Shown here piece by piece: positions 1-64,000 of a DNA stretch of 64,000 nt. Position 1 is the first letter of the stretch. The number at the start of each line of letters is the position of its first letter. Under the pieces are notes generated by a model, which worked only from the letters and a program-made list of their open reading frames with translations, was not told the origin of the DNA and ran no database searches. The DNA is from Chondrilla cf. caribensis (lineage: Eukaryota > Porifera > Demospongiae > Chondrillida > Chondrillidae): assembly GCA_964020155.1 (NCBI GenBank), contig OZ026546.1:5267400-5331399 (forward strand), given 5' to 3'. Position numbers and translations under genes: made by a program.

Positions 1-200
1 AATTCTTATTACTGTCAATGTAAAGAACTGCGATATTTCTCTGGAAGTGTTTGGAGAAGACCTGCAGGAAGGCTAGAGCAGAACATCCACATTTTACATA
101 CCAGCTACAGGTATGCCCCTATTGACCCTCTCACTTCGGTCCTTCAATACTGTCCTACTAAACAGTTTGGAGAAGTACCTCTGGAGAGTTAAAAATATGT

Positions 201-702
201 TCACAACAATGCGACTACTTCAGTGGACACTGCTGACCTGTCCGAAATTGTGTTGGTGAGTTTAGCACGGACAGAATATTGGATCTGTTAGGAAGAAGAG
301 AAGGATTTGTTGTGTCAGTTTCAACTGATTGACAACATTATTAATCTATTAATCGTGAAATGTTACCCATTACAGGATTATCCATCACAAAATATACCTG
401 TAAACTTTATAGTGGACCTATTTGGAAACTGAAGTCTTCCACATGCAGACTAAGCACTTACAAATTTATCAAGGGGTCTGGTCTGCTAGACCACCAGTCC
501 GTAAACACATACATCATAGTAAGGAGTACACACCTTACATACGAAATCCACAAGTATATACTGTAAATGTGTAACATAAGCAGACAAAACCAACAGCAAT
601 GTGCTGTATAAAGCAGGTGAGTACACAACTATCCAGAAAACTACACAAACACACCCCATCCTCATTTCCTTGATACTGTACAGCTTCATTAGTGATGACA
701 TC
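201..702 (-). pseudogene. Orphan receptor-tail remnant (mini-exon plus degenerate terminal exon)
   Basis: Two pieces of an M-type cytoplasmic tail lie here without any ectodomain or TM exon. A 48-nt mini-exon at 702-655 (DVITNEAVQYQGNEDG) has an acceptor tgtacag and a donor gtgtgttt like those of the complete M genes. A terminal-type exon at 284-201 begins after ctaacag with IQYSV but then diverges from the other copies and ends after 27 codons; the ITIM is lost because +3 is Arg. It sits just left of the P0 pseudogene, as the 21.5-22.1 kb tail sits just left of P1, so both probably descend from one duplicated arrangement. Whether any transcript uses it is unknown. Confidence 0.5.
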
Positions 703-851
703 CTGTACACACATATTCAAAGGAATTAATTATTAATAAACCATTGTAATAATTATATAATATACATATTATATATCATTGTGTGCGCGTGTGCCAGTGT
801 GTGTAAGGTAGTTAATTACTGACACATGCACCCGCTTAACTAGAATGTTAC

Positions 852-1113
852 ATGCTACTATCTCATCCGCTTCGAACATAGTATTATCCTCTATTCTAGT
901 TTTAATGTTGTACAAGGTGAGTCTTTAAGTTTGGTTTAATCACTACTAAATAGGCACCTTTACACTATAGAGATCAACTATGGTTGCTGTCCTCTCAGAC
1001 ATCTCTTCAAGTTCTCCTTCAAAAGGTGAAGATGTCTACAATCAAGTGGAGGGACCAAAGACCTATGAAGACATTGTGATGACTGACAGTCCAGCATATG
1101 GTCCAGTGAAGTA
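852..1113 (+). pseudogene. P0: P-type receptor pseudogene, ectodomain deleted
   Basis: The first part (852-916, donor gtgagtc) matches the signal exon of P1 and P2, including the ttgtacaag end, but a 2-nt insertion after the ATG shifts the frame into a stop. About 60 bp of intron 1 follow (agatcaact), then the sequence jumps directly into the middle of the TM/tail exon near 979. The Ig, all FN3 exons and the TM helix are missing, equivalent to about 5.4 kb in P1. The tail itself stays open to the stop at 1111-1113 with YNQV, YEDI and YGPV motifs, and carries a further small in-frame deletion of the juxtamembrane segment. A receptor cannot be made from it. Confidence 0.75.
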
Positions 1114-1776
1114 GGACAAGACCTGGTGTGTGTGGTGTGACTGATAGTATTATTATACACAAGTTACCATGTAGCTACTGCTTACTAGTGGTACTTTGAG
1201 TGACAATTTGTTTATTTTAAGTTAATAAGTTTATTTTAGTAATGATTATTGAAATTGATTCAATTTTTATACTCACAAGACAACAATTTGGAGGAACATT
1301 ACTTGAGACTATATATTACGTAATACTATGACTAGATACATAACTAACGATCGATGTTGAATTTTTTAGCTTATAGGATGCATATGCTGGATTATTTAGA
1401 TGTCAGGTTATGAAGAATCTGAAGTGCAATTATTATATTATTAATGTTTTGAGTTCACACGTATAGTAACAACACTTGTCACTTTTACTACAAGAATGAA
1501 TAAAATTAATAATTGATGCAAAAAGGAGTATGTTCCCTCGTTAACGATAGATACAGTATAAGATGTTTGACTGACTAACACATTGTTGAAGAGAACTATA
1601 AGAAAAGAATTATAGTGCAATAATATCAAATTACTTTCAATAATTTCAATGCATTGAATAATTGCTGCTTTTGTAAGCTGAAGTATGTACATCACTATCA
1701 GTTTGCACACAATTTTGTGTATGATTTTGTTATACACATATGTATACAAATATTATAGTACAAACACACACTCACA

Positions 1777-1824
<48 letters not shown>

Positions 1825-2686
1825 GCATTAATCACTGACCAGTAATATCTATCATACATAGTGACTAGTAGTATACACTATAGCATACAGGTAATGTCAA
1901 TAGAGAGTACTTATATGTAATATCCCACTCACACCATAAAAAGAATACAATATTTCAGACTGAAAGTGAAAAAGCCCTTGCCTGTCCACACCAAACAAAA
2001 TAATGGTAATAATAACAAACACAAAAACGGAAGTAGACGGCAGTTGAATACTCAAGAAGTAAACAATCGGGAAAACATGCAAGAGTCATACACACACATG
2101 CACACTTGAGGCATAGACACTCAACGGCGGGCACCCATGGATGATACAAACATTATATTAAGTACAACTACTGAAACAACTAGGATATGGTGAAAGACTG
2201 AAGGTGGGTATCTATCACGACTGACATAAATTACATGCATTTGTTGGTGGTTAAAGACAGTGTATTACTCATACATAAATTCACACAGGTATCATATTCT
2301 ATACTCTGGAATGGTCATGACTAATGGTCTAATGGTCTTGACTACATAGAACATTAGACCATTGTGAAACACTTTTACTAGCACAATTCATGAATTACAG
2401 TAATTAAGTACATTTACGTAAGTGAACACTACAGGCCAATATACAGTGATGAACAGCTATAGAATATCACTCAATATTACATGTGTACATATTATAATAC
2501 CTAGTGTATACACACAGATGAGATTGTTAGAAATGTCACTGCAACATGTCAACACTACCAGGTATAGGACTATGTGCAGTGTACTTGGAATGATCCACAC
2601 ATTGACTCCCACAGGCACATTACCTAGTGCATATACATACAAATGTCGTATATATGTACACATAAATGGAAGAACTCCTGAGTTCA
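1114..2686. other. Duplicated 3' flank shared with P1 and P2
   Basis: This stretch aligns by eye with the sequence after P1 (28612-30185) and after P2 (50225-51396). It starts with the same ggacaagacctgg 3' flank, then the Leu-Val-Ile-rich ORF fragments, a CA repeat and a conserved short segment. On the minus strand 1981-1935 looks like a small exon (acceptor ggacag, donor gtgtgagt) encoding QGLFHFQSEILYSFY; copies lie at about 29.5, 51.1, 32.4 and 55.95 kb, some with stops. I would not call it coding without RNA evidence. Confidence 0.5.
1763..1822. repeat. (CA)n microsatellite
   Basis: Nearly pure CA dinucleotides with two CTCA interruptions at the left edge. CA arrays occupy the matching position at 29.25, 41.39 and 50.9 kb. 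Confidence 0.95.
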
Positions 2687-2779
2687 TCACAGAGCTGCAT
2701 ATGTTACAGCATCTACTGTCGAGTGCACCACGTTTCTTTCTCTCCCATGTCCTGAGAAGTCAAGAGCAGCATATTGGAT
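2687..2779 (-). CDS. Distal (type II) ITIM terminal exon of M1
   Basis: A 93-nt exon after acceptor ctaccag encodes 30 residues and a TGA. It starts IQYAALDFSGHG and ends VTYAAL, so it holds two tyrosine sites fitting the ITIM pattern [ILV]xYxx[ILV]. Copies of the same length lie at 30186-30278 and 51397-51489 (nearly identical protein), 21503-21595 (diverged) and 13672-13749 (truncated). It lies about 3.7 kb beyond the M1 proximal terminal exon with no ectodomain of its own. It is phase 0, so it could replace the proximal terminal exon by alternative splicing, or it could be the relic of a second gene. No intact mini-exon was found just upstream. Confidence 0.55.
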   Translation of the reverse strand: MQYAALDFSGHGRERNVVHSTVDAVTYAAL

Positions 2780-4305
<1,526 letters not shown>

Positions 4306-4330
4306 GCAAGACTCACATGCAAGTCTGAAT

Positions 4331-4995
4331 AACAAGTAATTCGAGTTCAAAAACTCGTGGGGCTGCCGCCCCCCACACTCGAATTACTTGGCGTCTTTGT
4401 TAAGTTTAGAAGAACCTTCGCTGAAGTTATTACGTTCGGCGGAGCTTCAGCGCACGAATTCTAGCCCAATTTCAAATTGTCAGCGTTCGAAATCGGCCAT
4501 CTTTATTTCGCGCAATATAAATTCTAATATAAATTCATTGTTGCGGTTACGCGTAGGAACACATATTATATATATATATATGGGATCATCTCAGACAACC
4601 ACTTCTGGCAGCAATGGATGTAGTGATGGAAGATTTCTCGGTACAGAATGAGAAGGAAAAAGCAGCTCTGATATTATCATTAGCATGTAGGAATTATCGT
4701 ATATTGTCTATTATTAACTCTATGTGGTCAGCTAGGTTTTATTAACTTCATCTCCATGTACTGTACAAACTAGCAGACTATTAACTTTTATTACTTCCAT
4801 TTTTTGTTCTAATATTCCCTAGTGTTATGTGTTGTGGATACAGTGCTACATGGGACCATATGGTGTCCTAGTACCCTTTGTGGTATGGTGCACTTTAATC
4901 AATAATAATAATAATAATAATAATATATATATCGAGCGTTACATACTGGAAGTCGAAATGAAAACAATATAGGGGCTGCCTGCGGCAGCCCCTAA
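4331..4995. mobile_element. Insertion of unclassified repeat (family also at 60.84 kb)
   Basis: In the paralogous copies the sequence reads ...gtctgaataaattatagacaatg; here about 665 bp interrupt it after gaataa. The insert begins caagtaattcgag, with a nearby inverted copy actcgaattac, and ends in a small GC hairpin (ggggctgcctgcggcagcccc). Its first 250 bp resemble 60840-61080 in an M4 intron. An 87-codon open frame at 4388-4651 has no recognisable domain. The element also holds a (TAA)n tract near 4905. Class unknown. Confidence 0.6.
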
Positions 4996-5116
4996 AAATT
5001 ATAGACAATGTTTATAATTATACTACATAGCCATGACTAGAAACATACCAAAGAAAAAGTACATTGAAGTGCACGGGTATATATCAATTTTACACTTCAT
5101 CAGCAATCCTGTACAT

Positions 5117-6101
5117 CTATTTAGTAACCTCTTTTAATGGGTCTGTCATACCGAATTTGGCCCCCCCCAAAATAGGCCCCCCTGGAACCAAAACAGCAAC
5201 CAAATTGGTTCCCCCAGGAACCAATTTGGTTGCTGTTCTTGGCCCCCCTCAACTATTTTGGTTCCCCCTCCCTAAATGATAGTACTTGTAAATGATAGTG
5301 TCTGATAATGTATGTGCATAACTGTGTGTATGTATATGACTCTGTAAATAAATAAATAATACGACATATTATAATATGATCATAAATACAAAGTTCAGTT
5401 AATTTAAAATATAGGTAGTAGTAATACAAACCATGATGCAAAAGCATACATGACAAATTTAATATACATATTATGCATACACAAAAATAATACAACATAT
5501 AATATGTCCATAGTTACATTTTGCCTGAACCAATTGGGGCGGATTAACGAATATTCACAGTAACTATATATGTACATACAACATGTTGAATCTGAATGGC
5601 ACATCTCCATGATTCGCATCTGTTCCTCTCTGCTTCGTATTATTCTAACTTCATTGCTGTTCTTCTTCTTATACATCACTTCCACTCCTCTCATCATGAC
5701 TCTGCCAGCTGTCTTCCTAACGGACCGCTTCATATTCTTATCCCATCCTTCGGGATACTTGTACTGGTTGCCTTTGCTGCCCGCAAAAACATATTCGATC
5801 GCTTCTTCCAGAATTTCGTCGTTATGCACGATTTCACCATATTTCTCGCTCATGTCACCTTTAAAACCGATTTCGTTCGAACAAATGCCGATTACACCAT
5901 TTATAGCCGTCGCATGCGGCTACCGTTCCCGCCATTTTTTATGGCGGAAACGGGGGGAACTAATTCGGCAAAGCGGAACCGATTCGGCTAGCGCACCGGT
6001 GCTGTTTTAGGCCCGGGGGAACTAATTCGGCGGGGGAACTTTTACGGCATGACAGGTCGATAAGGTTAGGAAGTGGTACATGGTCATTTCAATGCACGGA
6101 G
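5117..6101 (-). pseudogene. M1 copy of a distal tail exon, split by a transposon
   Basis: The two halves 6101-6055 and 5143-5117 together match the 70-nt exon intact at 31955-31886 and 15474-15405, which encodes a peptide ending PLKEVTKQ. Here a 911-bp transposon separates them, the reading frame also has a TGA near its start (shared with the 54.9 kb copy), and the donor side is changed from cag|gtg to tag|atg. The exon is dead in this copy. Confidence 0.6.
5144..6054 (-). mobile_element. Ginger-like DNA transposon, internally deleted
   Basis: The element has terminal inverted repeats starting TGTCATRCCG and is flanked by a 4-bp duplication GGTC (5140-5143 and 6055-6058); the uninterrupted sequence at the paralogous site proves the insertion. 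TGTNR termini with 4-bp duplications are the hallmark of Ginger elements, whose transposase resembles Gypsy integrase. On the minus strand 5853-about 5560 encodes a fragment (MSEKYGEIVHNDEILEEA... to EEQMRIMEMCHSD) that looks like the segment leading into an integrase H2C2 zinc finger, after which homology stops. At 911 bp it cannot be autonomous. The left end is rich in C tracts (ggcccccccc). Confidence 0.7.
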
Positions 6102-6190
6102 CTAAGTATGAGTTCTAACTTGATATACCAAATATAAACTCTCACGAAATCATGATAGAAGACACGTACATACTCATATACATGTCTTAG

Positions 6191-6310
6191 ATAGGTGTAC
6201 CAAGGTGCTCCCCATAGAGGTGTACTGAGGTGTTCCAAGGTGGCCCCTACAAAAGGATCCCGAGGAGTCAACCATAGAGGTGTACCAAGGTGTCCTCCAT
6301 AGAGTTGTTC
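6191..6310. repeat. Degenerate GGTGTACC minisatellite
   Basis: Imperfect repeats of the type aggtgtaccaaggtg...ccatag lie just downstream (minus sense) of the M1 terminal exon. Expanded versions are at 33041-33285 (M3) and, as a different 49-bp unit, 56645-56840 (M4). Confidence 0.7.
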
Positions 6311-6446
6311 TGATACGTATGTTCCATACAGAGATGTACAATGTGCACAGTATGTTTACCCACACCACACACTTAATGCATGTAACTGACACATTAGTTA
6401 GTACATATACAAAATCCACATACGTACATGGGAGTGGAAGACATCA

Positions 6447-9400
6447 TCACATATCAGCATATGTCACAGGGTCCACTCTTGCGTGTATCACATTCCTTCC
6501 CGTGCCTTGTTCAGAGAAATCCAGATCAGCATATTGGATCTGTTAGGAGAGAAGGAATAGATTTTCCCATGTTATGGTTTTAAAAAGCATTTCACTTATC
6601 TAAAGACAAGTGATAAACACTACAGGCGATAATCATCTCTGAATAATGACGGAATTTCTACAGACACAACATCATAAAGGGACTATTGGGAAATTGAAGA
6701 CTACCATATGCACACTGGGGACATTCATACAGAATTCTGGCCACCAGACCACCAGTCCTTAGTAATGGTATGTTAAGCATGCAGACAACAGAATACACGT
6801 TTAGTGCGCAATATAGCATATACTTGTATGTGTGCAAGGTAAGTAAATACAAACAACAACGACTTAATGAAGAAACAGATATGGAACTACAGTACTGAGA
6901 AAACCACTCAGAAAACCACACAAACACACCCCATCTGGATTTCCTTGCTGCTGCATAACATTCCCAGTACTGACAACCTGTATACACACAAAAAAGTACA
7001 TGACATACATGATACTGTGCACCTGTACACATAAGCATGTGAGTAAGATAAGTAAACACATAATAATGTTGTGTATTTGAAGGAATAAAACACTAAAATA
7101 ATTCAGAAAACTATGGAAATACAACAAACCCCATCATTTCCTCCAGTTCATTACTAGCAAAATTCTGTACACAAAATGAACATAGGAATGATACCCCTTC
7201 AAGACTTCCACATGCACCTGTACATTACATATGTATGAATGTGTATGTACAAACCATGCAGCTATGTAAGGACACACAATTGTCTACATTGAGTGTGAGT
7301 GAGGTGCTGTGTCTCCCACACATAAACACACTTCTTGCTTGCTTCTCCTTGGCTTCTTCACCTCATCGTCATTGGTAACAGCCTGCTATACATATCAACA
7401 AAAGTAGAGAAATCCAATATTATGTTACAACACAACATAAAAATATATGTACGTACTTACATACGTACATATATGGTAAGGTGCCCTAATTCTGGAATTT
7501 GAACATTACAGTGAGTACGGTGATAGGTAAAGTCTACCTGAAACTCTACATGTTAGTGCTTTGGATGCTTCATGGATTGAGGATCAGTTTGACATCAAAC
7601 CTAATCCAAAAAATGATTTGGAAGAGAAATTCCCAAGGTGTCCAGAATCAGGGCTCCTACCACATATGTACATACTGTACATAATAATACGTACTGTACA
7701 TATAGTACATGGCTTCAACATAAGCAAGCCAACACAATGATACACACAACGCAACGTAGCAGAGTTCTTTTCGTAATGGTACCTTGACACACAGTACAGT
7801 GACACACCTGTTTCTTGGCTACACCCAGATTCTGATACTGCACCTCCTCCTTATGTTGACGTGACCTCTTTTGTTTGTGGTGCTATGATATACATGTAAA
7901 CAAAGGGATATGTACATGTTTGTCCACAAGGTACGTACTTACAAGTGTGTGAGTAAACACAAACAACAACAGCAAACTATTTGTGAAGAGACAAATACAG
8001 AACTACAGCACTCAGATAACTACACAAACTCACCCCATCTGGAGTTCCTTGCTGTTGGACTCTTTCATCAGTAATGACACCCTGTACACACATGTACAAG
8101 GCATATTACATACACAATACAGTATAGAAACACAATAAATATATTGCACATTGTACGTACGTACGTATGTGTGTGAGATGAGTAAAAAAGAACAATATTT
8201 CTTCTTCTAAAGATTTATTGAGCTTAGCATCGAATTGTCTTAGTTTTGAACGTTTCGGTCCCGAAGACCTTCGTCAGCAATAAATAGTTAAGAATATCTA
8301 TTTATTGCTGACGAAGGTCTTCGTTATACATTACGTACAAATGCACACTACAAACCAAACAGCCATCTAGTCTTGAATCCAGATGGTTTCCCATTGTGTG
8401 CATATGCGTTCATGGGACACAGAAACAGGCAATGGATTCAGCACTAGCAGCCATGCTGGGACACACACAATTGACTGCCTACAGTGTGAGGTGCTGTACT
8501 CTTACCCCACCCCCCCCCCTCCAACACACACACAAACACACCTCTTGCTTGCTTGTCTTTGGCTCCTTAATCTCATCTCCATTAGTAACAACCTCCTGTA
8601 CATACAAGTGAATACAGGAGATTTCTAATGATGTGTACAATCTAGTTGTTAGATTACACAAACATACGTAGGTACATAATATATACTGTACATACAGATG
8701 TACGTACGTAGGTGAAGGTAGAAGCTGTTGATTGCAAGCAACCATTATACAGTGGGACCTCTCTATCACAAACCACTGAAATGTGGAAACCTCTATGATA
8801 AGGACACCATTCTGTATCCCAGTGTAGTACTGTAGTGCATTAAGTGATCTCTGAATTGAGGAAACCTCTGTAATAAGGACTAAACGTGAGGTCCCAAAGT
8901 GTCCTTAATGGACAGGTTCCACTGTACTGTAAGGACACTTGCAATACAGCACACACACAACTACTCTCCTGGTGCTACCTAGACATACAGAACAGAACAC
9001 ACCTTCTTCTTGGGTACATTCTGATACGCAGCCTCCTCCCTATGTTCACGTAACCTGTCAGTAGAGAGAATTAGTTGACTGCAACACAAACATCGACTAC
9101 TTCAGGCACACAAATGTGCAGCACTCACTCAGTGGAGTTCATCTCATAAATCTTGTCTAGAGAATTGAAGAAGTGAGACAAATCAAACATGCCCATTACA
9201 GCCACCGAATATTATGTATAATACATGCATGCATAAATTCAATGTCAGAAAAGAAAGCCGTGTGGCAACAAAGTTAACCACAATAGATGGGATCACTGTG
9301 GGTGGGTGCCACTCAAATAGCCAAGGACAACAATAGCTAACGGCTCCCAACGTTAAAAAAGAATATCTGATACCTGATACACTGTATGTACATACGTACG

Positions 9401-12400
9401 TACGTATGTTGTATACATTAGACGGGAGCTATACTGCATGTAAATCTGACCTTTCCTGCAACAGAAGCAGCACCAGAATACTTCACAGTAGCCTGCAAGT
9501 ACACAGGAAATATGAGTGTGAAGTGTGTTCTCACACAATACCCACTGTTGTGCCATTCATTATCAAACAAGGAAACATACAAGTGCACAAGGATCTCACT
9601 TTTATCTTTGAAAAACACCAAATAGGCAATGAGAACACCCAGGGGGTAGAGCAGGGGTATGAGCAGTAACAGGAGCACTAGAGCAGCCAGGGGAGCTAAA
9701 GAGTCAACTTGAGGAGTACTTGAAGGAGGATCTATTACAGACCAGATCAAAGATGAGAAGTACCTCATTGTGCAAATGAGATCAAACATGTTAAAAGATA
9801 CAAGATAAGCAGCTGTTCTACTAGCAATATTCTAATCATCAGCTATGAATAACATTAGGCACCAGTGGCCTACAGGGGATGAGTTAGTGACTGTGATGTT
9901 CCAGGATCAAGGGTAGGTATTTGTAGACACATAGATAATACTACCACCAACAGCGATGAACCTTCCAAATGAACAAACGTACACATGCATCTACACATAC
10001 GTACACTGTATATGAAAACGAAGGACATCAATGAAACTGAAATTGAAATATTTCTCACAAGTACACAATCAAAAGAAATAAACTGTCGGTTAAGAAGGCT
10101 AATTTTCACATCCTCTCAATCTGTCATGTTTACATTGTTGATCTGCTACGCAGCAACTGTTTATTTCAGTATACACAACATAAAGTACGTGCATGGTACA
10201 CCAGTGTGTAATGGGTACTCACTAGGAGTACTAGTACTAGGCATATCAGGAACACATGAATCTGTGAGAATGAAGTGGAATGAACCAGTATAAAACTGAC
10301 GAAGAACAGGTTAGAACACACGAAGTAGAAGACATCATGGTACAAGTCAACAAAGTATACATTTGGACACTTTCTGAAATGAGAGCCATATCATAGGACA
10401 TAGATACATACAAAAATTTTCAAAAAATAGTCAACAATGGGAAACATGCAAAAATAGTCAAAATATTGAAATTCCCAGTCAATATACATACGTACACACA
10501 CAACACAACCTTGTACCAATACTGAATAGGTACTAACCAAACATGCACATTTGATATAACAATCTCACCCATTATTCTAGCTGTAGTTGCACTCTTGCTA
10601 GCTCCGCACACTCCACTATTGAGAGTCACAGTAAACACATACTCAGTACTTGAATTGAGACCAGTGATATTACAAGGGCTGGCTTTACATTCAGTACAAC
10701 CTGGTGATGATGGAGTACAGCTAACTGAAGTGGTGATGTCATTAGGTTCACTTGGTTGGTCCCACTGTAGAGTAATACTATCACATGACTCCACGGCTGC
10801 CCTCAGATTAGTAGGTGCATTTAGGTCTACAGGAAGTACGTATGTATAATAATACATACATGTATACGTAATACAAGTATCACTTATACGTACGTACGTA
10901 GTAAGCCACAAGGTTAACATACGTAGTATACTTCACAAGTCATCAATGAAAATTTGACAAGACATACATAGTACATTGTCATAACTATAGACACAATAGT
11001 GAATATTTTGAGACAAAGTAGTAGCATAGTGAATCAATACATAATATACATATGTACTTATGATTCAAACAATACAGCAACTATGCTAAGATAGGATGTA
11101 TTGATACAAATTAAATTCATTTACAACTTGAGTATATAACTTGAAATAAAAATGTTAATAAAAGTGTCTATATACAACAAATTCACAATGACAGGTAAAA
11201 ATATGCATGCACCTACGTACGTACGTACATATGTATGACACACGTCATCTCACCCATTGTTATAGCTGTAGTTGTACTCGTGTTAGCTCCGCACACTCCA
11301 CTATTGAGAGTCACAGTAAACTCATACTCAGTACTTGGAGCAAGATCAGTGATAGTACATGGACTGGTTGTACATTCAGCACAACCTGGTGATGGTGGAG
11401 TACAGCTAACTGAAGTGGTGATGTCATTAGGTTCACTTGGTTGGGTCCACTGTAGAGTAACTGTATCACAGGACCCTACAGTTGCAGTTACATTTGTTGG
11501 AGGTGGAAGTGGCAGTAGGTCTACATTCGTGATACGTGAGATGCAATATCCGACAGTGAATGCTGAGAATCAGTAGTACGTAGCAAAGTAATCATGCAAT
11601 ACAAAGCATAGGTAAGAACAGAATTTATCCAGTTTGCCCCACTCTGACTGACCACCCTCACGTGAATGTCATATAATTATACTAAATGTATATTATCATG
11701 ACTACCTACGCACATACATACGTACTTAGGACTGACCTTAAGGTCTTCAATGTCTGCAGACTTATATACACAATCATCATTAGTAAAGATTACAGGTGGG
11801 GTGGGTGAGTCAAAACCTAGTCTAGCCAGCATAGTCACATCACTGATGTTAATGTAGACAAATCAAGGTATGGCCTAGATGATGGACCAGCTAGAACTAC
11901 AGGAGGATGGTACAAAATTCAATTCAATCTGTGTAAAAATGTAGCTAAACCATATAGTAGTATAGCAACTTACATGCACGATCAGGCAGGACATATGAGA
12001 TAATATATTATAACCGCTCACCTACTGATATACTAGCCATTCCCCGAACGTTATTATTCTCTGCGTTAATACACTGAATAGTTCCTCCATTGTCTGATCT
12101 ACTGAATCCAGAGATAGTGATCCTAGACTCACCGACCTGAGAAGTATCTCCTGTATCGGGAGACGTGATCCTGGAATTGGTCCTGGCTTCAACTCGTGCC
12201 CTGAAAGGTCCCCGACTAATCCCACTCAATCCACTCGTAGTCCATTCAATCGGTTCACCAGGTGCATCACAATCGAAGGACTGTCTACTACCGCAATCCA
12301 CGGAGACGTTGCCATTTGGTGTCAGTGTACCTACACGAAAGTGAAACAGATTGACATATAGCTAAATAGTGAATAGCCGCATAAGATGCTAAATTGACCT

Positions 12401-12514
12401 CTATAGCGTTAAAGGCTGACTTAATAATAGCTAAACCGGGCGTAAAGGCTCACCTTGTACAAGCTTTAATACTACAATTAGAATAAAGGATAAGTTTGAC
12501 GACGAAACTGTCAT
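6447..12514 (-). CDS. M1: Ig-FN3-FN3 transmembrane receptor with ITIM tail
   Basis: Predicted single-pass surface receptor of about 519 aa. Exons: 12514-12454 signal peptide; 12330-12022 Ig-like domain (Cys...W core, SDNGGTIQC near the end); 11520-11254 and 10826-10569 FN3 domains; 10261-10223 hinge; 9731-9600 TM helix (Leu-rich, LLYPLGVLIA); 9492-9451 Cys-rich juxtamembrane (YCEVFWCCFCCRK); 9156-9129; 9054-9003 (AAYQNV); mini-exons 8595-8542, 8081-8034, 7882-7808 (VQYQNL), 7385-7332, 6976-6929; terminal 6539-6447. Introns are phase 1 up to the tail, then 2, then 0. The terminal exon has ITIM IQYADL and VTYADM (YxxM, the PI3K-type motif). A sixth mini-exon (7164-7130) has a 13-nt deletion and weak donor gtttgt, so including it shifts the frame. 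A possible alternative terminal exon (6757-6725, DWWSGGQNSV) is weakly supported. Inhibitory function is inferred from the motifs only. Confidence 0.75.
8251..8323 (-). ncRNA. Hammerhead-ribozyme-like motif in a 25-bp hairpin
   Basis: On the minus strand CTGACGA (8277-8271) is followed by a stem GGTC...GACC and GAAAC (8256-8252), which is the CUGANGA - stem II - GAAA core of the hammerhead. The preceding sequence is a 25-bp perfect inverted repeat (8262-8286 with 8299-8323, 12-nt loop) that also supplies a GTC. The flank (GAAACGTTCAAAACTAAG) recalls Penelope-like retroelements, which carry such ribozymes. The stem I/III geometry does not fit perfectly, so activity is uncertain. It lies in an M1 tail intron. 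Confidence 0.45.
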
Positions 12515-12555
12515 TGTGGAACGAATGTAGCAAGTAGAGGCGTGGAAGACTTCAC

Positions 12556-12577
12556 AACCGTTTATTTCCGTAAATTA
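12556..12577 (-). promoter_or_regulatory. Conserved upstream element of M1
   Basis: Minus-strand TTTACGGAAATAAACGG lies 42 bp before the ATG. The same element precedes all six complete receptor genes at 42-65 bp, more conserved than its surroundings; probably core promoter or transcription start region. Confidence 0.6.
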
Positions 12578-12802
12578 TTCCTCATAGTCACGTGCGGTCT
12601 GATGAAGGGAAAGACCCTTTTTCAACTCGCCGTCGTAGACTACTGGGGGAGGTTTTGTCCAGGTTTAATTCTTAGCAATATTAAAAGGTCATTTCCAATT
12701 TTTAATGTTTTTACAAACATGAAATTATCTTCCTTTATCGCTAAAATGTGTTCACTGACTGCAGCAGGCACATAGCACCGAGGGCGAGGTCAGTAAACAT
12801 GT

Positions 12803-13117
12803 TTGCACCCAACAGAGGTTCGAACCGTAGTGAATAGTTTATCTCAAAAAATAAAAGTTCAAAGAGAGAATTACGTCGAATTTAAATTTACTTCTTCACA
12901 GGCAGAATGGCTGAAGGGACTAAGCAGACACTGGAGGAGAAGAATATACCCACGAAAACTAGTTAGATATAAGGCTCAATTATATAATTTGCAGGAATTC
13001 AATCAAGGCTATGGTATAAGTTGTGACTTTCAAAATGTCTCTGAATGTAGTCGGATAACTGAGGATTTATGGCGAATCATAGATTCTGGATTATTTAAAA
13101 TTTTAATGTCAAGTTAA
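12803..13117 (+). other. Short ORF conserved in three intergenic copies (copy 1)
   Basis: An open frame with homologues at 20669-20881 and 40800-40994, each on + and each upstream of an M-gene promoter. The shared pattern is FxSSQxxWLKGLSRxWxRI, a variable linker, LQEFxxxYGIxxDxQNVSECS. The copies differ in linker length by multiples of three and keep the frame, which suggests coding history. I recognise no family. The phrase acttcttcacag looks like a splice acceptor inside the frame, so the real exon may start there. Confidence 0.4.
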
Positions 13118-13671
13118 TATAGAGGATCTGATGTGCATTGATTAATTATTAATGTCCAGTGCTACAAAAAGTACTAATAAAGTGAATACACACTGTCAGT
13201 GCATAGTAACAGCTGTCATCACTGTACATGTTATTACAAGAGGGATTGAAATTATGTAAACTGTAATAATTGACACTTAAATTATATGAGATATTTAACT
13301 GTATAGCATCAATGAAAATAACTGCAAGAAAGAAAAAATAATGACTCACTTTAGGTAACTATCAGGACTGGCATAAATTGCATGTGTTGGTGGACACTGT
13401 TGGCCAGTGTACAATGGTTAAAGGTACTGCATCACACATAATAATAAATTGACACAGATATTATATCCTGTACACTTGGATGCTTAGACTACAAAGAACA
13501 TTTTAGAAAATTACAAAACACTTACAATCTCAGTTCACTGACAGGAATTGCAGTCGTATGTGTCGATGAACACTACAGGCCAATACATATACAATGATGA
13601 GCAACACAATACCACAAGTAGCTAATACAAACAAAATGCCTCCTGGCTTCATCACTCAGCTGTATAATATG
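13118..13671. other. Truncated P-gene 3' flank
   Basis: No gene seen. From about 13.08 kb the sequence matches the 3' flank of the P genes (gaggatctgatgtgcat...caaaaagtactaataaa), but the P gene itself is absent to the left, replaced by the conserved ORF block. It leads into the distal tail exon of M2. Confidence 0.5.
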
Positions 13672-13749
13672 TTATATAGCATCTTCCATTGAGTATATCA
13701 CATTCCTTCCTCTCCCATGCCCTGAACAGTCAAAAATGGCATATTGAAT
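13672..13749 (-). pseudogene. Truncated type II ITIM terminal exon (M2 distal)
   Basis: Starts IQYAIFD after acceptor taacag and follows the family for 25 residues, then meets TAA where other copies read VTYAAL. The first tyrosine is followed by Phe at +3 and the second tyrosine is lost, so neither site is a good ITIM. Confidence 0.6.
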
Positions 13750-14821
13750 CTGTTAGAGAAGAGAAGAATTTATTGTCAGTTTCAGCTGATCATAGAACAC
13801 TAGTAATGTATATAATATCATGACCATGACGTGTTACACATGACAGGATTATTCATCATCGAATCATAGCTATGTAGCTACCAGACATTTCACAGACAAA
13901 CTTATAAGGGGATTTATTGGAAACTGAAGACAGAAGGAGCACTATTCGTCAATTCGATCACTACCCTTTATACTTAGAGCGACGGCGTCGCGTCTAATTC
14001 CTAAACTCTTCCAGCTCTTTTTCTACAGATTTTCCCAATTATATTTTGCAGTCGACATAGCTAATCCACCATTTTATACCATGTCATAATACAAAATGGC
14101 GCGAGTTGCTCCAATAATTGATTCTCACATGCACTAGCTCCAGGGCAACAATGAACAGTTGTTGCTGAATGTGCAAAGCCCTGGAGGGCCATCTCTCCTA
14201 AAAACCTAGGAAGACCTCTGATGCATGCATATGAATACAAGACATCAATTAAACTGCAACTGCATGCATTGCGTATATTGTCCACTACATCAGACTACAT
14301 TGACACCAGATGGTATTATCTGTATTCATTGTTGTATATAACAGAATTATAATTGCAATCTCATTAATTAATATAAATAATTAATCTCAGTGAAATGGAA
14401 AATTTATTGCATTCCATTATAGTTAGCTATCTAAGCATAGAAAATTGTATAGAAATGTGCAATGTCAGTAATGAACATATAACATGCAGTGTATATCAAT
14501 ATCTTGTAAAAGTGTACAAAATAATCATGAAATCGTAGTAGTAACAGCAATTAATTGTTGCCAGATTGACTAAAAGTTATGACTCCATAATCGAAAAATA
14601 TATTGATGAGTAAAACACACACAGAGAGAGAGAAGGGCTAATGAAAGAACCTTGATGCTGTATGCAATCTGCGAGAAAGACAACAAATAGCCGCAATTAT
14701 TAAAATATTATACAAACATTGGCAGGTATTTTGCTATGAATCAACACCTCAGTGTTGTTACAGATGTATACATACATATACTGCCATGTACGTATTCACA
14801 TGCACAACACCTCATATCCAT
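13750..14821. other. Non-coding duplicated block (copy of 2.8-3.9 kb)
   Basis: No gene seen. It aligns with 2.78-3.89 kb, including the agcgacggcgtcgcg patch and the aaaatggcgcgag motif. Confidence 0.6.
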
Positions 14822-14829
14822 ACACACAC

Positions 14830-14915
<86 letters not shown>

Positions 14916-14928
14916 CACACACACACAC

Positions 14929-14974
<46 letters not shown>

Positions 14975-14977
14975 CAC

Positions 14978-15024
<47 letters not shown>

Positions 15025-15045
15025 CACACACACACACACACACAC

Positions 15046-15135
<90 letters not shown>

Positions 15136-15148
15136 CACACACACACAC

Positions 15149-15193
<45 letters not shown>

Positions 15194-15216
15194 CACACAC
15201 ACACACACACACACAC

Positions 15217-15256
<40 letters not shown>
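14822..15256. repeat. Interrupted (CA)n microsatellite, about 435 bp
   Basis: CA array broken by about a dozen CAA interruptions, unlike the pure syntenic array at 3889-4303. Confidence 0.97.
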
Positions 15257-15258
<2 letters not shown>

Positions 15259-15404
15259 ATGCAAGACTCACATGCAAGTCTAAATAAAAATTATAGACAA
15301 TGCTTATAATTATACTACATAGCCATGACTAGAAACATACCAAAGAAAAAGTACACTGAGGTGTACGGGTAACAATTTTACACTTCATCAGCAAACCAGC
15401 ACAC

Positions 15405-15474
15405 CTGTTTAGTAACCTCTTTTAATGGGTCGATAAGGTTGGGAAGTGGTACGTGGTCATTAGAATGCACAGAG
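15405..15474 (-). CDS. Candidate distal tail exon (M2 copy)
   Basis: A 70-nt open segment between acceptor cttag and donor gtgtgc, phase 2 in and 0 out, encoding a peptide that ends DPLKEVTKQ. The same phase pattern as the YQN exon of the M genes suggests it could replace that exon in a distal tail. Copies: 31886-31955 (open), 54897-54966 and 5117-6101 (broken). Confidence 0.4.
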
Positions 15475-15564
15475 CTAAGTATGAGTTCCAAATTAATATA
15501 CCAAATATAAACTCTCACAAAATCATGATAGAAGACACGTACATACTCATATACATGTCTTAGA

Positions 15565-15690
15565 TAGGTGTACCAAGGTGCTCCCCATAGAGGTGTACTG
15601 AGGTGTTACAAGGTGGCCCCTACAGAAGGATCCCGAGGAGTCAACCATAGAGGTGTACCAAGGTGTCCTCCATAGAGTTGTTCTGAGGTG
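15565..15690. repeat. Degenerate GGTGTACC minisatellite
   Basis: Copy of 6191-6310 just beyond the M2 terminal exon. Confidence 0.65.
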
Positions 15691-15820
15691 TTCCATACAG
15701 AGATGTACAATGTGCACAGTATGTTTACCCACACCACACACTTAATGCATGTAACTGACACATTAGTTAATACGTACATATACAAAGTCCACATACATAC
15801 GTACATGGAAGTGGAAGACC

Positions 15821-18800
15821 TCATGACATCTCTGCATATGTCACAGGGTCCACTCTTGTGTGTATCACGTTCCTTCCCGTGCCTTGTTCAGAGAAATCCA
15901 GATCGGCATATTGGGTCTGTTAGGAGAGAAGGAATAGATTTTCCCATGTTATGGTTGTAAAAAGCATTTCACTTATCTATAGACAAGTGATAAACACTAC
16001 AGGCGATAATCATCTCTGAATAATGATGGAATCTCCACAGACACAACATCGTAAATGGACTATTGGGAAATTGAACACTACCATATGCACACTGCATGGA
16101 GACATTCATCCGGGATTCTGGCCACTAGACCACCTGTCCTTAGTAATGGTATGTTAAACATGCAGACAACAGAATACATGCTTAGTGCGCAATATAGCAT
16201 ATACTTGTAAGCGTGCAAGGTAAGTAAATACAAACAACAATGACTTAATAAAGAAACAAATATGGTACTATAGTACAGAGAAAACCACTCAGAAAACCAC
16301 ACAAACACACCCCAACTGGATTTCCTTGCTGCTGCATAACATTCCCAGTACTGACAACCTGTATACACATAAAGAAGTACATGACTGTAGTGTATTGAGT
16401 GATCTCTGAAGGAAACCTCTGTAATAAGGACTAAACGTGAGGTCCTTAATGGACAGGTTCCACTGTACTGTAAGGACACTTGCAATACAGCACACACACA
16501 ACTACTCTCCTGGTGCTATCTGGATATACAGTAGGGGACACACCTTCTTCTTGGGTAGATCCTGATACACGTTCTCCTCCCTATGTTCACGTAGTCTGTC
16601 AGTACAGGGAATTAACTGTCTGTAACAACACAAACATCAACTATACTTCAGACACACATGTGCAGTACTCACTCAATGGAGTTCATCCAATAAATCGTGT
16701 CTGGAGAATTGAAGAAGTGATAATAGTGTAATGCTGATTTGTATACACTGGTTCATATTTTCCTGTTTGTTTTATGGAATAACAAAAGTTTGTTTTCAGG
16801 GGGCATTTTATATAAATTACAATACGAAAAAGTTGGTTCCAAGATTATGCGTCTGTTTTACCGCGGTAACTGTATTTCAGGGGGCCAGATTATTGGGGGC
16901 CCACTGTACCTCATACCTGATACACTGTATGTATGTACGTAGTATACATTTGACAGGAGTTATACTGCATGTAAATCTGACCTTTCCTGCAACAGAAGCA
17001 GCACCAGAATACTTCACAGTAGCCTGCAAGTACACAGGAATTAGGAGTGTGAAGTGTGTTCCCACACAATACTCACTGTTGTGCCATTCGTTACAAACAA
17101 GGAAACATATGTACAAGTGCACAAGGATCTCACTTTTATCTTTGAAAAACACCAAATAGGCAACGAGAACACCCAGGGGGTAGAGCAGGGGTATGAGCAG
17201 TAACAGGAGAACTAGAGCAGCCAGGGATGCTGAAGAGTCAAGTGGAGAAATACTTGGAGAAGTATCTACTACAAATAGACTAAAGTTAAGAAGTACGACA
17301 TTGTGCAAATGAGATCAAACATGATGAATACAAGACAAGTACCTCGTCTACTATAATATAGCAATGGTCTAATCATTAGCTATGAATACCATTAGACGTC
17401 AGGGGCCTAAAGGGGGTGAATTAGAGACTGTGGCTTTTCGTGCGACGCTGAAGTGTCAACTTGAGGAGTACTTGAAGGAGGATCTATTACAGACCAGATC
17501 AAAGATGAGAAGAGCCACATTGTGCGAATGAGATCAAACATGTTAAAAGATACAAGACAAGCAGCTGTTGTACTAGCAATATTCAGTTATGAATACCATT
17601 AAACACCAGGGGCCTACAGGGGGTGAATTAGTGACTGTGATGTTCCAGGATCAAAGGTAGGCATTTGTAGACACACACAGATTACGTACTAGATCCAACA
17701 GCCATGAACTGTCAAACTGAACATACACATGCATGTGTATGTATGTATCTGAGAATGAAGGACATCAATGAAACTGAAATTGAAATATTTCTCAGAAAGA
17801 ACGCAGTCAAAAGAAATGAACAGTCTGTTAAAAAGGCTAATTTGTCACATCATCTCACTCTGTCATGTTAACACTGTTGATCTGATACACTGCAACTGCA
17901 CGCCTATTTCAGTATACACAATGTAAAGTACGTGCCTGGTACACCAGTGTGTAATGTACACTTACCAGAAGTATTAGTACTAGGCCTACATGAATCTGTG
18001 AGAAAAAAAAGCAGAATGAATCAGTATAAAACTGACGAAGATCAGATGAGAACACATCAAGCAGTTGGAACTATATTATTGGTAGGTGCAAGTAGGTCTA
18101 CAGAAATACAGTAATACACATCATGGTGAGCTGCTAATGACAAGTCTACTAATCAATGTACGTAAAACCATTAACATAATACAGTAATAATATGTATATA
18201 CAATGTCATGTGTCTGTCTACATAGGTGTAGGAACCTTTGGGGCAGTGGGGGCAGTTTAGAGGGGGAAAAGTTCTCACTAGCTAAGTCAAATTTGTACAT
18301 AAAGTCATTATCATCCAAACTTTCAATATACGTCTACTAGGTACAATTGGCTAAACTCATACTTCAAGGTGAAGAGAGACAGATGTTTTATCTTTGAACA
18401 TATTCGGGCCCAACACATGAGTTTAATACTCGGCATATTAATTGACATATTGCTATGTTCAAAATAGTGGGCTGCCGTATTATTTTCATTGTTTTACAAA
18501 CTTGATCTCACCTCTTGTTCCAATCCCTGTTGTATTCATGGAAGTTCCGCACATTACACTATTGAGAGTCACAGTAAACAAATACTCAGTACTTGGATTG
18601 AGACCAGTGATAGTACATGGACTGGTTGTACATTCAGCACAACCTGGTGATGGTGGAGTACAGCTAACTGAAGTGGTGATGTCATTAGGTCTACTTGGTT
18701 GGTCCCACTGTAGAGTAAGGGTATCACATGACTTTGCTCTTGCCACTACAATAGCAGGTGCACGTAGTCCTATAGATAGTGGAAGCCATGACAACATACT

Positions 18801-20267
18801 TAGCACGTAATCAATGGAAATTAGGAAACATACAGTACATGTTTACCACACAAATTTCTTTGTGAAAAGTACTATCCGGCAGTGAATGCTGAGAATCATT
18901 AGTAGCATAGTGAATCATGCAATACAAAGTACAGGTATAAAATAGAACTTATCCAGTCTATCCTACTCACCCTGACCCTCCCCCTCATGTCGTGTTCAAA
19001 TGATAAAACACTGAAATGGAGGGACAGGATCCAAACAAGGCCAGATTAGCAGATAAAGGATTGACATGCACTGATAATGATTATTATTATTGGCAACATA
19101 TTATGTACTACTGGATGTATGACATTCAGCTATAAACTGTAATTACATCATTCACATCAAGACGTCAATTCCATAACAGCACATCAATCACAGTAAGTGG
19201 TTGCACATAAACAGCGGCCAAGTTAATTATGAATTAAATTATGATAGTCAAGATGAAAGTTATGAAATATTCCCACGAATATCTACATACTTCGGACTGA
19301 CCTCAAAAGGTCTTCAATGTCAGCGGACTTACGTACATAATGATTTTTATTATTCCAGTAAAGTACACCAAATCTGAATTCCTCAAATTGACAAACTTTC
19401 AGATAAGTGCTAAAGTGATTGGATATCAAAACAGACAACACATCTAAAAGGAGTACAGGCGGGGTGAGTGAGTTGAAACTTAGTCTAGCCTAGTGTACTC
19501 ACATCACATATGTTAATGTAGACAAATCAAGGTACGTATGGCATAGATGCTGGACCAGATAGAACTAGGAGGATGTGGCCATACTACGTACCTATACAAA
19601 TACCTGCCGTCATCTTTACAAATCCCTGCACATGTGCAAAATTTAATTTAGTCTGTTAATACACGTAGTTAGACCATATACTAGCACAACAACTGACCTA
19701 CACACATGATCAAGCAGTATAAGAGGTAGTCCTTAACTGACACAAATCTCAATAGGAGTCAATAACCACTCACCTACTGATATACTAGCCATTCCCAGAA
19801 CATTACTATTATTCGCGTTAATACACTGAATAATTCCTCCATTGTCTGATATACTGAATCCAGAGATAGTGATCCTAGACACGCTATACTGAACATTGCC
19901 TCCTGTATCGTTAGACGTGATCCTGGGATTGCCTATGGCTTCAACTCGTGCCCTGAAAGGTCCCCGACTAATCCCACTCAATCCACTCGTAGTCCATTCA
20001 ATTGGTTTATCAGGTATTGCACAATCAAAGGTCTGTGCACTACCACAATCCACTGAGATGTTGCCATTTGGTGTGAGCGTACCTACACGAAAGTGAAACA
20101 GATTGGCACATAATTTATAAATTGAATAGCCGTATAATATACTAAATTGATCTCAATAGCGTAAAAGGTTTATATAATAACTACTAAACCGGGCGTAGAG
20201 GCTCACCTTGCACAACTTTTAACGCTACGATTAGAATAAAGGATACGTTCGAAGACGAAACTGCCAT
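15821..20267 (-). CDS. M2: Ig-FN3 transmembrane receptor with short ITIM-type tail
   Basis: About 351 aa, the most compact family member. Exons: 20267-20207 signal (MAVSSSNVSFILIVALKVVQ); 20082-19774 Ig; 18769-18512 FN3; 17995-17966 hinge (30 nt, good donor gtaagt); 17265-17134 TM; 17023-16982 Cys-rich (YCEVFWCCFCCRK); 16700-16673 (TIYWMNSIE); 16595-16544 (NVYQDL); one mini-exon 16358-16311; terminal 15916-15821 (TQYADL, VTYAEMS). The first terminal-exon residue is Thr, so TQYADL misses the strict ITIM -2 residue. A second FN3 is reduced to a stub at about 18098 (DLLAPTN), and a deletion joins sequences that in M1 flank the other mini-exons. A partial extra copy of the TM exon start lies near 17460. 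Intron 16719-16910 holds sequence absent from M1. Confidence 0.72.
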
Positions 20268-20329
20268 CGTGCGTAGGTATGTACGTGGTATCTAGGGTAG
20301 CACCATGTACTGGGCGTGGAAGACTTAAC

Positions 20330-20350
20330 AACCGTTTATTTCCGTAAATT
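20330..20350 (-). promoter_or_regulatory. Conserved upstream element of M2
   Basis: TTTACGGAAATAAACGG on the minus strand, 63 bp before the M2 ATG. Confidence 0.6.
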
Positions 20351-20668
20351 AGTCCCCAAAGTCACGCGCAATCGGATGAAGGGAAAGACCCTTTTGCCAC
20401 CGAATTGTTGCGACCTGTAGAGTCGTAGACCACTGGGTGGGAGGTTTTGTCCAGTTTAATTGTTATGGATATTTAAAATTAATGGTTAATTCCAGTTTTA
20501 ATTTTTGTACAAACATGAACTCAATATGCCTTTCTTTATCGCTAAAATGTGTTCACTGATTGCAGCAGGCAAATAGCACCGAGGGTGAGGTCAGTAGCTA
20601 AACATGTTGCACCAACAGAGGCTCTGTAGTGGATAGTTTATTTAATAAAAGTCCAAAAAGAGAATCAT

Positions 20669-20881
20669 GTCAACTTTGAATTTACTTCTTCGCAGGAAGA
20701 ATGGCTGAAGGGACTTAGCAGATTCTGGAGAAGAATACAGAGTAAGAGTATACCCATGAAAGCTAAATCTCAATTCAGTTTAGTAATACACAACAATAAT
20801 TTGCAGGAATTCAACCAAGGCTATGGTATAACTTGTGATTTTCAAAATGTCTCTGAATGTAGTCGGATAACTGAGGATTGA
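20669..20881 (+). other. Short ORF conserved in three intergenic copies (copy 2)
   Basis: Seventy codons then TGA, in the frame VNFEFTSSQEEWLKGLSRFW ... LQEFNQGYGITCDF ... SECSRITED. It keeps the frame of the copy at 12803 despite length change in the middle. No ATG opens this segment, so it may be an exon rather than a whole gene, or a decayed coding sequence. Confidence 0.4.
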
Positions 20882-21502
20882 TGGTGAATCATAGTTTCTG
20901 GATTACATTTGTATTTAAAATTAAATGTCAGGTTGTGGAGGATCTGATATGCATTATTATTAATGTTAAACACTACAAAAGTACTAATTATAATAAAGTG
21001 AATTTACTCTGTCAGTGTAGAGTAACAGCTCTTATCACTGTACATGTTACTACAAGAGGGAACAAAAACATGTACTAAACTGTAATAATAGTAACACAAA
21101 AACGAAATCATACTATATTAAAGTTGATAAGAGATGTTTAACTGTATAACGGCAGTGAAAATAACTGTAAGAAAGAATGATAATGACTCACTTTAGGTTG
21201 CTATACTATATCAGGACTGGCATAAATTACATGCATGTGTTGGTGGACACTGTTGGGCGGTGTACAATGGTTAAAGGCACTGTATCACACATAGATAAAT
21301 TGACACAGATATTAGCTATATCCTGTATTCTGGGATGTTCGTGACTACATAGAACATTAGAAATCTGCTATATAATCACTTATAAACACAGTTCAGACAT
21401 TACAGTCATATGTGTAGGTGAACAGGCCAATACGTATACAATGATGAACAGCACAATATCACAAGTAATGCAACGTTATATACAGAATACCTCCTGGCTT
21501 GA
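20882..21502. other. P-gene 3' flank copy, no gene seen
   Basis: Aligns with 13.12-13.67 kb; nothing else recognised. Confidence 0.5.
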
Positions 21503-22053
21503 TCACACAGCTGCATATGTTATAGCACCTTCCATCGAGTGTATCACATTTCTTCCTCTACCATATCCAGAGAAGTCAAAAGCAGCATATTGGATCTGTT
21601 AGTAAGAGGAGAGATATCTGTTGTCTCAGCTTTAAATGATTGACAACGCACTATGAATTTATTAAGACCATGAAGTGTTACCCATTACAGGATTATTCAG
21701 CACAAATAATACCTGTAAACATTAATAATGGAGCTAGTTGGAGAATGAAGCCTTCCATATGCAGACTAGGCACTTTCAAATTCATCATGGGGTCTGGTCT
21801 GCTAGACCATCAGAATTAGTAGTGATTATACTCAGTCCACACAAATATACATACCAAGTATATTATAGTACATTTCTCATGCACAAAACCCACCAGTATA
21901 ACATTGTAAATGTGTAACATAAGCAGACAAAAAGCCAACGGCAATGTGCTGTATAAATCAGATGAGCACAGAACTATTCAGAAAACTGCACGAACACACC
22001 CCATCCTGATTTCCTTGCTGCGGTATGTATGCATTTTCATCACTGATGACATT
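21503..22053 (-). CDS. Orphan M-type tail: mini-exon plus type II terminal exon
   Basis: Mini-exon 22053-22000 encodes NVISDENAYIPQQGNQDG (18 codons, donor gtgtgttc). Terminal exon 21595-21503 encodes 30 residues starting IQYAAFD and ending ITYAAV, then TGA. Both are open and phase 0, but no ectodomain or TM exon lies to the right on this strand: P1 begins at 22929 in the opposite direction. It is either a relic of a deleted gene or is spliced from a distant donor, which the intervening + strand gene makes unlikely. Confidence 0.45.
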
Positions 22054-22399
22054 CTATACACACGTATACAAAGGAATACATTATACATATTATATGCATA
22101 TACATATAGTATAGATATTATAATATGCAAATCATACACAATTGGCTACACAGTGTGCCCCTCCCCCCCAGTGACCTTTGATTTTTCACAATCTTATGAT
22201 TGTGACCGAAAAATTTCCCCCATAGTGGTGTAGGGCTATACAGGTCATAGCAAGGGGTAAAGGGGCCTTCCCTATATGTTACTTGAATAACATATTAATA
22301 TAACAATAATAATAATAGCAATAAATTAATAAATGTACTTGTTGAAGTGTCAGATTGAGGGGACATGCCCCTCAAATATACAATCGTATTAATGGCATT

Positions 22400-22790
22400 C
22401 GGATTCTTCACTGGATTTGCAAATTGCTTGATCGACTGTATGTCTGATCCCTTTTCTCAGCAATCATAGCAGCTAATCTATTCAATGTCATGTCCACTGC
22501 TTTTCACATTCTGCCAGTGGCTGAAAGCACGAGCAGTGTAATAGAGACATGTTCTACCTCTCGGATACATTGTTCGTACTACTTATGCCATAGAGATGGG
22601 AATGCTCCCCTGGTGCATGTGGAAGCATGCTCAACTGGAAATCTCTGCCCCAAACCCAAGATTTAGGCAAGTTGGACAGTGGCCATACATGACACAGAGC
22701 AGCAGCATCATAAGAAGCACCCTCATGCAGATAGAAACCGTATTCGTCAATCGGTAGAACGCTGAGCCAATTAACTGGAAGCACGTTTCT
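22400..22790 (-). mobile_element. Retroelement reverse-transcriptase C-terminal fragment
   Basis: Minus-strand frames read LPIDEYGFYLHEGASYDAA, then LPKSWVWGRDF and later VSITLLVLSATGRM...LAAMIAEKRD. This order recalls the region after the RT domain of a widespread invertebrate retroelement-like protein (GFxLxKGxFxDAxxLxYGW, CxCG, then FTPLxFSxTGGM and KRLAxLLxEK). Frameshifts and stops show decay. A copy upstream of P2 (42720-43350) shows it was duplicated with the P gene. Confidence 0.5.
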
Positions 22791-22863
22791 CCTCTGTTAG
22801 ATGCATAGCTAACGTCATGCTACCTGTTGCGGTCTACATCCGACCACCCGTGGCTTTGGTAGT

Positions 22864-22884
22864 AATTTACGGAATTATACGTTT
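22864..22884 (+). promoter_or_regulatory. Conserved upstream element of P1
   Basis: AATTTACGGAATTATACGTT, a diverged version of the element, 45 bp before the P1 ATG. Confidence 0.5.
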
Positions 22885-22928
22885 GTTTGGTTTTCAATGT
22901 ATACAACGTGCTACCGTACGTAAGCACG

Positions 22929-25900
22929 ATGACAGTCTCGTCCGCTTCGAACATAATATTGTCCTTTATTTTAATTTTAGTGTTGAATGTTGTACAAGGT
23001 GAGTCGTTATATAATTACGTGTGGTTAAATTATTATTAAGTAAGCCTTTAACGCTATAGAGATCAACTTTAGGCAGCTACATCGATTCATCAAATTATCA
23101 GGCCAATCTGGGGTTTTTTCGTGTAGGTACACTGACACCAAATGGCAACGTCTCAGTGGATTGTGGTAGTACACAGCTCTTTACTTGTGTAGTACCTGGT
23201 GAACCAATTGAATGGACTACGAGTGGATTGGAGGGGATTAGTCAGGGACCTTTCCTGGCACGAAATGAAGCCATGACCAACTCCAGGATCACGTCTAACG
23301 ATACAGGAGATGGTGCTCAGATTAGTGCGTCTTGGATCACTATCTCTGGATTCAGTAGATCAGACAATGGAGGAAATATTCAGTGTATTAACGCGAGGAA
23401 TCGTAATGTTCGGGGAATGGCTAGTATATCAGTAGGTGAGTGGTTGTGTGAGATTTGTGTCAGTTAAGGACTACCTCTTATCCTGTTTGATCATGACAAG
23501 TAACAGAATAAAATTTGTACATTTTGCAGGGATTCCTATAGGCGAAGGTACACGTGTCTGCCACCATCCTCCTAGTTCTAACTGGTCCAGCATGCATCTA
23601 GGGCATGCATACCTTGAGTTGCCTGGACATTACTATTTGTGATATGACTACATATGCTAGGCTAGACTAAGTTTTCAAACTCACTCATCACACCTTTATT
23701 CTTTCTAGATATGTTGTTGTGTGTGACATCCAATCACATTAGCTCTTATGTACAAGCTAGTCATTTCCAAGACTTCAGATTTGGGGAAATATACTTAGTA
23801 ATAGAAATAGAATAGGGAAAATAGAAAAGAGCAATTATAGTCTAAGAAATAATCATTTAATTTAATATGTAAGTTTGCTGACATTGAAGACCTTTTAAGG
23901 TCAGTTCTAAGTACGTATGTAGGTATTCAAGAGAATATTTCATGACTTCCATCTTGACAGTTGGTAGCAGATTATGCAGCCACTGTCTGTGATTGATGTG
24001 TTGTTATAGAATTGTCGACTTGACGTGAATTGGATAATTACAGTTACTAGCTGAATTCCCTACATTTAGTAGTATGTACGTATGTCAATTGTCAATAATC
24101 ATTATCAGTGCATGTCAGTCCATCATTTGCTAATCTGGCCTTGTTCAAAACCTGTCCCTCCATTTTATTATTTTATCATTCATGGTCTCAAACATGATAC
24201 ATAATAGCCAAGGTCACAGTGATTGCTGTCAATGGATTTACTACAACAGACAATGGACATGATATGGGTATTCATCCGACTGGTGTTTAGGAAAATTAAT
24301 GGCTACCTAGCAAAAGGTGGCTGGTTTTTACAGATCAGTATAACTGTTATGTGTATCTTAGGAGTACTGTACTGATGCAGGCAGAGTCTGAGGGGTCTTA
24401 CTCCATTCAGGGAATATGCTTGCCTTTGGAGAAAATGATACTTGACGGCTGTCAACCTACGTATATACGTACCTATACACCTATACTCAACCTATATACA
24501 GGAGTCCAGTAGGCGGACAACAGACAGTTAAAATATTATGTTGCGAAAGCATTGTCAGTGATATTAACATAAAAATGTCCTGCCGGAAGTGAAAGGTAAC
24601 ACCAGGATACATTTAAACACTGACAAAGTGTGACCAACAGCAATGTACTCTACAAAATTAGTGAGATGATTGAAGCTACAGGTTTTGTAGATTCTATTTT
24701 GATAGATGATCTTGACATACCTACGTATGTATACCAGTCTGAGAATGTACATAGGCTGTCATCATTAATATTATATAAATTATATATTAATTATAGCTAT
24801 AACAATGGGTGAGATCAACTGTGTCATGGGTGCATGTATGGTTAGTACCTGGCATCTTTTACTTGCGGTATATAGACAATTTTAATCTATTTTTAACTAT
24901 GAAGTACATTTTGTCAATGAATAAAGTTAATTTTATTACTAAAAGCATACATGGCTAGTACCTGGCATCTTGAATTTCTTGTATATAGACAATTTCAGTC
25001 ACATTTACATATCAAGTTATCTATTTGAGTACAGTTTGTAAATGAATAGACTTTAATTTGTATCTGCAGCTGATTCATTTAATCCTATTACTACTTGGCA
25101 TAGTTGCTGTACTTAAATCATAAGTACGTATGTATGTTATGTATCGATTCACCATGCTACTATTTTGTTTGTAGTATTCATGCACTGTTGTGTTTTCAGT
25201 TATGACAATGTTCTGTGTCCTACCAAAATTTAATTGATGACTGGTGAAGTATAATTATGTTTACCCTGTAGCTTACTTTATGTAATACTTGTTTTATTAT
25301 ATGTACTACTTCCTGTAGACCTAAATACACCTACTAATATGAGGACATTTGCAGAGTCATGTGATAGTGTTACTCTACAGTGGACCCAACCAAGTGTACC
25401 TAATGACATCACCACTTCAGTTAGCTGTACTCCACCATCACCAGGTTGTGCTGAATGTACAACCAGTCCATGTACTATCACTGGTCACAATCCAAGTACT
25501 GAGTATGAGTTTACTGTGACTCTCAACAGTGGAGGGTGCAGAGCTAGCATGAGTACTACAGCTAGAACAATGGGTGAGATCAAGACTAGTGTGTCATGGG
25601 TGCAAAATATTATGTTTAGTGCAGGGCATATTAAACTTTGGTATAATATAGACAAATTCAATCAATTTCATTTGCATTTATCAATTAAAGTACAGTTTGT
25701 AAATGAATAAACATTTATTTGTATAATTTTATCCTTAGGCTATATCAGCTAAAAATTTCTCTTACTTACTGTTATTTGCTATAATAATAATATTATTGTC
25801 TTATTCATTCGTACGTATCTACATATAATATATGTCATGCGTTGATTTGCTTTGCTACTATATTGGCTCATGGGGTTTACTTTTTGTCTTAGTAAATTCT

Positions 25901-26472
25901 CAGACCAAAATGAATGAGGCATGTATCCTGCTATGCAGTCATAGTGCCGTGGAGTCATGTGATAGTATTATTTACAATATTTTTTTAATTTTCATTGATT
26001 ACTTGCTAAGTGTGTTCTCATGGCTTCCAATATCTATGTGCACCTGCTAGTGTAGTTGAAAAGCAAAAGCATGCAAAGTCATGTAATACGGTTACTCTAC
26101 AGTGGATTCAACCAAGTGGACCTAATGGCATCACCACTTCTGAATCAGTAACTGTTATTTAAATTGTACTCCACCATCACCAGGTTGTGCTGAACAAATC
26201 ATGTCATTAGGTCCCATGGCTGAACATGAGTTAGGTCAACATTCCTTATCTGGTACAAATTACCTCTCTTTAAATTACCATGTTCCGATTTCTGCAGTAT
26301 AAGCTTGATGTGAGTTTTTCAAAGTTAATTTGAAACAATGATAGCAATCAAGGCAAAAGACTTAGGACTGAATTCATACATACTATTAAGTTATGGTATG
26401 TTTCCTTTAGTGAACTTTGCCATCCATGTTTGATTGATACATACACATACAGCACATACACGCACGCACGCA

Positions 26473-26525
<53 letters not shown>

Positions 26526-28611
26526 ACATACATGCATGATAGCAATGTATATAGTATAGCGTATTCCTTTATACATCTGTGTACAGGATTATATCACACG
26601 TGTATATATAAACATACACACACATGCACAAAAGCTAAACAAGTATACAAACCAGTTCTACAGATGACACAAGTTAGTAGCACACCACTAGGCCTAAGGG
26701 GCAGAAATAGCAGTGGGTCCTCAGTCATTTACTAGTACTAATGAAAGCAACATGTAATTGGAGCTAAAAATGCATGGGGCTGCTACTGCTTGTACATATA
26801 CTACCGTATATACTACCACCCACATCAAATGTTAATAATCTCAAAAATTATACTTTCTGTAGACCTAAAAGCACCTACTAATCTGAGTGCAGTTGTGGAG
26901 TCATGTGATAATATTACTCTACAGTGGGACCAACCAAGTGAACCTAATGACATCACCACTTCAGTTAGCTGTACTCCACCATCACCAGGTTGTGCTGAAT
27001 GTACAACCAGTCCATGTACTATCACTGGTCTCAACCCAAGTACTGAGTATGAGTTTACTGTGACTCTACACAGTGGAAGGTGCAGAGCTAGCATGAACTC
27101 AAAAGTAACTATAACAAGAGGTGAGATCCGGATTTTACTTGTCAATGACAATAATTTGGTGTATTTATTTCTTAGCAACTTGTGTCAATCATCTTTCTGT
27201 AGGTCCAGAACACATCTATATATTTCATTATTGTATGATGTCATGTCATTGTTGTGTTACCACCCAATGACATGCATGAATAGAAAAGTGACAGACAGTG
27301 ACCCTTCAATGGCCTCCATTGAAATGTATACTCAAATGTATACTCAAACATGATCATTACCAGTAGAGATTACCTTCAATCAGTAAGACATTATTACGTA
27401 GTAGACTATTTCCTAACATGCCTTTATTGTAATTAATTATAATCATTTAACTCTGAAAACCAGCTTACTACATGGACTACTGACATTAATTAAACAAACA
27501 TAACATCAAACAAACACTTTATCACCATTCTCCCCATTTGCAGATGACAGGCTTCCTTCATGTCCATCAAGTGTGGTGACTGTTGGCAAGGGTGACAACG
27601 ATGCTATTACTGTTACCTGGCAACAACCTCCTAACACTCCTCCAGTCACATCCACTACAGTCACCTACTGTCCTACATCATCACCAAACTGTGGGAATAG
27701 TATGAACTGTACCAGTCCATGTACTATTAGTGGACTAGATCTTGGTACAGAGTATCAGTTTACAGTTATTCCAAACAACAACTGTGGTAGTCCTTCTGGA
27801 TGTACTGAGAATAATGCTACTGCTCAAACAGCTTGTGAGTGTGGCTATTTGCTTTGTGAGCAAGTCAGACATCAAATTTGTATATAGGCAAAATATCTAG
27901 GAACTTTGTTAACAACTTAACAAACCACTACATTGCTATATCAAATTATCAAAATCATTGTTTTCCTCCATGTAGCATGATATTGAAGCCACTTATACAT
28001 GTATTCTTATGTACAGAATGAACTGCAGTCATAATACTATGCCATGTAGATATACAGGATGAATAGTATAGTTTCCTAGCACACATGAATACTGAATATA
28101 TAATAATAGTGAACAATCTTTATGATACTCACGTATGTTTAGAGATATTCTCATATATATAAGTATAACACTGTTATTATAATATGGTGTATACCTACGT
28201 AAAATGTCTCAAAAATGATATGCAGGGTGGCAAATTCAACACAATATTATACTATATAATGTTCTCTTTGATTTATAGGGTATGGTGTATAGTCCCTTAT
28301 ATGAATATTTTGTAATCATTACATCTATAATATGTGGTGAACATTATTCCCCCTATATAGGTAAAATATCATGTCCAACATGTACATGTCCACCAGCATC
28401 ACTTCTAGCTGGCATACCAACTGTTGTACTCTTGTTGGCTAACGTGGTCAGTGTAGTGGTTGCTGTCCTCATAACAAGACACTGCTACAAGAAGACATCT
28501 CAAAAGAGTTCTCCTTCAAAAGGTGAAGATGTCTATGAACAAGTGGAGGGACCAAAGACCTATGAAGACATTCTAATGTCTGACAGTCCAGCATATGGTC
28601 CAGTGAAGTAG
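22929..28611 (+). CDS. P1: Ig-FN3-FN3-FN3 transmembrane receptor with YxxPhi tail
   Basis: Predicted 477-aa type I membrane receptor. Exons, all phase 1: 22929-22998 signal (MTVSSASNIILSFILILVLN); 23127-23435 Ig-like domain with SDNGGNIQC; 25319-25573 and 26863-27120 FN3 domains (SVSCTPPSPGCAEC, then TEYEFTVTL); 27544-27834 a different FN3-like domain (VTVTYCPTSSP-type core, TEYQFTVIPNNNC); 28361-28611 stalk CPTCTCPP, TM helix and tail. The TM helix has no charged residue. The tail has VYEQV, TYEDI and AYGPV; YEDI-x7-YGPV approaches an ITAM but ends in Val. Ectodomain exons are near-identical to those of the minus-strand M genes while TM and tail are unrelated. A dead FN3 exon lies in the intron at 26.06-26.2 kb. 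Ligand unknown. Confidence 0.8.
26058..26200 (+). pseudogene. Dead FN3 exon in P1 intron
   Basis: Fragments of the FN3 exon (gttactctacagtgga, then ccaccatcaccaggttgtgc) survive with insertions and a TAA. Shows P1 or its ancestor once had an additional FN3 exon. Confidence 0.65.
26452..26524. repeat. (CA)n microsatellite in P1 intron
   Basis: Begins with CACG units, then pure CA. Confidence 0.9.
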
Positions 28612-29247
28612 GACAAGACCTCGTGTGTGTGGTGTGAATGATAGTATTATACCATAATTTTATACATAATTTACCATGCAGCTACTGTACTGGTATAATA
28701 GTGGTGATTTGAGTGACAATTTTGTAAATTTATTCAGTAATATCATGATTAATATTGTTGAAATTGATTCAATTTTGACTCGCAAGACAACAATTTGGAG
28801 GAAATACACTTGAGGCTAGCTATAATTATAAGTAGATATTGATGATGTTGAATTATTGAGAATGCTGGATGATTAAGATGTCAGGTTATGAAGAATCTGA
28901 TGTGCAATGATATAATTATTAATGTTCAACACTACAAAAGTACTAATTGAGTTCACACGCACGTAACAACACGTCACTGCTACTACAAAAGTGAATTAAA
29001 ATTAATAATTGATGCAAAAAGTGCATATTCCTTCGTTAACATTAGATACAGTATAAGATGTTTGACTGACTAACACATCATTGAAGAGAACTGTAAGAAA
29101 AGAATTATAATGACATAATGTCAATTACTTTCTATAATACAATGAATTGAATAATTGCTGCATCAGTAAGCTGAAGTATGTACATCAAACTACAGATACA
29201 CACAATTTTGTGTATAATTTTGTTATACACATATGTATACAAACATA

Positions 29248-29327
<80 letters not shown>

Positions 29328-30185
29328 CATACAGTGCATGAAACACTGGCAAGTAAATCGTACACAGTGACAAGTAGACTAAGTGTACACTATAGTGTAT
29401 ACACTGTCAGGTAATCTCATTAGAGAGTACTTGTATGGAATATCCCACCCACACCATAAAAAGAATACAATATTACAGACTGAAAGTGAAAATGCCCCTG
29501 ACTGTCAACACCAAACAAAATGATTGTAATAATAACAAACACAAAAACAGAAGTGGACGGTAGTTGAATACTCAAAAAGTAAACAATTGGGAAGACATAC
29601 AAGAGTCATACACACACACATGCACACTTGAGCATAGACACTCTACAGTGGGCACCCATGGATGCTACAAACATTAAGTACAACTACTGAAACCACTATA
29701 GGATATGGTGAACGACTCAAGGTAGGTATCGATCATGACTGACATAAATTACATGCATGTGTTGATGGTTAAAGACAGTGTATTACACATACATAATTTG
29801 ACACAGATATCACAACCTGTACTCTGGAATGGTCTTGACTACATAGAACATTAGAAAATTGTGAAACACTTACTAGCACAATTCATGAATTACAGTAATT
29901 AAGTACATTTATGTAAGTGAACACTACAGGCCAATATACAGTGATGAACAGCTAGAATATCACTCAATATTACATGTGTACATATTATTATAATACCAGT
30001 GCATATACGTAGATGGGACCAGGAGAAAGGTCACTGCAACATGTCAGTCATTACCAGGTATAGGACTATGTGCAGTGTACTTGGAATGATCTACACATTG
30101 ACTTCCACAGGCACATTAGCTAGTACATATACATACAAATGTTGTACATACGTACGCACATTAACTGGAAGACCTCCTAGCTTCA
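28612..30185. other. P1 3' flank between convergent P1 and M3
   Basis: No supported gene. It aligns with 1114-2686 and 50225-51396, and includes the CA array at 29250-29326 and the FHFQS exon-like segment near 29.5 kb (acceptor gttgacag, donor gtgtgggt). Confidence 0.5.
29250..29326. repeat. (CA)n microsatellite
   Basis: Pure CA tract in the P1 3' flank. Confidence 0.95.
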
Positions 30186-30800
30186 TCACAGAGCTGCATA
30201 TGTTACAACATCTACTGTTGAGTGTACCACGTTTCTTTCTCTCCCATGTCCTGAGAAGTCAAGAGCAACATACTGGATCTGTTAGAGAAGGGTAGAGTTT
30301 GTTGTGTCAGTTTCAGCTGATCATAAAACACTATTAATGTATAATATAGACCATGACGTGTTACACATGACAGGATTATACATCACCAAATCATATGTAC
30401 CAAACATTACACAGACATACCTATAAGGGGACTTATTGGAAACTGAAGACTACCATAATACTAGGTCCTTTGAGGGGTCCAGTCTGCTCAATAAGGTACT
30501 TAGTCCACATACGTATATACTTATATTATACCACTTACAGTACTGTAGTACATATCTCATGTACAAAATCTGCAAGCATAATACCGTAAATGTGTAACAT
30601 ATGCAAACACAAAAAATAATACAATGTGCTGTATACAGGGGACAAGTACAGTGTCATTATCAATATGTATATATATATATATATATATAATATATATATA
30701 TATGTTATAATATTATATATATTATGCAACACTTCGTAAACAAACCCCATCCTGATTTCTTTAATTTTTGATGCCCTACATTTTCATCAGTAATGACATT
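30186..30800 (-). CDS. Distal type II tail exons of M3
   Basis: Terminal exon 30278-30186 is open: IQYVALDFSGHG to VTYAAL then TGA, two ITIM-consensus tyrosines. The mini-exon at 30800-30746 (starting NVITDENVGHQ) is 55 nt instead of 54, so its use would shift the frame, and its donor is gtttgt. The terminal exon alone stays compatible with phase-0 splicing from M3 mini-exons. A (TA)n tract lies at about 30667-30713 between them. Confidence 0.5.
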
Positions 30801-31653
30801 CTGCATGTACAAAAGAATATAATAATATTATTATTATTATTAGGCTCCGTACAGCAGTCCGCTCTAATTGGCCGTAGAACAGATTTTCCTAATTTTATTT
30901 TGCAGTTGACATAATCCGCCATTATTCATGTACACGACGTCATATTCAAAATGGCGCGAGTTGCTCCAATAATAACTATTCTCACTTGTAATAGCTCTAG
31001 GGCAACAATAAACAGTTGTTGCTGAATGTGCAAAGCCCTGGAGGGCTATCAATCTCTCCTAAAAACCTAGAAAGACCTCTGAAGCATATATATGAATACA
31101 AGACATCAATTAAACTGCATTGCGTATATTGCGAAGGGTCCACTACGTCAGACTACATTGACACCAGATGGTATTATCTGTATTCATTGTTGCAATTGTA
31201 ACAGAATTTTAATCGCAATCTCATTAATCAAGTAATTAACCTCAGTGAGATCAAATATTTATTGCATTCCATTATGTTTATCTACCCATAGAAAATGTGC
31301 AATGTCAGTAATGATCATATAACATGCAGTGTATATCAATAATATTGAACACAAATGTACAAAATAATCATGAAATTGTAGTAGTAACAACACTTGATTT
31401 TGCCAAATTGACTAAAAGTTATGACTCCATAATTGAAAAATATACTAATGAATACACACACAGGGAGAAAGTGATGGGCTAAAAAAGAACCTTGATGCCG
31501 TATGCAATCTGCGAGAAAGACAACAAATAACCCAATTATTAAAATATTATGCAACATTAGCAGGTATTTTGCTATGCACACCTTTGTATAATATGATGTG
31601 TACATACATATTATACTGGACATATACGTATTCAAACGCACAATACCTGATAT

Positions 31654-31686
31654 CCACACACATGCACACATACACACACACACACA

Positions 31687-31736
<50 letters not shown>
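31654..31736. repeat. (CA)n microsatellite
   Basis: CA array with a few substitutions, syntenic with 3889-4303. Confidence 0.92.
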
Positions 31737-31738
<2 letters not shown>

Positions 31739-31885
31739 GCAAGACTCACATGGAAGTCTGAATAAATTATAGACAATGTGTACATACTACATAACCAGGA
31801 TTAGAAACATGCCCAAGACGAAGTACATAGAAGTGTACGGATAACAATTTTACCTAATTCTCAGTACATCAGCAATCCCGTATAC

Positions 31886-31955
31886 CTGTTTAGTAACCTC
31901 TTTTAATGGGTCGATAAGGTTGGGAAGTGGTACATGGTCATTAGAATGCACAGAG
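31886..31955 (-). CDS. Candidate distal tail exon (M3 copy)
   Basis: Open 70-nt exon, acceptor cttag, donor gtatac, phase 2 to 0. It encodes HVPLPNLIDPLKEVTKQ after a few residues. Best-preserved copy of this exon; no tyrosine. Confidence 0.42.
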
Positions 31956-32381
31956 CTAAGTATGAGTTCTATCTTGATATACCAAATATAAACTCTTACA
32001 AAATCATGATAGAGGACACATACATACCCACATACACACATGTTCACACCCACTCAAACTACATACAATAGAGTCTTAGATAGCCCGGACTTATTCTCAA
32101 CTACAATTTTGAAACTGGGACTCTGCTCCAGTGAGAAAGGGTCTGGGGAGACTGAATATTAAATATTCGTTGTCTACTCAACTGCAACCATGCCAATTAA
32201 TTACATCAATGAATAGTCCATATGCAAGCAAAATGCTGGCTGCTTTGTATGAATGTTGAAACTGTAATGTTCTTTCAGTTTTTTCACATTCGATCATGGG
32301 TGCTAAACCCTTTCTTGCCAGACAAAGTCACAATTTCATAATCAAAATGAGATTAGGTTTGGGCCACAGAAAAGTACACAC

Positions 32382-32433
32382 CAATATTACGTAGGTATCA
32401 GACTGAAAATGAGGAAACCCTCCATGGTCCATA
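32382..32433 (-). CDS. Candidate distal tail exon with YVIL motif
   Basis: A 52-nt segment after acceptor atttgcag and before donor gtgtgtac, phase 2 to 0, encoding MDHGGFPHFQSDTYVIL. It has the same size and phase as the AAYQNV exon of M1 and M3. The copy near 55.95 kb has a stop in this frame. The strong hydrophobic frame just upstream is intronic T-rich sequence. Confidence 0.35.
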
Positions 32434-33040
32434 CTGCAAATGATCATACAAAACAAACAAATAGCTACAAAAATAAACATGAAAATGACCTGAAGATGAT
32501 GACCAAAACAGTAAACAGTGGGGAAGACCTTCAAGAGTCACTCCACAGAGGTCACTCACACATTAGGTTCACCCACAACACACCTATACACTAGTATGGG
32601 TGCATCTATACAAACCAGGAAGACATAGAAAAACTCTCACCTATCACAATCAGGTGAATTACAGACTTGTGTGAGGTGGCACACTCAACCATGAACACAT
32701 GAATTGCCTCTCAAAATGTACACTTACTCATTGTTGAATGTAATCTTGTCATACATGGGACTGGAAGGGTAAGTACTGCAACATGACAGGGACTGTCTGG
32801 AGAGGCATAGGACTATATGCATCCTGATTAGCGACAGGATGAAAAAGACTGACTGGGATACATATCTTACTATGTATGTATCCCTGAGATCCCTCCTCCC
32901 CCCCCCCCGACATAACAATCGATTAATCAATTAAATACTGAAAGGTCGGGAAGTCAGTGATGGGAATAAAACCTTTACGATGGAAACACAGGGAATGGAT
33001 CCTTTGTTTGGGATACGTACCAAGGGCAAAGGCCAGGTGT

Positions 33041-33285
33041 CCCCATAGAGGTGTACCGAGGTGTCCCCAAGATGTGTACCGAGGTGTCCCCCATAGAGGT
33101 GTACCAAGGTGTCCCCAAGATGTGTACCGAGGTGTCCCCCATAGAGGTGTACCGAGGTGTCCCCAAGAGGTGTACCAAGGTGTCCCCAGGAGGTGTATCG
33201 AGGTGTCCCCCATAGAGGTGTACCAAGGTGTCCCCAATAGAGGTGTACTGAGATGTCCCCCATAGAGGTGTACTGAGGTGTTCTA
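33041..33285. repeat. GGTGTACC / GGTGTCCCC minisatellite
   Basis: About ten tandem units of roughly 25 bp (aggtgtaccgaggtgtccccaag/catag). Open frames here (HLGTPLWGT) are repeat artefacts. Located just past the M3 terminal exon. Confidence 0.88.
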
Positions 33286-33401
33286 TACAGAGGTGTACAA
33301 TGTGCACAGTATCTTTACCCGCACCACACACTGCATGTAACTGACACATTAGTTAGTACATATACAATGTCCACATACGTAAACGGGAGTGGAAGACCTC
33401 A

Positions 33402-36400
33402 TCACATCTCTGCATATGTCACAGGGTCCACTATTGCATGTATCCCATTCCTTCCAGTACTAGAGAAATCCAGATCAACATATTGGATCTGTTAGGAGAG
33501 AAGGATTCGATTGTACCATGTTATGGTTGTAAAAACATGTCACTAATCTAGAAATAAGTGATAAATGTTACAGGGGATAATAATCACTGAATAATGATGG
33601 AATTTCCACAGACACAACATCATACAGGGACTATTGGGAAACCAAAGACTACCATATGCACACCAGGCACATTCATTCAGGATTCTGGTCACTAGACCAC
33701 CTGTCCTTAATGGTATGTTAAGCATGTAGACAACAGAATATGTGTTTAGTCTACAATATAGCATACATTTGTATGTGTGCAAGGTAAGTAAGCACAAACA
33801 ACAACAATAAGTTTAATGAAGATACAAATACAGAACTACATTACTGAGAAAACCACTCAGAAAACCACACAGACACACCCCATCTGGATTTTCTTGCTGC
33901 TGGATAACATTCCCAGTACTGACAACCTGTATACACACAAAGGAGTATGTTACATGCATGATACTGTGTTTACCAATTGCATAGTACACATAAGCATGCG
34001 TGTAAGATATAAGTAAACACATAACAATGTTGTGTATTTGAAGGATTAAAACACTAAAATATTCAAAAAACTATATACATACAACACACCCCATCCTTTC
34101 TTCCTTGCTGCCTAACAGGTTCACTAGTAGCAACATTCTGTACATACATAATGAACATAGGAATGATACCCCTTCATGACATCCACATGCACATGTACAC
34201 TACATACCAATGTGTACCTACAAACCATGCAGCTATGCAGGGACACACCATTGATCACAGTGAGTGAGGTGTTGCAGCTCCCACACACAAACAAACCTCT
34301 TGCTTGCTTCTCCTTGGATTCTTCACCTCATCTCCATGGGTAACAGCCTCCTGTACATATCAACAAAAGTAGAGAAATCCAATATTATGTGTATTCTGTT
34401 ACAACACAACATAAATATGTACTTTACATATATGGTAAGGTGCCCTAATTCTGTAATTTGAACATTACAGTGAGTACAATGATAGGCATAGTCTACCTGA
34501 AACTCTACAAGTTAGCACTTTGGATGCTTCATAGTTTGAGGATCAGTTTGAAATCAAACTCGATCCGAAAACCATTTGAGAAAAGAAATTTCCAAAGTAT
34601 CCAGAATTAGGGCCCCTTACCATATACGTATGACATTGTACATACACACACATAATAATACATACTGGATACACACAGTACATGGATGAATGTACGTACA
34701 AGTTCCTTCAACATGAATAAGCCAACACAATGACACAACAACGCAATGCACCAGTGCTCTTCCTCATGGTACTATCTCCACATCAGGAGAGATACACACC
34801 TGTTTCGTGGCTACACCCAGATTCTGATACTGCACATCTTCCTTATGTTGAAGTGACCTCTTTTGCGTGGGATGCTATGAAATACGTATATGCAAACAAA
34901 TTTTGTCCACAATGTACGTAAATACATACATATGTGTGTGAGTAAACACAAACAACAACAGCAAACTGAAGGCTTCAGTGACAACCTGCTGTACACACAA
35001 GATGAACACATGTACGCATGTATGTCAATTTTTGACACAATATGTCAATGTACATATTGTCACAATGATCTCACCATTGTGACATGTATACATACATGTA
35101 TATGACAAATGCGTAACTACAAACCAAGCAACCATCTGGTCTTGAATCTAGACATTCTCCCTCTGTGTGTATATATGTGCATGGGACACATAATCTGGGA
35201 ATTCAATATTAGCAGCCATGTAGGGACAAACACGATTAACTGCCTACTGTGTGAGGTGCTGTACTCTCCCCCCCCAACACACACACAAACACACCTCTTG
35301 CTTGGTTCTCTTTGGCTCCTTAATCTCATCCCCATTAGTAACAACCTCCTGTACATACAAGTGAATACAGGAGATTTCTAATGATGCGTATGATCTAGGT
35401 GTTAGTTTACAAAATTATAAACATACGTACAAATATGCACATAATTCCCAAGCCATTAGGCAAGGTGAGTATTTGTGGTGCACAATCTCACAATGTGTTT
35501 GTATGTATGTATATACGTATATCCTTCCTAATCAATTATCGACGCCTCGATCAATTGCGCAATAGGAAAGATGGTGCTGGTTGCAAGCTCGCCGGGCTAA
35601 CTATTATGAAGCCTAGGTGACAGGGAGAGCTGTTGAGTGCCAACAGCACAAAGAAAGTGGGACAATGAGCCCCGATGATTTGTAGCAGTGGAGTGGATAG
35701 TCAACTGCTATGGAGTCTTTGCACACTCTGGAGCGTTAGCTCATAACATGTTCGTGCCCCAAACCAGACACCCTCACCGAACGGGAACAATTAACCTCAC
35801 TAAACCACTTGGTCCTTCCTCATGGTGGTACCTTGACACACGGTACAGTGACACACCTGTTTCTTGGCTACATCCAGATTCTGATACTGCACCTCCTCCT
35901 TATGTTGACTCCTCCTCTTTTGCTTGTGGTGCTATGATATACATGTAAACAAAGGGATATGTACGTACATGTTTGTCCACAATGTACATACAAGTGTGTG
36001 AGTAAACACAAACAACAACAGCAAACTATTCGTGAAGAAACATACACAGAAATACAGTTTCGTATAAAAATACACAAACTCACCCCATTCGGAGTTAATT
36101 GCTGTTGGACTATTTCATCAGTGATGACACCCTGTACACACATGTACAAGGCATATGTACATACACAATACTGTATACAAGTGAAATAAATAAGGTCCAC
36201 ATACATATGTATGTGTGTGAAATAAGTAAAACAGAATAACACACTGTATTGAAAGGATAAAAACACTAAAACATTCAAGAAACATATAAGTATAGGAAAA
36301 CACACCTCGTCCTTGCCTCCTTGCTTCTTGAAGGCTTCAGTGACAACCTGCTGTACACACAAGATGAACACATGTATGTATGCTACCTCATGACACAATG

Positions 36401-39400
36401 AGTCAAAGTACGTATTGTCACAATGATGTCACCATTGTGACTTGTACACGTACATGTACATTATGTACAAATGCGAACCAAGCAACCATCTAGTCTTGAA
36501 TCCAGATGGCTTCCCATTGTGTGCATATGCGTTCATGGGACACATACGTTAACAAGGAATGGGAAATTGTCCTGATTGAACATTAGCAGCCATGTAGGGA
36601 CACACACAATTGACTACCTACAGGATGAGGTGCTCCCCCCAAACACACACAAACACACCTCTTGGTTGGTTCTCTTCAGCTCCTTAATCTCATCCCCATT
36701 AGTAACGACCTCCTGTACATACAGTGAATATAGGAGATTTCTAATGATGTGTACAATCTAGTTGTTAGTTTACAAAATTACAAACATATGTACAAACATG
36801 CACATAATATACGTAATAGCTAAAGTACCTCTCAAGAGTGTGGTATGTTGTGTCAATCAGTTGCTATACTTACTATACAGTACAGGACACACCTTCTTCT
36901 TGGGTGCATTCTGATACGCAGCCTCCTCTCTAGGTTGACGTAGCCTGTCAGTAGAGAGAATTAGCTATCTGAAACAACTCAAACCTCACTACTTCAGACA
37001 CACACATGTGCAGTACTCACTCAGTGGAGTTCATCTCATAAGACTTGCCTGAAGAATTGAAGAAGTGAGACAATTTGTCCATTATAGCCACCGAAAGAGA
37101 GTATACATGTATACTACATACATGCATAAATTCAATGTCGGAAAAGAAAGTCGTGTGGCAACAAAGTTAACCACAATAGATGGGATCACTGTGGGTGGGT
37201 GCCACTCAAATAGCCAAGGACAACAATAGCTAACGGCTCCCCATGTTAAATAAGAACACCTGATACCTGATACACTGTATGTACATACATTGTATACATT
37301 TGATCGGAGTTATACTGCATGTAAATCTGACCTTTCCTCCATAAGAAGCAGCACCAGAATACTTCACAGTAGCCTGCAAGTAGGTATGGAGGAAATATGA
37401 GTGTGAAGTGTGTTCCCACACAATACTCACTGTTGTGCCATTCATTACAAAACAAGGAAACATACAAGCGCACAAAGCTCTCACTTTTATCTTTGAAAAA
37501 CACCAAATTGGCAATGAGAACACCCAGAGGGTAGAGCAGGGGTATGAGCAGTATCAGGAGTACTAGAGCAGCCAGGGACGCTTGAGGAGTACTTGAAGGA
37601 GTATCTATTACAGATCAGACCAAAAATGAGAAGAACCACATTGTGCGAATGAGATTGAACAAGTTTAATACAAGACAAGCAACTCGTCTGCTAGCAATAT
37701 TCTAATCATCAGCTATGAATACTACTAGGCACCAGGAGCCTTCAGGGAGTAATTAGTGACTGTGATGTTCCAGGATCAAGGGTAGGCATTTGTAGACACA
37801 CAGGTTACTAGGTCCAACAGCAATGAACCGTCAAACTGAACATACACATGCATGCGTACGTATGTAATAGCTAAAGTACATCTCAAGATGTACCATATAG
37901 CGGGAAAGTTTCATGGAATAAAAGTTTCGCGAATTTTGCAAAGAAACTGGTATTCGCCACATCCCATGACATAATTGTCTGACAACCATTTCACTCGCGA
38001 AATTGAACGATTTGCAAAAGTTTTGTCCCGCGAAACTTTCCATCCATACAATACTTCAGTTATTATGTGGTATGTTGTGTCAATCAGTTTGCAAATTTTG
38101 ACTTTTGGTTGAGCAATGATTAGTAGACGTGTGAATAGGAAATAACATTATTATCCATAATGCAACATGGAATGAAGTGTTCATACATCAGGGAAGTGTG
38201 CACACATTGCAAATGTGTGCACTGCTTTTCCTTTGAAGTTGCCCACGCAACATACCACATATGAAAATGAAGGACATCAATGAAACTGAAATTGAAATAT
38301 TTCTCAGAAAGTATGCAATGAAAGGAAATGAACAGTCTGTTAAGAAGGCTAATTTTCATATCATCTCACTCTGTCATGTTTACACTGTTGATCTGATACA
38401 CAGCAACTACATGCCTATTTCAGTATACACAATGTAAAGTACGTGTACGGTACACCAGTGTGCAATGTACACTTATCAGAAGTATTAGTACTAGGCCTAT
38501 CAGTAACACATGAATCTGTGAGAAAAAAGGAGAATGAATCAGTATAAAACTGACGAAGATCAGATGAGAACACATCAAGCAGGAGACATCATGGTACAAG
38601 TCAACAAAGTACTGTATACATTTGTACACTTCCTGAAATGAGAGCCATATCACAGGATATAGATGCATACAATAGTTTTCTCAATGGAGCATTATTCGTA
38701 GTCAACAATGTGAGACATGGAAAAATAGTCAAAATTTTGAAACTCCCGGTCAACATACAATGTACACACACACCACAACCTTGTACCAATACTGAATAGG
38801 CATTAACCAAACATGCACTTTTGACACTTGATCTCACCCTTTGTTCTAGCTGTAGTTGTACTCATGCTAGCTTCACACCCTCCACTGTTGAGAGTCACAG
38901 TAAACTCATACTCAGTACTTGGATTGAGACCAGTGATATTACATGGACTGGTTGTACATTCAGCACAACCTGGTGATGGTGGAGTACAGCTAACTGAAGT
39001 GGTGATGTTGTTAGGTACACTTGGTTGGGTCCACTGTAGGATAACAGCATTAAATGACTTTGCTATTGCCACTACATTAGCAGGTGCACGTAGTCCTGTG
39101 GATAGTGGAAGCCATGACAACGCACTTAGCAAGTAATTAATGCAAATTTGGAAATATACAGTACATGTTTATCACACAAACTTAGCAGACAACATATCTA
39201 TAAAGAATATAGGTGAGGTGAGTGAGTTAAAACCTAGTCTAGCCTAGCGTATTCACATCACATATGTTAATGTAGACAAATCAAGGTAAGGCCTGGATGA
39301 TGGACCAGCTAGAAGGATGGGGCCAGACTCATATACCTTCACCTATACAAATCCCTGTACATGTACAAAATATGATTTAGTCTGTTAATACATGTAGTTA

Positions 39401-39976
39401 AACCATATACTAGTATAACAACTTATACAATGATCAATCATGCAGGACATGAGGTAGCTAGTCCTTAACTAACACAAATCTCACATAACCACTCACCTAC
39501 TGATATACTAGCAATTCCCCGAACATTACTATTATTCGCGTTAATACACTGAATAATTCCTCCATTGTCTGATCTACTGAATCCAGAGATAGTGATAACA
39601 GACACGCTAAACTGAACACCATCTCCTGTATCGGGAGACGTGATCCTGGGATTGGTCATGGCTTCATTTCGTGCCCTGAAAGGTCCCTGACTAATCCCCT
39701 TCAATCCACTCGTAGTCCATTCAATTGGTTTACCATGTGCATTACAAGTAAACCTCTGTGTACTGCCACAATCCACTGAGACGTTGCCATTTGGTTTCAG
39801 TGTACCTGCGCGGTAAAAAATGGCAGATCTGCAGATAGCCGTATAATATATTAAATTGATCTCTCTAGCTTAAAAGGCTTATTTAATTACAACTAAGCCA
39901 GACGTAAAGGCTTACCTTGTACAAAATTCAACGCTAAGATTAGAATAAAGGATATGTAGGAAGACGAGACTGCCAT
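33402..39976 (-). CDS. M3: Ig-FN3 transmembrane receptor with long mini-exon ITIM tail
   Basis: About 498 aa. Exons: 39976-39916 signal; 39805-39497 Ig; 39095-38838 FN3 (KSFNAV, where relatives have Cys); 38515-38477 hinge; 37604-37485 TM; 37373-37332 juxtamembrane (YCEVFWCCFLWRK, two Cys lost); 37048-37021 (SYEMNSTE); 36944-36893 (AAYQNA); mini-exons 36712-36659, 36350-36306, 36131-36084, 35931-35857 (VQYQNL), 35348-35295, 34874-34800 (VQYQNL), 34350-34297, 34137-34090, 33926-33879; terminal 33488-33402 (IQYVDL, VTYAEM). The hinge donor is AT instead of GT; skipping that 39-nt exon keeps frame (485 aa). The tail contains an internal tandem duplication (35348-34800 copies 36712-35857) with one truncated exon at 34988-34966. 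Three ITIM-consensus sites make this the most motif-rich tail. Confidence 0.72.
35440..35815. other. Unidentified insert in M3 tail intron
   Basis: Sequence between the two duplicated mini-exon blocks with higher GC (cgacgcctcgatcaattgcgc...gcaagctcgccgggc) and no match elsewhere in the window. It may be a transposon 5' end; I cannot classify it. Confidence 0.35.
37891..38047. mobile_element. MITE, TACCATATAGC family
   Basis: Hairpin-like element: gggaaagtttc...aaagtttcgcgaa near the left end pairs with ttcgcgaaat and gcgaaactttcc at the right. Related short elements are at 54456-54557 and 59420-59627. Confidence 0.55.
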
Positions 39977-40023
39977 CGTGCACACGTTCATATGTAGCAC
40001 GTGCTAGGCATTGTAAACCTAAA

Positions 40024-40044
40024 AACCGTTTATTTCCGTAAATT
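40024..40044 (-). promoter_or_regulatory. Conserved upstream element of M3
   Basis: TTTACGGAAATAAACGG on the minus strand, 48 bp before the M3 ATG. Confidence 0.6.
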
Positions 40045-40489
40045 ACTCCCAACCACCAGGGAGAGACCATTTTACCACTCCGCTGATTATTACGACCTGT
40101 ATAGTCATAGACTACTATTGAGGTTATTTTCCTGTCATAAATTAATTGTTAGGAATTGTTAGGTCAGTTCAAAATTATGGTGTTTGTATGCACATTCACT
40201 CGTCATTCTTATCGCTAAATGTGTAATGAGCATGGAATTTTAGCATAAATTCTCATCCACGGGCAGTAAATATGTTTATGTTAAGATATACTTATAGTAT
40301 GTTTTAAAATTACAAGACATCCAATTTTTAAAAGAGAAAGCTCTTCGTCATACTACTTATATGAAGTGTAAAGGACGTGCCTTTGGATTCAGTCTATACC
40401 TACTGAGTTGGAATTTGATTGCAAGGATGGTTTGTGTGTTTGGTATTCACATGAGATTGTGTTAGGCATGAGTAAAACAAGAACTATAA

Positions 40490-40600
40490 TAAGGGGTGAG
40501 ACTTCAATTGTGACGAATTTTGCATGTAATAATTATCTCTTAGCAGCTTGTGTCACTAATATCTCTATAGGTTCCAAAAGGTATACCTCCATCATTATCA
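40490..40600 (+). pseudogene. P-type intron fragment between M3 and P2
   Basis: Plus-strand sequence aaggggtgagacttcaat... to tagcagcttgtgtcac matches the splice donor and intron after the second FN3 exon of P2 (48655-48740). A leftover of another P-type copy; the FN3 exon itself is gone. Confidence 0.5.
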
Positions 40601-40799
40601 ACATTGAAACATTAAGTAAATACAGTAGTACTAGCAATTCAGGGCCTGTTGGGCATAATTACATGTTCACCGGTCCGACTACAGCACTGCTGCAGGCACA
40701 TAGCACTCAAGGATGAGGTCAGTATAATGTTGCACCCAACAGAGGCCCTTTAGTAACTACGTAGTTCATTCCAAAAATAAATGTCCTAAAGTGAAGTAT

Positions 40800-40994
40800 G
40801 TTGAATTTGAATTTGCTTCTTCACAGAAAGCATGGCCAAAGGGTTTAAGCAGAAACTGGAAAAGAATACCTCTAAAAACTAAAGCATATTTCAGTTTTGC
40901 ATTCCACGACAAGGATTTACAGGAATTCACTGAAACCTATGGTATAACACATGATGTTCAAAATGTCTCTGAATGTAGCCAGATAATTAACTGA
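40800..40994 (+). other. Short ORF conserved in three intergenic copies (copy 3)
   Basis: Open frame VEFEFASSQKAWPKGLSRNW ... DLQEFTETYGITHD ... SECSQIIN then stop. Most diverged copy; keeps the frame relative to 12803 and 20669. Confidence 0.4.
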
Positions 40995-41382
40995 GAAATG
41001 ATGTTAAATTAAAGGTGCTTGTTTATTCAAATGTCAGGTTATGGAGGATCCGCGTGATGTGTAATATCATCAACACTACAAAATGTACTAATAAAGCGAG
41101 TGCATGCACACTGTGAGTGTATAGTAGCAGTACTTGTCACTGTACATGTTACTTCAAGGGTGAATGAAATGATGTAAAATGTAATAATTAATACAAAAGA
41201 GTATGTGCACTCATTAAATTGTAGTTAAGACATGTTTAACTGTATATTCTCAATGAAAATAACTGTAAGAATGAATGATAATGAAATACAATGAATAGCT
41301 GCAACTGTACATCAAAGTACTTAGTCTACAGATGTGTGCAAAATTTGACATGATTCCTTACACATATGTATACAAACAAATA

Positions 41383-41385
<3 letters not shown>

Positions 41386-41444
<59 letters not shown>
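41386..41444. repeat. (CA)n microsatellite
   Basis: Pure CA tract in a P-type 3' flank copy. Confidence 0.95.
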
Positions 41445-41445
<1 letters not shown>

Positions 41446-41767
41446 GTACATACTTGAGGCATAGACACTCCACAGTGGACACTCACGGATATATACACAA
41501 GCATACAGTAAAACTACGGAAGACACTATATGATATAGTGAAAGTGTCACAGTGAGTATCTATCATGATTAACATAAATTATATGCAATGCCATGTTGTT
41601 TGTGGATACTGTTGTCCAGTGTACAATGATTAACGACATCATCATACATAAATTGACACAGATATTAATTTTTATCCTGAACTCTGGGTTACTCATTTCC
41701 GCATAGAACATGAGAAAATTGTGAAACACTTAACAGCATAATCCAGGAATTATATACTGCACATGTT

Positions 41768-42018
41768 GATAATATTCATGCTAGCTCTGCACTTTCCACT
41801 ATTGAGAGTCACAGTAAACTCATACTCAGTACTTGGATTGAGACCAGTGATAGTACATGGACTGGTTGTACATTCAGCACAACCTGGTGATGGTGGAGTA
41901 CAGCTAACTGAAGTGGTGATGTCATTAGGTTCACTTGGTTGGGTCCACTGTAGAGTAGCAGTATCATGTGACTCCACAGTTGCAGTTACATAAGTTGGTG
42001 GTGGAAGTGGCAGTGGAG
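41768..42018 (-). pseudogene. Orphan FN3 exon
   Basis: Starts after acceptor ctttag with LPLPPPTYVTATV and reads a full FN3 core (TEYEFTVTLNSGKC), but is cut at RASMN before the usual donor, where it joins P-type 3' flank sequence. ESHDTA replaces the usual ESCDS. No signal, Ig or TM exon accompanies it. Confidence 0.7.
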
Positions 42019-42719
42019 CTAAAGGGAGTATTGTATTACGGTAAAAAACAGTGTTAACACACTGAGCAATTATATAGTCAAATTGAATGCAAAGTTAATT
42101 AACAACAAACCATGCATGTCATAATGTGTGTACATACGTCTGCCCCCACTAGCTTCCTCTGACCCCTCTCCCTCACATGTACATGAATGCTATTCTATAG
42201 TATGTGCATTCGGGGTACATGGTGTAAATATATAATAATAATATGAGTAGAATGTTTCCGGGAAAGTATAATGGAGGATTTAGGAGTTATTTCTTATAAC
42301 GTATGGATTACATGGTGTAGTGGTGAGATGTTACAATAATGTCCTATATATCCTGGTTTCAGTAGTTGTACTGTTATGTGTGTATTATCCATGAGTGCCC
42401 ACTGTGGAGTCTCTATGCCTTAATCAATGTTGATCCCATTGGTGCATTACCTACTTATAATGTTCCTATCAGCTGTGTACTGACAGTCTGTGTACCTGAA
42501 GAAGCCCAAGCCAATTGGGTGGAACATTGTACATTTTGATGATATTAAAGAGAAAAAATGTCCGTCTGTCCAAAAATAAACATACAAATCGATCACGCAT
42601 GTCAAAGAATATTATGCCTCGAGTGTGCATATACGTATGTGTCTGTGTTCATATTCATGTTTGTGTACAAAAAATCATACACGAAATAGCACACTCAGTA
42701 GTAATATGATGTACATACT

Positions 42720-43350
42720 GCTTGCTTGACTGTATGGCTGGTCTCCTTTCTCAGCAATTATTAATAGTAGTTAATCTATTGAATGCCACATCTACTGCTT
42801 TTCCCATTCTACCGGAGACTGAAAGCACTAGCCGTATAGAAGAGATATGTTCTTCCTCTTGGATATATTGTTCAGACTGCATATTCTTCTTTTCTCATCC
42901 GACCTGTAGAGTGATGGAAGGGTACATTTGCGGAAGCTGGATGCAAGTGGGTTGAAAACCCTTATGTCAGAAAATGTATCCTGAGCATACTCTCAGAACC
43001 CCCGCACCTTGATGTTCACTATGGCTCCATCCTGGTGATTTAATTGTGATCTTCCAAGTATCACTGATAATGGCTGTAGTTCTGTCTCCATACAGACACA
43101 ATGATAGACGTCTGACACGAGATCTGCAATGTGGTCTCATATATCATTATGCCATAGAGATGTGAATCCTCCCCTGGTGCATGCTCAACTGGTAAATCCC
43201 TACCGCAAACACAAAGTTTAAGCAAGTTAGACAGTGACCATCCATAACACAGAGCAACATACAGCATCATGGAGTGTACCCTCATGGAGATAGAAACTGT
43301 ATTCGTCAATCGGTAGAACGCTGAGACAACTGGCATCACCTTTCTCTGTG
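42720..43350 (-). mobile_element. Retroelement reverse-transcriptase C-terminal fragment (copy 2)
   Basis: Minus-strand pieces in several frames: YVALCYGWSLSNL, CVCGRDLPVEH, then HIADLVSDVYHCVCMETELQ, DTFSDIRVFNPLA. The order matches the invertebrate retroelement protein described for 22400-22790, and preserves parts missing there. Decayed by frameshifts. It lies directly upstream of P2, as its partner lies upstream of P1. Confidence 0.55.
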
Positions 43351-43417
43351 CTAGATGCATAGCTAACTTCATGTTACATGTTGTGGTCTACATCCGACCC
43401 AGCGTGGCTTCGTGGGG

Positions 43418-43438
43418 AATTTACGGAAATAAGCGGCT
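43418..43438 (+). promoter_or_regulatory. Conserved upstream element of P2
   Basis: AATTTACGGAAATAAGCGG on +, 65 bp before the P2 ATG. Confidence 0.6.
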
Positions 43439-43502
43439 GTTTGGTTTTCAATGCCTAGAACGTGCTACCATACATCTATTATGGTGCTACATACGACGCA
43501 CG

Positions 43503-46500
43503 ATGACAGTCTCGTCCGCTTCGAACATAATAGTATTATCCTTTTTTCTAATTTTAGTGTTGAATATTGTACAAGGTGAGCCTTTGCGTCTGGTTTAATG
43601 ATTAGTAAGTAAGCCTTTAGGCTAAAGAGATTATTTAGTATTATAATATTATACGGCTATTCATCAATTTATCTGCGGCCATTTTATTGTTTGTTTTTCG
43701 TATAGGTACGCTGACACCAAATGGCAACATCTCAGTGGATTGTGGTAGTACACAGACCTTTACTTGTGCAATACCTGGTAAACCAATTAAATGGACTACG
43801 AGTGGATTGAGGGGGATTAGTCGGGGACCTTTCTTGGCACGAACTGAAGCTATATACAATTCCAGGATGTGGTCTCCCGACCACGGAGGTGATGCTCAGG
43901 TCGGTGAGTCTAGGATCACTATCTCTGGATTCAGTATATCAGACAATGGAGGAACTATTCAATGTATTAACGCGAATAATAGTAATGTTCGGGGAATGAC
44001 TAGTATATCAGTAGGTGAGTGGTTATGTGAGATTTATGTCAGTTATGGCGAACTTCTTATCCTGCTTGATCATTCATAATAGGTTATTATAATCGTAGTT
44101 TATTGTTTAACTACGTGTATCAACAGACTAAATTAAATTTTGTATATGTACAGGGATTTGTATAGGTGAAGGAATGTGAGAAGGCCCTGGCCATTCTTCT
44201 AGTTCTAACTGGTCCAGCATCTAGGCCTTACCTTAATTTGCCTGCAAATTTGTGATATGACGTTTTTTATTAGACTCACTCACCCCACCTGTATTCCTTT
44301 TAGATGTGTTGTCTGTATTGATATCCAATCACATTAGCACTTAGTTACATATCTTAAAGTTTGTCAATTCCAAGGCTCAAGATTTGGTAATATTAAATTT
44401 TACTAGAATATTAATGAACGCACCAAAGGTGCTGATGCCTTGGTTCACAGTTTATCCAGCAGCAGACCACGGCTATTATGCACAACAGCTATATAATATT
44501 ATTCATTTTAGAGTTTACAGTGGCCAGGGCCCACATGTACTGTATCAGCAAAGTGTTCTTCAATGGGAAATTGATGAGATTCACCCAAAGAAACAGAGCC
44601 TGGTATGCATTAAAATGAAGGCCTGCTCAATAATCTGTATGAGCACACTAGATGACAGTAAAAGTAAACGCTCTTGTTTTCCAGACTGTAGTACACACAG
44701 GCTGGTAAGCAAAGCACATGGTCATTACAGCGTTCACAAAAATGGAAGACTGATTTCATTCAACCCTATCAACTGTTTACCAGCGACTCTAGGTATCAAA
44801 ATGATTGCAAAGAGCAAACGTAGAAGGAAATCCTAGCGAAGTGCTCATTTCTCAGACACAGCTTGAGCTGTTTTACTTTGAATTTGAAATTTCTGAATTT
44901 ACCCTAGTCTATACCTAGGGTCCATGCTCACAGAGCAATTCCAAAAGCTACTTGTGGTTTCTCAAGATGTACTAAACAATATAGCGTTATGGGCGGACGA
45001 CCCGTTCAAGGTTAGCAAAACTATATCTCAAAGCTATATTTTCCAAATCCACGAATGTAAATCCAAGAAAACATGGTAAAAAGTCTATCAAGCCTCTTAG
45101 TTGCACTTTGTAACTAAGAAACTTGCACGTTCCAACTGTTGAATAGTTATAGCAATAATACATGGACAGTCAAACAGACGGACACACACACACAAACACG
45201 CTAGCGTATGCCTTGGTGTGCGCATGCATAATCATTATGTACGTAAGCCCGCTGACATTGAAGACCAAAGTACATACATACATAAGTATTCCTATATATA
45301 TACACATTTACATATGACATTTACGTGAGGGTGGTCAGTCAGAGTGGGCAAACTGGATAAATTCTATTATTTTGTACCTTTGTTTTGTATTGCATAATTT
45401 ACATTGCTACTACTGATTCTCAGCAGTTACTGTTTGATATTACATCTTGTGTATCACAAATGTAGCTTCACTGCCACTTTCATCCCCAACAAATGTAACC
45501 GCAACTGTAGAGTCATGTTATGTTACTCTACAGTGGACCCAACCAAGTGAACCCAATGAGATCACTTCTTCAGTTAGCTGTACTCCACCATCACCAGGTT
45601 GTGCTGAATGTATAACCAGTCCATGTACTATCATTGGTCTCAATCCAAGTACTGAGTATGTGTTTACTGTGACTCTCAACAGTGGACCATGCAGAGCTAA
45701 CATGAGTACAACTACAGCTAGAACAATAGGTGAGATCAAGTGTGTCACACATACGCAAGTATAACATGTGAGATCTGGGCCATAAACACCCCTAATATTT
45801 CTGCCTTTTTCTTCCTCCATGACCGGTGCAATGCAGAAAGGAATAGATTGAATACTTCTTTCACATTTAATTTATAACTATGCTTTCATCTCTTAAAAAT
45901 TTTGTAACTTTTTCATTTGATGAAAATATTCTGCATGCCATCGTACGTATGAAAAAGGCTTTTTAAAAAGGCGGAATATTTAACGGAAGGCACGAGTTTA
46001 ACTTTCTAGCTAGAAACCTTCCTAATAATGATACCTAACTTTTCACCGTGTAGCTTGTTGATTTCTACCTCCATTCCTGAGATATGACGGTTTTGTCGGT
46101 TTGTGGCAAGAGGCGAAAAACATAATCCGTCACATGTTGACAATGGGAGCGAATATAAACAAGCTACACGGTGAAAAGTTAGTTTTACCCTTCTTCTACC
46201 CAATAACGATGATTATGTAGCTCTGGGCTGCAGTTAAGCATTCCGCCTATTCCCGAGAAGTTCAACTATGTTCCAAAACTAGAACAGTCCTCCAGATCAC
46301 ATTACTGTCACGAGGGTCAGATTATGTAAGCAGGAATATGTAATTATGACGCCCACAATTCATTCGTGCGACTGGTGTCTCTCCATACATAGTAAGCGTG
46401 AAAATAGACAAATCTTGTCCAAAGAATCATTTTAATAATAGATGATCCATAAAGGAAAGAAAACGTACGGTTGCCGCTGTTTATTCGTACATTTGAATTC

Positions 46501-49500
46501 GTGCGTTTGAAATGTCACTGATGCATCATGCGGATTGCGTGTGACTCGCCCACACTACCTGTGACTTAATTGTTTACATAGCACCTCAACCACAAAATTT
46601 GAGTCGATGCCCTCGAATCTCACGTTATACCAGCGTAAGGTGCATGCATGGTTGGTATGTGCCATCTTAAATTTGTGGTGTACAGACAATGTCAGTCACA
46701 TTTTTATTGCAGTTATCTATCCAAGTATAGTTTGTAAATGAATGAACTCTAATTTGTATCAATACATTCTATACTACGCTGGGCTAGACTAAGTTTTAAC
46801 TCATTCACCCCATGTATGTACCTGTATTCTATTTAGATATGTTGTCTGCTTTGATATCCAATCAGATTAGTACTTATCTGAATGTTTGTCAATTGAAAGG
46901 CTTCAGATTTTGGGATATTTACTAGAATAATAATAATAATCATTATGTAAATCTGCTAACATTGAAGACCTCAAGGTCAGTCAAATGTATGTAGCTATTG
47001 ATGAGAATATTTCATAACTTTCATCTTGATTGTCATATTGCGTTGGCAGCAGTTTATGTGCGAGCACTGTCAGTGATTGATGTGTCACAGAATTGACGAC
47101 TTGATGCATGTGAATGGTGTAATCACAGTCAGTAGCTGATTGTCCTAAATTAAGTAGTATGTAGGTTGCTAGAAATTATTATCGGTGTATGACAATCCTT
47201 TGTCTGCTAATTTGGCCTTGTTCAAACCCTATCAAATTCAACTCATTCATCGCCTCACAATTGACACACAGTAGCCAATGTCCAAGTAAAAGCCGTGAAT
47301 GGATTTACAACAGAAACAGAAGACATGATTAGGGTATTCATCTAACTGGTGTGTAGGAAATGGTTACCTGTCAATAGCCAGGTGATTGGCTCTTTCAGAT
47401 CAGTGTTATACTGTACTACATATGATAACCTAATTCAGGTGGAGTCTGAGGGGTCTTACCTCAGCCATGTAATGTGCTTTTGGATAAAATGAATTCTAAA
47501 TTGACATCTGTCAACATTCATACCTATGCATGCACCTATACTCAACCTACGTATATACAGGAGTCCAGTAGGTTGACAACAGACAGTTATAATATAGTGT
47601 GAACGCATCATAATATTAACATGAAAATGTTCTGCCGTGAGTTAAGGGGAACACTAATATGGATTTAAACACTGACTAAATGTAACAGATAGCAATGTAC
47701 TGTCACACTTTGTAACAAACTATGCTAACGTACTGAACTAAAATTAGTGAGATGATTGAAGCTACAGGCTGGAGCAGAATTGTACAGTTATATTTTATTA
47801 TTGACATCAGCTAACACCTATACCAGGATGTAGGCTCACACCAATAATCATCATTAGTAATTCTCCATCATTTCTGCCAATGACATATTCATGGTCATAT
47901 TATGTGTATCTGAATTCACCTTCATGATAATCCAAAGAAGGATTGAAACAAGAGGTGAAATCAAGAATGTCAAAATACAAACATGGTAGCAGACAACTAT
48001 TTCAAACAAAAAAAATAATTATTATTATGCCAAGTATTATACTCACATCCAGTCAAGAATAGTACACGATTAGGTCATAGGTATGGTCAAAGATGAAACA
48101 ACCTGTACAATTTTAGCCAGTTGGACCTATAATAATGAACGTGTGCACATAATACTTTTGTGTACAGAGTTGACTCAGCTAGTGGAGGATTTTCCAGCCC
48201 CCTCTCAAAAGTACTTGAGAGGGCATTTGCCCCCAAACTTCCTACAGCTATGTAGACAGACACACATGACACGTGTAATATATATACATATTACATATTG
48301 TACTATTATGTTCACTATTACAGTGTTATGTTCACAAATTTATAGTCAGTTTAACCTGCTATTGACTGCCTACCATGATGTGTATTACTTTATTTCTGTA
48401 GGCCTACATGCACCTTGTAATGTAGTTCTCTCTACACCGTCATGTGACACTGTTACTCTACAGTGGACTCAACCAAGTGAACCTGATGACATCACTACTT
48501 CAGTTAGCTGTACTCCACCATCACCAGGTTGTGCTGAATGTACAACCAGTCCATGTACTATCACTGGTCTCAGTCCAAGTACTGAGTATGTGTTTTCTGT
48601 GACTCTCAACAGTGGAGGGTGCAGAGCTAGCATGAGTACAACTATTATAACCAAAGGTGAGATTTCAATCCCAATTTTGCTTGACAATAATAATGGTGTA
48701 TGTATTTTTTGCTTATATTAGCAGCTTGTGTCAATCATCTTTCTGTAGGTCCAGAACACATCCATCTATTATGTTTTTGTAAATATTATTGTTGTGTTGC
48801 AATTCAATGGCATGTATGAATTATATAAGAGCCTTGACTGTGATGCTTCAATGGCCTCCCTTGAAATTGAGAACAGTCTGTGTGTACTCAAACACAACCT
48901 CATTACCAGTAGAGATTGCCTTCGATCAGTACATAATATTACCTAGTTGACATTCCTCACATACCTTTGTTGTGACTGTTCGAATCATGTAACTCTGAGA
49001 ACCGGCAAATAATATATATTGATAATAACTAAAGATTGTGTTGTCTTCATCACCATGCTCCCCGTTTGCAGATTACGGGCTTCCTTCATGTCCCTCAAGT
49101 GTGGTTGCTTTTGGCAAGGGTGGCAACAATGCTATTACTGTTACCTGGGAACAACCTCCTAATACTCCTCCAGTCACATCCACTACAGTCACCTACTGTC
49201 CTACATCATCACCATACTGTGGGAATAGTATGACCTGTACCAGTCCATGTACCATTAGTGGACTATATCCTGGTACAGAGTATCAGTTCACAGTTATTCC
49301 AAACAACAACTGTGGAAGTCCTACTGGATGTACTGGGAATACAGCTACTGTAGAAACAGCTTGTGAGTTTAGCCATTTGTTTTGTGAGCAAGTCAGACAT
49401 CTAATTTGTATGTTATAGGCTTAAATATCTACGTGGAACTTTGTTAACAACTCAATGAACCACTACATGTACTATATATCAATTTTCAAAATCATTGTTT

Positions 49501-50224
49501 TCCTACTTGTAGCATATGCATGATATTGAAACCACCTATATACATATACAAATTCTCATGTACAGAATGAACTGCAGTCATGATATACCATGTAGATATA
49601 CAGGATGAATTATAGTAGTACACGAGTATTGAATATTAAATGTCATAGTAATATATCCACTACAATCCCATAAAAGTGAACAATCTTTATGATACAAACG
49701 TACTCTTCAAATGTTATATAGAATACCTGGGTCACATGGCATATTCTTGTACTATATTAATAATAATTATTATAATGTTATGGTGTATACCTACATAAAA
49801 TGTCTCAATTGATATGCAGAGTGGCAAATTCAGCACAATATTATGAAGAAATACAATATTAAATGAAATGTTGTTTTCTTTGTTTTATATAGACATTGTG
49901 TATGGTCCCTTAAATGAAAATGTTGTAATCATTCATATATGTATATGTGGTGTACATTACTCCACCCGTATAGGTAAAATAGCATGTCCAACATGTACAT
50001 GTCCTCCAACACCACTCCTAGCTGGCCTCATACCAACTGTTATGCTCTTGTTGGCTAATGTGGTCACTGGAGTTGTCGTCTTCCTCATAACAAGACACTG
50101 CTACAAGAAGACATCTCAAAAGAGTTCTTCAAAAGATGAAGATGTCTATGAACAAGTGGAAGGACCAAAGACCTATGAAGACATTGTTTTGACTGACAGT
50201 CCAGCATATGGTCCAATGAAGTAG
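43503..50224 (+). CDS. P2: Ig-FN3-FN3-FN3 transmembrane receptor with YxxPhi tail
   Basis: Predicted 480 aa, same plan as P1. Exons (phase 1): 43503-43575 signal; 43706-44014 Ig; 45466-45729 FN3 (starts LPLSSPTNVTATV); 48402-48656 FN3; 49072-49362 third FN3-like domain; 49974-50224 stalk, TM and tail with VYEQV, TYEDI and AYGPM. The last motif ends in Met, weakening the ITAM resemblance further. An alternative acceptor at 49892 would extend the last exon in frame by 27 residues (starting IVYGPLNEN), but the equivalent in P1 is out of frame, so I prefer the shorter exon. The intron 44014-45466 carries an insertion with a 150-codon ORF, and intron 45729-48402 contains a second copy of intron-2 sequence (about 46.79-47.56 kb) and a MITE. 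Confidence 0.8.
44405..45225 (+). mobile_element. Unclassified insertion with 150-codon ORF in P2 intron
   Basis: Paralogous introns (23.8 and 46.9 kb) read straight from ctagaat to aatcatt; here about 820 bp intervene. The ORF 44384-44836 (PWFTVYPAADHGYYAQQLYN ... GRLISFNPINCLPATLGIK) has no family I recognise and its start extends into host sequence, so only the portion from about 44412 belongs to the insert. Probably a transposon fragment. Confidence 0.45.
45969..46248. mobile_element. MITE with nested inverted repeats
   Basis: Outer 16-bp inverted repeats (AGGCGGAATATTTAAC at 45969-45984, 46233-46248, two mismatches) enclose perfect 25-bp inner arms (46035-46059 with 46158-46182, ctaacttttcaccgtgtagc...). 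About 280 bp, no coding capacity. Confidence 0.7.
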
Positions 50225-51396
50225 GACAAGACCTGGTGTGTGTGGTGTGAATGATAGTATTATTATACACAAGTTACCATGCAGCTGCAGCTACTGTACT
50301 GGTATAATAGTGGTGTTTTGAGTGACAATTTTGTAAATTAATTTAGTAAATAAATGATCTTGATGTTGAAATTGATTCAATTTTGACTCACACGACAACG
50401 ATTATATATATTGGATGAAATTTGGTCTCAAGACTATATTTATTATAACTAGATACATAATGAAGGATCGATGTTGAATTATTGAGGATGCATATGCTGG
50501 ATTATTTAGATGTCAGGTTATGAAGAATCTGATGTGTAATTATTATTAATGTTCAACACTACAAAAGTACTAATTGAGTTCACATGTATAATAACAACAC
50601 TTGTCATTTTTACTACAAGAATGAATAAAAAATAATAATTCACGCAAAAAGAGTATCTACCCTTGTAATGATAGATGCAGTAAAAGAAGTCTGACCAACT
50701 ATAACACATCATTGAGAACTGCAAGAAAAGAATTATGATGCAATAATATCGAAATACTTTCTATAATCTCAATGAATTGAATAATTGCTGCATCTGTAAG
50801 CTGAACTACGTATGTATATCAAACTACAGATGTGCACACAATTTTGTGTGTGATTTTGTTATACACAAATATTATGACTGTATACACAAAATACAAACAC
50901 ACACACACACAAACATACATTGCATGAACCACTGGTCAGTAAACTATACACAATGACGAGTAGTGTACACTATAGCATACAGGAAATGTCAATAGAGAGT
51001 ACTTATATGTAATATCCCACTTACACCATAAAAAATGCAATATTACAGACTGAAAGTGAAAAGGCCCCTGACTGTCAATACCAAACAAAATAATGGTAAT
51101 AATGACAAACACAAAAAACAGAAGTGGACGGCAGTTGAATACTCAAGAAGTAAACAATTGGGAAGACATACAAGTGTCATACACGCATGCACACTTAAGG
51201 CATAGACACTCGACAGCAGGCACCCATGTATGGATGATACGACAACATGTCAGTCGTTACCATGTGTAGGACTTGATGCAGTGTACTTGCAATTTCTGTC
51301 CAAACCACACATCGACTCTCATAGGCACATTAGCTAGTACATATACATACAATGTCATACATACATAATGCATAAATGGAAGACCTCCTGGCTTCA
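50225..51396. other. P2 3' flank between convergent P2 and M4b
   Basis: No supported gene; third copy of the flank at 1114-2686 and 28612-30185, with only a short CA tract near 50.9 kb. Confidence 0.5.
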
Positions 51397-51970
51397 TCAC
51401 AGAGCTGCGTATGTTACAGCATCTACTGTCGAGTGCACCACGTTTCTTTCTCTCCCATGTCCTGAGAAGTCAAGAGCAGCATATTGGATCTGTTAGAGAA
51501 GAAGGGAAGGATTTGCTATGTCGGTTTCAGCTGGTCATGAAACACTAATAATGTATAATAAAGACTGTGAAGCGTTACATCAGACATTTCACAAACTTTT
51601 AAAGGGGACTAATTGAATACTGAAGACTACCATATTCACACTTGTCCTTTGAAGGGTCCCATCTGCTTGATAAGGTACTTAGTCCTCAAATAATATTATA
51701 TACTTACCACGTACGGTAGTACATAACTTACATACAAAATCTACAAGCATATATACTGTAAATTTGTAACATATTATGCAAACACAAAACAAATACAATG
51801 TGTTGTATACAGGGGGTGAGTACAGAACTTTATACAATATCATATAATACATTGTCAAAACTTTACAAACAAACCCCATCCTGATTTCTTTGATGCTCTA
51901 TAGCTACATTTTCATTCGTAATGACATCCTGTACACACATGTACAAACGGATGCATTATAAGCATACATC

Positions 51971-52012
<42 letters not shown>

Positions 52013-53155
52013 AGATAGTTAAATACAAACACACCCCAGTTTCATCTTGTTATTCAACAGTTTTGAAGGTAACAACACACTTTACATACACACGGAGATA
52101 CAATAGTTTATTTTTACATACTAAAGATGTAATATGCAAGCATGTATAATATTTGTAAACTCCAACCAACTTATATGTAGGAACACATCCAGATGATACA
52201 CAAAAATTATTGATTTATGAAGAGTGTGAGGTGCTTTGTCCCCCATACAAACACCCCTCTTCTCTCTCTATCTCATCCCCAACAGTAATAAGCTGCTATA
52301 CATCTGAATGAATGCAGGTTAAACTTCCAACTAATGTGAACTCTCCATAAACTTACAAGCATACAAGTTGTGCAAACCATGACCCTTATGAAGTCAAACA
52401 CATGCATGTTTACAAACGACCACCCTTGTGGTGCCTTACTTTTACATATTATATGGTATAGGAACACACCTTTCCCTTGTTTACATTCTGATACTCCTCC
52501 TCCTCCCTAGGATGAGGGGACTTCATTAGCCTGTTAGTTGAGAAGGTTGATGGTCACTTAAACGAGAACAAAAACCATGTACGAGGTACATACATACTCT
52601 GTAGAGTGGTGTCCGGTAGTCTTGCCTGGAGGATTGAGGAAGAAAGACGACAGAAACACAAACATAATATAGTGCATGTGTAGACACATAAGTGCAGTGT
52701 CAAAGACACATGCAAAGATGTACTGTGAGAAGGCTCATAGATATAATGTACATCTTACACAATATTATTACAATATACTGGCTCCAAAAGTCATACATCT
52801 AAATCTGACCTTTCCTGCAACATAAGCAGCAACAGAATACTTCACAGTAGCCTGCAAGTACACAGGAAACATTGAGTGTAAAGTGTATTCTCACAGTAAC
52901 TATATCCACCAACCCAACGCTTATAACATACAGTAATAGTTCTGCACCAATATACTTTAAAAAGATAAAGACATACAGCTGCATGCATCTAACTTTTGTC
53001 TTCAAAGCAGCAATATTTGGCAATGAGAACCCCCAGGGGGTAGAGCAGGGGTATGAGCAGTACCAGGAGTACTAGAGCAGCAAGGTGAAGTGATTCCATC
53101 TGTTCCATTTGTAAAGAGTCAGTCGAAGAGGGACAATAATAAATTAGACAAGTAT
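51397..53155 (-). CDS. M4b: complete second TM and type II ITIM tail cassette
   Basis: An anchor-and-tail cassette without its own ectodomain. Exons: 53155-52994 TM (MESLHLAALVLLVLLIPLLY core, phase 1 in); 52851-52810 Cys-rich (YCEVFCCCLCCRK); 52625-52598 (KTTGHHSTE); 52530-52470 (EEEEYQNVNKGK); mini-exon 51928-51875 (DVITNENVAIEHQRNQDG); terminal 51489-51397 (IQYAAL, VTYAAL, TGA). These sum to 146 codons with consistent phases. Two further mini-exons near 52.25 and 52.07 kb are broken by frame loss or a stop. Because the TM exon accepts phase 1, the M4 ectodomain could splice to it instead of its own TM exon at 59083. Alternatively it is a gene that lost its 5' half. Confidence 0.55.
51974..52005. 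repeat. (GT)n microsatellite
   Basis: Pure GT tract in the M4b tail. Confidence 0.9.
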
Positions 53156-53159
53156 CTGT

Positions 53160-54455
53160 TAACACGGTTGTATGTATGAGATGGAACATCATTTATACAA
53201 GCAACGGTTCTGCTAACTAGTGATATCATAATGGATTAGCCATGGATATACGAATAGACACAATTGCAACCGGCATTTGAGGAGTAAACTATCGCCTATT
53301 CCAAGATCAAAAATAGACACTTGTAGACACACACAGTGTTAGGTCTAAGAGGTCAAGTCCATTGGGCGGAACAACGCTGATAAACATCTAAAATATTATA
53401 CCGATTATACCTTTCAAACTTAAACACCGGGGCACAATAGCAACAGAAGCTCTTAGGGCAACCCATTTTAGCATTTCTTGCTGTCAGTTGAAAACACCTC
53501 AAGTAACACAGCAAATCTGCTTGGGACTAAGGGATTTTTGCATTTCGATAATTGTTTGGGCTCCGTACGGCCGGCCGTTCTATAGCTAATTGGCCGTAGT
53601 ATCAATGGGTGTACGTTCTCCCAAGTATCCCACTACTCTTCAAACATGGAGCACTATACGTCAATTCGATCATTACCCTTTATACCTTGAGCGCCCGCGC
53701 CGCGCCTGATTCCTGACCACTTCCAGCTGTTTTTCTACAGGCTTTCCTAATTTTATGTTGCAGTTGATAAAATCCGCCATTTTCACGACGTCATCATTTA
53801 ATCAAAATGGCGAGGTGCTCCTTTCGTTCATGCACTAGCTCTTGGTCAACAATTAAAAGTTGTTGCTGAATGTGAAAAGCCCTAGGCCTGGAGGGCCATT
53901 TTTCCTATAAAAATCCCAGGAAGACCACTGATGAATATAAGACATCAGCAAAACTGCATTGTGAATATTGCAAAGGGTCCACCACACCAAACAACGTATA
54001 CATTTACACTGGATGGTATTATCTGCATTGTTATAACCAAATTAATTGCAAAACTCTCAGTGAGATCAAAACTTAATTGCATTCCATTAGATAGCTACCT
54101 ATAGAAAATGACATAATGTGCAATGACAATAATGAACATAAAATATAATGCAGTGTACATTAATATCAAATATACCACTAACTTATAAATCGTAGTAGTA
54201 GTAACAGCAGTTGATAGTTGCTAAAAATTGACTAACAGTTACGACTTGATAATTGAAAAATATAATAATGAATACACACACACACACACACACACAGGGA
54301 GAGAGATATATCCTAACGAAAGAACCTTGATGCCATATGCCATCTGTGAGAAAGATAACAAATTACTCTAATTATTACAATTAATAGCTGTACAAAATTG
54401 GCAGGTATTCTGCCATGACACAACACCTCAATATTCTTACAGATGTGTACTTACA
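53160..54455. other. Non-coding duplicated block between M4b and CA array
   Basis: No gene seen. Includes the GC patch gggctccgtacggccggccg near 53.57 kb and the aaaatggcgagg motif shared with 3.0, 14.0 and 30.9 kb, and a short CA tract near 54.28 kb. Confidence 0.55.
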
Positions 54456-54557
54456 TACCATACAGCGGCAAATTTTCACGGGACAAAATTTTCACAGATT
54501 TCGATTTCGAGCCATCTGTGAAAATTTTGTCATGCAAAAATTTCCTACTATACGGTA
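54456..54557. mobile_element. Short MITE, TACCATACAGC family
   Basis: 102 bp with ends taccatacagcggcaaatttt and aaaatttcctactatacggta, plus an internal hairpin (caaaattttcaca with tgtgaaaattttg). Confidence 0.65.
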
Positions 54558-54604
54558 CACTAGACGTGTACGTATTCACATGCATATGCACAACACCTCA
54601 TATC

Positions 54605-54606
<2 letters not shown>

Positions 54607-54682
<76 letters not shown>

Positions 54683-54746
54683 CACACACACAAACACGCA
54701 CACCCACACCCACCCACACCCACACACACATGCACACACACATGCA
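54607..54746. repeat. (CA)n microsatellite with CCCA variants
   Basis: Pure CA to about 54674, then CGCA and CCCACA variants. Syntenic with 3889-4303. Confidence 0.93.
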
Positions 54747-54896
54747 CAGACAAAATGCAAGACTCTGAATAAATTATAGACAATGTGTATATACTACATA
54801 CATAGCCATGACTAGAAACATGTCAAAGAAGAAATACATTGAAGTGGACGGGTAACAATTTTACCTAATTCACACTACATCAGCAATGCTGTACAC

Positions 54897-54966
54897 CTGT
54901 TTAGTAACCTCTTTTAATGGGTCCATAAGGTTGGGAAGTGGTACATGGTCATTTCAATGCATGGAG
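54897..54966 (-). pseudogene. Distal tail exon copy with stop (M4)
   Basis: Homologue of 31886-31955 with intact splice-like borders, but in the phase used by that copy the fourth codon is TGA. The same TGA is present in the M1 copy. Confidence 0.5.
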
Positions 54967-55065
54967 CTAAGTATGAGTTCTAACTTGATATACCAAACAA
55001 AATCCCACAATATCATGATATTATATATATATACAAACATGTTCACACACACTCAAACTACATAT

Positions 55066-55612
55066 CAGGACCGGCGCAACTGGTACGGCTACTATGGCCA
55101 TGGCCGTACCACTTTTTGACCATGGCCTTAATAAGTTAAAATGTCACAAATAATTAAGTTCATGGCATCAACCAAAGATATGATAACCTTAACTAAATAT
55201 TATTATTCTAAAAGTGTTAAATGTAACATTGGCCCTCTTACAGAGAATTTCGTTCACAATTCAATCAAACTAAGCTTCAAAATCTGATACTATGCTCGAA
55301 GTTGCAATGATGTCTATTGCGCCAGCATTTCTAGTTAGTGGATTCACCAATTGGAAAGATGCAACCAATAATTATAATATACACATGCACACAACAACAA
55401 AAAAATTGAATTATGGTCTCCCCCCCCCCCTGTTATAAAAAATAGAAGGGTGGTCAGAAATTTTAGCAGGGCAGGGCGCCCTGCTAAAATTGCCTCAGGG
55501 AAACACTGGATCATATAATGATGCATCCAATTTCGTGTCATGTAAATGCCAACACTATTCACTATGCTACGCTGATGGCCGTACCACTACCGCAGAGCTT
55601 GCTCCGGCCCTG
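55066..55612. mobile_element. Non-autonomous DNA transposon with hAT-like ends
   Basis: 547 bp with inverted ends CAGGACCGGCGCAA and TTGCTCCGGCCCTG (12 of 14 match). The paralogous locus near 32.06 kb lacks it. CAGGG-type ends suggest hAT; a clear 8-bp target duplication was not seen. It contains ggccatggccgtacc near the left end and an inner palindrome attttagcaggg...ccctgctaaaat near 55.47 kb. Confidence 0.6.
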
Positions 55613-56640
55613 ACAATAATATTATAGATCGAATCTTAGATAGCCCGGACTCATTCCCAGATGTAATTTTGAAATTGGGTCTCTGTTTCAGTGAGAAAGG
55701 GTCTGGAGAGACTGGATATCAAATACTTGTTATCTACTCAATTTCAACCATGCCGATTAATAACATCAACGAATAGTCCAATATGCAAGCAACTCTGATA
55801 GCTTTGTAGGAATGTTGAAACTGCAATTCTCTTTCAATCTTTCACCTTCGATCATGGGTGCTAAACCCTTTCTCACCAGGACAAAGTCACAATTTCAAAA
55901 GCAAAAGTACGAGTGGGTCTGGGCCACAGTTAATACACACAGTATTAGATATCAGACTGAAAGTGAGGAAGCCCTCCAAGGTCCACACTGCAAATGATCA
56001 TACAAAACAAGCAAATAGCTACAATAATAAACATGAAAATAAACTGAACATGATGACCAAAACAGTAAACAGTGGGGAAGACCTTCAAGAGTCACTCCAC
56101 AGAGGTCACTCACACATTAGGTTCACCCACAACATACCTATACACTAGTATGGGTGCATCTATACAAACCAGGAAGACATAGCAAAACTCTTACCCACAA
56201 CACGGCCTGTACACTAGTATGGGTACATCTATATAAACCAGGAAAAACATAGCAAAACTCTTACCCAGCACTGAAGTGCAGTACTCAACAATGAACACAT
56301 GAATTGCCTCTCAATACACATACTCAATGTTAAATGTAATTCTTGTAATACATGGGACCGGAAGGGTAAGTACTGCAACTTGGGAGGCACAGGACTATGT
56401 ATCCCAGATGGTGGTGGTGGCATGAAAGAGATGACAGGGATATGTATATCCAACTCTGCACATAATATTATGTATTCTAAGGGATCCCTTAGATTTGCTG
56501 CTGAAAGGTCAGAAAGTGGGTGATGTGGATAAAATTAACTACATCACTTTTTGGACGGAAACACAGGGAATGGATCCTTTACATGGGATACCAAGGGAAA
56601 AGGCCAGGTAACCCCAATAGAGGTGTACTGAGGTGTTCCC
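55613..56640. other. M4 to M4b intergenic or intronic sequence
   Basis: Aligns with 32.05-33.0 kb of M3. The FHFQS exon homologue near 55.95 kb carries a stop. No other gene seen. Confidence 0.5.
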
Positions 56641-56644
56641 ATAC

Positions 56645-56840
56645 AGGTAACAGAAGCGTCCCCTATAGGGATGTTTTGAGGTGTCCCCCATAGAGGTAAC
56701 AGAAGTGTCCCCTATAGGGATGTTTTGAGGTGTCCCCCATAGAGGTAACAGAAGTGTCCCCTATAGGGATGTTTTGAGGTGTCCCCCATAGAGGTAACAG
56801 AAGTGTCCCCTATAGGGATGTTTTGAGGTGTCCCCCAAAG
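56645..56840. repeat. 49-bp tandem repeat, four copies
   Basis: Unit aggtaacagaagtgtcccct...tgttttgaggtgtccccc, copies starting at 56645, 56694, 56743 and 56792, nearly identical. Just downstream of the M4 terminal exon. Confidence 0.92.
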
Positions 56841-56979
56841 AGTTGACCAAAGGTGTCCCCATAGAGGTGTACAATGAGCACAGCATGTTCTCCCAAACCA
56901 CAAACTTACAGCATGTAACTGACACACTAGTTCGTATATATACAATGTCCACATACGTAAACGGGAGTGAAAGACCTCA

Positions 56980-59900
56980 TCACATCTCTGCATATGTCAC
57001 AGAGTCCTCTATTACGTGCATCGCGTTCTTTCCCGTTCCATGTTCGGTGAAATCCAGATCGGCGTATTGGAGCTGATAGGAGAGAAGGATCTGATTGTAC
57101 CAAATTATGGAGTCAAAACATGTCACCAATTTAGACACAAGTGTTAGACACTACAGGGGATAATCATCACAGAATAATGATGGGGATTTCCACAGACATA
57201 GCATTACATGGGGCTAATTGGAAACTAAAAAGGGCATGCACGTTCATTAAGGTGTCCGGCCTGATAGACTACCAGTCTTTAGTAATTCTCTGTTAAGCAT
57301 GTAGACAACAGAATACATGTTCAGTCGACAACATAGCATAAACTTGTGTGTGCAAGGTAGGTAAACACAAACAACAACGGCTGCATGTGAAGAGACAAAT
57401 ACTGAACTACAGTACTGAGAAAACCACACAAACACACCCCATCTAGATTTCCTTGCTCCTGGATAACATTTCCAGTACTGACAACCTGTATACATGTAAA
57501 GATGTATGTTACATGCATTATACTGCATGTACAAACCATGTAGTACACATGTGCATGTGTGTGAGATGCGTAAACACACAGCAATGAGTATATGATTTGA
57601 TAAAAACACTAAAATATTCAGAAAACTATGCATATTAACACATCCCATCCTTTCCTCCGTGCTGCCTAATAGGTTCATTAGTAGCAATATTCTGTATATA
57701 CAAAATGAACATTATAGGAATGATACCCTTTCTTGACTTCCACGTGTACATGTACACTACATACCAATGTGTACCTACAATACATGCAGCTATGTAGGGA
57801 CACATACAATTGACTACATAGAGTGTGAGTGAGGCATATATTTCATGAGTGATGATATCCTGTACACACAAGTACAATGGGATAAGTTGATTACACTGAC
57901 AATATCCACTTAGTCTGGTAGGTGAATGTGTGTACAAAGGTAAACAGAAAACAATGGAAACAATGGAGTGCATAGGTGAGGGGATAGACACTCACTACCT
58001 GGAAGACTAATGTACATGAACACACCTCATCATCATCTCCTAGCTGCACTGCTGTTTCATAAGTAACAACATGCTGCAAATATGGAAAGGGACAGAATAG
58101 ACAATTCGGTGCTTGTGAGTATGTACTCTACGTTTGTGACCATGTGTTAGCTATGCAACCATATAAAGGCACATGCAACTGCATGATGACACACTGTGCG
58201 AAGTGTTAACCACACACAAACACACATCTTGCTTATTTCCTATTTGATCCTTGTTTTCCTCCCAATCAGTAACAAACTGGATATGCTGTTCATATGAAAG
58301 AAAACAGGGGTTGAAATGGGTATATATTCTTTGCGTGTTTGCATGCACAAACGTGTATGTCAGTTCGCGAATATCAAGGTATGTGTACATAAACAACCCA
58401 TCAAGTTAGGTGGACTCAAGCAAACCAGAAGAACATCAGTAATGTGATCTGAAATGACCACCTCAAGGTGTTTTTGACATAAAGGCAACACACCTGTCCC
58501 TTGTTGACATTCTGATACTCCTCCTCCTCCTCCCTAGGGTGAGGGGACTTCATTAGCCTGTCAGTGGAGAGGATTGATGGTCACCACCAATATACACATG
58601 GGCAGTGTAAAAAACATACGTACTCTGTAGAGTTGCATCTGGGAGACTTATCTACAGAACAGAGAAAGAGTCACAATAATATAATTATTACAAGATATAG
58701 TACTTACTTACAGTTAAATATATATATTCAAAGTAGAAAGTCATAAACAACACAATTCATAAGTTGCTTCAATTGTACATTTTGTCTATTCTGACCTTTC
58801 CTGCAACAGCCACAACACCAGAATACTTCACAGTAGCCTACAAGTACACAGAAAGATAGATGGGTTCTATACGATGATGCAACGCACACATGACACTCAC
58901 TTATATGTATTTACCATGCATCACTGTGCATAGGAAAACAGAAGACATACAACTGTACAAGTATCTCACTTTTATCTCTAAAGCAGCCATATTTGGCAAT
59001 GAGAACTCCAAGGGGGTAGAGCAAGGGAACGAGCAGTAGTACTAGGACTGCTAGAGCAGCCAGGGGAGCTGATGAAGTGCCACCTGGAGAAGTATAAGAC
59101 AAGATATAAGATGATGATTATGACACATGTACATATTAGTGTATATACTATTACGATCAAACATGCTACATACAGGTGAATGTCCTGCCAACAATACTGT
59201 AATACTACACATTGCATTGAGCATGGGTATCCCATAATGCACAGGGAGGGAGAAAGAGGAGATTACTGACTATATCATTCCAGGATCAGAGGTAGATGTT
59301 GTGGACACCCACATGTACTAGGTCAAGCAGCACACAGTAACAAAACTAGAAGCCAAGAACATGCACAGAAAGGAAGGAATCCAGTACAGTTGCACATTTT
59401 TCTTGTAAGATTCAAACTACCGTATAGCTGGAAATATTGGCAGCGAAATTATTTTGGCGAATTGGCTATTTTTGAATTTTACCTCCAAATTACGACTCAA
59501 TCCTATATTCATAGGTTATGAATATAATTATAACCTACTGGAAGGCAACCGCAAATAAATATTGCCAAAGTTCAAATTAGCCCGAAATCACCAAATATTC
59601 TTCTCGCCAATATTTCCAGTTATACGGCACTAAAAACAAACACCTAATCATTTACAGTAGAAGGCAATTGATCTGTGTTATATTATAAGTATGATGAGGA
59701 CTTCAACATGATACTGAAGTCGTCCAGCATACTTTAAAATATGTTAAATCACAATAACATTATAACCTCCCACTCAATGCATTATAGTTAGTTGTAGCAC
59801 AATAGTTCAGTGGACACCAGAAATACATCTACATGTTGGACACAAGAGATCTCACCCTTTGTTTTTACTAATGCTGTACTCATGCTAGCTTCACACCCTC

Positions 59901-61907
59901 CACTGTTGAGAGCCACGGTAAACTCATACTCAGTACTTGGATTGAGACCAGTGATAGTACATGGACTGGTTGTACATTCAGCACAACCTGGTGATGGTGG
60001 AGTACAGCTAACTGAAGCAGTGATCTCATCAGGTTCACTTGGTTGGGTCCACTGTAGAGTAATACTATCAAATGACTCCAAAGTTGCACTCAGATTAGTA
60101 GGTTCATGTAGGTCTGAAGAAAGTATTACAATATATTTATTGACATAAAGTAAGCCACATGCAGGAATAACACATATTTCACAAGTCAACAAGTCAACAA
60201 TTTAGCAACGCACAGTACTCATTACTGCACCATAATATGTATGACAGTATGTATGCCCACTCATTGTGGTCTGAGAATTGAGTAAACGCAACATCAAATG
60301 CTATCAGACAAAGTAGCAGTATAGTGAATCAATAGACAAAATTAATATAATTGAAGCTATAATATTATAATAGCAACTCATAACAAGTAAACAGAAAACA
60401 ATAGTTGATATAATTTATTGGAATAAATTAATATATTTCATTTATGAACTGTACTTGAATACATAATTGAAATTGTCTATTATACCACTAATTTAAAATG
60501 CCAGGCATAACAACCATAACATGCACCTATCACACATATGATCTCACTCTTTGTTCTAGCTGTAGTTTTACTCGTGTTACTGCATTCTCCACTATTGAGA
60601 GTCACAGTAAACTCATACTCAGTACTTGGATTGAGACCAGTGATAGTACATGGACTGGTTGTACATTCAGCACAACCTGGTGATGGTGGAGTACAGCTAA
60701 CTGAAGCAGTGATGTCATCGGGTTCACTTGGTTGGGTCCATCGAAGAGTAACACTGCATGACTGTGTAGTTGCAGTTACATTCGTTGGAGGTGGAAGTGG
60801 CAGTGGATCTACAAGTAATACATCATATGTATTACAGAACAAGTAATTTGACTTCTAAAACTTGTGGGCCTCCTACCCCCACACTCGAAGTACTCAGCCA
60901 TCTTTTCCACGCTTATTAGAATTTTGCTGGAAATATAACATCCAACGAAGCTGTTGTGCTCAAAGTCTAGCTCAATTCTAATTCTCGGTGTTTCAAAATG
61001 GGGCATTTTTCGCATGATATAAGATTTAATTACAAATTTATGGTTGCGGTTACATGTAGTAACAAATATGTTAAAATAATATTATACATATGTTATGTTA
61101 CACTTGATGTAATATATAATATTATATTAAATTATAAGGTTATTACATCAAGCATAACATACAAGTCCATGCAGGCAGTCCATAAAATAGGTGTTAACAC
61201 ACTTAACAATTAATCAAATTGAATGTTAACTTAACAACAAAGCATACATCCAATATATTATATTTATCCGCTGCACTCTGGCCAACCCCTGTCCCTCTTT
61301 TAGATGCTATTGCATAACACATGACAACACACTCACCTATTGATATAGTAGCCATTCCCTTAGAATTATTTTTATTCATGTGAACACACTGAATAATTCC
61401 CCCATTGTCTGATATACTGAATCCAGAGATAGTAATAACAGACACACGAGTCTGAGTATCAGCTCCTGTATCATTAGACATGATCCTTGGATTGTTTAGG
61501 GATGCATTTCGTGCAAGGAAAGGTCCTGGTATACTTATCCCACTCAGCCCGGCGATATTCCATCCAAGTGGTATATTGTTGTTTACTTGACAAATAAAGG
61601 TTCGTTTATTTAGACACTCAACAGAGACCATACCCTTTGGTTCTAGCGCGCCTATAAGATAAAAGAGTTTGGAATGGTAGATCAATACTGATTGTTGACG
61701 AATAGTAGCATAAAAAAGTAATACGTAGACTACATAATACGTACGTTGCAACTAGACCAAACAATTGGTTTATATGAATAATAAATGGTGAAAATAGAAT
61801 GTTTACGAGGTTTACTTATAGAAATGAATCAAACGTGGAGGCTCACCTTGTACAATAGTTAATACAATAGTCAGAATAAAGGATTTGTTCGAAGACGAGA
61901 CTGCCAT
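56980..61907 (-). CDS. M4: Ig-FN3-FN3 transmembrane receptor with ITIM tail
   Basis: About 463 aa, the most diverged M gene. Exons: 61907-61847 signal; 61651-61337 Ig (315 nt; IPLGWNIAGLSGIS replaces the usual IEWTTSG); 60808-60548 and 60113-59856 FN3 (the second has ESFDS for ESCDS); 59083-58970 TM; 58837-58796 Cys-rich (YCEVFWCCGCCRK); 58651-58624; 58557-58494 (EEEEEYQNVNKGQ); mini-exons 58285-58226, 58073-58026, 57485-57438; terminal 57072-56980 (LQYADL, a strict ITIM, and VTYAEM). No hinge exon was found. A further mini-exon 57691-57644 is open but its donor reads AT; with it the protein is 479 aa. A truncated mini-exon lies at 57859-57836. Confidence 0.72.
59420..59627. mobile_element. 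MITE with 22-bp inverted repeats
   Basis: CCGTATAGCTGGAAATATTG at the left and its inverted copy at the right with one mismatch in 22 bp; 208 bp, no ORF. Lies in the M4 intron between FN3 and TM exons. Confidence 0.75.
60840..61165. mobile_element. Unclassified repeat in M4 intron
   Basis: The start (caagtaattt...acttgtgggcctcc) and next 240 bp resemble 4331-4600. The end holds a 21-bp inverted repeat (61094-61114 with 61141-61161, tatgtta..cttgatgtaata, two mismatches), which may be a separate element. Confidence 0.5.
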
Positions 61908-61956
61908 GTTTCCCCAACACGCATGGTCTATTATAATACGGTAGTGTTCTACCATT

Positions 61957-61977
61957 AACCGGTTATTTCCGTAAATT
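61957..61977 (-). promoter_or_regulatory. Conserved upstream element of M4
   Basis: TTTACGGAAATAACCGG on the minus strand, 50 bp before the M4 ATG. Confidence 0.6.
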
Positions 61978-63029
61978 GCTGTCATAGTCCCTAGTTTTTA
62001 TATATATAAGATCCTTCTACCACTCGCTGTATGGTGACGTTCTGTGTGATTTTTTTGCTGCTACGTACGTATATTATAATTATTGTCCCTAAAGCCTCCC
62101 CACCAATGAACAGGTGCTAGTTGGAGCAGTGCATAGCAACAAGAAAAGGTCCCTATATCAGGTGGATGTTTTGGAATATGTATAGACACTGATCATGACT
62201 GACAATTCCAAGATTAATCTTGCATGGTTTCAATTCGTATAATACTTCAGTTAGCTGTACCCCACATTCTCCAGGTTATACTGAATGCATGACAACCAGT
62301 CCGTGTAGATATAATATTATTATGATAGTACTATCACTGGTCTACATACAGCACACACACAAACACACTTACAATTCGAGAATCATATATATAGGACAGA
62401 AAATCATATGTTGTGACTAGCAGTGTACACTATAGTACACAGATCAGTAAAGTAACACACATACATGCATGCACGTACACACACGCGCGCGCATGCAATA
62501 TCATAATGCAAAATAGCTCATCATATTATTAGTAAGAATGCAGAACATGTCCTTTCTTCATGCACCCAAGGGTTAAGTAGGGGCTAGCAGCTACCTCGCA
62601 TTCTCATAGGTCACCGTCCGTTGTGCCTCATAATCGATGGTTTACTCTATTCCATGATATTATACATTTTAAATTGAACTCCACTCCAGTTTCCATCATA
62701 AAAGCTGAAATAATATCTCTGCTCCCATGTGTTTATCAAGAATTTTGACTGCAACCCAGCTCACTTCCGTTACAAAACTCCCTCTTTAAATTACCACACT
62801 CCCACTTCTGCAGTATAGGCTTGCTGAGAGCTTATGAAAGTGAATTAATTAGTCTAAGAAAAAATATAGCACTAAAGACATATTCCAATAATTTTATAAT
62901 TATGTAATCTAAATCAATAATTTAACCACGTGGAACTATATATTGTGGAAAATTGCATTCTAAACTCTCCTATCCCTTGGGGTAAATATCAACTGCCAAA
63001 GTACCATACCAACCATACCTATGCGTGCA
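61978..63029. other. Right-hand intergenic region with FN3 remnant
   Basis: Apart from the FN3 remnant at 62238-62345 and a CGCGCG-containing CA stretch near 62.48 kb, nothing coding is seen. Confidence 0.5.
62238..62345 (+). pseudogene. Decayed FN3 exon remnant
   Basis: Plus-strand frame NTSVSCTPHSPGYTECMTTS followed by a broken actatcactggtct motif. A trace of another + strand receptor copy to the right of M4. Confidence 0.65.
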
Positions 63030-63040
63030 TGTGTGTGTGC

Positions 63041-63120
<80 letters not shown>
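63030..63120. repeat. (GT)n microsatellite
   Basis: GT tract directly abutting the LINE 5' end. Confidence 0.95.
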
Positions 63121-63123
<3 letters not shown>

Positions 63124-64000
63124 GAATAAAGACCAATCCCTCCTCAACATGGTATTCGGGTGAACGGCAGAACTTTGCTGGCTAACGGGGCTATGGCATC
63201 AAGCTCACGCTCAAGATATGTGATGAACTCAGACACTGGACATCGACTGATGGTGTTACCTGGATCTTCCCTTGAGTGTCGATCCGCGGAGGACTTGCAG
63301 CACTCCCGGAGAAACACGAAGACTGCACAAAGAACAAGGCGTAAGAGTCAAGCATGGTTTTTGGGCTCGTGGAACGTAAGGTCTTTGCTGAACTATGAGG
63401 GTCCAGTGGAGACAGCATGACAGCATCCCAGGACAGGGCATTTTGATGACCACAGGATAGATCAAGTGGTGAGAGAACTGGAGAGGTACAAGATATCTTT
63501 GGCTGCTCTGCAAGAAACCAAATGGTTTAATGATGCAGTGTATAGGGTTGGAGAGAGCATTGTAATAGCAGCAGGTCGACCAATACCACCTGATGGAGAG
63601 ATTAGACAGAGGGGAGAGGGAGTGGCAATAGTGCTTAGTGGTCCAGCAGTGCAAGCATGGGAAGCAGATGGAAAGCAATGGAAGGCTTGGAGCTCACTAG
63701 TTGTAACAGTTACCCTGCTTACAGGAAAGCGTACAGCAGACCGCATCCACATTTTATCTTGTTATGCACCAACATTTGCAGCAAATAGAATAGACAAGGA
63801 GAAATTCAAGGATGAAGTGCAACAGGCTATAAATGCAATACCACCAAGTGAATGCTACGTCATCATGGGAGACTTAATGCCCGTGTAGGTTCCAGACTCA
63901 ATGAAGAAGACCCGTGGGCTAGTGTTTGTGGTCCACACGGTTTTGGGGATATCAATAATTCTGGATGAGAACTTCTGACTTTCTTAGCCATCAATGAGAC
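63121..64000 (+). mobile_element. Decayed non-LTR retrotransposon, endonuclease region
   Basis: The frame from 63160 contains LGSWNVRSLLN, ALQETKW, a central region, SCYAPTF and MGDL, the ordered motifs of the apurinic-type endonuclease of LINEs related to those annotated as craniofacial development protein 2-like. An in-frame TGA at 63418-63420, a one-base loss near 63876 (GDL|NARVGSR continues in another frame) and a later TGA in SG*ELLTFLAINE show it is dead. RT, if present, lies beyond the window. Confidence 0.75.

Follow-up and report, generated by a model that had tools for sequence, protein, structure and literature searches.

Receptor genes in the window

The window, a stretch of 64,000 nucleotides from the sponge Chondrilla cf. 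caribensis, holds six genes, M1 to M4 on the minus strand and P1 and P2 on the plus strand, all of them open across GT/AG introns. They follow one plan: a signal peptide (SP), one Ig-like exon, one to three FN3 exons, a transmembrane segment (TM) and a tail. A previous sequence-only reading had described phase-1 exon borders common to both kinds of gene, and indeed the Ig and FN3 exons of all six are bounded by AG and GT and are in phase 1. Its limits for the cluster hold as well: the terminal exon of M1 has its last base at 6447, and the M4 start codon begins at 61907.

M1 (6447..12514, minus strand) is an open model of 502 codons including the stop, in which every intron is GT/AG. Its SP (12454-12514), Ig (12022-12330), FN3 (11254-11520 and 10569-10826) and TM (9600-9731) exons are followed by tail exons at 9451-9492, 9129-9156, 9003-9054, 8542-8595, 8034-8081, 7808-7867 (carrying VQYQNL), 7332-7385, 6930-6977 and 6447-6539 (IQYADL and VTYADM). 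An exon-like stretch at 7132-7164 has no fitting donor and was omitted. M2 (15821..20267, minus strand, 342 codons with stop) is open, with SP 20207-20267, Ig 19774-20082, FN3 18512-18769, TM 17134-17265 and tail exons 16982-17023, 16673-16700, 16544-16595, 16311-16358 and 15821-15916. The open model of M3 (33402..39976, minus strand, 461 codons with stop) comprises SP 39916-39976, Ig 39497-39805, FN3 38838-39095, TM 37485-37604 and a Cys-rich exon at 37332-37373, after which come eleven more tail exons, including two with VQYQNL (35857-35916 and 34800-34859) and the terminal one (33402-33488; IQYVDL, VTYAEM). M4 (56980..61907, minus strand, 464 codons with stop), again open with GT/AG at every intron, consists of SP 61847-61907, Ig 61337-61651, FN3 60548-60808 and 59856-60113, TM 58970-59083 and tail exons 58796-58837, 58624-58651, 58494-58557, 58226-58285, 58026-58073, 57438-57485 and 56980-57072 (LQYADL, VTYAEM); two exon-like stretches within 57644-57860 lack a fitting donor and were left out of the model. 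For the M tail exons the frame reading 'CQYWEC..' was dropped because the phase chain from the 28-base exon sets the frame of VQYQNL and IQYADL.

The two P genes carry TM and tail on one exon. P1 (22929..28611, plus strand, 478 codons with stop) is an open model with SP 22929-22998, Ig 23127-23435, FN3 25319-25573 and 26863-27120, an FN3 exon of a second type at 27544-27834, and the TM and tail exon at 28361-28611 (YEQV, YEDI, YGPV). P2 (43503..50224, plus strand, 481 codons with stop), likewise open, has SP 43503-43575, Ig 43706-44014, FN3 45466-45729, 48402-48656 and 49072-49362, and the TM and tail exon at 49974-50224 (YEQV, YEDI, YGPM).

Several fragments accompany these genes. P0 (1003..1113, plus strand; tail match C1:5268403-5268510) is a P-type tail without ectodomain that directly follows a decayed leader-like stretch and looks like a deletion remnant. 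M5 (51397..53126, minus strand), found by exon scan and in the list of open reading frames, has M-type TM, Cys-rich and terminal exons, and no adjoining ectodomain exon was recognised. Orphan M terminal exons lie on the minus strand at 2687..2779 (IQYAAL, VTYAAL), 21503..21595 (IQYAAF, ITYAAV) and 30186..30278 (IQYVAL, VTYAAL).

Two unrelated tyrosine-bearing tails

The TM and tail regions of P1 and M1 show no similarity (BLASTP E = 34), which bears out the claim that the two kinds of tail are unrelated. Among the 16 M terminal exons read, out of 21 matches, both terminal tyrosines are kept in every one, and 15 carry a strict ITIM (site 1 in 14, site 2 in 12, both in 11). Within the window, strict ITIM sites number two in M1 and three in M3, and the M4 terminal exon has LQYADL; M2 has none, so the ITIM consensus ascribed to the M tails applies to M1, M3 and M4 and not to M2. 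M3 gained an extra whole VQYQNL site through exon duplication.

Counted from RHCY up to its stop codon, the P tail has 44 residues. In P1 it carries three Yxx[IV] sites and no strict ITAM. YEDI and YGPV, which had been taken as an arrangement close to an ITAM, are present, but the second site ends in V (P1) or M (P2), off the ITAM consensus, and a strict ITAM receptor was rejected for P on the evidence of P1. The TM segments of P1 and P2 contain no charged residue. Across P copies (30 of 76 tail matches taken, 26 of equal length counted), one TM position, read by eye, is Asn in 28 of the 30; the two exceptions are L021, with Asp, and L024, with Tyr. We know of no P-like conserved tail in the Hydractinia Alr family. 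A receptor tyrosine kinase was excluded, as the P and M models stop after short tails without a kinase domain.

A shared pool of ectodomain exons

All three FN3 exons scanned exceed the Pfam fn3 cut-off. The Ig exon keeps the Cys, the Trp and the D.GG..QC layout; Pfam Ig_3 is matched by 12 of 26 Ig exons at E <= 0.01 (best 1.2e-4), and the matches of P1 and of the first member of this set lie below the curated cut-off. A profile of the Ig exon alignment gave no match at E <= 0.05 against PDB sequences, and a search of the P1 protein against 5.8 billion sequences yielded 4741 candidates, none at E <= 0.001.

P and M ectodomains had been called near-identical, which is too strong. Mean amino-acid identity of the Ig exons is 77% within P, 75% within M and 76% between P and M (22 exons), and that of ten FN3 exons from the window is 76, 72 and 75%, respectively. 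The middle of the FN3 exon is far more alike (dS 0.067 vs 0.215 for the whole exon) and is homogenised across P and M, and the genes of both kinds share a leader family. On the Ig tree, from which four of 27 exons were excluded (M5346, M5360, M5376 and Mw4), the P/M label requires 6 changes where shuffled labels average 8.0, and 72 of 500 shuffles are equally low; on the other side, an AU test does not reject a single clade of P Ig exons at 0.05 (p = 0.060). P5121 was further excluded from the Ig identity and dN/dS set, which leaves the 22 exons, and P5137 from the analyses of Ig columns 41-78 dN/dS and of FN3 dS, which leaves 21. Judged by Ig identity and by the label changes on the tree, the P and M ectodomains are one pool.

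Matched ectodomains within a pair were rejected by a shuffled-pairing test, in which the likeness of head-to-head partners was not raised (P = 0.92, ten pairs; P5231 was matched with M5223 and not with the nearer partial Ig 5228401). Since partners are no closer than shuffled pairings, one pair need not have a single shared ligand.

For Ig columns 41-78, which were picked after inspection of the profile, dN/dS is 1.98 (codon bootstrap 1.22-3.28); the interval for the whole Ig exon, 0.91-1.81, spans 1. The terminal motifs of M give 0.28 and 0.60. The cytoplasmic part of P gives 0.65, and 0.77 across 11 array copies, mildly below 1. An Ig middle that appears to change faster than the tails is consistent with a role in recognition.

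Organisation of the array

The feature extends past the window, to about nine back-to-back P/M pairs in all. At 5.05-5.33 Mb of C1, all 11 full-length plus-strand Ig exons run into a P tail and 12 of the 13 on the minus strand into an M TM; when the partial Ig pieces, one and two in number, are included, the figures become 12/12 and 14/15. Three short P fragments (5140336, 5239022 and 5239093) are omitted from these counts. The odd one out is the full-length minus-strand Ig at 5185336, for which no M TM was found ahead of a P tail, and from the two-stop Ig piece 5173071 its own M is reached only beyond another gene. Ten head-to-head Ig neighbours occur in this region. Both tails were located in nine of them, and six of the nine are free of partial Ig, stop or stray Ig piece. 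The assignment of the two tails to opposite strands fits the window and most of this region, but just past the right-hand end of the window P and M are both found on the minus strand.

Blocks with P only adjoin the array, and the M TM exon is confined, save for one weak match on C8, to the block with matched P ectodomains. The P1 Ig exon is 69-83% alike to the 12 full-length minus-strand Ig exons at 5.06-5.31 Mb and 50-59% alike to 13 full-length, stop-free plus-strand Ig exons at 5.378-5.53 Mb, a region in which likeness of the P tails reaches 87%. Long duplicated tracts have about 78-93% identity. Of 27 Ig exons, 26 are stop-free with both splice sites intact; the exception, P5137, has one stop and has lost its splice donor. 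Altogether, the array is a large set of type I receptors, most often organised as pairs transcribed in divergent directions.

Relation to known receptor systems

KIR, LILR and SIRP are vertebrate paired receptors, in which a shared ectodomain is joined to two different tails, one of them with ITIMs. The genes described here agree with them in the common ectodomain and in two differing tails, one bearing ITIMs. They differ in the Ig plus FN3 composition, in the lack of a strict ITAM (P1) and of a charged TM residue (P1, P2), in the mostly head-to-head alternation and in partners that are not matched one to one. For CD300A and CD300C, PMC12447643 describes ectodomains exchanged by gene conversion while the tails diverge, a further point of agreement.

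Among invertebrates, Botryllus FcoR is, according to PMC12065747, a family of many members whose tails bear ITIM, hemITAM and core Yxx[ILV] motifs and whose partners are encoded side by side. A large family, tails with such tyrosine motifs and adjacent partners are found here too, whereas the FcoR ectodomain given there is IgV-sushi followed by two C2 Ig domains, in place of one Ig-like exon and one to three FN3 exons. The fester and FcoR families are related in that account and form two partner families, whereas here a single pool of ectodomains is joined to two tails of unrelated sequence. The Alr genes of Hydractinia, as cited in PMC12065747 and PMC11999971, form a cluster of IgSF members that carry tyrosine signalling motifs, which resembles our case, but their ectodomains are V-set/I-set (PMC11999971). 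Sponge Ig receptors raised after grafting are described in PMC2248247; the present genes differ from these in that a kinase is absent, the P tail has 44 residues and M ends in small tail exons. A 2025 review (PMC12065747) describes how allorecognition works in invertebrates as a mystery and notes a lack of conservation of the candidate proteins between sponges, cnidarians and ascidians, the sponge case cited being the aggregation factor. A search of the open literature, subscription journals and preprints apart, listed no paper that by its title or abstract opening reports such an array. The novelty is the divergent-pair layout; related motifs have already been reported in Botryllus and Hydractinia receptors.

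Functional interpretation

We consider it fairly probable that these are independently evolved paired-receptor-like genes, with M inhibitory and P probably activating. The analogy to paired receptors drawn in the sequence-only reading is carried by the single ectodomain pool, joined to two tails that bear tyrosines and are unrelated to each other, and by candidate effectors encoded in the genome, SHP-2-like and Syk-like SH2 proteins, but the ITAM or charged TM residue of the other arm is missing from P1 and P2. Two SHP-2-like pieces (L069) have PTPN11 as best match (E 2.7e-36 and 4.4e-34), and SH2 and phosphatase matches occur in order at both C12 loci, the second of which (L070) was identified by reading. 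Two Syk-like SH2 exons (L071) have SYK as best match (E 2.9e-29 and 9.7e-19).

In M genes a diversifying ectodomain of Ig and FN3 exons is followed by a tail that is spread over many exons and bears tyrosine motifs of ITIM type. M would be the inhibitory arm: its tail, presumably phosphorylated, would recruit an SHP-2-like tandem-SH2 phosphatase and signalling would be damped. P places the same pool of ectodomains on a tail that is short and well conserved and whose three Yxx[IV] motifs might dock kinases or adaptors, by a Src-type SH2 at YEDI or a Syk-type one. P is probably the activating arm and would most likely drive or tune a signal opposing that of M. We infer these signal signs, as well as ligand, expression and a part in the recognition of microbes or of other cells.

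It is rather unlikely, in our judgement, that M and P serve in adhesion or uptake and that the AP-2 clathrin adaptor reads their Yxx[hydrophobic] motifs as sorting signals, the tails differing in trafficking and not in sign. Yxx[ILV] also suits sorting signals, and every one of the three sites in the P1 tail matches it, as do several in M; the ITIM context at -2 and +3, which 15 of the 16 M terminal exons show for at least one site and 11 for both, and the whole VQYQNL added to M3 by exon duplication speak against this explanation, although both are still compatible with sorting. Somewhat less likely again is that the two tails signal alike or belong to different types of cell, with an ectodomain in common through gene conversion only and no antagonism. 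The random-level likeness of pair partners, the FN3 middles homogenised across P and M and the P-only blocks adjoining the array would agree with this, yet the M-/P+ alternation repeats nine times with both tails, and the M TM exon, apart from the weak C8 match, occurs only in the block with matched P ectodomains.

That the array consists mostly of decaying duplicates, its pairing a functionless relic of segmental duplication, seems very improbable to us. Fragments are frequent (P0, M5, orphan M terminal exons and partial Ig pieces), the P5137 Ig exon is damaged, and long tracts are duplicated as given above; against this, all six window genes having an ectodomain are open, 26 of 27 Ig exons are intact in frame and splice sites, and the M motif codons are constrained.

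The paired-receptor interpretation can be carried further, in a proposal that we offer tentatively, as a real possibility. A sponge may have evolved a true paired-receptor complex apart from vertebrates, with an inhibitory ITIM arm, a non-ITAM activating arm and one diversifying ectodomain pool, in repeated head-to-head pairs within a core of about 0.3 Mb of a 0.9 Mb array, for discrimination of self from non-self or of symbiont from stranger.

Some minor observations concern the genome as a whole. A motif scan of 12 Peptidase_C1 loci (of 44 matches; five read) and three short stretches revealed no silicatein. GH6, a mark of tunicates, had no match in the genome, but the control was likewise silent. 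Homeodomain exon matches number 30, in keeping with a sponge or a placozoan. PMC2959044 gives homeodomain counts of 32 for Amphimedon, 37 for Trichoplax, 127 for Nematostella and 76 for Mnemiopsis.

Gene models in the window

Exon likeness and phase predict six genes within the window (C1:5267400-5331399 of the 137 Mb genome): four of the M type, all on the minus strand, and two of the P type, both on the plus strand. Each is open from start to stop across GT/AG introns. Three exon-like stretches, for which no fitting donor was found, are omitted from the models of M1 and M4. The six genes open with signal peptide exons that belong to a single family; a lone Ig-like exon, between one and three FN3 exons and the transmembrane (TM) segment come next. 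All ectodomain exons are in phase 1, in good agreement with the sequence-only reading, which had noted phase-1 borders common to P and M. The P genes end with a single TM+tail exon. In the M genes, the TM is followed by a Cys-rich exon, a 28-base exon leading from phase 1 to phase 2, and small tail exons, mostly of phase 0-0, the terminal one of which carries two tyrosine motifs. The VQYQNL exon is present twice in M3, and thus the number of ITIMs varies via exon duplication.

Between the genes, orphan FN3-like stretches occur at 41750-42094 (minus strand, without the usual donor) and 62199-62420 (plus strand, a piece only), which are likely remnants of duplication. Tandem arrays of approximately 25/49-base units lie near the terminal exon of M3 (33035-33281) and that of M4 (56629-56864), and very long (CA)n tracts were observed at 3888-4303 (416 bases, 100% matches) and 14822-15256. 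Two open stretches at 63130-63888 (plus strand) resemble the endonuclease region of LINE-type retroelements.

Arrangement of the array

The P TM+tail exon has 76 genome matches at E up to 1, of which 65 fall into C1 4.71-5.61 Mb and, with pieces joined, make about 60 copies. The M terminal exon is matched 21 times, on C1 only, with matches at 4.89 Mb and 4.99 Mb among the weakest; the M TM exon is matched 20 times (19 at C1 5.06-5.375 Mb, one weak on C8), and the Ig exon 116 times at E up to 0.01. A P-type tail off C1 (C8:910481-913723) has its TM Asn replaced by Asp, the sole acidic residue at this position among 30 P-type copies.

Along C1 5.05-5.33 Mb, full-length Ig exons lead to a P tail on the plus strand (11/11) and to an M TM on the minus strand (12/13), three partial Ig pieces being excluded from these counts. 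Downstream of the remaining minus-strand Ig, at 5185336, no M TM was found and a P tail is met first. Ten head-to-head minus/plus Ig neighbours are spaced by 1.8-13.3 kb. Both tails were found in nine, six of them without blemish; of the other three, one has a partial M-side Ig, another a stop in its P-side Ig, and the third a stray Ig piece ahead of the P tail. The tightest neighbours (L051), with start codons 1150 bases apart, are those for which no M TM was found. The opposite strands claimed for P and M apply within the window (M minus, P plus), but directly to its right the minus strand carries P as well as M, and thus strand itself is not the rule.

A shared ectodomain pool

P and M ectodomains had been described as near-identical. 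P-M Ig exons are indeed as alike as those within kinds, although at a level of 75-77% amino-acid identity (P-P 77%, M-M 75%, P-M 76%; 22 core exons), with dS values of 0.104, 0.143 and 0.123, respectively (21 core exons). The Ig tree is not sorted by tail type: it requires 6 P/M label changes, and as few occur in 72 of 500 shuffles. Constraining P to one clade costs 27 log units (AU p = 0.060), so a single P Ig clade is not formally rejected. The P1 Ig is 69-83% alike to the 12 full-length M-side Ig exons at 5.06-5.31 Mb and 50-59% to 13 full-length ones at 5.378-5.53 Mb, a P-only block in which the P tails are up to 87% like that of P1. The middle of FN3 is homogenised (dS 0.067 vs 0.215). 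Exchange by gene conversion would give such a pattern of a shared Ig pool and a uniform FN3 middle; according to PMC12447643, it holds the paired ectodomains of CD300A/C alike. Partners within a head-to-head pair show no special likeness to each other. Given the wide occurrence of P tails and the restriction of M TMs to one block, M is inferred to be derived, a partner that took up a P-type ectodomain.

Within the Ig exon, columns 41-78 show a dN/dS of 1.98 (codon bootstrap 1.22-3.28; P alone 2.09, M alone 1.93), compared to 0.93 outside and 1.29 (0.91-1.81) for the whole exon; these values are indicative, as they stem from pairwise counts among related sequences and the columns were picked after the profile had been seen. 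FN3 has 0.77, the M terminal motifs 0.28 and 0.60, and the P cytoplasmic part 0.65 (26 copies) or 0.77 (11 array copies). A fast recognition part with slower tails is what would be expected for receptors pressed to change what they see.

Predicted signalling tails

Both tyrosines of the M terminal exon are kept in 16/16 exons read. The ITIM consensus ascribed to the M tails is borne out in its strict form, [SIVL]xYxx[ILV], at the two sites in 14/16 and 12/16 exons, with at least one site in 15/16, but a motif count of the M2 tail gave zero strict sites. The number of strict sites is seldom reached by shuffled tails for M1 (p = 0.010), M3 (p = 0.0016) and a further locus, L059 (p = 0.018). In the P tail, the tyrosines of YD/EQV, YEDI and YGPV are kept in 25/26, 21/26 and 26/26 copies, respectively. 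Its claimed closeness to an ITAM holds in part: YEDI-x7-YGPV fits once V is allowed, as do 1.4% of shuffles, but a scan of the P1 tail found no strict ITAM. YEDI is close to YEEI, which is preferred by Src-type SH2 domains.

M can be proposed with fair confidence as a putative inhibitory arm and, with less, P as a putative activating or kinase-docking arm. Neither sorting signals nor a dead array matches the observations as well as a paired-receptor logic does. The analogy drawn earlier survives in the shared ectodomain and unlike tails; however, one defining feature of classical pairs is an activating arm with an ITAM or a charged TM residue, whereas P1 has no strict ITAM and the TM segments of P1 and P2 have no charged residue, and pair partners are not specially alike. 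The cluster is therefore termed paired-receptor-like and not a member of that class. In their tyrosine-motif tails, the genes resemble the allorecognition receptors of Botryllus, with ITIM and hemITAM tails, and of Hydractinia, with ITIM/hemITAM-type tails as cited there (both from PMC12065747). The novelty lies in the repetition of divergent pairs, in a pool of Ig+FN3 ectodomains, in a P tail that is conserved yet not an ITAM, and in the sponge host.

Candidate effectors

SHP-2 is the best match of two pieces of one genomic locus, and a second SHP-2-like locus was identified by reading; at both, SH2 and then phosphatase matches stand in order. Two SH2 exons, likewise in order, have Syk as best match. 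By these likenesses, candidate ITIM-type partners are encoded and ITAM-type partners probably so.

An expanded SH2 protein family is seen at C14:1.55-2.14 Mb (18 densely packed SH2 matches). Long arrays of tyrosine-phosphatase exons at C6:4.31-4.85 Mb and C18:3.49-3.87 Mb are perhaps receptor phosphatases. In papain-like proteins at L074, L077 and L079 (C3:1.95-1.99 Mb) and L078 (C6:242124), the usual GSCW motif is replaced, the catalytic Cys position seemingly being Ser in all four loci read.
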